A stretch of DNA of 34,271 nucleotides from a virus. Positions 1 through 34,271 of the stretch are shown here, one piece after another. Within the stretch, counting starts at the first letter, position 1. Each line of letters begins with the position of its first letter. The translations under genes were made by a program, and so were the position numbers. The notes under the pieces are model-generated. The model did not search any database and was not told the origin of the DNA. It saw only the letters and a list, made by a program, of their open reading frames with translations. The DNA lies in IMG/VR virus record IMGVR_UViG_3300050045_000012, positions 1-34,271 of that record. The stretch is one strand, 5' to 3'.

Positions 1-1225
1 CTTTTCCTTTCACGTCCGCCCCCACCTGCTCCAGCAGCTTGTCTAGCTCTGGGGTGTCTACCGTAACGTTTCTGCCCACTACCCGGTGGAAGGAATCTCT
101 TGCTTCGCCTTCCACTTTCTGTTTAGGCATAGACTCATCGCGCATGATAGTAGCTTTGTCTTTAGCGGTAAATGGCCCCAGGTCGTGAGTCCCCGGCGCT
201 GACGCTGTTGAGTCCAGATCCGCAGCTCCCATAAGCTTCATGTCGCGGCGGTCTTCGCCAGTGTAGGGCTCGGAGTTTACGCGACGGTCAGCTCCTATTG
301 TTTCTCTAGATCGTGGCCCTTCGGTTGCTATCTCGGCCTCTTTCGGAACAACGATAGTTCCCGGCTTCACTATGCCTCGTTCTTTTGCTACATCAAAGGA
401 CAGTGGGCTGGCCGTACCTGTCTTGACTTGCCCCATGAGGTCTTTCTTAGGAAGCGAGAACGCTGTCTCTCTGGTTGGGGCTGTACCTAATGGCTCTGGG
501 ACCAACGGGGAACCACCAGGGGCTTTGCCTGCGGACATGATGCTTGGGGTTGTTTCTCCCGCCGCTCCAGCTCCCATAGCGCGAGGCCCCGAAGTAGGAA
601 TTACACTAGCTAGACCTTTCTTAGCCGCAGCTCGGGAGGCGGCCATCGATTCAGCTTCGGCAGAAGTCGCGTCCCAGATGTCTCCAATTTTGGAGAATGC
701 TTTAAACGGCTTCATTAGATCTACATCCGCTGCGGCCTTGCCAGCGGTCTTGAGGACTCTTCCCCAAGGAATGTCTTGCGCCGCCTTGATGACGCGCTGC
801 CCCATTGGCGTTTCCGCCGCCGCCCCGATAACCGCTCCTCCTAGTTCCCCTTCGGTATACGACTTGCCAGCGTCCATTGCAGTCTGATCGACTTCTTTAC
901 GAGTCTTTTCGTCTGCGGCGGAAAGTGTTCCGTGGAACGGATTCATTGCTCGGCCCACCGAAGCCATTTCTCTTCCAGTCTCTCCGGCAGCTCCCTGGAT
1001 CATCTGTCCTTTAGTTTGGACTGCCATACCTCCAGCGCTCGGAGCGCCAGCCGCTGGCGGTCGAGCACTGGCCCCTTGGGTGACGTGGCTCAGATAAGCC
1101 TTCTGTTGCTCAGGCTTCAGGCCAGCGTAGTCTTGATCAGTCGCAGTCAGATAGTCGTGCTGCTGACCTGGAGTCAGTTGGAAGAACTGTGGGTCGCCTG
1201 CACCAGTTTGCGGGGTGTTTGCCAT
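1..1225 (-). CDS. Virion-associated protein, C-terminus cut by window edge
   Basis: The frame is open from the ATG at 1225 to the left edge, giving 408 codons without a stop, so the C-terminus is missing. I do not recognise the family. The N-terminal third is rich in Gln, Ala and Gly. The middle (roughly residues 125-230) is Ala/Lys-rich and looks helical and amphipathic. The later part is charged, with an ERR/DRR-type stretch (ADRRVNSEPYTGEDRRD). The start lies two bases past the stop of the upstream gene, so it is probably co-translated with it. It is the last of three similar low-complexity genes downstream of the portal-to-nozzle cluster. That position is where podoviruses keep internal or ejected virion proteins. 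The role is inferred from position and composition only. Confidence 0.7.
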   Translation of the reverse strand, partial: MANTPQTGAGDPQFFQLTPGQQHDYLTATDQDYAGLKPEQQKAYLSHVTQGASARPPAAGAPSAGGMAVQTKGQMIQGAAGETGREMASVGRAMNPFHGTLSAADEKTRKEVDQTAMDAGKSYTEGELGGAVIGAAAETPMGQRVIKAAQDIPWGRVLKTAGKAAADVDLMKPFKAFSKIGDIWDATSAEAESMAASRAAAKKGLASVIPTSGPRAMGAGAAGETTPSIMSAGKAPGGSPLVPEPLGTAPTRETAFSLPKKDLMGQVKTGTASPLSFDVAKERGIVKPGTIVVPKEAEIATEGPRSRETIGADRRVNSEPYTGEDRRDMKLMGAADLDSTASAPGTHDLGPFTAKDKATIMRDESMPKQKVEGEARDSFHRVVGRNVTVDTPELDKLLEQVGADVKGK

Positions 1226-1226
1226 T

Positions 1227-2354
1227 CTACTTCTTCTGACTGGCTAACCAGTCGGCCACAGATATGCCCCCATGCGTGGGATGTCCACCACTTACACGGG
1301 GACCGGGCTTCGGTGTGCCTTCTTTCGAGGCTTTGCCTAGATCACGCATGGTCTGGATGATCTGGGTTCGTTGGTCCGGAGCAAAATAAGTACCGTGCGC
1401 TACGTGATATGCTTTCCCTTCGGCGCTGTCCACCCACGAACGGGCCTTCATCAGCATGTCGATCTGAGGCTGGGACATGCGGAAGCCAGAACTAGGGCGA
1501 GCTAGATCGAAATACTGCTCCATCAGGGCCTCATCTCCGGGTCCGGTGGGGGTTTCTTTAGAGTAGTTCTCCGCGTAGGTGATAGCTTTGTCTCCCTTAC
1601 CCGCACCCCTGGCATACGCACCTGAACGGTTGGCTGGCGAGTCTTGTACCTGCGCGGTCTTGTTGTTGAAAATCACGGGGTTGCCGTTGGCATCTTCCGC
1701 AATGCTCCAAGTGCCGGAAGAAGACGGTTTCAGCTTCAGCTCTGCCATCCTGTCAGCGGACTTCTGTGCTTCCAGACTTAGGGCCTGTTGGCCTTTAGTT
1801 GCCAGTTGCGAGTCCTGTGCCCCGATTGTCTTGTCCTGCCGCGTGGCTTCCTGTGCGCCCTTCTTGTCTTGCAGCTTTTCTCCCTGATCGCCTTTGGTGG
1901 CCAGTAGCTGTGCCTGCATCGCCAGGGTCTGGTCGTGGAGTTCTTTCTGCTGCTGCAGGCTCTGTTCGTGCTCCTGCTGCTTCTGCGCCAGGGCCTGTTC
2001 GTGCTCCTGCTGCGCGGCCATTAGCTTTTGCTGAGACTCCATCTGCTGGCCTTGAATCTCCTGCATTCTTTGCCCAGCGCCGGTATCCGCTAGTCCGGCC
2101 ATGATGCCCGCCCCCAGTCTAGCTGTTACTCTAGCTATCGGGTTGTTGATGCCACTGATGGCCGTACCGTGGGCGATGTTCACCCAGGGGTTGGTGTTCT
2201 GAGGCTTCATCACCGGCTGCGCCTGATGTGTGTCGAAAGTTGGTGCCTGTGGCCGTTCCGGGGGAATTACAGCGGGGGGCATCGCTGGCTGATTGCCAGA
2301 CATACCGGGAGTCGCACCCATTACTTGCGGAGGAGCTATTGTATCTTCAGCCAT
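1227..2354 (-). CDS. Gln-rich coiled-coil virion protein
   Basis: This 375-residue protein has a Pro-rich start (residues 1-55), then a short Gly/Ala helical stretch (about 60-95). A long Gln/Glu/Lys-rich segment (about 95-205) follows, with repeated QQEHEQ-like blocks typical of a coiled coil. The C-terminal part contains a WSIAEDANGNPVIFNNKT segment of a kind seen in phage structural proteins. The start has AGGA seven bases upstream and lies just after the stop of the next gene upstream. Rod-like Gln-rich proteins beside tail genes are often internal virion or ejection proteins, but no specific family is recognised. The coding call is firm and the role is inferred. Confidence 0.75.
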   Translation of the reverse strand: MAEDTIAPPQVMGATPGMSGNQPAMPPAVIPPERPQAPTFDTHQAQPVMKPQNTNPWVNIAHGTAISGINNPIARVTARLGAGIMAGLADTGAGQRMQEIQGQQMESQQKLMAAQQEHEQALAQKQQEHEQSLQQQKELHDQTLAMQAQLLATKGDQGEKLQDKKGAQEATRQDKTIGAQDSQLATKGQQALSLEAQKSADRMAELKLKPSSSGTWSIAEDANGNPVIFNNKTAQVQDSPANRSGAYARGAGKGDKAITYAENYSKETPTGPGDEALMEQYFDLARPSSGFRMSQPQIDMLMKARSWVDSAEGKAYHVAHGTYFAPDQRTQIIQTMRDLGKASKEGTPKPGPRVSGGHPTHGGISVADWLASQKK

Positions 2355-2357
2355 TAG

Positions 2358-3014
2358 TTATCCTACCATCGCCATGCCAGCGCCTGAACCGCCACCACCA
2401 CCGCCGAAAAGCTTGCTCCATAAGCTACCGCCCCCTTGGCCACCACCACCCATAGCTTGTCCAAAGCCCTGCGAAAAACCTCCCGCAGCGGAGGGGATCG
2501 CCCCCGCGATGCCCGCTCCCAGCTCGTGCCCGAAGGTCGAGTTCTGTGCTTTGAGTAGATTCTCGTCGGCGGTATTGGCCTGCCCGTACATACCTAGCGC
2601 CCCGCTCATATCGTGTCCCATGATCCCGGAGAGTCCAGCAGCGCCTTGCTGTACTTGCTGCATACGCTCGTTGGCGTTAGCTATGCCTAGAGATCCTGCT
2701 AGATTGCTCATCTGCCCAACCCCGGCCTTGTTAGCCCCACCAATGAGCTGGGGTATAGCCGCCAGGTTACCGGTGCGGGCACCGATGTCCATCGCGGACT
2801 GCCGCGCCCCACCAAGTGCTCCAGCCGTGCCCTGACCCTCTTGGGTCATAATCTGAGACAGAGTGCTCGGCCCGAACCCCTGCGGGTTGTACATCTCGTT
2901 CTGAAAGAAAGGCGTTAGTGTGCTCTGGATGCCCTGCGACTGGCCGAATAGCGCATTGGCGTTGGCGTCTGTTTGGCCCCCAATCGCTGATGCTAGTCCC
3001 GCTGCGTTTGGCAT
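2358..3014 (-). CDS. Gly/Ala-rich small virion protein
   Basis: This is a 218-residue protein made mostly of Gly, Ala, Gln, Asn and Met. It ends in a glycine-rich stretch (GGGGQGGG, then LFGGGGGGSG). Several mid-sections (IAGAIPSAAGGF and similar) could form membrane-active helices. AGGAG lies about ten bases before the ATG, supporting the start. It opens the leftmost minus-strand group and has its own promoter-like sequence upstream (TTGACA at 3060-3055, with an imperfect -10 in the 3034-3045 palindrome). Composition and position suggest an internal or pilot-like virion protein. No homologue is recognised with confidence. Confidence 0.7.
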   Translation of the reverse strand: MPNAAGLASAIGGQTDANANALFGQSQGIQSTLTPFFQNEMYNPQGFGPSTLSQIMTQEGQGTAGALGGARQSAMDIGARTGNLAAIPQLIGGANKAGVGQMSNLAGSLGIANANERMQQVQQGAAGLSGIMGHDMSGALGMYGQANTADENLLKAQNSTFGHELGAGIAGAIPSAAGGFSQGFGQAMGGGGQGGGSLWSKLFGGGGGGSGAGMAMVG

Positions 3015-3033
3015 TTGCTATCTCCTAGATAGT

Positions 3034-3045
3034 AAAGTATACTTT
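3034..3045. promoter_or_regulatory. Palindromic bidirectional -10 element between divergent genes
   Basis: A perfect 12-base palindrome (AAAGTATACTTT) sits in the 35-base gap between a minus-strand gene starting at 3014 and a plus-strand gene starting at 3050. On the plus strand, TTGCTA (3015-3020), 17 bases and TATACT (3038-3043) form a good sigma70-type promoter. The ATG follows the -10 by exactly six bases. On the minus strand TTGACA (3060-3055) is a perfect -35, but the best -10 choices lie at imperfect spacing (TACTTT at 15, CTTTAC at 17). The palindrome could also bind a dimeric regulator. Confidence 0.5.
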
Positions 3046-3049
3046 TAGG

Positions 3050-4006
3050 ATGATTGTCAAATCTGTATTGGCAGGGGGAGGCATGCTCAAGCCTCTCCTG
3101 ATTCCCGCCCCCGAATGTCGGGGGTTTGGGTTGTGCAACCCCTCTGTTTTGGTGGATCAGGGTAAGATCTTGGTCAACCTGCGAAACGTCAATTACATTC
3201 TCTATCACTGTGAGAAAGAACAACTCAACAGTTGCTGGGGACCGCTCGCGTACTTGAACCCTGAACACGACCAGCATCTGCGAACACACAACTTCCTGTG
3301 CGAGCTGACACCTAGTCTAGATATTGCCAGTTATAAAAAAATTGACATGGCCCTAGACAAAGACCCCCTGTGGGAGTTCGTGGGACTGGAAGACGCTCGC
3401 CTGGTGAGGTGGGGTGGCCTATATGCGATAGGCGTGCGCCGGGATACGACAACGAACGGGGCGGGACGGATGGAGTTGTCTGAACTAGTCGAGGGGAGAG
3501 AAGTAAGCAGATACCGTATCGAACCTCCCTCACCTTCCTATTGCGAAAAGAATTGGATGCCAGTGCTCGACCGGCCTTTTCATTTTGTGAAGTGGGTGAA
3601 CCCCACGGAGGTTGTAGTAGTTGATATAAAAACACTGCGGGCTACTCAGTTAAGGCCAGTGGACGAAGACAGCACAATCAAGGGACTGCCAGATTTGCGT
3701 GGCGGGTCGCAGCTCATCCCGTGGCGGGAGTACTATATTTGCATCGTGCATGATGTGAATCTGTTTAACAATCCACTAGGCCAAAAGAACGGCGTGTACC
3801 GGCACAGGTTCGTGGTGTTCGACAGGGATCTTAAGTTAGTTAAGATTGGAGAACAGTTCTCGTTCATGGGAGCCCGCATAGAGTTCTGCTGTGGACTAGC
3901 GGAATGGAGAAAAGACCTTCTCGTCACATTTGCGTTTCAGGACAATTGTGGGTTTATACTGAGTATTCCGGAGGCAATGATTGAGCAAATTGTTGGAGTT
4001 CGTTAA
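3050..4006 (+). CDS. GH130-like five-bladed beta-propeller protein (sugar-active)
   Basis: This 318-residue protein carries motifs of the GH130/GH43-like propeller superfamily in order: NPSV (30-33), RNVNY (45-49), EDAR (114-117), EKNWMP (166-171), GGSQ (218-221) and an EFCCGLA block near 275. GH130 enzymes are phosphorylases or hydrolases on mannosides, and similar proteins occur in viral and bacterial glycan loci. The substrate here cannot be told. The ATG at 3050 follows TATACT by six bases with no spaced Shine-Dalgarno, suggesting a leaderless start. An internal ATG at 3083 has GGGGGAGG only one base away, too close to be convincing. It overlaps the next gene by 26 bases. It runs opposite to the flanking structural genes, like a moron. 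Confidence 0.75.
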   Translation: MIVKSVLAGGGMLKPLLIPAPECRGFGLCNPSVLVDQGKILVNLRNVNYILYHCEKEQLNSCWGPLAYLNPEHDQHLRTHNFLCELTPSLDIASYKKIDMALDKDPLWEFVGLEDARLVRWGGLYAIGVRRDTTTNGAGRMELSELVEGREVSRYRIEPPSPSYCEKNWMPVLDRPFHFVKWVNPTEVVVVDIKTLRATQLRPVDEDSTIKGLPDLRGGSQLIPWREYYICIVHDVNLFNNPLGQKNGVYRHRFVVFDRDLKLVKIGEQFSFMGARIEFCCGLAEWRKDLLVTFAFQDNCGFILSIPEAMIEQIVGVR

Positions 4007-4520
4007 CGACAACGAGAATCCGCAGCGTAGTTTTGAGCTGGGCCTGTGGTACGAGAGCCTGGGACATGTGGCTGCAGCGGCGGGGCTGTATCTTCGGGCA
4101 GCGGAGAACTCTACTGGAGTGTTGTCCTACGAGGCATTGCTTCGGATGGCAAATTGTTTCGTAATACAGGGAGATTTGCTGCACGTCATAAAAGGCGTAC
4201 TGCTCCGGGCCATCTCTCTGTGCCCGTCTAGGCCAGAGGCGTATTTTTTATTGAGCAGAGTGTACGAGAGAAACAAAGAATGGCACGAGGCCTACACCTT
4301 CGCTGTTATGGGCCAGAGGTTCGACGTCGGCCTTCCCCTACAGACTTATGTAGACTACCCGGGGGAGTATGCACTGGTGTTTCAGCAGGCGGTGGCCGCT
4401 TGGTGGATTGGTCTGTTCGAGGAGTCTATCTCTTTGCTTAAAAAACTAGATAACTGCAAGAAGATATCCCCAGTGTACGCTATAGCGGTTAGCAGTAATT
4501 TGTATAGGCTTACCCACTGA
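3981..4520 (+). CDS. TPR-like helical repeat protein
   Basis: The product is 179 residues made of paired helices with TPR-type spacing (LGLWYESLGHVAAAAGLYLRAA, then a YEALLRMANCFVIQGDL block and a PEAYFLLSRVYERNKEWHEA block). The start is TTG at 3981 with GGAGG six bases upstream. The nearby ATG at 3977 belongs to the frame of the upstream gene. It overlaps the end of the GH130-like gene by 26 bases, so the two are likely translated together. TPR proteins often accompany glycosyltransferases or sugar-active enzymes as scaffolds, so a partner role is inferred. The 3' end overlaps the oppositely oriented fibre gene by 11 bases. Confidence 0.7.
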   Translation: MSKLLEFVNDNENPQRSFELGLWYESLGHVAAAAGLYLRAAENSTGVLSYEALLRMANCFVIQGDLLHVIKGVLLRAISLCPSRPEAYFLLSRVYERNKEWHEAYTFAVMGQRFDVGLPLQTYVDYPGEYALVFQQAVAAWWIGLFEESISLLKKLDNCKKISPVYAIAVSSNLYRLTH

Positions 4521-5679
4521 TCCACACCCCGGGACAAGTAGAGTTGGTATTCATCACACTTATCGCTGGCAGTGTGGCGGGAAGAACTCCCGCTGTGCCT
4601 GCTGAGGTTTTAAGCCCCACTTGTAATAGGGACTGGCCCGGGGGGCTATTCATTATGGCGGCGGCGGCATTGGCGGTGGTGAGGGAGGGGGCCAGTCCAC
4701 CCATAGCCATAGCGTTGGCAGTAGAAGCGCAAATGGCTAAGTAATACCACCCAGGGAGCAGGGTTATGCTAGCCGCAGATGCGTAAGCCGAGCCGTTCCA
4801 TGTGTACAATCCGACTGTTTGAGTTGTGGCGCTGTTTCCATTAATTCCCCCATGGGTGCCGAGGACAATAGTGCTCCCGGCTGTCATAGGATATAGGCCA
4901 AAATCGATGACCATCGCTGAGCCTAGGGCCGTCGTAACTGTACATGTCAAGTTCTTGACGGTAATTGGCTCGGCGAGATAGAACCCCCAGAAGCAGGCCC
5001 CATTAGCCGCAAAGTTTCCCGGGACTGCTCCCGTTAAGCCCGTAGGCAGGACTCCAACAATCCCGCAACCTGCCCAGAAGCCTTGCCCCGGGTTGGGGGC
5101 AAGGCCGGGAAGAAACGTCAACCCCTGAATCCCCTGAATCCCCTGAATCCCCTGAATCCCCTGAATCCCCTGAATCCCCCGAGTCCCTACCCTGCCCTGA
5201 ATCCCCCGAGTCCCCTGAGCCCCTTGTGTGCCCTGAGTACCTGTTGCTCCCTGAATTCCCTGAGCCCCTTGAACGCTGGAGGCGGTGCCTTGTGTGCCTT
5301 GAGTTCCCTGAGCCCCTTGTGTGCCAGCGATACCCTGAGCCCCTTGTGTGCCCTGAGCCCCAGCGATACCTTGAGTACCTGTTGCTCCCTGAGCCCCAGC
5401 AGCTCCCTGAGCCCCAGCAGCTCCTTGAGACCCTTGTGTGCCAGTGATGCCCTGAGTACCTGTTGCTCCCTGAGCCCCTTGTGTGCCCTGAGTACCTGTT
5501 GCTCCCTGAATTCCCTGAGTACCTGTTGCTCCCTGAGGTCCGGAAGCACTCTGGAGAATGATGGTGTTGAACGGATTGGCCGATGTCCCGAGAGTTTGCA
5601 GCCCATCGGTGATCTTAACTGGCCAGCCGTTGGGTTCAGTGTTGGGGGTGCCTTGGTTGATTGTTTCGAGAAACGCCAT
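4510..5679 (-). CDS. Collagen-like tail fibre protein A
   Basis: This is a 389-residue fibre. A short head (residues 1-46, MAFLETINQG...) is followed by a collagen-like Gly-X-Y region (about 47-186) rich in GTQ, GAQ, GAT and GIQ triplets, with a brief break near TASSV (132-136). A C-terminal beta-rich domain (190-389) begins at [12 protein letters not shown]. Collagen-like stretches trimerise in many phage fibres, and the C-terminal domain would be the tip or receptor-binding part. It is a close paralogue of the next gene upstream (5682-6839): head and C-terminal domains match strongly while the repeats differ. Near 5120-5177 a nine-base unit (CCCTGAATC, plus-strand reading) repeats, so slippage could change length without breaking the frame. 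Confidence 0.85.
   Translation of the reverse strand: MAFLETINQGTPNTEPNGWPVKITDGLQTLGTSANPFNTIILQSASGPQGATGTQGIQGATGTQGTQGAQGATGTQGITGTQGSQGAAGAQGAAGAQGATGTQGIAGAQGTQGAQGIAGTQGAQGTQGTQGTASSVQGAQGIQGATGTQGTQGAQGTRGIQGRVGTRGIQGIQGIQGIQGIQGIQGLTFLPGLAPNPGQGFWAGCGIVGVLPTGLTGAVPGNFAANGACFWGFYLAEPITVKNLTCTVTTALGSAMVIDFGLYPMTAGSTIVLGTHGGINGNSATTQTVGLYTWNGSAYASAASITLLPGWYYLAICASTANAMAMGGLAPSLTTANAAAAIMNSPPGQSLLQVGLKTSAGTAGVLPATLPAISVMNTNSTCPGVWISG
5120..5177. repeat. Nine-base tandem repeats coding GIQ triplets
   Basis: About six near-perfect copies of a nine-base unit (CCCTGAATC on the plus strand) encode consecutive Gly-Ile-Gln triplets at the end of the collagen-like region of fibre A. A change in copy number would keep the reading frame. 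Wider nine-base periodicity covers the whole collagen-like part of both fibre genes (about 5120-5545 and 6290-6720). Confidence 0.8.
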
Positions 5680-5681
5680 AT

Positions 5682-6839
5682 TTATCCACTAATCCAAACT
5701 GCCGGGCAACTACCGTCGGTAGTCATCGCGGATAGAGTCGGCAGTGTAGCAGGAAGAACCCCGGCGGTGCAGGCGGAGGCGGCTAAACCCACCTGTATGG
5801 GGTTCTGGCTTCCTGTACTATTCATCACAGCATTGGCAAGGTTAGCCGCAGCCAATGCCCCTATGGCAGCGAGAGTGACGGTCGCGTTAGTAGCAGAAGC
5901 CCCAAGGGCTAAGTAATACCATCCCGCCGTCAAAGTTATGCTAGCCGCAGATACGTAAGCCGAGCCGCTCCATGTGTACAATCCGACTGTTTGAGTTGTG
6001 GCGCTGTTTCCATTAATTCCCCCATTGGTGCCGAGGACAATAGTGCTCCCGGCTGTCATAGGATATAGGCCAAAATCGACGACCATCGCTGAGCCTTTGG
6101 CCACCGTAACTGTACATGTCAAGTTCTTGACGGTAATTGGCTCGGCGAGATAGAACCCCCAGAAGCATGCCCCATTAGCCGCAAAGTTTCCAGGAATAGC
6201 GGCGGCCACACCACCAGGTACGATCCCAAAAACTCCACAACCTGCCCAGAATCCTTGCCCCGGGTTGGGAGTAAGGGTAGGTAGAACTGCCAACCCCTGA
6301 GTCCCCTGAACGCCCTGAGTCCCCTGAACGCCCTGAGTCCCTGTGGTCCCCTGAGTCCCCTGAACGCCCTGAGTCCCCTGAACGCCCTGAGTCCCCTGAG
6401 TCCCTGTGGTCCCCTGAGTCCCTGTGGTCCCCTGAGTCCCTGTGGTCCCCTGACTTCCTGTGGTCCCTTGAATCCCTGTAGTCCCCTGAATACCTGTGGT
6501 CCCCTGAGGCCCTGTAGTGCCTTGACTAGTTGCCCCCTGACTTCCTGTGGGTCCTTGAATACCTGTGGTCCCCTGAGGCCCGGTTCCCGTCGATCCCTGA
6601 ATCCCTGTGGTCCCCTGAATACCTGTGGTCCCCTGAGGCCCTGTAGTGCCTTGACCCGTCGCCCCCGTTGTTCCCTGAGTCCCAGTGGCTCCCTGAGGCC
6701 CAGCTATACCTTGGGCACCTGTGGTGTAGAAAGGGTTTTGTAATGTCCCGAGCGTCTGCAGCCCGTCGGTGACTTTTATAGGCCAGCCGTTGGCTTCAGT
6801 GTTCGGATTGCCTTGGTTCATTGTTTCAAGAAACGACAC
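5682..6839 (-). CDS. Collagen-like tail fibre protein B
   Basis: This 385-residue paralogue of fibre A has a head (1-40, [10 protein letters not shown]...), a Gly-X-Y region (about 41-182) and a C-terminal beta-rich domain from [12 protein letters not shown]. The repeats are richer in threonine (GTT, GTQ, GVQ) than in fibre A and contain short breaks (TGQGTTG near 61, ATSQG near 103). The start is GTG at 6839, whose G is also the last base of the upstream TAG stop, so translation is coupled. The long identical blocks in the C-terminal half point to a recent tandem duplication. The last part of the C-terminal domain differs ([12 protein letters not shown] versus ANAAAAIMNSPPG). Confidence 0.85.
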
Positions 6840-7366
6840 TATGACACCACCCAGTTAGAAGTTCCGTCATAAATAAAAGTAGCTGAAGTTCCATTCCACT
6901 CCATCTGCACGGATGCTGCCCCGTCAACGGTTCCCCCGTCGGCGTCTTCGATTGTCACCACAATACCGCTGGCGCTATAGTTCTTGACTGTGACTGTCCA
7001 CGCCATCTGCACGCCAGTCAGTTGTATCGTGCAGTTGGCCGTAGCTGTCACTTCGACGCAATAGTCTGACGGCCCTGACGTATAATTCCCGGTTACAGCC
7101 ACCACCTGCAGAACTACAGTAGGTGAGGGAGATGGGCCTGAGCCCCCGCCCGCAGAAGCCCCTGGGGCGGGATTTTGGGTGACTCCGCTAGTAGGCTTAG
7201 ATATCTGAACCGTTTGAATTGGCTCATTGGGAACGAGGGCAGCCACTGAAGTAGCCAGCTTATTCACCGTCGCCACCACGTCATCGAAGGCTTCTGCCAC
7301 GTCCCGACCTTTGGGAGCCGCAGCCGAGCGGATGCCGTTCAGAGTTCGTATATTTATCTTGGCCAT
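6839..7366 (-). CDS. Small fibre-associated virion protein
   Basis: The 175-residue product begins with a helical segment (residues 1-45, [19 protein letters not shown]). A Pro/Gly/Ser linker (about 60-80) leads to a beta-rich C-terminal domain ending in [12 protein letters not shown]. Endings of the DGTxW type are common at the tips of phage fibre or baseplate proteins. I chose the ATG at 7366, which has AGGA eight bases upstream and clears the stop of the nozzle gene by 19 bases. The frame stays open further upstream to 7465, but that would overlap the nozzle gene. It sits between nozzle and fibres, so a linker or attachment role is plausible. Confidence 0.7.
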
Positions 7367-7385
7367 GTTGGTTATCCTGGCCCTG

Positions 7386-10300
7386 TTAGAATACCCCGCG
7401 AACAGGGAATACCAAGTCTCGCCGTGCGGACACGATAAGATGCGTGAGCCAGAAACCTCCCGCACTCATGCTATATCCCAGAGACATGCGGTTGCCGGTG
7501 ACGTTCAGGCCCATCTCGATGTCGAACCCAATGTCGTTGACTCCCGTCGGCGGAATTGCGGGCAGCGGCAGCCAAGCGTTGTTCAGAGCGTCTACATAAG
7601 GTATGATCGTGAGGTCGCCGCCATCAGTCAACAAGTGTGTGCTCATGTAGCAGAAGAGTTTCCGGTAGAGCGCGAGCATCGCATTTTGCTCTACGTCATG
7701 AGCGAAGAAGAAATACGTGTCGTAGAAGCTGGCATAAGTTCCCAGATCTGCGTCCGTCGTGTTCCACGAAGTTGCTGCGGGGTTAGATGGGGGATAGTTC
7801 ACGAAGTCCTGTGTGTAGATCTGGCCAGTGCTGGTTGGCCCAAAGATTCCGCTATACGACAAGACGTTGCCCGCGCCGGATCCTATAGCATCCCCAACCG
7901 TTACATTCACTGTGGTACTGCCTCCTTTGCAGCCTAAGGCAAACGCCAGCATCACACAAGACCCCTCTCCCTTGGATTGATAGGCTTGGTATAACGTGTA
8001 CTTATTTCCCTGGGTGTCCGTTACCGAAAAGTTGGCTCCAGTAGTGTTGATTCCGCCAAAAGAAACAATAATAGCGTTCCCTGCCGTAACATCGAACGGC
8101 CCAAATGCGTACGTGATTGCTGAGATCCCTCCACTGATTCCACTTCCTCCTGTGCTTGGGGTGGGAGTACCGTTAGTCTGGAAAGAGGCTAATATACACC
8201 CCCATCCCTCTGCGGTAAAGACAGAGTTGGGGGAAGAAAAAGTCAGCAGCGCCGTACTTGCCGGGCTTATATAGAAGCTGATGCCACCCGGATTTGTCCA
8301 CCCCTCGTCGGGGCCGGTCGACGCCGGATTGCTGATGGCAGCGAACACAACATCAGTGAGGTTTGACGGCGTGATGGTTCCTAAGATTGTCTCAGTGGTG
8401 CCAGTAGTCGTCTCTATGGCATCCGGTCCTGTGGGTCCGAACTGACCGAGACCGAACGTCATCGCCTGAGACAGCTCTCCGTCGGCGTTCTCGATGTACG
8501 CCATGGCGAGACTATTGCACGCTACAGGCCACGGTGACCACTTACGCGCCAAGTCCGTAGCGATCATCTTACCAGTGTAGCTGGAAACGTGAATCGGGTC
8601 CATGATGTTGACGTTAGGGTCAACCATACGGTGGTTCATCGTGAAGATCATGTCACTGACACTAGAGAGCCCTGTCGGTGCCGTGAAGTAAATCACACGC
8701 TGGATCGGGTCCGCTGCCACGTCGATTACGCTTCTGTAGGTCCAGTTGATCGTGTCGAAGTCGGGCTGCATTTCTTGCGTGACTTTCTTAGGTTCGCTTC
8801 CTGCGAACATTTGCCCGCCAAACTGCCCGAGCCACCAGGCTACGTCACTCTGAGAATCTACGGCGTTGGGGCCGCTGCCGCCGCAGTTCTCAGCAAAGAT
8901 CTCGAAGCCCCATTCCGCTGGCACTTCGCCTGTGTCGAAAGTCTGGAGCAAGTCTTTGGTCGTGAGTCCGTAGAGATATTTTCGTTGCTTGAACAGAGAG
9001 ACAATTGGGTCAGCCGCTGTTGAGATAGCTGTGTAACCATTCTCGTTGTCGTACCCGAACGGATCGTCGGGATATGAGAATCTGATCTGGTTAGTCAGCA
9101 CCGGGCTGTTGGCATTCACAATGAAAGCATCCGCGATGCTGATCGTGTTTGCATCTGATCCGCTCCTGTATATAACGATTCGCGTATCCGGGGGGATATT
9201 CTGCGGCATCGTGGCAAGGGTCGTGGTGCTGGGAACAAAGAAGGGAGCGCTTATCCAGCCCAGAGTAGTTCCGTTCATACTCCCCTCTAGGATAGTCGCC
9301 TCGCCGTATATGGTGTCCGTCACGTCCGACTGGATCAAAATGTTGAGTTGTCCTCCAGCATCGCCGGTGGCCGTAGCCCGCAGGACGAGGGTGTAAGACT
9401 GGTTCGGCAGCAAGATAGGAGCGCCCCACACGTCCTGATAGGCGCTCTGGGAGATCAGACCGTTATTGCTGCCGCTGTTCGGAAAGTTCACTTGCCAGCC
9501 CGAGTTATCGCTGGCGGCGGCTAAGACAGCCGTTTGGTCAGGGACAATCCCATTGCGCTCTGTGGTGTTGTCCCACCCGGGCGGGGCGCTGGTTGGGGCG
9601 GAGTCGGTGCCAGATGTAGCTCCACCTTGGAAGGACATGTTCAGCAGGTTCTTGATGTTGTTGTACTCTCCAAACCACACCAGCGCCTCTTGGTAAGAAG
9701 TCACCCCGAAGCAGGGTGGTAGGTTGATGGTCGAAGTCAGATCTCCGAAATCAGAACCGGCCCCGGCGGGACCCGATGTCGGGATCGCCGCAACTAGGGC
9801 CGCGTCGGACCAGTCGATGTATTCGTTAACCGTCGTGTCGTCGTAGATTATCGTGCCCTGAGTGATCAGGGGCGCAATCGCCGGACCAGACGCCGAAACG
9901 TTAGCCGGTGGTATGCAAAAGAAGTCAGAACCGTTAGCGGGAGTTACCGACAGGGCTCTAGCTACAGTAGGCGTAGGACCAATAGGGAATGTGACGCGCG
10001 TGAAGTTTGGGCCTCCGAGAGTCGTGAAGTTGATCGGAGGAGAGCCAGGCGAATCCGCTGAATCTTCGCTTATGAAATGGCAGAATGCTTGCCGGTTCCC
10101 CGGCGATTGGGCAGACTGAAGCACTAGCGCCATGCGCCCGGAGTCCGCCGCGTTGGTGCTGTCCGGCCCTAGCTGATACCACTGGATTTCGACTTTTCCG
10201 CTGCCGAGGTCCGTGACGCTGGTAATCTGGAAGCCCTGAGCCCCGGTCTGAGCGTAGGACGTTCCAACCGGGTTGCCGGGTACCGGCTGAACTAGACTAG

Positions 10301-11747
10301 CTGATGTATTCAGCGAGCCCCAGTACTCGAACAGAGTAACACCAGTGATGTTAAAAAGTTGCGCCCCGGGCGTAGAAATCGAGAACGTGTAACTGTCTAC
10401 GAGAGCGGCCACCTGTACCCAGCCAGTCGTGAACGGAAGATCGTCGCTAGAGTTGACCACTACATAGACCCATCCACCAATTGGGAGATTGGTAATTGCT
10501 TCGGAGCAGCTTACTTTCGTGACGCCACTGGCATCGCTGGACAGAGATGCCGCGCCGCCGATCTGCTGGTACAGCTCGTTGTTCGTGAACATCCCGTTGG
10601 CGTTTATGTTTGTTTGGTCGGGAGTCAAAGAGATCGTAGAAATCGAGTATGTTGCTGTCGTGCTGGGCGCGATGTCTCCCACCCCGATGAATGAAGCCGG
10701 ACCCGGCACCTGATAAGAGAAGTAGTAGTAAGACTCTTCTGGGTTGCTGATACCGCCACTACCGTTAGGAATGAGCGGTGTTACTCCCTGCCCAGTCAAT
10801 GCTACCTGGGTGACCGGGAAGATCCCTGCGGGTCCGAGTGCGGGGTTGGTTATCAGGACATAGAGAGTATATCCCCCTGCTTGCGCAGCCTGGAATGCGG
10901 CCACCAGAAATGGGTCGGGCTGTGAACCCCCGCTGTCCGCGCGGTAATAGACAGTCAGGATGTTTCCTGCCGTGGTAGATCCCGGTCCCGTAGCCTGAAC
11001 AGCGCAAGCGTTCAGAGGTGTAGTTGTGTTCCACAAATTGCTATAGTTCCAAGTCGGCGTTATCGCGTTCTTGTCATACATCTGTATGAACCACCCAGGC
11101 ACCGGCAGCAGCTTGTTCCCGAATGGGTCAAGGGGATAATTTCCCTCGTAGGAGTTGAGCGTAACAGTGACTAAGTTACCTGAGCGCACAAATCCTGTGG
11201 CCACAGCATGATTCTGGAATAGACCTTCCAGGTTGACATTCTCAATGCTGAGGCCGCCCCCGGGTCCGTCAATAGTAACGCGGTTGCAGTGCCCGAGAGT
11301 GTTGATGTAGCGGGGCACGTCTGCCGCGTTAGAGAACTGGTTGAGGCCATTCAGCGGGTCAAAGAAGGCCATGAAGAACTTGTCGAAGAGCTGCACTCCA
11401 CTGAAATACTTCTGATCGTTGCCCCACGGCGATAGCGTGAACAGCTCCGTCGGCGTTCCATCTTCGACATCATACTGCCAAAGATTGAGAGCTGAATCTA
11501 GACCGACCATGCTGTAGATCCCGCCCGGTGGAGTATAACGCGAGTGCGACATGACGGACACTTCCCCAAACCCCGAGGCCAGAGCGTGGATGTACGCAGG
11601 CCGGGAAGAGACACCCTGCGGGAAGAAGAAGCAGTTCGAGTTGTCGGGAGACACGCCAGCGGGAAGATTGCCCGGGCTAAGGTCACTGACCTTTGACCCG
11701 AACAGCGACAGGTCTAGACTGAAGGTCTGTTCTGCATTGATCGCCAA
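7386..11747 (-). CDS. Tail nozzle / tail tubular protein B-like
   Basis: This is a 1453-residue virion protein. The N-terminus has the pattern of podoviral nozzle proteins (GVSPDNSNCFFFPQGVSSRP, about 31-50). Around residue 970 a block AWWLGQFGGQMFAGSEPKKV followed by INWTYRSV resembles the beta-propeller core of T7 gp12-like proteins. T7 gp12 is about 800 residues, so this one is much larger. Extra beta-rich domains fill the middle, and a separate domain (about 1125-1300) contains VTDTQGNKYTLYQA. The start is TTG at 11747, with GGGG about nine bases upstream, three bases after the adaptor stop. The protein would close the DNA channel and carry the fibres. The role is inferred from motifs and from position beside the adaptor. 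Confidence 0.7.
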   Translation of the reverse strand: MAINAEQTFSLDLSLFGSKVSDLSPGNLPAGVSPDNSNCFFFPQGVSSRPAYIHALASGFGEVSVMSHSRYTPPGGIYSMVGLDSALNLWQYDVEDGTPTELFTLSPWGNDQKYFSGVQLFDKFFMAFFDPLNGLNQFSNAADVPRYINTLGHCNRVTIDGPGGGLSIENVNLEGLFQNHAVATGFVRSGNLVTVTLNSYEGNYPLDPFGNKLLPVPGWFIQMYDKNAITPTWNYSNLWNTTTPLNACAVQATGPGSTTAGNILTVYYRADSGGSQPDPFLVAAFQAAQAGGYTLYVLITNPALGPAGIFPVTQVALTGQGVTPLIPNGSGGISNPEESYYYFSYQVPGPASFIGVGDIAPSTTATYSISTISLTPDQTNINANGMFTNNELYQQIGGAASLSSDASGVTKVSCSEAITNLPIGGWVYVVVNSSDDLPFTTGWVQVAALVDSYTFSISTPGAQLFNITGVTLFEYWGSLNTSASLVQPVPGNPVGTSYAQTGAQGFQITSVTDLGSGKVEIQWYQLGPDSTNAADSGRMALVLQSAQSPGNRQAFCHFISEDSADSPGSPPINFTTLGGPNFTRVTFPIGPTPTVARALSVTPANGSDFFCIPPANVSASGPAIAPLITQGTIIYDDTTVNEYIDWSDAALVAAIPTSGPAGAGSDFGDLTSTINLPPCFGVTSYQEALVWFGEYNNIKNLLNMSFQGGATSGTDSAPTSAPPGWDNTTERNGIVPDQTAVLAAASDNSGWQVNFPNSGSNNGLISQSAYQDVWGAPILLPNQSYTLVLRATATGDAGGQLNILIQSDVTDTIYGEATILEGSMNGTTLGWISAPFFVPSTTTLATMPQNIPPDTRIVIYRSGSDANTISIADAFIVNANSPVLTNQIRFSYPDDPFGYDNENGYTAISTAADPIVSLFKQRKYLYGLTTKDLLQTFDTGEVPAEWGFEIFAENCGGSGPNAVDSQSDVAWWLGQFGGQMFAGSEPKKVTQEMQPDFDTINWTYRSVIDVAADPIQRVIYFTAPTGLSSVSDMIFTMNHRMVDPNVNIMDPIHVSSYTGKMIATDLARKWSPWPVACNSLAMAYIENADGELSQAMTFGLGQFGPTGPDAIETTTGTTETILGTITPSNLTDVVFAAISNPASTGPDEGWTNPGGISFYISPASTALLTFSSPNSVFTAEGWGCILASFQTNGTPTPSTGGSGISGGISAITYAFGPFDVTAGNAIIVSFGGINTTGANFSVTDTQGNKYTLYQAYQSKGEGSCVMLAFALGCKGGSTTVNVTVGDAIGSGAGNVLSYSGIFGPTSTGQIYTQDFVNYPPSNPAATSWNTTDADLGTYASFYDTYFFFAHDVEQNAMLALYRKLFCYMSTHLLTDGGDLTIIPYVDALNNAWLPLPAIPPTGVNDIGFDIEMGLNVTGNRMSLGYSMSAGGFWLTHLIVSARRDLVFPVRGVF

Positions 11748-11750
11748 GGG

Positions 11751-12845
11751 TTATTGCCCCGATCTTCGGCCACGCCCAGCAGCTCGAAATGGCTTACGAA
11801 CAAAAGTTGAATATGCCTGCTTACGGCTAGTCTGGTTTATGATTTGCGAGATGGCTTCCTCTGCTCGCTCTTTGAATATCTGAGCCATAGGGCCGCCTCT
11901 AGCGCCAGACAACTGATCCAAAAGGAGCAGAGCAAGGGCTGTAGATATGCCCCGAGGATAGATATAAGTATTAAGCGTAGTGATATCCGGAGCTGCGGCA
12001 ATGTATTTCATCCTCAGATTGTTCGTGAAGCTGGCCCCCGGAAGCACTAGCTTGTCGTTAGCAAACGACCATGCACCAAAACGCGGCTGTATGGTGCCCG
12101 GATTGAGAGAGTCGGGTACTTGGGTCATTAGCCGCCATGGTCCACCCGCTGCCCCCGTCTGAACTTCCCACAACTCCAGCGGCTTGATCATATCTGACGG
12201 AAGTGCCGGGCCGGGTACTGCGAAGGATTGCCAGAACAGCGGGGACTGATCGGGAACCATCGCCAGGTTGGCCGTAGCGTTCGGCTGGGCGGTGTAGTAC
12301 GTGCCTCCGTAAGCAACCTGCTGTCCTTGGGTGTAGGTAGTCCCCACGGCCCATGCTCCAACCGATATGGCTCCCGGCGTGAATATGTTCCATATGCCGA
12401 TGTTTAGATCAGGCTCTTGGTCTAAGCTCGATGCTGCCCCGTTCATGATGTAATAGACCGAGCTATAGACCACCGTCTGCCCGAACGTGTAGGTCACAAT
12501 AGATGACCATGTGGGTGCGGAGACATACGGCCCGACCCACACTAGGCCATTCCAGTAGCCGTTGTAGGTCAATAGCATCTTGATCTGGGGGTTCGACGTG
12601 GCGGTGGGACCGAGACCGTAGATCACGGCATCTTTCGAGAAGGTGTCAACTCCGCTGGAGATCAGGCGCTGTTGGAGGTAGCGATACCGCTCCATCAGGG
12701 CCGGTAAGATGGCCGGATTGGTAGTAGCGTTGAGAAGATTACCGCTCAGACCGTTAGGCGAGCCCGCGTCGTTAGCGAAGATTATCGCGTCCGTCAGGGC
12801 GGTCTGAGCGGTGTCGTAAGGATAGACTAAAGGGACAGAGGCCAT
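11751..12845 (-). CDS. Head-tail adaptor (T7 gp11-like) with two carbohydrate-binding-like modules
   Basis: This protein has 364 residues. The N-terminal part (1-95) and C-terminal part (about 215-364) resemble tail tubular protein A: a helical start, a strand-rich WRLMTQVPDSLNPG region, then a helical end (STALALLLLDQLSGARGG and an AEEAISQIINQ helix). Between them lie two consecutive modules, about 110-155 and 163-207. Each has the spacing W...Y..G..V.Y...YY......P......W of the CBM5/12 (ChtBD3) fold. The ATG follows TACTTT by exactly six bases and has no Shine-Dalgarno. The gene lies directly before the nozzle gene, as gp11 does before gp12 in T7-like phages. Confidence 0.7.
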   Translation of the reverse strand: MASVPLVYPYDTAQTALTDAIIFANDAGSPNGLSGNLLNATTNPAILPALMERYRYLQQRLISSGVDTFSKDAVIYGLGPTATSNPQIKMLLTYNGYWNGLVWVGPYVSAPTWSSIVTYTFGQTVVYSSVYYIMNGAASSLDQEPDLNIGIWNIFTPGAISVGAWAVGTTYTQGQQVAYGGTYYTAQPNATANLAMVPDQSPLFWQSFAVPGPALPSDMIKPLELWEVQTGAAGGPWRLMTQVPDSLNPGTIQPRFGAWSFANDKLVLPGASFTNNLRMKYIAAAPDITTLNTYIYPRGISTALALLLLDQLSGARGGPMAQIFKERAEEAISQIINQTSRKQAYSTFVRKPFRAAGRGRRSGQ

Positions 12846-12859
12846 ACAACTAAAGTATC
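12846..12859 (-). promoter_or_regulatory. Extended -10 promoter giving a leaderless start (adaptor gene)
   Basis: On the minus strand TGATACTTT is followed by six bases and the ATG of the adaptor gene. TACTTT fits the TANNNT -10 pattern and the upstream TG makes it an extended -10. No good -35 is present at 16-18 bases. The TAG inside the motif is the stop codon of the upstream zinc-ribbon gene. No Shine-Dalgarno lies before the ATG. Confidence 0.5.
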
Positions 12860-13734
12860 ATTTTGGCCTTCATCTTCTCGTATCGCTCTACGTCCACGAT
12901 CTCCTGACAGTTCGGGCACTTAACTACAGAACTTTTCACATCTGAGCCACAGAACGGGCACTCGATCATGTTCGAGCTGCGCTTGCCTCGGCTCGTAAGC
13001 CAAGGTCGATCCTCTCCCACGAACAGGGCGCACTGCCGGTGCAGTTCGAGGACCGCATCCGGAAACCTGGTGATGAGCTGATCGGCCTTCTGTACTTTCT
13101 CCCGGCAGCGTTTCTCGTGAACCGTCATGGCCGTCAGGTAAAGATCGTCCTGCTCGCCGCGCGGAAGTTCGTGAAATTTTTTCCCCACTGTCATGAACAC
13201 ACCCCATTGTTCTAGGTTATTTGTGGGGTACGTAAGATCGGTGGGGTAAAGCTTGGAATTTCCCACGAGCGATTCCGCAATTTCCTGGCCGAATTCCACG
13301 TAGGGTATGCGCCGGTTGTCCCCCTTGTCATAGCTCATTCGGTAGCTGTGACTGATAATGACGGGCCTGGACACCCGATATTTTTCCCGCACATCTTCTT
13401 CGGTTACCGTTCGCACGATTTCTTTTCCAGCAACGATTTCTTTGATGACATCTCCTACGCTTGGCCGCTTGGGGATGACGAACGTCCCGAGGCCCTTATA
13501 CATGCGCTTCCACTCGAAGATTGGGCTTACATTGTAAATAAAACAAGGCTCCCCTGCCTCTAGAGCGATGAGCTGCGAGCGGATCATCGGTTGTACGCGC
13601 TGCTGGTTGCGGCTGTCTACATACCGCCTTACCCGCTGCCCTCGCTCTGATGTGTCGGTGGTGGCTGAAATGCCGGAACCGGTAGCGGATTTGAATCCCC
13701 CGCCTTTGCCGGACTCGGGTACTTGTTGTGACAT
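12850..13734 (-). CDS. Unknown phage protein with C-terminal zinc ribbon
   Basis: This is a 294-residue protein. The first 50 residues are Gly/Ser/Arg-rich and probably flexible. The middle is mixed alpha/beta with no recognised family. Near the C-terminus, C259, C262, C273 and C276 form a CxxC...CxxC zinc ribbon (CPFCGSDVKSSVVKCPNCQ). The start overlaps the upstream stop as TAATG, and GGAG lies seven bases before it. The last two codons and the stop (ATA CTT TAG) double as the promoter-like motif of the adaptor gene. Placed between unknown and tail genes, it may be a minor virion or assembly protein. Confidence 0.7.
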   Translation of the reverse strand: MSQQVPESGKGGGFKSATGSGISATTDTSERGQRVRRYVDSRNQQRVQPMIRSQLIALEAGEPCFIYNVSPIFEWKRMYKGLGTFVIPKRPSVGDVIKEIVAGKEIVRTVTEEDVREKYRVSRPVIISHSYRMSYDKGDNRRIPYVEFGQEIAESLVGNSKLYPTDLTYPTNNLEQWGVFMTVGKKFHELPRGEQDDLYLTAMTVHEKRCREKVQKADQLITRFPDAVLELHRQCALFVGEDRPWLTSRGKRSSNMIECPFCGSDVKSSVVKCPNCQEIVDVERYEKMKAKMIL

Positions 13735-14474
13735 TACATATCTCCTTGCCGGAATCCCGGCTTGAACTCATCTCGTCGGATCTTGACACTCGCTGCAGCT
13801 AGTCTAGTCTTGTACTCTTCGATCTCTTGGCTCTGGTTCTGAAGGACTCCGGCCTGGTTGAAGGACAGACCTCTACGCACTCCGTGACTGGCGTCCCATT
13901 GTTCCTCGAACTCCCTGTCGAGCGCGCGCTCTTCTTCTTGTGCCAGATCTTCGTGAAACCTACGAATATCACCCACAGACCTAACGCGAGAAGCGTAAAT
14001 TCCCCGTAGGATTTGCGTAAGAGTGTCGGGTCGAAGAGGAGTGTTGTCAAAAAGACACACACACTCATAGACACCGTTAGCTGGATAAGGCCCACAGGCG
14101 AGGTATCCGTCTGGGGTGATAGTGGCTTCGCCCCAGGTTTTGGGGCTTCCGTAGTGCCGCGCGGACATCCATTTTTCGAGCACATAGCCTTGTTTCCCCG
14201 GATACCGAGCCTTTCGGCGGTAGGAAAAGCTGCCATCCGCCTCCCAGTACCCCCCGATGACCACGGTCCTCAGTTTTGCGTCACAGATGCGATATACGGG
14301 CTCGCCCAGCGGGTTTGACCCGTAGGGCCTACAGACCGCTAAAGTCCACGCTGGGACGATGCCTGTGGCCGCATGCACACTTGTAAAGGATGAGGGCTTT
14401 GGGAAAACTACTTCTACTTTTCCCAATAAAGGCGGCGAACTTCGTCCCAATAACGGTTGATGTATAAGTGCCAT
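13734..14474 (-). CDS. Hypothetical protein
   Basis: Up to 246 residues long, with no recognised family. The first half is strand-rich (LRTVVIGGYWEADGSFSYRR, then DGYLACGPYPANGVYECVCLF). The second half is helical and charged (DIRRFHEDLAQEEERALDREFEEQW). The start is uncertain. The ATG at 14474 overlaps the upstream gene by 61 bases and has no Shine-Dalgarno. Later TTG or GTG codons, for example TTG near 14420 or GTG near 14370, would shorten the overlap. The stop is coupled to the next gene as TAATG. The upstream neighbours are glycosyltransferase-like, but nothing in this protein ties it to sugar chemistry. Confidence 0.6.
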   Translation of the reverse strand: MALIHQPLLGRSSPPLLGKVEVVFPKPSSFTSVHAATGIVPAWTLAVCRPYGSNPLGEPVYRICDAKLRTVVIGGYWEADGSFSYRRKARYPGKQGYVLEKWMSARHYGSPKTWGEATITPDGYLACGPYPANGVYECVCLFDNTPLRPDTLTQILRGIYASRVRSVGDIRRFHEDLAQEEERALDREFEEQWDASHGVRRGLSFNQAGVLQNQSQEIEEYKTRLAAASVKIRRDEFKPGFRQGDM

Positions 14475-15217
14475 ATTTTGAAGGGGTTATGGCTCCCGCG
14501 AGGATAGGCTATGGAATTACGGATTTCAGGCTGCGGGTCGAGGATGTTCGGCTCCCAGCACCATGCGCCCGAGAGGATGAATCCCTCGTTCAGTCTTGGG
14601 ATATGCGGCCTGAGCACTGCATGGGCCAAGTGGTTGAGAATAGCTTGGTCTATGATCCCCGGGCGCGCGCAGCTGTAGAGCTGGCGCAATAGTTCCAATA
14701 TGGAACTATATTGCCCGGCGATTGTGCCCCCGCAGACCGTCTCCCGGTTCTTTATCAATTCGGCCTGTAGCCCCAGATACTGCTTCAGCCACAGGTAGTT
14801 GTCCCCGCACCGGTGCAGGGGCATAGACTCGGTGGCAAGAACAATTCCGCCCTTAGAGCGGAGATATGGGAATGGATCTGCCTGGAAGACGACATCCCGG
14901 ATGTCGGTGGCTATGACGTAATCGTAGCAGTTCTGCTCTAGATGCGCGATAATCGGCTCCCAGCGGACGGCGCTTGGGTGTAACTGGGTGGGCTTAGGTG
15001 TCCAGTCGATGACTTCTACACCGGACTGTCGTAAGGAAACGTGCAACTCTGGGCTTATTGCATGGGCGAATACAACCACCCGAGTATTCGCTATTCTCGA
15101 ACGAAGAATGCTATGCACCCACGCTCGGCAGTCGTCCCATCCACTGAGGAGATGCCCCACGGGGCTACTGGATTTACCAGTTTGCCATATAGAGGCGCAG
15201 ATTAAGTTTTGACCCAT
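14414..15217 (-). CDS. Glycosyltransferase-like protein with DxD region (GT-A fold)
   Basis: This 267-residue protein has the layout of GT8-like or related GT-A enzymes. An N-terminal nucleotide-binding region includes NTRVVVFAHAIS (44-55). An acidic cluster TDIRDVVFQADPF (104-116) supplies DxD-type metal-binding residues. A late NPFKIWHLYINRY segment (244-256) supplies a histidine where these families often have one. Such enzymes transfer a sugar from a nucleotide donor; donor and acceptor are unknown. I chose the ATG at 15217, ten bases after the upstream stop, although the frame extends further. No strong Shine-Dalgarno is present. It is paired with a second glycosyltransferase-like gene immediately upstream. 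Confidence 0.7.
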   Translation of the reverse strand: MGQNLICASIWQTGKSSSPVGHLLSGWDDCRAWVHSILRSRIANTRVVVFAHAISPELHVSLRQSGVEVIDWTPKPTQLHPSAVRWEPIIAHLEQNCYDYVIATDIRDVVFQADPFPYLRSKGGIVLATESMPLHRCGDNYLWLKQYLGLQAELIKNRETVCGGTIAGQYSSILELLRQLYSCARPGIIDQAILNHLAHAVLRPHIPRLNEGFILSGAWCWEPNILDPQPEIRNSIAYPRGSHNPFKIWHLYINRYWDEVRRLYWEK

Positions 15218-15227
15218 ATGAGCGTTC

Positions 15228-16073
15228 TCATCGGTATCTCCATCCGCAGGAAAAACACTGAGGCCCGTACAGCCCCATCTTGAATTTAACCCCCTGGCAG
15301 TTCTTACAAACACCCTCGAAATCCGGGTAGCGCTTGATGGGGGTCTTGCCTCGGTCCCACGCGTCTTTGATGTCCTGAGGCTCGAATTTTCCAGCCTTGG
15401 TGGATATGTGTTGGCTCACCGTAGCTGAGCACAGTAGTCCTCCCAGCAGACGATTCCCGACAAACGAGGCACTATGCGTGACTTTGATTCCCTGGTGGTG
15501 CAGCGCCTGAGCCGTGCTTTGATCTTCGGAGTAGTGCCGCACCGGCTCGTTGTATATAGCGCGTAGAGTCTTTTGCGAGAGGTAGTACCCGAATCCTCCG
15601 TGGAGGCAAGGCACCCGGTGAGGGTAAAGCGCAGTGGCCGAACCAGTGAAGGTCTGACCCACACAATTGTGTCCCTGGCAAGCACGCTCTAACCGAGCGG
15701 GAAATACTACCGTATCGCTGCAACACAGGAACAAGCCAGCATATTCGTGATCGATAGCCCAGCGTTGTATCGCTCGTCCCTTCCATGCGGTGCCTAGGTA
15801 ACAGTCGGGGCAGTCTAGGCCGACTTCATCGAGCAGAAGCGACTCCGATAGTGCGGGTCTATGGCGCTTCGTGGGGTGCATGTCGCCCAGGGTTCCGGCT
15901 GGACCGATTGTTGCGAGAACTTCAGGGTCTTCTTCGGGAACCCACGAAGACATACCAAGGAAGAATTTGAGATCCCAGCTCACGGGAACTTGCGCGCCCC
16001 ACGTCTTCCGGATCATCTGGCGGTGGGCTGTCTCTTTGTGGCAGCTCATTACTCCAATGAGTTTTTGGGGCAT
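15228..16073 (-). CDS. GT31-like glycosyltransferase with C-terminal zinc ribbon
   Basis: This is a 281-residue protein whose ordered motifs match the beta-1,3-galactosyl/GlcNAc transferase (GT31) family. RQMIRKTWG (18-26) corresponds to the family's RxxIRxTW. LFLCCSDTVVF (114-124) stands where the DxD motif is expected but is degenerate. HGGFGYYLS (158-166) and SEDQ (182-185) match the later GGxGYxxS and ED blocks. An unusual C-terminal ribbon (C256, C259, C273, C276) follows. I start at the ATG at 16073; the preceding codons overlap a small membrane-protein gene. The weakened DxD makes activity uncertain. It may act with the neighbouring GT-A protein on fibres or host glycans. Confidence 0.7.
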   Translation of the reverse strand: MPQKLIGVMSCHKETAHRQMIRKTWGAQVPVSWDLKFFLGMSSWVPEEDPEVLATIGPAGTLGDMHPTKRHRPALSESLLLDEVGLDCPDCYLGTAWKGRAIQRWAIDHEYAGLFLCCSDTVVFPARLERACQGHNCVGQTFTGSATALYPHRVPCLHGGFGYYLSQKTLRAIYNEPVRHYSEDQSTAQALHHQGIKVTHSASFVGNRLLGGLLCSATVSQHISTKAGKFEPQDIKDAWDRGKTPIKRYPDFEGVCKNCQGVKFKMGLYGPQCFSCGWRYR

Positions 16074-16228
16074 ACACCGTATCTCTGCTTCAGGATCTGG
16101 GGCCACCAGTCGGGGTGGTATAGTTTGAGGATGTCAATAAGGCCACGTTCCGCCGAGTATCGGCCAAAGGCTGCCCCAGCCACGAAAGAGCCGATAATCA
16201 TAAACCAGACTAGGAGGAGCGTGAGCAT
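16049..16228 (-). CDS. Small single-span membrane protein
   Basis: The product is 59 residues. An N-terminal hydrophobic helix (about residues 2-21, TLLLVWFMIIGSFVAGAAFG) is followed by a charged tail (RYSAERGLIDILKLYHPDWW...). The start ATG at 16228 lies inside the end of the upstream membrane-protein gene (19-base overlap) with no clear Shine-Dalgarno, so translational coupling is likely. The end overlaps the GT31-like gene by 25 bases. Small membrane proteins in phages may be holins, spanins or membrane anchors, and nothing here decides between them. Confidence 0.55.
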   Translation of the reverse strand: MLTLLLVWFMIIGSFVAGAAFGRYSAERGLIDILKLYHPDWWPQILKQRYGVCPKNSLE

Positions 16229-16620
16229 AGTTGGGACACCATGAAAGCCAACCAGATCACTATAGCATAGTCGAACAGGTATGCGCCAGCTTCTATTGCG
16301 AAATCCCCAACGGAGTAGATAGACCCCAAGTCCCACACATCAGCCAGAGCGTTAAGGTGAGTGCCCGAAGTCATCAGGCAATGCACATCATCGAGCATTA
16401 TAGTGCCGTCTGAATCCACAGAGACACGCTCATGGATGACCATCTTGCTGATGTCGATCACGGGCTCGGCTATCCGAATTACCTTACGTTCGTTGATTAG
16501 GACCGGGAACCGGTCATGGTTGGCAATGAGAACAGCTTGGTTAGAAGCCACGCCGAGCACGAACACCACGGCGGGAACGAGAGGAATCCACAGTCCTGTT
16601 TTTCGGAGAATACTCTGCAT
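16210..16620 (-). CDS. Two-span membrane protein (DUF5317-like)
   Basis: This 136-residue protein has hydrophobic segments at about 10-33 and 110-132. Between them is a conserved-looking extramembrane part with NHDRFPV (34-40), MLDDVHCLMTSGTHLNALAD (75-94) and IYSVGDF (101-107). The pattern N..FPV / LDD.H..M...THL..L.D / S.GD resembles DUF5317-type membrane proteins, whose function is unknown. AGGGG lies six bases before the ATG. It overlaps both its neighbours. With the 59-residue protein it forms the only membrane-protein cluster in the window, so it is a candidate for holin or host-envelope function. The lysozyme gene, however, is about 8 kb away. Confidence 0.65.
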   Translation of the reverse strand: MQSILRKTGLWIPLVPAVVFVLGVASNQAVLIANHDRFPVLINERKVIRIAEPVIDISKMVIHERVSVDSDGTIMLDDVHCLMTSGTHLNALADVWDLGSIYSVGDFAIEAGAYLFDYAIVIWLAFMVSQLCSRSS

Positions 16621-16717
16621 ACCTTACCCCTGCTGGAAAAAGAGCTGGTGCTATCAACCGGTCAACCCAAGGGTCAGGGGACTCTTCGGGGTAATCAGTC
16701 TCATACTCGACAATCAT
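16541..16717 (-). CDS. Possible small protein, strong RBS
   Basis: The ATG at 16717 has GGAGG seven bases upstream and opens a 58-residue frame (MIVEYETDYPEESPDPW...). It starts acidic and ends very Arg/Ser-rich (VDSSRSRRGVRARRGF). It fills the 134-base gap after the RmlD-like gene but overlaps the start of the next gene by 80 bases. The arginine-rich end may simply be the shadow of that gene. A longer in-frame ATG at 16774 follows TACTTT by four bases. The good ribosome site supports a real start; the overlap and odd tail count against the full length. Confidence 0.4.
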   Translation of the reverse strand: MIVEYETDYPEESPDPWVDRLIAPALFPAGVRYAEYSPKNRTVDSSRSRRGVRARRGF

Positions 16718-16754
16718 CACCGAACCTCCAACTGACGATTCGTGAAGCGTTGGG

Positions 16755-17579
16755 TTAAGCCGCTTCAGGCTCATTACTAAAGTATCTTTGCAGGGACTCC
16801 TGCCACGTAGGTACGACCAGACTGGGCTTTAACACCCCGTTTAATGGGTATTTGCATCCCCGAGGAGAAAACACCCCAGATATTGGGTTCTTTAGCCCCT
16901 CGAGATTCAAAATCTCCCGGGCGATTTCATAGAACGAGGCGCTATTGCTGGACCCGAGGTGAACGATTGGGTAATCCTTTTCCGTAAGTATTGACCAATA
17001 TAAGCACTCCACTACATCGAGCGTAAACAAGGGATTCACCATCTGGTCAAGGGGAAAAGTCATGGCTTTATTCTCCGCAGCCAGCCGCCTAACGGTGGAC
17101 ACGAAATTACGTCCCTTGCCCCGGTTCGGGGCGTGGCCATAGATTGGAGGCAATCGAATAATCGTGGCCGATAGACCGTGGGCTATCTCTTCGAGGATGG
17201 CACACTCACCTAGCCACTTAGAGTAGCCATACACGGTCTTCGGGTCGCATTGGTCTACTGTAGCGTAGGGGGTAGCTAGCTGGCCATTGAATACCATGTT
17301 GGTCGATATGTGAAGCAGCCGGATGTCCAGCTTTCGACACACATGGGCCAAGTTCCGGGGACCGAGGTAATTCGTCTCGAACGCCCGGTTGGGATTGTGC
17401 TCGCACTTGTCCACGTCGTGGTAGGCCGCACAGTTTATCACCACATCAAATCCATCTAGTACCGGCGCGGTGACGTTTTCTACAGAAATGACCTTGTGTG
17501 GGATGGATACAGCCGTGTGCCAGATTTTACATAGTTCCGTACCGAGCATCCCCTCGCCACCGAAGATTGCAATTTTCAT
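16755..17579 (-). CDS. RmlD-like NAD(P)-dependent sugar reductase (SDR family)
   Basis: This is a 274-residue extended SDR. It has a Rossmann motif GGEGMLG (7-13), the NCAAYHDVDKCE block (49-60) typical of dTDP-4-dehydrorhamnose reductases, ISTNMVFNG (91-99, usually STDYVFDG), and a catalytic YGYSK (Y117, K121). RmlD reduces dTDP-4-keto-L-rhamnose to dTDP-L-rhamnose. Here the product could be another deoxy sugar. I chose the ATG at 17579, which overlaps the upstream epimerase stop as ATGA. With that gene it forms a coupled pair transcribed from the promoter at 18522-18550. The asparagine in STNMVF, where the family has aspartate, is a small departure. Confidence 0.85.
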   Translation of the reverse strand: MKIAIFGGEGMLGTELCKIWHTAVSIPHKVISVENVTAPVLDGFDVVINCAAYHDVDKCEHNPNRAFETNYLGPRNLAHVCRKLDIRLLHISTNMVFNGQLATPYATVDQCDPKTVYGYSKWLGECAILEEIAHGLSATIIRLPPIYGHAPNRGKGRNFVSTVRRLAAENKAMTFPLDQMVNPLFTLDVVECLYWSILTEKDYPIVHLGSSNSASFYEIAREILNLEGLKNPISGVFSPRGCKYPLNGVLKPSLVVPTWQESLQRYFSNEPEAA

Positions 17580-18502
17580 AGCATCATCCTGATGTTGTAA
17601 AAACAATCCTGTTCATACCAATCCTTCGGGCGGTTGCCACAGGTGACTTGCAGTTCCCTAATGATCTCATATACACCGTCCTGCGGCTGATAGCCTATAT
17701 CCAAGTACGCCTTGCGACCGTCCATCCGGTAGTTCCGCATCTCGGGCTCTTCTTCGATGACCACTTTGCACTCCATTGCGCAGGCTACAGAGAGACCTAT
17801 ATAAGCCATGTCGTGATTCTCAGAGAGGATGTTGAACACCCCGCTGTGGGGCGTTGGGGCCTCAACTGCCGCAGCATACGCTCGTACTGCATCTGTCATG
17901 GCAAGAATAGGCCGCCAGATCTTCCCGTTGTGAACGGTCACTACGCCCGTAGTTACCGCATCCTTGAACATAGCATTGATGGCCAGATCGAAGCGCATCC
18001 GGGGGCTCCAGCCGGAGATCGTGCCTTTACGAAGTGCAATTACTTGGAAAGAACTATCGACTAATTGTAACACAGCGTTCTCGGCGGCCAGCTTGGACAG
18101 GCCATACGGATATGCCGGATGGACTAGTGCCGCCTCGTCCATTAGTAATGGACTCTGCCCATACACGGACGCGCTGCTGGCGAAGATGAACCGGGGCACC
18201 CCAGCTTGCTTGGCGATATACGCGAGGTAGGCCGGGGCGGCGGTATTCTGGATGTAGTTCTTCGCTGGGGAGTAGTTGGCCATCGGGTCGTTGGACAGGC
18301 CAGCCAAGAAGATTACCCGGTCGTAGCCCTCCAGATCCCCGATCTTCAGGGAGAACAGATCTTTATCATAGCAGGGGTAATCGGGGGAGGGGTTACCCAG
18401 ACGCTTGTCATCTACAGCGAAGACATCGTGCCCCTTAGAGATTAAGTAGGGGCAAACCCTCTGCCCCACGTATCCAGCGCCGCCAACAACTAAGATTTCC
18501 AA
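17576..18502 (-). CDS. NAD-dependent epimerase/dehydratase (extended SDR)
   Basis: The 308-residue protein has GGAGYVG (7-13), AGLSNDP (67-73), SSASVYG (109-115) and catalytic YGLSK (Y133, K137). It belongs to the nucleotide-sugar epimerase/dehydratase family (GalE/RmlB/WcaG-like). The exact reaction cannot be told. The start is TTG at 18502, set by a strong AGGAGG eight bases upstream. That ribosome site lies in the 3' arm of the hairpin following the capsid gene, and a full promoter overlaps the same hairpin. It is coupled to the RmlD-like gene by ATGA. The two proteins plausibly act in sequence on a nucleotide sugar. Confidence 0.85.
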   Translation of the reverse strand: MEILVVGGAGYVGQRVCPYLISKGHDVFAVDDKRLGNPSPDYPCYDKDLFSLKIGDLEGYDRVIFLAGLSNDPMANYSPAKNYIQNTAAPAYLAYIAKQAGVPRFIFASSASVYGQSPLLMDEAALVHPAYPYGLSKLAAENAVLQLVDSSFQVIALRKGTISGWSPRMRFDLAINAMFKDAVTTGVVTVHNGKIWRPILAMTDAVRAYAAAVEAPTPHSGVFNILSENHDMAYIGLSVACAMECKVVIEEEPEMRNYRMDGRKAYLDIGYQPQDGVYEIIRELQVTCGNRPKDWYEQDCFYNIRMML

Positions 18503-18507
18503 AAAGA

Positions 18508-18540
18508 AAACCTCCTGCGATAAAGTATCGCAGGAGGTTT
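18508..18540 (-). terminator. Strong hairpin terminator after capsid gene, hiding the next gene's RBS
   Basis: A perfect inverted repeat has arms 18511-18522 and 18526-18537 (CCTCCTGCGATA / TATCGCAGGAGG) around a three-base loop, extended by three A-T pairs. On the minus strand it is followed by TTTTCTTTTT, a typical intrinsic terminator, 18 bases after the capsid stop. The 3' arm contains the AGGAGG that serves the epimerase at 18502. Read-through RNA from the capsid gene would therefore keep that site paired. Confidence 0.85.
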
Positions 18541-18550
18541 AGTTTGTCAA
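18522..18550 (-). promoter_or_regulatory. Promoter embedded in the capsid terminator
   Basis: On the minus strand TTGACA (18550-18545), a 17-base spacer and TACTTT (18527-18522) form a near-consensus sigma70-type promoter. Its -10 box lies on the loop and inner stem of the terminator hairpin. Initiation would fall near 18515, after the 5' arm, so the new RNA would lack that arm and leave AGGAGG free for the epimerase start. Confidence 0.7.
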
Positions 18551-18557
18551 GCTGAAA

Positions 18558-19943
18558 CTAGTTGCTCCATCCGAGCGGCAGAGCCAACGTGTCGATGTAG
18601 GCACCGGCGCGGGGCTTGCTGTTCGCAATCTGGCCACCGAAGACGAAGTAGAAGGCAGTCGTGGGGGCCACGCCACCGTCAGATCCGTACAACGGGAAGG
18701 TCGTCATTCCGCCCACATCGAAGAGCGAGGGCGGCTTGACTTCCGTCTTGAACCAGTACTTGAAGTTGATGGCATCAACGCGCTGTTGACGCGCCTTGAT
18801 GTTGACAATCAGCTCATGGCCAGCCATTGTTTTGACGCGGCCCTTGGGCAGATAGTCTTTGCGGACGCTCTTGCTGTCGTCCGCGCTGTTTCCTTCCACG
18901 AACTCCGTCGCGCTCATGGCGAAGGTTCCGCCCAAGCTGGAGGAGCTATACAGGCCCAAGTTCTCCCAAGCGGTTACTTGGTCGGTGTTGGCCTGGATCA
19001 CGAAGTCTGTCAGCTCGTCGCAGTCAGATCCGTTCGCGCGCTGCAGGAGCGATTCCATCAACTGGAACTGCTGAGGAACGAGGGCATCGCTGCCGCCGTT
19101 GATGTATACGCTGTTCAGAACTCCCGGCCAGGTGCTGCGGGGAATGCCGAACCAGTCGCCACTCGAAGATTGGTAGTTAATCGCCGGAACACCGTTCAGT
19201 GAAGCCGAAACGGTGGCAGACGTGTACCGATCTGGGATGTAGGTCTGGCTGATGGACAGAGTGGTAATCGCGGCAGAGCCGGAAACTACCAGAATGTCGG
19301 TCGCCTCGGTCCCGGCGGGCCAGTAGCTGGTGCTGTTGGGCTCCGCGAGGTAGAGGATGTTGTTGATGAGGTCGCAAGTCAGAACCAGAATGGATCCGCG
19401 AGCGGTCGCATAACCAGCGCTCATCACTTCGTAGTTGCAGCCAGCCTGGAAGTCGTTGGCGTTCGAGACTTGCAGGTAGTTCTGGTTGGACACCGGCGTA
19501 ACGGTGATCGTTCCGAGCCCGCCTCCGCCATCGGAGACTGCCATCAGGGCTTCCAAGTTGGTACGGAAGGCCTTCAGGTTGATGCGGAAGCTGTCTTTGT
19601 AGACATCGACCACGGACTTTTCTTTGCCGTCGGTCGCCCACTCAGCTCCCTTGGTGACCTGGCAAGCCTGGTTGAAGAACACCGGCGAAGCCACGCCCAC
19701 ATCGTACTGCTCGCCTCCACCGGTTCCCATCGAATCAGTAGTGCCATCCGGCACGAACTGCGCGAAGGTAGAACCCGGCTGGGCCAGGATTGGAATACGG
19801 ACCAAACGGTCAGAGACTTTGTAGTTCTCGAGATTCTGGAGACGGCCATAGAACTTGGCGTCTTGGTTGAACTGCGGATAGACTGAAGCGTTGAGTTTTT
19901 CAATCTCGACGCCAATCGCGGCTGCCTGGTTTAGATCTGCCAT
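18558..19943 (-). CDS. Major capsid protein (probable)
   Basis: The 461-residue protein has the size and arrangement expected of an HK97-fold major capsid protein. A helical N-terminus (ADLNQAAAIGVEIEKLNASV) leads into a basic loop region and a long beta-rich middle, ending with KYWFKTEVKPPSLFDVGG and a strand-rich tail. I chose the ATG at 19943, which has GGAG about nine bases upstream; the open frame begins earlier. A 160-base leader precedes it and a very strong terminator follows, fitting a highly expressed single-gene unit. No signature motif proves the fold, so the call rests on size, composition, neighbourhood (portal upstream) and expression signals. Phage GroEL could assist its folding. 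Confidence 0.7.
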   Translation of the reverse strand: MADLNQAAAIGVEIEKLNASVYPQFNQDAKFYGRLQNLENYKVSDRLVRIPILAQPGSTFAQFVPDGTTDSMGTGGGEQYDVGVASPVFFNQACQVTKGAEWATDGKEKSVVDVYKDSFRINLKAFRTNLEALMAVSDGGGGLGTITVTPVSNQNYLQVSNANDFQAGCNYEVMSAGYATARGSILVLTCDLINNILYLAEPNSTSYWPAGTEATDILVVSGSAAITTLSISQTYIPDRYTSATVSASLNGVPAINYQSSSGDWFGIPRSTWPGVLNSVYINGGSDALVPQQFQLMESLLQRANGSDCDELTDFVIQANTDQVTAWENLGLYSSSSLGGTFAMSATEFVEGNSADDSKSVRKDYLPKGRVKTMAGHELIVNIKARQQRVDAINFKYWFKTEVKPPSLFDVGGMTTFPLYGSDGGVAPTTAFYFVFGGQIANSKPRAGAYIDTLALPLGWSN

Positions 19944-20103
19944 GTTAGAACACTCCAAATGAGATTTTGGCGTTCCCAACTCCACCTAGGACAGACGGTT
20001 TCAGCACGAAGCTACGGGTTTCCGGTTCCGGGGCCTATCTTAGAGTTTGTTGCGCTCTATAGATAATAGTATCTAGACCGGGACCCTAAGAGGAGCAGCC
20101 TTC
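19944..20103 (-). promoter_or_regulatory. Leader region upstream of the capsid gene
   Basis: This 160-base non-coding stretch lies between the beta-rich gene at 20104 and the capsid start. On the minus strand TACTAT (20071-20066) inside an AT-rich patch is the best -10 candidate. It resembles the recurrent ATACTTTA motif, but no convincing -35 accompanies it. Below it the leader is GC-rich and could fold (CCGGAACCGGAAACC region near 20025). A promoter is expected here because of the strong terminator downstream, but the evidence is weak. Confidence 0.3.
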
Positions 20104-20670
20104 CTACGTGAGCAGAGCCATTGAGAGAAACGTGGAAGTACCACCAAGGACTGGCACAGTGCCGCCACAACTTTGGTAGACGTTTATGTAGACTTGGTCC
20201 CCAGCGTCCATTGCGATGATTTGCGAGATGCAGAACGACTGGTTAACCGTTGAGTCCGACGTGGACGACTGCTGGGCAAAGCACACCGGGCTACCACCAA
20301 GGACTGGTTGTTTGTACAACTGTGCAGCAATCTGTCCAACATTGTACTGTGCTGTCACGCTGAAGCCAGCGATAACAATATAGTACCCCTGCGTTGGAGC
20401 CGTTAGAACTGTAGGCGTTCCTGAACTGTACATTGAAGGAAAACCGGGCGATGCATTTGAATCTTCGTTCGTATCAAACGAAAGGACCAAACTCGTCGAT
20501 TGTCCTTCATCTGCTGTGGGCATGTTTTGTGAACCACTTGCATAGATATAAGTCGCGTTCACATTCAATGGTGCTGCTGCTGTGGTCTGTAAACTTCCGT
20601 CTGTAAACTGTACGGACTCGGTGTTTGTTAGGACGGAATCGCCACCCATAAGGTGTGTAAGTTGAGTCAT
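20104..20670 (-). CDS. Beta-rich virion protein, jelly-roll-like
   Basis: The product has 188 residues. The first 30 contain an SVQFTDGSLQTTAA segment, a common head of small phage fibre or decoration proteins. The rest alternates strands with GYYIVIAGFSVTAQYNVGQIAAQLYK and a GDQVYINVYQSCGGT...STFLSMALLT ending. That pattern recalls C1q/TNF-type jelly rolls. It overlaps the previous gene's stop as TAATG. Together with the 143-residue protein upstream it forms a pair beside the capsid gene, so head decoration or head fibre is plausible. Base composition appears somewhat more AT-rich than in the neighbours, hinting at separate acquisition. Confidence 0.65.
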   Translation of the reverse strand: MTQLTHLMGGDSVLTNTESVQFTDGSLQTTAAAPLNVNATYIYASGSQNMPTADEGQSTSLVLSFDTNEDSNASPGFPSMYSSGTPTVLTAPTQGYYIVIAGFSVTAQYNVGQIAAQLYKQPVLGGSPVCFAQQSSTSDSTVNQSFCISQIIAMDAGDQVYINVYQSCGGTVPVLGGTSTFLSMALLT

Positions 20671-21101
20671 TATGGCATCTCCACAAGTGAAGCACTGAGA
20701 GAGTATGCAGGGTCGTATGCACCGCCGTATGCTGTCGTCAACGTAATAGCCGTCGCTGCTTGAGCCAACAGAGGGTACGTTTCCATCACGACTTGTGCTA
20801 CAGAGAGTGATAGAACTAATGTAATCGTCTGAAGTCCAGAACCATCTGCAGCGGTATAAGTCAATGTCGCCGTCAATGTCTGCCCTGAAGTTCCAAGCCC
20901 TTTACTTGCCATGTAAATAGAAACAGTATACATCTGGGTCCCAGCAGCGGTAATGGTTATCGTCTGTGAACTGGTGGTGTTGATAAACTGCTCAGAAACC
21001 AGAATGACTGGTGCGACTTCTTGGAGTGTGCCAATCGCTTGCTCTAACGCTGTTAGAGCCTCCAACGGGTCGAGCCTTGAGAAATCAATGTCAATGAGCA
21101 T
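20670..21101 (-). CDS. Beta-rich protein, possible capsid decoration or attachment partner
   Basis: The 143-residue protein has a helical start (DFSRLDPLEALTALEQAIGTLQEV, residues 6-30). It is then almost entirely beta strands rich in Thr, Ala and Ser (SSQTITITAAGTQMYTVSIYMASKG). No family is recognised. The ATG at 21101 has no Shine-Dalgarno and follows TACTTT by exactly six bases, suggesting leaderless translation. The stop is coupled to the next gene as TAATG. The N-terminal helix could trimerise or anchor the protein while the beta domain is exposed. Confidence 0.6.
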   Translation of the reverse strand: MLIDIDFSRLDPLEALTALEQAIGTLQEVAPVILVSEQFINTTSSQTITITAAGTQMYTVSIYMASKGLGTSGQTLTATLTYTAADGSGLQTITLVLSLSVAQVVMETYPLLAQAATAITLTTAYGGAYDPAYSLSASLVEMP

Positions 21102-21115
21102 ACTACTAAAGTATC
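21102..21115 (-). promoter_or_regulatory. Extended -10 promoter giving a leaderless start (143-residue gene)
   Basis: On the minus strand TGATACTTT is followed by AGTAGT and the ATG at 21101. It is the same arrangement and nearly the same sequence as before the adaptor gene. The motif again supplies the end of the upstream gene (ATA CTT TAG codes Ile, Leu, stop). There is no -35-like hexamer at normal spacing and no Shine-Dalgarno. Confidence 0.5.
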
Positions 21116-21570
21116 AGAGGAGCAGCCCTCCGGTCCTTCTCGGACAGTATAGGCCACTTAATCGGCCACTTAATCCCAACGCTATCCCACCGGACTGCTC
21201 CCTCGGTCTTCGGGTCGAAGAACGCTGAGCACTTGTACTGAATCTCGGTGTTGTCGGTTAAGGCGCAGAACCCGCGAGCCCAGTGATCCGGAGCCCATAT
21301 CTGAAGGCCGTCCCGGTCACTTACAGTAGCCGTGAATGTCTCGCCCGTCCTGAGATTAACGGCGGCCAAGAAAGCCACGCCCCAGGTTACACGCATCAGC
21401 TTGCTCATGCCTGGCTGGTAGTGCATACCTCGGATGACGTTCTTGCGCGAGCAAGAATGATTGTCTTGGACGAATACAGGCAGTCTCCTGTAATCGGCCC
21501 TATATGTCTCGCTGAACCAACCCCGGTTGTCGGAGAATCGAGGGGGCTTCAGCAGAATGATCTCACTCAC
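21106..21570 (-). CDS. RmlC-like cupin sugar epimerase, shortened
   Basis: This 154-residue protein matches dTDP-4-dehydrorhamnose 3,5-epimerase: DNRGWFSE (14-21), FVQDNHSCS (33-41), RGMHYQ (47-52, with the catalytic-type His50), KLMRVTWG (57-64) and LSEKD near the end. RmlC proteins usually have about 180 residues. Two active-site positions look changed. The family's AHGF is ARGF (Arg99), and the tyrosine expected in the CSAxYxP region appears as Phe118 (CSAFFDP). Either full epimerase activity is lost or the enzyme does a related reaction. I chose GTG at 21570, which overlaps the phosphatase stop by eight bases. It probably works with the RmlD-like and SDR enzymes. Confidence 0.8.
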   Translation of the reverse strand: MSEIILLKPPRFSDNRGWFSETYRADYRRLPVFVQDNHSCSRKNVIRGMHYQPGMSKLMRVTWGVAFLAAVNLRTGETFTATVSDRDGLQIWAPDHWARGFCALTDNTEIQYKCSAFFDPKTEGAVRWDSVGIKWPIKWPILSEKDRRAAPLIL

Positions 21571-22141
21571 CGGGCTCTTCTTCTCCCAATAGAATCTCGT
21601 ATCTCCAGCCGTCTTTGTCCGGGTAAATAGCGATAATGCCGCCGGGGGAGATACAGGTGTCGTGTTTCTGCGTACCGTCCAACAGGTCGCAGAGGGCAAT
21701 TAAGTTGGTAGTATGGGCCACGAACAAAGTCACACAGTGCTCGTTGAGCTGATCCTCGAAGAAGTCTCCGGTTCGTTCCATGAACTCGTTGAGGGTTTCT
21801 CCGTTCTTGGGTCGCTTGTCGGGGTTGCGGATGTACTCTTCGAGCGCTTCCTCAAACTCCGCTTTAGGCTTGCCCCAGTACTCGGGGATGCTCCATGGGA
21901 ATAGCTGGTTGTTTTGCTCAATGCAGAGATTAGGGGCGATAATCTCCGCAGTCCTCACAGCGCGGCAGAGAGGAGACGATACTACTCGTTCTATAGATTG
22001 CCGAGAAAGAAACTGGTGGGCCACATCAGCGTCGTTGACGCCTTTTGGGGAAAGGGGCTCGTTGATTAATCCAGTGTAGAGTCCCCGCTCATTGAACTCG
22101 GTGGTTCCGTGGTGGACGACGAAGGCAACGGGTTTAGGCAT
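21563..22141 (-). CDS. Histidine phosphatase superfamily protein
   Basis: The 192-residue protein has the branch-1 histidine phosphatase layout: VHHGTTEFN (9-17), where the family has RHGxTxxN; SSPLCRAVRTAEII (55-68); a GET segment (114-116); and the second histidine in VAHTTN (141-146). The phospho-accepting His11 is kept, but the preceding arginine is replaced by histidine. Members remove phosphate from sugars and other small molecules. Next to an RmlC-like gene, a sugar-phosphate substrate is plausible. It is tightly coupled to the RmlC-like gene and begins three bases after the portal stop. No strong ribosome site is seen. Confidence 0.8.
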   Translation of the reverse strand: MPKPVAFVVHHGTTEFNERGLYTGLINEPLSPKGVNDADVAHQFLSRQSIERVVSSPLCRAVRTAEIIAPNLCIEQNNQLFPWSIPEYWGKPKAEFEEALEEYIRNPDKRPKNGETLNEFMERTGDFFEDQLNEHCVTLFVAHTTNLIALCDLLDGTQKHDTCISPGGIIAIYPDKDGWRYEILLGEEEPGE

Positions 22142-22144
22142 GCA

Positions 22145-24598
22145 CTATCTTTTCAGCTTTCTCGGCTGAGGAGGGGGCGCTAGGCTCTCGTCTAGTGTCT
22201 CAACTGCCGCGTCGGCTGTCAAGTCTAATCCTGCTTGTTTCCCTACCTGAACCTTACCGCTCGGTCCCAGATCTTTAAAGTTTATCGTCTCCGTAGGTGA
22301 CTTCGGGGGCTGCATCTTCTTGACCTTCTCCAACATGATCTGGGGCTGGAGAGCGTCCATAGCGGCCTTCTGAGCGCCTTGCTGGGCGATAGTCTGTAGA
22401 GCTAGAGTGTACAGCTCGACATTCAAAAATCCAGCGGCGTTCTCGCTCTTGACATATTGCCCTTTGGGAGAAGCCACCCAGTTAGTGTAGAACATCATTT
22501 CAGCCGGGGCCTGATCTAAAGGGGACGGCTTACGGCTAGAGATGTAGAGCTGGTACGGAGTTGGGGGTTCGGGAGGCTGCTGGCCGGTTGCCAACGCCTG
22601 CATGACGGCCATCTGATACTGCTGCACCACAGGGGCGTTCGGCTGCGGCTGTTCCTTGAGAAGCCCGTCGATGTTCTGCTGGACTTTCACGCCGATCTCA
22701 GCGGTTAACGACCGGAGCTGAGGAATACCGCGCAGCTTGTTCAGGACTGCGGCGTTGGCTGGGTTCTTAAGTTGTTCCTGAGCCAACGCATCGCCCTGCT
22801 GGGCAGAGAGCACCAGCGTTGTGAGCGAAAGCTGCTGTTCCTCGAATGTGGCAGGGTAGGTCTGGTCAGTATCCATCTCAGCCCAGAATCTTCCCATTCG
22901 TAGCGCCACAAGATCCACCAGAATGTCTGGTTTTCCCTGCCCCGAGACGCTGAGCATCCCCTGACTGTCGGACTCTGCCATTTTGTATCGGGCAGCAATA
23001 CGAACTCCCTGCTCGATAGAGCGGGAATAGGCCGTGACGAAGCCCATAAAAGAAGTACCCGCTTCTCCGCGACTGGCAGCTCGCAGAATAGAGATTCCCC
23101 CAAGTGTAGTATTCGATTCATCTGCTTGTCCTAGCGCGGCGGAAGCTATGCCGGTCACCGAGGCGGCGCCGTCGCTCGTCAGCCACGTCCGGAGATTCAT
23201 CAACTGGGCACTCACTTGAACTTGAGGCTCTGGGAAAGCATGAGCCGAAGGATTGATCTGGGGATCTATGTCGTGCTTCATCGGGTAGACAGATCCCGGG
23301 CGCGCCTGCTCTCGGCTATACGCCGGTAGATCGAACACGGATGGGTCGAGCCATATTGAGGGGATGGCTCGCATATGTGTTTCCATCTCCAGGTCAAAAG
23401 CGTCGGAAAAGGCATCCTGCATCGTAAGCATCGAGTAACCGTAGGCAGGGGTGGCTTGGCCGTGACCTCGGACTGCATGGCCCACACTCCAGTGATCGTC
23501 CATGCTTTCATTGCAGGACTCAGCATATTCAGTTCCAACGAAGACTACTCTAGCACCATCCGGGTAATTGTCCTCGAACCATTCTCGCTCTTCTTTGTCG
23601 CTCAGGGACGCGAACATCGCCGGTCGAATCCATACGCTTTGGATCGTGGGTAGTTCGTGGACGGCTTCCGCCATCTGCGAGACGAGGTGCAGACCTTGCG
23701 TCAGGGCGATGCGGGTAGTACGGTCGAACATAAATTCTGCTGGCCCTGGTTCGCCAGCTTGGATCTTGTCCGCGATATGCGGATAGAGCGCCTTCGCTGC
23801 CTCTAACTGAATTTCGTCGGAGTAAATCGCAAATGGAAACTCATGCTGGTTACGGGCTTCCAGTGGCGGTTTGAACCAGGGCACATCGCAGATCGTCATA
23901 ACGACGCCCCCCTTTGGTTTGCGGGGCTTCTTTCTAGGGGGAGTTTTTCCGCCGCCTATTCCCTCGGGGGACTCGTCTACTTCGTCTTCATCGTAGTACC
24001 CGAAACGAGCGCCATCAGCTACCCATCTAGTGTAGATAGCATAGCGCCCGCTCGTCCAAGCAATACGAGCGAAGTCTTGAGCCAACTCCGCAACGTCGTT
24101 CTGTGCTTCGATTTCTTCTTTAAGGCAGTTCGCGCCTTCCGCAAGTCGATAGGACTCGGATGCGTCCCCCGCAGCGGTGAAGTGAAGCTGCGGCACATGG
24201 CCCACGATCTTCATAAACGCGCGACCGTTGGCTTGGTAGATGTTCAGGGGGTACGACAGGCCAGCCGAATTGTTATCCGCGCCAGTAGTGCCAGGACCGC
24301 CGCCAGAAAGCCACGTAAACTGCAAGTCAGACCAATAGGCATCGAAAATGTTCCGCCAGTAGAATCCCCCGTCGGCAGATCTCTTGACTTCCTCGATTCG
24401 CGCGAACATATCGGTGAGCTGAAAGCGCGTCACCAGAGACTTGAATGTGCGCTGGTACTTCTCGGGGATGCGCTCGTTGCGGGGACCGTAATCGGGTTGC
24501 GACCACGTACCAAACGCCTCACCTGGCGCGTACTTGTCAATCAGGTCGGAGAAGTCCGAATCTACTGTAGTGCCACCAATGTTAGACTCTGGGTCCAT
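22145..24598 (-). CDS. Portal protein
   Basis: The 817-residue protein has the length and content of podoviral-type portals. It has a long mixed N-terminal half, a central acidic and basic loop (DEDEVDESPEGIGGG, then PPRKKPRKPKGG, about 205-230), and helical stem and crown regions. A Gln-rich C-terminal part (about 600-700) and a Pro/Lys-rich end follow. The portal forms the dodecameric channel at the capsid vertex through which DNA is pumped by the terminase and to which the adaptor binds. It is coupled to the lysozyme gene as TAATG. The terminase, capsid and adaptor genes in the same cluster support the call; no single motif is diagnostic. Confidence 0.8.
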   Translation of the reverse strand: MDPESNIGGTTVDSDFSDLIDKYAPGEAFGTWSQPDYGPRNERIPEKYQRTFKSLVTRFQLTDMFARIEEVKRSADGGFYWRNIFDAYWSDLQFTWLSGGGPGTTGADNNSAGLSYPLNIYQANGRAFMKIVGHVPQLHFTAAGDASESYRLAEGANCLKEEIEAQNDVAELAQDFARIAWTSGRYAIYTRWVADGARFGYYDEDEVDESPEGIGGGKTPPRKKPRKPKGGVVMTICDVPWFKPPLEARNQHEFPFAIYSDEIQLEAAKALYPHIADKIQAGEPGPAEFMFDRTTRIALTQGLHLVSQMAEAVHELPTIQSVWIRPAMFASLSDKEEREWFEDNYPDGARVVFVGTEYAESCNESMDDHWSVGHAVRGHGQATPAYGYSMLTMQDAFSDAFDLEMETHMRAIPSIWLDPSVFDLPAYSREQARPGSVYPMKHDIDPQINPSAHAFPEPQVQVSAQLMNLRTWLTSDGAASVTGIASAALGQADESNTTLGGISILRAASRGEAGTSFMGFVTAYSRSIEQGVRIAARYKMAESDSQGMLSVSGQGKPDILVDLVALRMGRFWAEMDTDQTYPATFEEQQLSLTTLVLSAQQGDALAQEQLKNPANAAVLNKLRGIPQLRSLTAEIGVKVQQNIDGLLKEQPQPNAPVVQQYQMAVMQALATGQQPPEPPTPYQLYISSRKPSPLDQAPAEMMFYTNWVASPKGQYVKSENAAGFLNVELYTLALQTIAQQGAQKAAMDALQPQIMLEKVKKMQPPKSPTETINFKDLGPSGKVQVGKQAGLDLTADAAVETLDESLAPPPQPRKLKR

Positions 24599-25023
24599 TA
24601 TGTTAAGAACAACGCCCTTTCGGCCAACCGTCGGCGCAGCAATCCCTCTTCAGTCTTGCCGCCCGCTTGATCCCACTTTTCAAACTCAGCCGCTGCCGCC
24701 TCGATATTTCCGTCATTCACTAACTTCAGCAGGGCGCTACGGCTGAGGTTTCCGCTTCCTAGATTGAAAGTGAAATCCACTAGGGCGTCAAATTGATTTT
24801 GATTCACAGCGAAAGTAACTAGAGTATTCACAGTGTGAACCGCCCATTGAATATCCGCCTGAAGCCAATCGCTGGCTTGGTCGTAGGTGCAGGTATCGCC
24901 CTCTTTTACCTCGGCTGTGTGGCCATATCCGATAGTCCACTTCCCGGTGCTGTCTTGGTACGCGGCCAGTCGGCAGCCCTCGAAGGACTTGGTTAGTGCC
25001 AGCCCTTTATCTGAGTACGTCAT
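24598..25023 (-). CDS. Endolysin, T4-type lysozyme (GH24)
   Basis: This 141-residue muramidase has the catalytic triad in exact T4 spacing: Glu15 (SFEG), Asp24 (YQDSTG) and Thr30 (WTIGYGH). The NQNQFDALVDFTFNLG segment typical of the family follows. It cleaves the MurNAc-GlcNAc bond of peptidoglycan and releases progeny. There is no signal or anchor sequence, so export would depend on a holin. The holin is not adjacent; the nearest membrane proteins are near 16.1-16.6 kb. It sits between a beta-rich protein gene and the portal gene, sharing one base with the latter. A virion-associated role in cell entry is an alternative. Confidence 0.9.
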   Translation of the reverse strand: MTYSDKGLALTKSFEGCRLAAYQDSTGKWTIGYGHTAEVKEGDTCTYDQASDWLQADIQWAVHTVNTLVTFAVNQNQFDALVDFTFNLGSGNLSRSALLKLVNDGNIEAAAAEFEKWDQAGGKTEEGLLRRRLAERALFLT

Positions 25024-25030
25024 GCTACTC

Positions 25031-25513
25031 CTAGAGAGATGTGACTGCGACTACTGCGGTTGACCCACTGCCAGTATCTACGACCCGGATGAATCGCGCG
25101 GCTGAAAGAATCTTGGCGGTCGATTGGGCTTCTGGAGAGGCCAGCCCGGTAGTGTTATTCTCCGAAGAGATCACCCGGGGGCCGCTGTTAGTAGATCCAC
25201 TATAAGTGTCAATCGTCACGAAATCGGCTGCCTTGGCGGTAGTCGAAACCTGAAGATTGAACCCCGCTGTTCCGACAGGATAAACCTGCCAGATCAACTG
25301 TCGCTGAGTCGAGGGGTGCTTGCCGCCCATCGCGGCGATTACCACGGTGCGCCCAGCCGCGCCTGCGGTCAAAGTCTGGGTATAGTCTCCGTTGGGGTCT
25401 TCTGTAGACGCCGAGCCGCCCCCGGGGATCACGTTACCAAAGAACCCGGGAATATTTTGCAGACCTAGCAAAAGGGCGCGGTCGCCGGGTTGCATCGCTA
25501 CTGTATCAGCCAT
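25031..25513 (-). CDS. Beta-rich hypothetical virion protein
   Basis: A 160-residue protein rich in Gly, Ser, Thr and Val with alternating strands (GRTVVIAAMGGKHPST, RQLIWQVYPVGTAGFNLQVS, ARFIRVVDTGSGSTAVVAV). Beta-rich small proteins near portals are often decoration or neck proteins. No family is recognised. It lies between a small charged protein and the lysozyme, all closely spaced, so it is in the same operon. Confidence 0.65.
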   Translation of the reverse strand: MADTVAMQPGDRALLLGLQNIPGFFGNVIPGGGSASTEDPNGDYTQTLTAGAAGRTVVIAAMGGKHPSTQRQLIWQVYPVGTAGFNLQVSTTAKAADFVTIDTYSGSTNSGPRVISSENNTTGLASPEAQSTAKILSAARFIRVVDTGSGSTAVVAVTSL

Positions 25514-25514
25514 G

Positions 25515-25682
25515 TTACTTCTCCTCGCCCATGTGATGGGTTAACTTTTTCTTCTTACGCTCAGGCAGCTCTTTCGGGCTGTCCGTAGCGCCTAGCCACT
25601 CACTGACACCGGCCTTACCTAACTTCTCTTTGGAGTCTTCTGTGTGCAGCCAGCGAAATTGCGCTTTGCTCTCGGCGGGCAC
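25515..25682 (-). CDS. Small charged phage protein (55 aa)
   Basis: The start is GTG at 25682, immediately after the upstream TAA stop. GGGGGAG lies just before, at short spacing. The sequence reads PAESKAQFRWLHTEDS..., followed by LGATDSPKELPERKKKK. This resembles short phage proteins beginning MPxxSxAQ and ending in PxKKKK, of unknown function. It fills an otherwise empty gap in a fully packed operon and stops two bases before the next ATG, which supports a real gene. Confidence 0.7.
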   Translation of the reverse strand: MPAESKAQFRWLHTEDSKEKLGKAGVSEWLGATDSPKELPERKKKKLTHHMGEEK

Positions 25683-25949
25683 TTACTCCCCCTCGGGCTC
25701 TTCATCTACTGACCGGGCATCCGCCTGCTGGCTGGGACCTTTTGTGCCCTTGGTATGCATCTCGTGGGCGCTCTGGATATGCTCCTTCGCGCGCGCCAGA
25801 TGCTCTTCCATCGTCTTGTCCTTGGACGCCTCGGGGGTATCTTTCCCCTCAGTTTCCTTCATGTGACGGTGCTTCGCCATTGCTTGGGACATCGTGCCCC
25901 CGGCGAAAGTCATCTTGTGCTGGTCTTCCGGTGCTCGGTAGATTGCCAT
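25683..25949 (-). CDS. Small charged hypothetical protein
   Basis: This 88-residue, highly charged protein is rich in Lys, Glu, His and Met (MSQAMAKHRHMKETEGKD, EEHLARAKEHIQSAHEMH) and mostly helical. GAGG lies about 11 bases before the ATG. Its first 101 bases overlap the end of the upstream coiled-coil gene in another frame, which is large for this genome. Small acidic helical proteins before portals can be scaffolds or assembly factors, but this is only a possibility. An internal promoter-like TTGAGC-N16-TACTTT at 26048-26075 could drive it. Confidence 0.6.
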   Translation of the reverse strand: MAIYRAPEDQHKMTFAGGTMSQAMAKHRHMKETEGKDTPEASKDKTMEEHLARAKEHIQSAHEMHTKGTKGPSQQADARSVDEEPEGE

Positions 25950-26298
25950 TGAGTTTGTTCCTCAGCGCCGTGGGGTTTTGCTCCCTCTGGGCGGCTATTC
26001 TTTTACGTTCCGACCATGAGATATAGCCGGTTTGACTCTCACCTGTTAAAGTATCTGCTTTCTCTGTCGGCTCAATGGATTCCAGCTCTTCTACCCGGGT
26101 CATCAGACGAGCCTCAGACTCCATGAGTTCGTCCCTCATAGTCTTGGCCCGGGCAGCCGAATCCCGCTGCGCAGCAGCTACCTGCTCCACCAGCTCTTCG
26201 AGAAGCTTCTGTAGCTGGAACCTCTGGTCGTGGAGGTTAGTGATTTTTATCTCCAGATCATTTATTCCAAGCTGGCGGCGTAAGAATGTGTAGATCAT
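25849..26298 (-). CDS. Coiled-coil hypothetical protein
   Basis: The 149-residue product has a long heptad-rich helix (about residues 15-80, LEIKITNLHDQRFQLQKLLE and onward through LVEQVAAAQRD). A shorter segment YISWSERKRIAAQREQNP follows. I chose the ATG at 26298, which overlaps the terminase end by 41 bases; the frame is open further upstream inside the terminase gene. GGGGAG precedes the ATG at short spacing. The last 34 codons overlap the next gene. The role is unknown; position after the terminase would allow an assembly or packaging accessory. Confidence 0.6.
   Translation of the reverse strand: MIYTFLRRQLGINDLEIKITNLHDQRFQLQKLLEELVEQVAAAQRDSAARAKTMRDELMESEARLMTRVEELESIEPTEKADTLTGESQTGYISWSERKRIAAQREQNPTALRNKLNGNLPSTGRPAQDDFRRGHDVPSNGEAPSHEGN
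26048..26075 (-). promoter_or_regulatory. Internal promoter-like site within the coiled-coil gene
   Basis: On the minus strand TTGAGC (26075-26070), 16 bases and TACTTT (26053-26048) resemble the other TACTTT elements. It lies in coding sequence, about 100 bases before the gene starting at 25949. If active it would boost the portal-lysozyme operon. It is weaker than the site at 18522-18550. Confidence 0.3.
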
Positions 26299-27988
26299 CT
26301 CTCCCCGTCTTTCCTTGGCTGCGCGGGTGCCGGTTGCGCTGCCACTGTTTGAACTTGCCTTCATTCTTCTGTTTCGCTTCCCGCATGCGTTTGACGTGTT
26401 CGACAAAAAGAGACAGGCTGGCGCTGGGTTTGATGCCGCCCTGGGTCATCAGCTTCATCTTGTCGGCGTAGACATCTTCAGCGGGCTTGTCGGAGGCGCT
26501 GTAGTGCGAGTATACCGCATATCTCTGGGCGTCCAGCACATCGAGCTGGAACATATCCCCCTCGCTCTTGATGTCCCCGTCTTTGTCAGGGTCGGACACC
26601 GCCCACGGCAGAGCGCCTAGTAAATCCCCACACTGGTCGGATATGATCCAACCAGCAGCGACGCCCTCCGGGTTCCACCCGTCGAGGATGTTGACTCTCT
26701 CTGCCAACAGGGAGTACATATATCGAAGACCGTTAGCGCGGCTATTCTTTTCGGACTTAGCTGGGATAGGACGCACCAGCCCGTGGGATGCAAATACATC
26801 TCCCATGACCCGGGCTCTAGAGCGTATGCTCTTTCCGAACGTTTCCGGTGATAGATAAATTCTGTTGACTCTGGCAAGTTTCTCTCCCAGCAGCGTTCGG
26901 CTGCGATCTACGATTTCTTCCGCCAGCGCTCGTTCGCTGAGACCCTTGTACAGGGCTTCGGCAAACGTTACAACGAAGGTTTTTGTTTCTCCGGATTGCA
27001 GAGGCAGCGTGAGCAGCGTGTTCCAATTAACCGAGGCATAGTGGACCTGGCCCCAGTCGATCCCAAGGAAAATGGGTTGCCAATACTGCTGGCGCATGTA
27101 CCGCAGCAGAATGTCATGGGGTATAGGCACGATGTCTCGGTCGTAGCAGTCGAAGTACATCCCCTCGAACCCAGTCCAACGCCCATGTAGCCATGCCTCA
27201 CGGATAGCCTTCGGTTGGTTGGCCAGCATCTTTCGATAAGCTTTTCCAGCCAAAGTGTCGGCTTTGTAAGCCGGGTTGTCATCCATGATGGAAGGGATAA
27301 ACAGATAATCTTCTGGGTCATATTCGATGTCCAAGTTCTTCGGGCGGGCCTTCTCACAGTCCGCACCGAACAGATGTCTTAATGTGTCCGCACCAATACC
27401 GCCGGGGTTGGTGAGCCCTTTAATCTGGGCGATAATAGGACGACCAAACGAATCCTTAGTAACTGTGGAACGAGCAGAGCCAGCAATGAAAGACCACCAA
27501 GAGAAAGGTAACTCAGCCCACTCATCAAAAGTGACTTTCTGGAACTGGCCAGACAAGTACTTACGCGCGGCGGCTTCGTCGTTGACCGAGGCAAAGTGAA
27601 TCTTTGATCCATTCTCCAACTCCAGTCTAGGCGATGTCTGTGAGTCCGTGAACCGGCCCCGTAGGTCTTCCGGCAACCGTTGAAACTCGGCCACCATCGT
27701 GCGGCGTAGTTCGCCCATAGTCTTTCGGAATATGATCTGTTCACAGCCCGGGACGGCGTAGGCCGTGAACAGGTTATCGAAGACAGCTCCGAACGTCTTG
27801 CCCGAGCCGCGCTGTCCGCCCCATAAGGTGAACGGGACTTTGGACTCGAAGTAAGCTATTTGACTCTTGTGGGGGAAACCTTCCGGGGTGACCAGCACCA
27901 AGCGGCTGCCCTCTCTCCGGTAGATCCGGTAGGGAGGGCCGTGTTCGCCAACTTCATCGAATACGTACTGATTACGCTTCAGTGCCAT
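26258..27988 (-). CDS. terL: Terminase large subunit
   Basis: The 576-residue packaging motor has a Walker A GGQRGSGKT (57-65), a Walker B VTFDEWAE (152-159, Asp155 and Glu156) and the first nuclease aspartate in FLGIDWG (Asp311). A nuclease-fold C-terminal part with DVLDAQRYAVYSHY follows near 480. It cuts concatemeric DNA and pumps it through the portal using ATP. The ATG at 27988 overlaps the upstream small gene by 17 bases. Length and motif order match complete large terminases, so it is probably functional. Confidence 0.95.
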   Translation of the reverse strand: MALKRNQYVFDEVGEHGPPYRIYRREGSRLVLVTPEGFPHKSQIAYFESKVPFTLWGGQRGSGKTFGAVFDNLFTAYAVPGCEQIIFRKTMGELRRTMVAEFQRLPEDLRGRFTDSQTSPRLELENGSKIHFASVNDEAAARKYLSGQFQKVTFDEWAELPFSWWSFIAGSARSTVTKDSFGRPIIAQIKGLTNPGGIGADTLRHLFGADCEKARPKNLDIEYDPEDYLFIPSIMDDNPAYKADTLAGKAYRKMLANQPKAIREAWLHGRWTGFEGMYFDCYDRDIVPIPHDILLRYMRQQYWQPIFLGIDWGQVHYASVNWNTLLTLPLQSGETKTFVVTFAEALYKGLSERALAEEIVDRSRTLLGEKLARVNRIYLSPETFGKSIRSRARVMGDVFASHGLVRPIPAKSEKNSRANGLRYMYSLLAERVNILDGWNPEGVAAGWIISDQCGDLLGALPWAVSDPDKDGDIKSEGDMFQLDVLDAQRYAVYSHYSASDKPAEDVYADKMKLMTQGGIKPSASLSLFVEHVKRMREAKQKNEGKFKQWQRNRHPRSQGKTGRDDLHILTPPAWNK

Positions 27989-28235
27989 TGGATGGCGGCA
28001 CCTGTGCGGTTTGGTTATTTTTACTCTTTACGAAAGCCACAAGCTCCTCTGAGGTGACCTTACGCCCGTCGATGCCGACTTCAGCCAAGAACATCAACAG
28101 AGTTTCGACGGCGTTCTGAACTACAGCCTGCCGCTGGTACATCGGGCGCAATGCCTGTTGGACGAACATCGCCACTTCAGCTTGAGTGACTTTCTTCGCG
28201 CCGAATGCGTTTTCTTTCTGGGTTTCAACGCTCAT
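27972..28235 (-). CDS. Small helical protein upstream of terminase (possible TerS)
   Basis: This 87-residue, mainly helical protein (VTQAEVAMFVQQALRPMYQR, NAVETLLMFLAEVGI) has a polar tail. AGGAGAGG lies six to nine bases before the ATG at 28235; a TTG two codons upstream is an alternative. It directly precedes and overlaps the large terminase gene, the usual place for the small subunit. It is short for one (usually 130-200 residues) and shows no clear helix-turn-helix. The 142-residue gene upstream is a competing candidate. Confidence 0.6.
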   Translation of the reverse strand: MSVETQKENAFGAKKVTQAEVAMFVQQALRPMYQRQAVVQNAVETLLMFLAEVGIDGRKVTSEELVAFVKSKNNQTAQVPPSNGTEA

Positions 28236-28653
28236 TGTCAACCTCTCCTGGGTTTGCGAAATCCGCCAGCTTCAGCGGTCGTACTACCTCACCGTCAATC
28301 GTGGGGACTTGCTTATTTCTTCCGCCGACATACACAACAGACGGACCAGACTCCGCAGCAATCTCTTTAGCTTCCTTGGCAATCTCGCCTCTACCGATGA
28401 ATTGGTCCAGCACTCTTAGAATCAGCGCTTGCTGCTGCTTGCTGGCCCCAGTAACTCCAAAGGCAATATCCCGGTACATCCCCGCCAGAGCCTCTATCCC
28501 CAACTGCCCCTCGTAGCGACCAGCGGGGACTTTCTCGTAGAAGGCCGCTCGGATCAGGACCGACAAGTCCTCTTTGATCTGCGGTCCCTCCAGCTCTTTC
28601 AGCTTACACTGAAGTTCTCGGAGTTTCAAGCGTTCTCTGATTTCTTTTCTCAC
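28225..28653 (-). CDS. Helical protein, second candidate small terminase or assembly factor
   Basis: This is a 142-residue protein with a basic N-terminus (MRKEIRERLKLRELQCKLKE) and mostly helices through residue 100. It then has a strand-containing end (PSVVYVGGRNKQVPTIDGEVVRPLKL). GTG at 28653 overlaps the GroEL stop as GTGA, so the gene is coupled to the chaperonin. Size, charge and position two genes before the large terminase would suit a small terminase subunit. No DNA-binding motif is obvious, and the assignment is a guess from context. Confidence 0.55.
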   Translation of the reverse strand: MRKEIRERLKLRELQCKLKELEGPQIKEDLSVLIRAAFYEKVPAGRYEGQLGIEALAGMYRDIAFGVTGASKQQQALILRVLDQFIGRGEIAKEAKEIAAESGPSVVYVGGRNKQVPTIDGEVVRPLKLADFANPGEVDNER

Positions 28654-30146
28654 TCGGACACCTGGATCAGAGTATCAGTTGCGAGCATGACGCTAGCGAC
28701 AGACGCGGCGTTCCGTAGCGAAGCCTTTACCACAAGAGCAGGGTCCAAAATACCCGAAGTCAGTAGATCTACTGTAGCCCCCGAAAGCGCGTCCGATCCG
28801 ACGGCGCAGCCAGAGTTTAAAGCTATTCGGTCCGATGGGGCCGATATGCTCTCCTGTACTACTCCGGCGACCCGGATTGCCCGCCGCGAATTGCGCAAGG
28901 CCATCCCAGCTCCGATCACTACTCCGTCTTCCAATGCGGATCTTGTCGCTAGGCACGAATCCTCGCATCTCGCCTTCAGATCCCCCATCTCCAGTCCCGA
29001 GCGGGCGGCGAGTCTCAGTACTGTCAGTCCACCCGTCAGCTTGGCTAACCGCTCGTTGAGTTTCTCCCTCTCTAGGGGTGTAGGGGTCTGTTCTAACAGC
29101 CCCTGTATAGTCTCCACTCTCTTTTGTATCGCCTCCCCGGACCCAGCACCACCCATAATTCGCGTCGTATTGCCAGTGCAAGTCACCTTGGCAGCCCGCC
29201 CCAGATGCCCCGTATTGAGCTTCGATAGCTCCATCCCCAGTTCCTGTAGGCACGCGGTCCCGCCAGTTAATGCCGCCAGGTCCAGCAGTAAATCCTTGCG
29301 GTGGCCCAGGTTGGTTGGTAGTTTTATCGCTACACATGCTAGTCTCCCTTGCATTTTATTCGTTGCGAGCGTTGCCAGAGCCTCGCCGCGCACGTCTTCC
29401 GCTAATATCACCAGCGGCCTTGACTGCGAGGCAATGGCGTTCATCAAGGCCTGTGCTCCCTGAAGAGAAGTCAGAGGCCGGTCCAAAAGCATAAGCACTG
29501 GGTTGTCGAGTTCCACGGTCTGACGGCGTTCGTTGTTGATAAACACCCCGGATATGAATCCAGAGCCAAGGCTCATGCCTTCTATACGTTCAATCGTGGA
29601 CTCGCCACCCAGTGCTTCCTCCACGGTGACGACACCGTGTTTTCCGGCCTGTAGTGTGGCTTGGGATACTAGCTTCCCCAAGTGCTGATCGTTATTGGCC
29701 GAAATAATCGCTACCTGCTCTACTATCTCGTCGGTGCAGGGGATCTTGATACTGTCGATGTACTTACACACTTTTTCAACATCTTCTGAAATCTGCCGCC
29801 GCACTGAAACTATCGTTTCGTGCTGTAGGGCCTTTAGACCATTGTGCAGCAGAGCGTGCGCCAGGACTACCGTAGCCGATGTCCCATCTCCCGCTTCGTG
29901 CAGGGTGCGCTCGGAGGCTTCTTTGACCATCTTGACGCCCGATGCATCCGGGCCTTCGACCATATACTGCCGCGCGATAGTCACACCGTCGCGCGATGAG
30001 CTGGGGTAAGCTGGAAAATCTCTGGCGGGATCGAAGACACAGTTCCTGCCCTGTGGCCCCATGCTCGATCCTACGACTTCGGCCAGGTTCTTCGCTCCCC
30101 GAAGCAGTATGCCCCGGGCTTCGTCTCCAGTAAAGATTTTCTTCAC
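28650..30146 (-). CDS. groEL: Phage-encoded GroEL chaperonin
   Basis: This 498-residue group I chaperonin has the ATP site nearly intact: SSMGPQGRN (27-35), RDGVTIA (52-58, Asp53) and AGDGTSATVVLAHAL (85-99, Asp87). Near the C-terminus ALEDGVVIGAGMAL corresponds to DGVVAGGGVAL, including its aspartate. It is about 50 residues shorter than E. coli GroEL and lacks the Gly-Gly-Met tail. The start is GTG at 30146, overlapping the GroES stop as GTGA. It would fold phage proteins, most likely capsid or tail proteins too large or abundant for the host chaperonin. Phage GroELs are known but uncommon, and a complete pair with GroES is rarer. Confidence 0.93.
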   Translation of the reverse strand: MKKIFTGDEARGILLRGAKNLAEVVGSSMGPQGRNCVFDPARDFPAYPSSSRDGVTIARQYMVEGPDASGVKMVKEASERTLHEAGDGTSATVVLAHALLHNGLKALQHETIVSVRRQISEDVEKVCKYIDSIKIPCTDEIVEQVAIISANNDQHLGKLVSQATLQAGKHGVVTVEEALGGESTIERIEGMSLGSGFISGVFINNERRQTVELDNPVLMLLDRPLTSLQGAQALMNAIASQSRPLVILAEDVRGEALATLATNKMQGRLACVAIKLPTNLGHRKDLLLDLAALTGGTACLQELGMELSKLNTGHLGRAAKVTCTGNTTRIMGGAGSGEAIQKRVETIQGLLEQTPTPLEREKLNERLAKLTGGLTVLRLAARSGLEMGDLKARCEDSCLATRSALEDGVVIGAGMALRNSRRAIRVAGVVQESISAPSDRIALNSGCAVGSDALSGATVDLLTSGILDPALVVKASLRNAASVASVMLATDTLIQVSE

Positions 30147-30484
30147 AGCTTCACCCGCTTAAGGACTGCGAACACGAATGCCGCGTCCAGCCGCACCATT
30201 GGCACCAGTTCTCCGTCGGCGTCCAACAGCTCGAACTCATTACCCGCTACGGCAAACTTATCATACATCACCAACGCGCCGGGGGCCATCTGCGAGTTGT
30301 CCACTTCCGGGCCGGTACAGACCACGAACCCCATGTCCGTGGCGGGTTCGTATGCCGGGGGCACGATCAAACGCCCGGGATGCTCTTTAGGGACTGGTTT
30401 GATGAATACGGTGCTCTTGAGAGCAATTGGCAAATACCCGTACTCCGGCTTAGTCTCTACGATCGGTTCAAGGGGTTCATTCAT
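30143..30484 (-). CDS. groES: Phage-encoded GroES co-chaperonin
   Basis: The 113-residue GroES-fold protein runs from PIALKSTVFIKPVPKE (19-34) through a mobile-loop region PGRLIVPPAYEPA to FVVCTGPEV. It continues to GALVMYDKFAVAGNEFELL and ends in VFAVLKRVKL. The hydrophobic LIV of the loop would dock on the GroEL apical domain. The N-terminus is about 15 residues longer than in typical GroES. AAGGA lies seven bases upstream of the ATG. It is coupled to groEL by GTGA, giving the usual groES-groEL order, and is preceded by a hairpin at 30498-30528. Confidence 0.9.
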   Translation of the reverse strand: MNEPLEPIVETKPEYGYLPIALKSTVFIKPVPKEHPGRLIVPPAYEPATDMGFVVCTGPEVDNSQMAPGALVMYDKFAVAGNEFELLDADGELVPMVRLDAAFVFAVLKRVKL

Positions 30485-30497
30485 GAGCAGTCCTTGT

Positions 30498-30528
30498 CAC
30501 AAAACCCACAGAAAGAGGGGGTTTTGTG
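30498..30528 (-). promoter_or_regulatory. Hairpin in the groES leader
   Basis: A perfect ten-base inverted repeat (CACAAAACCC / GGGTTTTGTG, 30498-30507 and 30519-30528) with an 11-base loop lies 14 bases before the groES ATG. There is no T-run after it on either strand, so it is not a typical terminator. It could protect the RNA end, slow read-through from the upstream gene, or modulate access to AAGGA just downstream. Confidence 0.5.
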
Positions 30529-30534
30529 TAACAC

Positions 30535-30626
30535 CTTATCGCCCTTATATTACCACTTACCACGAAAACAGCCGCTTATCGCCCTTATATTACCACTTAC
30601 CACGAAAACAGCCGCTTATCGCCCTT
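30535..30626. repeat. 40-base tandem repeat covering a gene end
   Basis: Two identical 40-base copies (30535-30574 and 30575-30614) and a 12-base partial third (30615-30626) abut without spacers. The partial third copy and the first 18 bases of the middle one encode the C-terminus of the gene at 30597-31889 (KGDKRLFSW, stop). The outermost copy repeats the same codons and stop in the untranslated region. This is a recent slippage-type duplication. Confidence 0.95.
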
Positions 30627-31889
30627 CACGTAGAACAATCGGTCCATCGCCTGAATACCTTCCCGGTTCATCCGATCATAGTCGAAGTTCGCCTGGGGGC
30701 CTTTCTCGGGGTGGATCTTACCCTGCCAGTGGCTGGTCATCTTCCCTTGTGCCGCAGGGATTCCGCCCGCGCCGGGCTCGCCCTTTGCCGAAGCCTCTTC
30801 CTGGATCTTCTGCCGGTTGATCAGCTTGCTCCGGTAGAGCGCCTTGGCCGCCTCGTTCATCACCTTGCCGCGCGCGCCCTTCAGCAACTGGACGATGCCG
30901 TCCTGATCTTTCGCCTTGACGAGATCGTGATACTTCTGTTTCAGGCTATTGTCCTTCGCAAGCTGGCGATAGAACTCTTGCGTAAGAAATTCCCGGTACT
31001 CGCGCCGCTCGTCCGCTGTAATGCCCTTCATCTCGGCGGTGAGGGCCGCCAGGGCCTTACCCGCTGCGGGCCGGACTACCTCGTCGGCGGCCAGATCAAC
31101 CTGCTTGGCAAAGACCGCCGCCTCCCGCTTTTCGAGCTGCGCCGTTACGCGGGCCGTGTTGTCGGTTTTGTACTGAGAGCCCGTATTCTGCTGATTGACG
31201 GTGGCCGCTACACGCTCCAATAGCTTCGCTGCCTCCGGCTTATCGGATACGTGCTGGTACAGCGCGTTCAGGGCGTCGAGGGCCGACTGACCGTAGATGT
31301 CTTTCTGTTGCAAGGCCGAGATAAACGCCTTCCCCGAAATGGACCCGGACAGCTTAGCATCCACTTTCGGGAGCTGTTCGAGGGCGTTGAGGACAAAATC
31401 CCCCATCCCCTCGGGGGACTCTTTAAACCAGTTCTCAATAACGGCCTTATCCCCCGCGCGGGCCGCTTCGAGCTGCTGGTGGGAGCGGTTGATGGCGGCT
31501 TCTACCGCGTCTAGATCGAGGCCCTTCCCGCCGACTCTCTCCGTCAGGCGCTCTAGCCTCTGGGTCAGGGCGGTTGCCTCTTCTGGGGTCTTAAACGCCT
31601 TGGAATACCGGCTTTTTGCCGAGAGTTCGGCCTTCAGGGACTTGTAAAGGTCGGAATGACTGTCTTTCAGGGCATCAAGTTGCTCGAATTTGAACGCAGA
31701 CGGCTCCGAGGCGGCTTGGTCGCCTTCCACCGAGAATTCGGTCGGGGTTTCGCCCTCATCGTACGAGATCTTAAAGGACTTAGGGGTCTTGTCATTGACC
31801 GGGGGAGCGATGTTCGCGCCGCCGGGGGCTGGTGCGGCTGCCGGGGCTGGGGTTGCGGGTGTCGGGGGAGTCATTAGTGTGTCGGCCAT
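30597..31889 (-). CDS. Long helical protein, possible scaffolding protein
   Basis: This 430-residue protein has a Pro/Ala-rich start (1-35), a short strand segment (KSFKISYDEGETPTEFSVEG, about 37-56), then nearly continuous charged helices to about residue 370. A basic, polar end finishes in DRLFYVKGDKRLFSW. High charge, helicity and an early position before chaperonin and packaging genes fit a capsid scaffolding protein, though the capsid gene is about 10 kb away. No family is recognised. The ATG at 31889 has no Shine-Dalgarno and follows TACGTT by six bases. The 3' end is duplicated by the 40-base repeat. Confidence 0.7.
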   Translation of the reverse strand: MADTLMTPPTPATPAPAAAPAPGGANIAPPVNDKTPKSFKISYDEGETPTEFSVEGDQAASEPSAFKFEQLDALKDSHSDLYKSLKAELSAKSRYSKAFKTPEEATALTQRLERLTERVGGKGLDLDAVEAAINRSHQQLEAARAGDKAVIENWFKESPEGMGDFVLNALEQLPKVDAKLSGSISGKAFISALQQKDIYGQSALDALNALYQHVSDKPEAAKLLERVAATVNQQNTGSQYKTDNTARVTAQLEKREAAVFAKQVDLAADEVVRPAAGKALAALTAEMKGITADERREYREFLTQEFYRQLAKDNSLKQKYHDLVKAKDQDGIVQLLKGARGKVMNEAAKALYRSKLINRQKIQEEASAKGEPGAGGIPAAQGKMTSHWQGKIHPEKGPQANFDYDRMNREGIQAMDRLFYVKGDKRLFSW

Positions 31890-31924
31890 ACCAGTAACGT
31901 ATCACCCGGGAACGCTTTTTGCAA
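31890..31924 (-). promoter_or_regulatory. Leftward promoter of the structural region, leaderless
   Basis: On the minus strand TTGCAA (31924-31919), a 17-base spacer and TGA-TACGTT (31901-31896) form an extended -10 promoter. The ATG of the helical-protein gene follows the -10 by exactly six bases, so RNA should begin at or next to the start codon. It is the first promoter of the long leftward gene series. Confidence 0.65.
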
Positions 31925-32180
31925 GGATTTTTTTTCTGGGAACCCCTTCACCTAGAAAGGCCTAGGGGGTTTTTCTGCCAGAATTTTACCACCCACCCCC
32001 GGCGCGCGGGGCCCCCTACTCGCCGATTACCGGGACATGGCCCCCCGACATCGAGACCCCGTGCTCTAGATTCTACAGTAGCCTGTCGAACGTAAGGTGT
32101 TGAAACCAAAGGCGCGAGTGTCGGCGAGGATCGGTCTAAGCTAATGGCACACATTGCAGAACTGTGCCAGCTAATCTAGG

Positions 32181-32335
32181 GCCTAGTTACTAAGTAGTAA
32201 ACACCTACACTATGTAGTAGTGCGAGGCGCGGCACCTACAATAGGTAGTATATAGCCTAGTGACTAAGTAGTAAACACCTAGCTTGTGTAGATATAGATA
32301 GCACTAATGTGTAGGTGCATAGCACTCTCGTGCTC
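32181..32335. repeat. Iteron-like direct and inverted repeats
   Basis: A 27-base unit occurs at 32181-32207 and again at 32255-32281 with one mismatch (period 74). CACCTAC/CACCTAG occurs at 32202, 32233 and 32276, and its reverse form GTAGGTG at 32311. Short palindromes fill the gaps: TTACT-AAGT-AGTAA, CTACA-CTA-TGTAG, ACCTA-CAA-TAGGT and AGCAC-TCTC-GTGCT. Such clusters typically bind replication initiators or repressors. Confidence 0.75.
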
Positions 32336-32363
32336 TTGTCAACAATTCAGAGTCTGCTAGGAT
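32336..32363 (+). promoter_or_regulatory. Rightward promoter, leaderless start
   Basis: TTGTCA (32336-32341), 16 bases and TAGGAT (32358-32363) make a sigma70-type promoter directly after the repeats. The ATG at 32370 follows the -10 by exactly six bases. The same AGGA could instead serve as a Shine-Dalgarno, so a leadered transcript from elsewhere is possible. Confidence 0.5.
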
Positions 32364-32369
32364 GGGTAC

Positions 32370-32519
32370 ATGAACAAACCTACTATCTATGAGGCCTTGG
32401 CACTAAAGTTAGGCCGAATTCCAACCAATGCCGAATTGAAAGCGGATGTGGAGAGAATCAAAACGGAAGTTTTGATCGAACTGGCATCCAAAGGCAAACT
32501 ACCGTTTCAACGGCGCTAA
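32370..32519 (+). CDS. Small protein, first rightward gene (49 aa)
   Basis: The ATG opens a 49-residue frame (MNKPTIYEALALKLGR, then NAELKADVERIKTEVLIELA) that is mostly helical and ends in a basic PFQRR. It is unrecognised. Codon use matches its neighbours, it starts at the promoter and ends 28 bases before the next gene's ATG, so it is probably real. Placement at the head of the rightward operon beside repeats would suit a small regulator, but no DNA-binding motif is evident. Confidence 0.65.
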   Translation: MNKPTIYEALALKLGRIPTNAELKADVERIKTEVLIELASKGKLPFQRR

Positions 32520-32547
32520 AACAAAACATACACAGGAGAATAAGACA

Positions 32548-33585
32548 ATGGCATTTCCAGCGAGATACAAGGGAACGTGTAGTACCTGCAACAAACCAAT
32601 AAACGTAGGTCAACAGATCACATGGTCACGGCGAGAGAAAGGCAAGGCTTATCACGCGGATTGTGCGAAGCCGGATGCACCGGCTGAAGCTAAACCGGCA
32701 GCTACTACTCCAGACATGGCCAGACTATTGGACATGATGGCCAAGCTAATGCCGACAGCACCAATAGTGCCAGCAGCATTGGACGATCAGGATTATATTC
32801 CGACAGCCGATGAAGAGAGAGGCGCGCTTGTTGATACTCCAGCAAGGGAAACGCGCCACAAGCTGAATAACGATTCCCGTTGGTACGATGTACTGGGGGA
32901 ACTATGCAATGCGCTGGCGGACGGTAGACTGAGCAAACTGCGAGTACTCCTCATAGGTCCTCCGGGTACAGGCAAGAGTACCACCAGCGAGATACTCTCG
33001 AATGCCATGTTCCGCATTCCAATGCACCAAGGACAGGGTGCCGAAGAATTAATCGGCCAATATCATCTTGAATCCGGCTCAACAGTATGGAAAGATGACG
33101 CTGTGACATTGGCCATGAGAGCCGGACGTTGTGTCGTAATGGATGAGATAGACCGTAACTCGGACGAGGTCAAGAGCATTCTGTACGGCATCTTAGATGA
33201 TCGTCCGTATACGAAGACAGGCGAGGGGAAGATTGTCAAAGCCGAAAAAGGCTATGGCGTAATCGCAACCATGAATCCTTCAGTAACGGCCTTGGATGAG
33301 GCAATCTTGGACCGTTTCGATTGTGTACTGCAGGCAATAGACCCGCACCCAGCAGCGAACACATACGCTGGTGAATCTGCCGGAGCTATGCAAGGGGCAG
33401 TCTGTAACTACTTTCGGTCGGTTAACCGCACTACATGGGCATTCTCTGCGAAGCCTACCGTCCGTAAGATGCGTGCATTTAACATGCTAGAGCCTATCCT
33501 CGGTCGACATCATGCCCTAACTGCTGTGTTCGGAGAAGCTTCCAGCGAAATCGAGTCGGCTCTTACTACATCTGGGGTGAAATAA
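32548..33585 (+). CDS. CobS/MoxR-like AAA+ ATPase with N-terminal zinc finger
   Basis: The 345-residue protein begins with a zinc finger (C11, C14, H36, C39), then an Ala/Pro/Thr-rich linker (40-85). An AAA+ domain follows with Walker A GPPGTGKST (137-145), Walker B CVVMDEID (195-202), sensor-1-like TMNP (241-244) and LDRFD (254-258). This is the MoxR/CobS type, whose members remodel partner proteins or drive metal insertion together with a VWA/CobT-type partner. AGGAGA lies about nine bases before the ATG. The next gene begins one base after its stop and looks like that partner. Phages carry such pairs, and their targets are mostly unknown. Confidence 0.88.
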   Translation: MAFPARYKGTCSTCNKPINVGQQITWSRREKGKAYHADCAKPDAPAEAKPAATTPDMARLLDMMAKLMPTAPIVPAALDDQDYIPTADEERGALVDTPARETRHKLNNDSRWYDVLGELCNALADGRLSKLRVLLIGPPGTGKSTTSEILSNAMFRIPMHQGQGAEELIGQYHLESGSTVWKDDAVTLAMRAGRCVVMDEIDRNSDEVKSILYGILDDRPYTKTGEGKIVKAEKGYGVIATMNPSVTALDEAILDRFDCVLQAIDPHPAANTYAGESAGAMQGAVCNYFRSVNRTTWAFSAKPTVRKMRAFNMLEPILGRHHALTAVFGEASSEIESALTTSGVK

Positions 33586-33586
33586 C

Positions 33587-34271
33587 ATGACCATGACTAC
33601 ATGTGATCCTCTGGAATTGTGGCCTGTAAGGAGCAAGCGCAAGCTTAAGGTGTCAGCAAGTAATAACAAGGGCGGATTCTTCAACGAATCCGCTAGGCAG
33701 GTCAGAGTACCTACAGGCAATACGCCTTACGAGAGAACTGTGCGGATGCATGAGGCCGCGCATTCTCTCTTTACTAAACGAAAGATTCTCTCTGATGATC
33801 TGATAGGTCAGGGAGTCGAAGATGCAAGAATACACTTGCTCCTGAAGCCTCAGGGCAGTGCGGCAGAAGACGAGAGGATTACTGCTTTGGCGGATCTTAA
33901 TATACCGGCGGGGGCCATTATTCCCAAAGGCCTTGCTGTAGTTATTGTTCTTCGTGCCAGCGGTATGCTAATCAAGTACCCAGAGCACTACGCTCATCAC
34001 AGGGACAAGTTAGTCCGTATGGCTAACCAAGTTAAAGACGGCTTCATTGTCGCTGTGGATGCTGCCATAGAAGCGCTTCGGACAGATGACGACTGGAAAA
34101 AAGCAGAGTCAATAATCCGCAAAGCGCTTACTGAGGAAAAACCAAAAGAGAGGGGCGGGGACAGCAAGCTGGAGGACAGCAAGCCGGAGGACAGCAAGCC
34201 GGAGGACAGCAAGCCGGAGGACAGCAAGCCGGAGGACAGCAAGCCGGAGGACAGCAAGCCGGAGGACAGCA
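33587..34271 (+). CDS. CobT-like protein, N-terminal part, cut by window edge
   Basis: The frame runs off the right end after 228 codons. It has MHEAAHSLF (54-62), an HExxH motif, followed by GVEDARIH (76-83). CobT-like and related VWA proteins show this HE..H...F / EDxRIE order. After residue 190 a DSKPE pentapeptide repeats about seven times, like the acidic linker preceding the VWA domain in CobT. The VWA domain itself would lie beyond the window. Starting one base after the ATPase gene, it is almost certainly its partner. Whether HExxH acts as a peptidase here is unknown. Confidence 0.75.
   Translation, partial: MTMTTCDPLELWPVRSKRKLKVSASNNKGGFFNESARQVRVPTGNTPYERTVRMHEAAHSLFTKRKILSDDLIGQGVEDARIHLLLKPQGSAAEDERITALADLNIPAGAIIPKGLAVVIVLRASGMLIKYPEHYAHHRDKLVRMANQVKDGFIVAVDAAIEALRTDDDWKKAESIIRKALTEEKPKERGGDSKLEDSKPEDSKPEDSKPEDSKPEDSKPEDSKPEDS
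34160..34271 (+). repeat. 15-base tandem repeat coding DSKPE
   Basis: About seven and a half copies of a 15-base unit (GACAGCAAGCCGGAG; the first has CTG for CCG) run to the window edge. They encode an acidic Asp-Ser-Lys-Pro-Glu linker in the CobT-like protein. The copies are nearly identical at DNA level, so copy number may vary and assembly may collapse here. Confidence 0.95.

What the first reader, a model, noticed from the sequence alone, without database searches (positions are those of the whole stretch)
3050..22141. Sugar-nucleotide and glycosyl-transfer genes scattered through the virion genes
An SDR epimerase, RmlD-like and RmlC-like enzymes, a histidine phosphatase, GT31-like and GT-A proteins, a GH130-like propeller and a TPR protein lie between capsid, portal and tail genes. 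RmlC and RmlD belong to deoxysugar synthesis. The collagen-like fibres are rich in threonine triplets. In Bacillus, the collagen-like spore protein BclA carries rhamnose-containing glycans on such triplets. The phage may glycosylate its own fibres; this last step is inference.
Basis: partly seen in the sequence, partly recalled or inferred. Interest (0 to 1): 0.8.

Follow-up and report, generated by a model that had tools for sequence, protein, structure and literature searches.

The report
Phage sugar enzymes beside collagen-like fibres
A soil phage genome carries sugar-handling genes among its virion genes, and one pair of them (a GH130-fold enzyme and its TPR partner) belongs to a large phage family that sits next to threonine-rich collagen-like fibre genes in many unrelated phages, which suggests, without proving it, that these phages sugar-coat their own fibres.

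Summary
The listed genes are real, but they fall into separate sets. (1) RmlC, RmlD and an SDR epimerase are confirmed by Pfam. RmlC is absent from 90 of 91 related or collagen-bearing phage contigs, so the rhamnose/BclA link is not supported by co-occurrence. (2) The histidine phosphatase is a core gene of the closest relatives, which carry none of the other sugar genes. (3) The GT31-like protein is a true GT31 relative, kept in five of ten lineage members; only one of these has a clear collagen. (4) The 'GT-A' protein remains weakly supported. (5) The 'GH130-like' protein has a confident five-bladed GH130/GT108 fold. It belongs to a phage-specific family (595 or more viral contigs; 6 hits in 84,980 prokaryote genomes) with invariant active-site-type residues. 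Its homologues are followed by a TPR protein in 54 of 56 loci. 36 of 44 whole records with the gene also encode collagen, typically just upstream, and those collagens are rich in Thr/Gln and poor in Pro/Lys. Lysine poverty argues against the mimivirus hydroxylysine route. Best reading: GH130-like plus TPR is a fibre-modification module, probably a glycosyl transferase acting on Thr/Ser-rich collagen-like fibres. Linkage is shown; activity is inferred.

The parts
3050..4006 (+). GH130/GT108-fold enzyme, phage-specific family, 318 aa; probable glycosyl transferase or phosphorylase acting near fibres
   Evidence: AlphaFold2 pLDDT 92; VIA Z about 24 to GH130 phosphorylases and about 18 to GT108 MPT-2; 58-member family with invariant E114 D115 R117 R130 R131 D132 K167 H234 Y250 E278 D298
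3981..4520 (+). TPR partner protein (179 aa, stand-alone here; in relatives the TPR-bearing gene often also has methyltransferase, radical SAM or glycosyltransferase domains)
   Evidence: Pfam TPR; homologue in 54 of 56 GH130-family loci; downstream-gene domains
4510..5679 (-). collagen-like fibre protein 1
   Evidence: PF01391 2e-22; tail-fibre PHROGs
5682..6839 (-). collagen-like fibre protein 2, same N- and C-terminal domains as protein 1, Thr/Gln-rich triplets
   Evidence: PF01391 hits; triplets; tail-fibre PHROGs
14414..15217 (-). possible GT-A-type glycosyltransferase; call weak
   Evidence: 29% identity over 37% of the query to the C-terminal part of a Mycobacterium phage protein annotated glycosyltransferase, E 0.02; no Pfam or PDB hit; model pLDDT 38
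15228..16106 (-). GT31-like (beta-1,3-galactosyltransferase type) protein with a C-terminal zinc ribbon
   Evidence: homologues over PF01762 cut-off; profile finds B3GALT6, B3GALT5 and a core-1 galactosyltransferase; conserved in 5 of 10 portal relatives
16755..17606 (-). RmlD-like dTDP-4-dehydrorhamnose reductase homologue, YxxxK present
   Evidence: PF04321 4e-49; PDB RmlD 5e-27; below the TIGR01214 equivalog cut-off
17576..18502 (-). SDR sugar-nucleotide epimerase/dehydratase, YxxxK present
   Evidence: PF01370 6e-30; PDB MoeE5 and GalE
21106..21699 (-). RmlC-like 3,5-epimerase (RGxH, Tyr and Asp retained; AHGF changed to ARGF)
   Evidence: PF00908 8e-38; PDB RmlC 4e-31; below the TIGR01221 cut-off
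21563..22141 (-). histidine phosphatase; a core gene of the closest relatives rather than of the sugar set
   Evidence: PF00300; conserved after the portal gene in L009-L011, which lack the other sugar genes

Best explanation
The GH130-fold protein and its TPR partner form a mobile two-gene phage module that modifies collagen-like tail fibres. Most likely the GH130-fold enzyme, working as a GT108-type transferase or a phosphorylase run in the synthetic direction, adds mannose or another sugar to a glycan on Thr/Ser residues of Gly-X-Y repeats, while the TPR protein recruits the fibre chain. In many relatives the TPR-bearing gene also brings an interchangeable finishing enzyme (FkbM methyltransferase, radical SAM, GT25, GT17 or GT2). 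In this phage the extra sugar chemistry may come from its own GT31-like, RmlC, RmlD and SDR genes, but that part is unlinked elsewhere and speculative. Shown: fold, conservation, gene linkage, collagen subtype. Inferred: catalysis, sugar, substrate, TPR role.
For: Fold GH130/GT108; 26 residues checked are invariant in 58 diverse sequences and the G-x-E-D-x-R motif is shared with GH130. Family is viral: at least 595 viral contigs versus 6 loci in 84,980 genomes. TPR homologue downstream on the same strand in 54 of 56 loci; in the fetched loci it occurs only in GH130-family contigs. 36 of 44 whole records with the gene have PF01391 over cut-off versus 2 of 19 portal relatives. Upstream Gly-X-Y runs within 4 kb in 16 of 29 loci versus 2 downstream, sign p 5e-4; distance test on 11 collagen-bearing long records, combined p 5e-7. 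Linked collagens are rich in Thr and Gln, poor in Pro, Lys, Asp and Glu versus 120 other viral collagen loci. In the window's own lineage the GH130 pair is found only in this genome, which has two collagen genes. A named cyanophage has the same neighbourhood.
Against: 8 of 44 records lack a detectable collagen domain, and only 3 of 80 sampled collagen contigs have the GH130 gene, one of them a weak partial match, so neither needs the other. Proximity could reflect a general tail-fibre neighbourhood. The near-versus-far upstream test on 15 loci was not significant (p 0.29). The composition test does not correct for relatedness or habitat. The collagen genes in the window are convergent with, not co-transcribed with, the pair. 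No biochemical data.
Confidence: 0.5

Rival explanations
1. The enzymes remodel host surface glycans (LPS or capsule), for example to block superinfection or alter receptors, and sit near fibre genes because fibres and receptor-modifying genes travel together.
For: RmlC, RmlD, SDR and GT families are typical of O-antigen synthesis (established knowledge); RmlC is nearly private to this phage; phage glycosyltransferases are often proposed to alter cell-wall glycosylation (PMC10202952).
Against: For the GH130-TPR pair, the steady linkage to one collagen subtype is not predicted.
Confidence: 0.25
2. The RmlC/RmlD/SDR/GT31/GT-A set alone glycosylates the fibres with rhamnose in BclA fashion.
For: All are coded between virion genes; Thr-rich triplets; BclA precedent (papers).
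Against: RmlC absent from 41 of 42 GH130-family records, 40 of 40 other collagen contigs and 9 of 9 lineage relatives; GT31-like kept in lineage members without collagen; no RmlA or RmlB found in the window.
Confidence: 0.1
3. The GH130-like protein is a phosphorylase or hydrolase that degrades mannosides for entry or for carbon supply, unrelated to fibres.
For: Closest structural matches are GH130 phosphorylases and hydrolases.
Against: Near-obligate TPR partner, with methyltransferase, radical SAM or GT domains in the adjacent genes, and fibre linkage fit synthesis better than degradation; an entry enzyme would be expected to be fused to a virion protein.
Confidence: 0.1

Closest known systems
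GH130 beta-mannoside phosphorylases and GT108 dual mannosyltransferase-phosphorylases of Leishmania
   Same: same five-bladed fold over the whole length; shared G-x-E-D-x-R motif; GT108 shows that this fold can synthesise beta-mannosides (PMC8950772)
   Different: 10-15% identity; Ala in place of Pro in the motif; below the Pfam cut-off; phage-specific; TPR partner; activity untested
Mimivirus L230 collagen lysyl hydroxylase/glucosyltransferase
   Same: virus-encoded enzyme acting on virus-encoded collagen-like proteins (PMC9614988)
   Different: works through hydroxylysine; the collagens linked here have almost no lysine; unrelated enzymes
Mycobacteriophage virion glycosylation (Freeman 2023, cited in PMC12619734)
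   Same: phage-encoded glycosyltransferases modify virion proteins
   Different: capsid and tail-tube termini rather than collagen-like fibres; different enzymes; one weak similarity only, from the window GT-A candidate to an annotated GT of Mycobacterium phage ScoobyDoobyDoo
Bacillus BclA exosporium glycoprotein
   Same: rhamnose-containing oligosaccharide on a collagen-like region (papers)
   Different: spore protein; its deoxysugar link is not reproduced by gene co-occurrence here

Membership tests
GH130/GT108 (window 3050-4006) | five-bladed beta-propeller fold over full length | tested here: met
   pLDDT 92 model, Z about 24, 275 residues aligned
GH130/GT108 (window 3050-4006) | sequence over the Pfam PF04041 cut-off | tested here: not met
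   window protein no hit; 14 of 58 relatives hit at E up to 0.1, best 1e-4
GH130/GT108 (window 3050-4006) | catalytic Asp in the E-D-P-R motif | tested here: inconclusive
   E114-D115-A-R117 with E, D and R invariant; equivalence by motif only; hhalign to one GH130 protein was not significant and aligned another region
GH130/GT108 (window 3050-4006) | phosphorylase or transferase activity | not testable with these tools
   needs enzyme assay
GT31 (window 15228-16106) | Galactosyl_T homology | tested here: met
   relatives over PF01762 cut-off; profile to solved GT31 at 4e-6
GT31 (window 15228-16106) | D-x-D metal motif | tested here: inconclusive
   window reads C-S-D-T; only one Asp invariant there; N-terminal copies in relatives read C-D-x-D-T
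GT-A glycosyltransferase (window 14414-15217) | GT-A fold or family homology | tested here: inconclusive
   one weak phage hit; unusable model
RmlD | RmlD domain and YxxxK | tested here: met
RmlD | equivalog cut-off TIGR01214 | tested here: not met
   159 of 224 bits
RmlC | RmlC domain with catalytic His, Tyr and Asp | tested here: met
   alignment to solved RmlC; roles of the residues from established knowledge
RmlC | equivalog cut-off TIGR01221 | tested here: not met
   127 of 156 bits
BclA-like deoxysugar glycosylation of collagen | deoxysugar genes co-occur with collagen-like fibres | tested here: not met
   RmlC in 1 of 42 GH130-family records and 0 of 49 others
Mimivirus-type hydroxylysine glycosylation | Lys in Gly-X-Y triplets | tested here: not met
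   0 Lys in 72 triplets of the window; median 0 in linked collagens

The most novel reading that the evidence does not exclude
A widespread phage-specific branch of the GH130/GT108 fold is a dedicated protein glycosyltransferase for Thr-rich collagen-like tail fibres, with a TPR adaptor and interchangeable finishing enzymes: a modular post-translational decoration system for phage receptor-contacting fibres.
Probability: 0.3. Interest if true: 0.8.

Novelty: new variant of a known kind. Interest (0 to 1): 0.55.

Why it matters
If true, phages of several habitats chemically decorate the fibres that meet the host, using a beta-propeller enzyme fold known so far from mannoside metabolism. That would add a variable, enzyme-made layer to host recognition and to shielding of virions, explain many unannotated genes beside fibre genes, and give a prokaryotic-virus route to glycosylated collagen-like material. 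The hypothesis is directly testable in cultured cyanophages that carry the pair.

Tried and rejected
Single-protein scans for GT-A and SDR relatives in viral contigs found nothing; the single-protein GT31 scan failed and an alignment was needed. The single-sequence GT-A model was unusable. hhalign of the GH130-like family against one bacterial GH130 protein was not significant, nor was the family profile against PDB sequences; only the fold comparison works. No tblastn relatives of the collagen protein ends were found in the loci held at that point. The near-versus-far upstream collagen comparison was underpowered. Rejected: the phosphatase as part of the sugar set (core gene of relatives); recent acquisition by composition (GC similar to neighbours). 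Freeman 2023 is not held. Literature searches with GH130 plus phage plus mannosyltransferase, and FkbM plus phage plus collagen, found no paper; only an open-access library was searched.

Full report
What the window is. The window is a complete 34,271-base IMG/VR virus record, probably a genome fragment. Portal-gene relatives occur in 75 viral loci but in no named phage. Terminase, endolysin, portal-like, capsid-like, tail and collagen genes all lie on the minus strand, with the GH130-like/TPR pair on plus. The portal and capsid names rest on order and size; neither protein has a Pfam, PHROG or PDB match.

Enzyme identities. SDR, RmlD, RmlC, histidine phosphatase and TPR are supported by Pfam and, for the first three, by solved relatives. 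RmlC and RmlD fall below the NCBI equivalog cut-offs, so their exact reactions are open. The GT31-like protein has no direct hit, but five lineage relatives carry homologues, three of them over the PF01762 cut-off and two just below, and the family profile finds solved beta-1,3-galactosyltransferases. The GT-A label remains weak.

The GH130-like protein. Three annotated phages hold relatives; two are 45-47% identical. A 58-member alignment gave a model with mean pLDDT 92. Its best structural matches are GH130 phosphorylases (Z about 24) and, lower, GT108 Leishmania mannosyltransferases (Z about 18). Twenty-six checked residues are invariant, and the G-x-E-D-x-R stretch matches the GH130 motif. 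Catalytic equivalence of D115 is inference.

The two-gene module. Of 56 non-redundant loci with enough downstream sequence, 54 carry a homologue of the window's TPR protein within 2.5 kb on the same strand, mostly abutting. Among all fetched loci, TPR homologues occur only in contigs that carry the GH130-like gene. The first gene downstream of GH130, scanned in 60 members, often carries FkbM methyltransferase (16), SPASM/radical SAM (11 and 10), DUF6445 (6), GT25 (4), GT17 or GT2 (2 each) domains, and TPR repeats are common in the same set. The window version is a stand-alone 179-residue TPR protein.

Link to collagen-like fibres. Gly-X-Y runs concentrate just upstream of the gene: 36% of loci in the second kilobase, falling to 7% at ten kilobases, and 0-8% downstream. 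Of 29 loci with 4 kb on each side, 15 have collagen only upstream, 1 only downstream, 1 on both sides and 12 on neither. Of 44 whole records, 36 have PF01391 over cut-off, against 2 of 19 portal relatives. On eleven long collagen-bearing records the gene lies closer to collagen than chance (combined p 5e-7). The upstream genes often match tail-fibre and collagen-like minor tail PHROGs. In cyanophage DSL-LC02 the gene is the direct neighbour of a collagen-like gene. The linked collagens are a distinct subtype: per triplet, median Thr 0.58 versus 0.23, Gln 0.53 versus 0.14, Pro 0.03 versus 0.25, Lys 0 versus 0.03 in 120 other viral collagen loci. The window shares this composition. The reciprocal link is weak: 3 of 80 collagen contigs carry the gene, one of them a partial match.

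RmlC occurs in 1 of 42 GH130-family records, 0 of 40 other collagen contigs and 0 of 9 lineage relatives. The closest relatives have portal, phosphatase, capsid and G12 without the RmlC group or the SDR-RmlD-DUF5317-GT31-GTA group, so these look like two insertions. GT31-like genes occur in five lineage members of which only one has a clear collagen. The deoxysugar genes may therefore serve fibres or host surface glycans; the data do not decide.

Mechanism. The best-supported reading is a fibre-modification module: GH130-fold enzyme as glycosyl transfer catalyst, TPR protein as adaptor, variable finishing domains in the adjacent gene. GT108 shows that this fold can synthesise beta-mannosides (PMC8950772). 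Lack of lysine argues against the mimivirus hydroxylysine route (PMC9614988) for these triplets; Thr and Ser are the plausible acceptors. Phage-encoded virion glycosylation is established for mycobacteriophages (cited in PMC12619734), so the kind of process is known; the enzyme family, partner and substrate would be new.

Limits. No activity has been tested. The 80 loci examined are those most similar to the window, of at least 595. Association tests use clustered but not phylogeny-corrected loci. Novelty was checked only in an open-access library.

Noticed in passing
28650-30484: Phage-encoded GroEL/GroES-like pair between terminase and a scaffold-like gene, conserved in most close portal relatives.
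   Followed up: partly
32548-34270: MoxR-type AAA ATPase followed by a CobT-like gene that ends in a Lys/Pro/Glu/Asp/Ser tandem repeat at the window edge.
   Followed up: no
11751-12845: Tail-region protein with a carbohydrate-binding module CBM5/12 over the Pfam cut-off.
   Followed up: no
16210-16620: DUF5317 protein inside the sugar-gene insertion.
   Followed up: no
L096:6372-7754, L099:1264-2721, L101:3712-5124: GT31-like domains in tandem duplicate in relatives; zinc-ribbon-like C-termini in the window protein, L093, L099 and L104.
   Followed up: partly
20104-21101: Two small proteins beside the capsid-like gene, one weakly like tail-fibre C-termini; no homologue in the closest relatives.
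   Followed up: no
L085:8935-11088: Cyanophage gene beside the GH130-like gene fuses TPR, FkbM methyltransferase and radical SAM/SPASM domains.
   Followed up: partly

Follow-up and report, generated by a model that had tools for sequence, protein, structure and literature searches.

A candidate terminator, promoter and hidden ribosome-binding site in one junction between a probable phage capsid gene and a sugar-gene cassette

The 50 bases ahead of two sugar genes in the window, a 34,271-base IMG/VR virus record whose structural genes discussed here lie on the minus strand, probably form one composite junction, in which a terminator and a hidden ribosome-binding site of the T4-lysozyme type are joined with an embedded sigma70-type promoter. 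This composite would have been brought in with, or have evolved for, an inserted sugar-gene cassette. In the model proposed here, RNA polymerase arriving from the upstream capsid gene would make a 15-bp hairpin and halt in the U-tract, at or immediately ahead of the codon that starts the epimerase, and any read-through transcripts, carrying both arms, would have the epimerase Shine–Dalgarno (SD) sequence locked and be barely translated. A sigma70-type RNA polymerase would bind TTGACA-N17-TACTTT in the double-stranded DNA, with the -10 element over the loop, and its RNA, beginning at about 18515 past the 5' arm, could not form the hairpin and would begin with GGAGG, leaving 8 nt to the TTG. With no hairpin possible in this short-leader RNA and the SD of read-through RNA locked, the epimerase and the stop–start-coupled RmlD-like gene would be expressed mainly from their own start. 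The termination and SD-locking steps are drawn from sequence and folding, and the start within the hairpin is the step that we infer.

The junction and its genes

Read on the minus strand from 18550 to 18500, the junction runs TTGACA AACTAAACCTCCTGCGA TACTTT ATCGC AGGAGG TTTTCTTT TTG, and from the capsid stop onward the sequence is TAG TTTCAGC TTGACA AACTAAACCTCCTGCGA TACTTT ATCGCAGGAGGTTTTCTTTTTGGAAATC, with the stop codon 17 nt upstream of the hairpin (Table 1). The order of elements agrees throughout with the class of composite terminator–promoter–RBS junction proposed here, of which the phr-mbpU junction of phage K is the named example and which is defined by an upstream stop, a -35, a 5' arm between the -35 and +1, a -10 over the 5' arm or loop, an SD in the 3' arm, a U-run and a start codon 4–10 nt after the SD. 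An earlier note on this DNA had described a perfect 12-bp hairpin; the pairing is indeed perfect, and the stem really comprises 15 bp (18540–18526 with 18522–18508) around the 3-nt loop CTT (18525–18523). The same note's TTGACA-N17-TACTTT with the -10 covering the loop is present at 18550–18522 (minus strand), and its AGGAGG in the 3' arm does stand 8 nt from a TTG that opens an NAD-epimerase frame. That the TTG at 18502 is the correct start follows from the protein opening with MEILVVGGAGYVG and from the PF01370 alignment beginning at residue 3.

Table 1. Features of the junction, its flanking genes and related promoter-like sites (positions in the window)
Feature	Position	Strand	Basis or remark
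Probable major capsid gene	18558..19943	-	8-member alignment; one member matches phrog_14242
-35 element TTGACA	18545..18550	-	6/6 consensus match
5' arm of terminator hairpin, AAACCTCCTGCGATA	18526..18540	-	sequence and folding
-10 element TACTTT, over hairpin loop	18522..18527	-	17-nt spacer; within recurrent GATACTTTA (18529-18521)
Predicted transcription start, +1 about 18515	18514..18516	-	inferred, 6 nt past the -10 box
3' arm of terminator hairpin, TATCGCAGGAGGTTT	18508..18522	-	sequence and folding
Shine–Dalgarno AGGAGG in 3' arm	18511..18516	-	8 nt upstream of TTG
U-tract TTTTCTTTTT	18501..18510	-	overlaps foot of 3' arm and TTG start (18502-18500)
NAD-dependent epimerase/dehydratase gene, TTG start	17576..18502	-	PF01370 6e-30 from residue 3; phrog_540
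RmlD-like sugar gene	16755..17579	-	PF04321 4e-49; ATG overlaps epimerase stop (ATGA)
TTGACA-N15-TACTTT, second such site	3034..3060	-	SD-led ATG at 3014
TGA-TACTTT, leaderless-type	21108..21113	-	ATG 6 nt on (21101), no SD; sequence
TGA-TACTTT	12852..12857	-	ATG 6 nt on (12845), no SD; start matches homologues
TGA-TACGTT (one-base variant)	31896..31901	-	ATG 6 nt on (31889), no SD; sequence

The upstream gene is probably that of the major capsid protein, on the grounds of synteny (it comes after a terminase gene, a long gene of portal size and an endolysin gene) and of a match of one of eight homologues to the PHROG "major head protein" family phrog_14242 (E 2e-6). Its 461-aa product has no direct family match, no PDB match and no tblastn match among 50,697 phage records, and an AlphaFold model (mean pLDDT 33) gave no support and was discarded. 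A blastn comparison of window positions 17001–20000 with named phages likewise returned no match, as did a scan of viral contigs for the epimerase.

An RmlC-like dTDP-sugar isomerase gene (21106–21699, minus strand) precedes the capsid gene, which is thus flanked on both sides by sugar genes, the epimerase and RmlD-like genes (16755–18502, minus strand) following it. Elsewhere, the window holds a phage GroEL-like chaperonin gene at 28650–30146 (minus strand; phrog_5725, E 7e-99) and, at 4510–6839 (minus strand), two adjacent collagen-repeat genes with a 300-base stretch in common at 92% identity, a tandem duplication of a fibre-like gene. Positions 30535–30614 are an exact 40-bp tandem duplication, and the window end (34144–34271) consists of 15-bp tandem repeats of GGACAGCAAGCCGGA.

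Termination, ribosome-site accessibility and promoter signals

The hairpin is very probably a terminator. As is typical of intrinsic (rho-independent) terminators, a stable G+C-bearing hairpin is directly followed by a U-rich tract; it folds with z = -5.6, a stability reached by 0 of 200 shuffles, and is the best terminator-like site in a 20-kb scan. Among the homologous capsid loci compared with it (seven distinct sequences besides the window's, their proteins 52–79% identical in the alignment), all carry a stable hairpin within about 130 nt of the capsid stop, mostly with a T-run, and the stems are unrelated in sequence; a position that is kept while the sequence is not fits the expectation for a terminator. 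The earlier assignment of the T-rich-tailed hairpin to termination of the capsid gene is therefore well supported by the stem, the U-tract and the terminators at this position in all the homologues examined.

Conservation of the window's own hairpin in these relatives was ruled out, their stems being different and embedding no SD, and in none of the capsid relatives examined does the SD of the next gene lie within the terminator stem. Neither the epimerase nor the RmlC-like protein gave a tblastn match in the relatives searched. As the relatives have neither the hidden ribosome site nor the sugar genes, the element is best assigned to the inserted cassette, and it appears from these comparisons to have arrived with that cassette or to have evolved for it. 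In one relative (L003, 5380–5440), the capsid terminator is directly followed by TGTGCTACAAT, an extended -10 of the leaderless type with an ATG 7 nt on, so that a promoter after the capsid terminator recurs there in a different form.

Folding indicates that the SD costs 15.4 kcal/mol to open in read-through RNA versus 4.4 in RNA from 18514–18516, and its unpaired probability in the former is 0.000. It is thus highly likely that the SD is hidden in read-through RNA, and the proposal that RNA started at the capsid gene would either end here or hide the ribosome site is upheld by this opening cost together with the stem and U-tract. In the short RNA, GAGGUUUUC is predicted to pair with GGAAAUCUU of the coding start at about -7.9 kcal/mol, with the SD unpaired at a probability of about 0.2. 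A start at 18515, as predicted, would fall within AGGAGG and leave GGAGG at the extreme 5' end, which means that initiation would rely on an SD in that position. The RNA of the embedded promoter would accordingly start past the 5' arm, as had been claimed, without leaving the site open as had also been claimed, since 4.4 kcal/mol are still needed; the calculated gap of eleven kcal between the two RNAs is still large. The further claim that the arrangement fully uncouples the sugar genes from the capsid gene is overstated, as termination is leaky and the analysis found no promoter for the capsid gene.

The promoter is the less secure element. TACTTT matches the sigma70 consensus at only 3/6 positions (T1, A2 and T6 retained). 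The offset of its predicted start is that reported for kayvirus promoters, 6 nt after the -10 box (PMC7698491). Given the hairpin, the chance of an exact TTGACA in register with its single TAnnnT is 0.0015. The window has no excess of promoter-like sites (10 versus 12.3 expected), and the junction promoter fails the -10 rule of a simple scan, while a weight matrix places it 11th among the positions of the window (-35 6/6, spacer 17, -10 3/6); given this lack of enrichment and the failed rule, consensus matching by itself proves nothing. What appears to raise the promoter above chance is recurrence, both within the window and in other phages.

Tandem repeats aside, no 9-mer of the window is more over-represented than GATACTTTA (5 copies versus 0.06 expected, Poisson p 5e-9), which occurs on the minus strand only, and of the six copies of ATACTTTA four precede a gene start by no more than 32 nt (p 9e-6; 2e-4 when the hairpin copy is excluded). 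The motif-to-start distance is 27 nt at both 3014 and 18502. The TG-extended copies have no -35 and the two TTGACA copies have no TG, so that start-associated copies bear one or the other and never both, as expected of sigma70 promoters; the copies at 26055 and 16786 sit in coding sequence and have neither. Four relatives, including two at about 76% capsid identity, contain no exact GATACTTTA, and its use as a lineage-wide promoter was thereby ruled out. Taken with the recurrent architecture described below, the recurrent TACTTT element lends moderate support to the embedded promoter that had been proposed, and its activity is considered rather probable. The composite reading as a whole has to be set against the weak -10 (3/6), the lack of conservation in relatives, a predicted +1 that would clip the SD and a short RNA that is calculated to fold weakly over it.

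Three minus-strand genes (at 21101, 12845 and 31889) open with TGATAC(T/G)TTA(G/C)TnGTATG, an extended -10-like box, and judging by sequence these TGA-TAC(T/G)TT starts look like leaderless transcription in this phage. At 3014–3060, a perfect 12-bp palindrome, AAAGTATACTTT, lies between divergent ORFs (3014 minus, 3050 plus), and promoter-like sites overlap there on both strands.

Recurrence in other phages and rival readings

An IMG/VR search for TTGACA-N-ACCTCC-N-GGAGGTTTT returned 20 loci, 14 of them distinct. Of these distinct viral CCTCC/GGAGG terminators, ten are followed by a gene, some of the ten coming from one family, and every one of them has an in-hairpin -10 of at least 4/6 at 17- or 18-nt spacing; the genes that follow such junctions include dUTPase, tail assembly chaperone and HNH homing endonuclease. 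A near-identical TTGACA...CCTCC...GGAGG junction stands ahead of long ORFs at six loci (L029, L032, L036, L037, L039 and L043); the ORF tested, that of L029, is an HNH homing endonuclease, as if the junction were travelling with such genes. When no hairpin was demanded (TTGACA-N17-TATAAT-N5..25-GGAGGTTTT, viral), 84 distinct sites were obtained among the matches listed, in 10 of which the SD pairs, with an energy of -12 kcal/mol or lower, with bases that precede the predicted start, while shuffles of these sites gave 0.44 such pairings expected and a maximum of 2. When no promoter was demanded (AACCTCCT-N-AGGAGGTT-N-ATG), 8 of the 29 stem families with a real ORF had an in-register promoter at p<=0.05, versus 1.5 expected. 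That every SD-in-terminator hairpin hides a promoter is ruled out by the remaining families, about three quarters of the 29 at this threshold, and the SD-in-hairpin class is therefore wider than the composite. At 17 further loci, the SD opening cost drops from 11–18 to 1–6 kcal/mol when the RNA starts at the embedded promoter. In bacterial genomes, where the arrangement is rarer, an in-register -10 was found in 6/17 cases with a downstream start versus 6/60 without one (p 0.02).

Phage Twort was one of the matches of the recurrence search, and in Twort, the kayviruses (K, LM12, JS1 and others) and SEP1 the composite occupies a homologous junction, from phr/PhoH to the next small gene (mbpU), with TTGACA-N17-TAAAAT/TATAAT/TATACT/TATAGT enclosed in a hairpin whose pairing takes in the SD region. 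The stems differ in sequence among Twort, the kayviruses and SEP1, and this retention of architecture while the sequence changes is the best evidence for what would be selection on the composite; in SEP1 the SD pairing is partial, and the more distant relatives PMBT8 and JDF86 do not have the composite. The staphylococcal phage K/Twort junction (NC_005880.2 28048–28084) is like that of the window in its TTGACA-N17, its -10 in the hairpin, its SD in or at the 3' arm, the ATG of the next gene directly after and, in K, a U-run, and unlike it in a consensus -10, a longer loop, a predicted +1 in the loop and other genes. Public annotations give this spot as a terminator (phage K), a promoter (LM12, SEP1) or an RBS (Stab22), each alone, and the literature found on phage K and Twort does not describe it as one element. 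In phage K (NC_005880.2, L393–L395), 7/39 annotated terminators hold the -35 of a sigma70 promoter in the hairpin with a -10 after the U-tract (shuffles 1.5), which suggests that promoter–terminator fusion is general in that phage; this is the form of most promoter–terminator overlaps there, a related but different design from the window's. The phage K terminator at 111908–111962 contains TGTTATATTA, a published late-promoter box.

Three other readings of the window junction have been weighed. It is unlikely that the hairpin does no more than terminate capsid transcription, its purine-rich 3' arm being an SD by coincidence, with no embedded promoter and with the epimerase made at a low level from read-through or a distant promoter: such a reading accords with the generality of capsid terminators among the homologues examined, the weak -10, the unenriched promoter-like sites of the window and the viral SD-in-terminator families (about three quarters) that have no in-register sigma70 promoter, but it leaves the SD wholly buried in read-through RNA by folding and would have to make a coincidence of the exact TTGACA in register (p 0.0015), the recurrence of the TACTTT element in the window and that of the composite elsewhere. 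It is improbable that GATACTTTA is some other signal, a phage-protein binding site or a translation-start motif, lying in the loop by chance. Two copies do lie within genes, the motif is absent from relatives, and the fixed ATG distance in three copies would also be expected of a translation motif; the -12 to -7 spacing to the ATG is nevertheless that of leaderless promoters, and TG and TTGACA exclude one another in the start-associated copies.

The hairpin might also be a read-through attenuator, a conditional switch through which RNA begun at the capsid gene would come to express the sugar genes late, the trigger being an anti-terminator protein, a small RNA, temperature or cleavage of the loop by an RNase. 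Promoterless SD-in-terminator hairpins do recur, and lambda int is a known case of a terminator hairpin trimmed by RNase (reference cited in PMC3890552), but neither arm has an alternative partner in local folds and the hairpin begins 17 nt beyond the capsid stop, which would place it outside the footprint of the terminating ribosome, so that such a switch is very improbable. The same 17 nt make translational coupling from the capsid stop unlikely. The composite junction thus remains the favored reading.

Known systems and meaning of the junction

In T4 gene e (lysozyme) and in I-TevI, segB and Aeh1 mobE, upstream transcripts conceal the RBS, which becomes accessible on RNA whose promoter lies within the hairpin region, and the read-through RNA of gene e is translated about 100-fold less (PMC3014915, PMC2988022). 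The window shares with gene e and I-TevI the SD in the 3' arm and its pairing in upstream-started RNA (by folding); the RNA of its candidate promoter would likewise be without the 5' arm, and its read-through RNA would likewise be poorly translated. It differs in that the T4 promoters are late or middle and give timing, whereas the -35 of the window is of the sigma70 type; in that the T4 hairpins are not described as terminators in reviews, whereas that of the window has an intrinsic-terminator U-tract; and in that its SD and predicted +1 coincide. The window element has no TATAAATA-type box of a T4 late promoter and sigma70-like hexamers instead, which rules it out as a T4 late-promoter element. 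Ordinary terminators directly after the major capsid gene, as in the window, are known from the T7-like LUZ100 (PMC10134795) and T4 gene 23 (PMC1524935); unlike in the window, no embedded promoter or SD is reported for them. Moron cassettes, in which a gene is supplied with a promoter and a terminator of its own (PMC1524935), are similar in being accessory genes absent from relatives, set between conserved structural genes and provided with their own signals. The sugar genes of the window are absent by tblastn from the close relatives searched, stand at a conserved junction and have at the front of the cassette their own promoter and terminator, both predicted; unlike in morons, a single 50-bp element ahead of the cassette combines promoter, terminator and RBS.

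The window junction would therefore work like a T4 hidden RBS but adds a terminator and sigma70-type hexamers, and its interest comes mainly from the recurrence of the design. No paper naming a three-in-one terminator–promoter–RBS element was found, subscription papers and supplements lying outside the search. It is tentatively suggested, at somewhat short of even odds, that many unrelated phages use a convergent, insertable, trifunctional insulator junction of 45–60 bp, a class so far nameless. If this is true, each such gene has its promoter running through the hairpin that terminates the gene before it, and the ribosome site is exposed on no RNA other than that begun within the hairpin, so that the upstream gene would be insulated in both transcription and translation and a cassette could be placed behind a very highly expressed gene without leak. 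The annotation of such sites calls for caution, as promoter, terminator and RBS callers may all be right about the same bases. Phages would then repeatedly have fused a terminator, a promoter and a hidden RBS, keeping an accessory gene behind the strongest gene of the genome without its being driven by it; the T4 hidden-RBS mechanism would be widened from timing to insulation in general, and a compact natural insulator for genetic engineering would be suggested.
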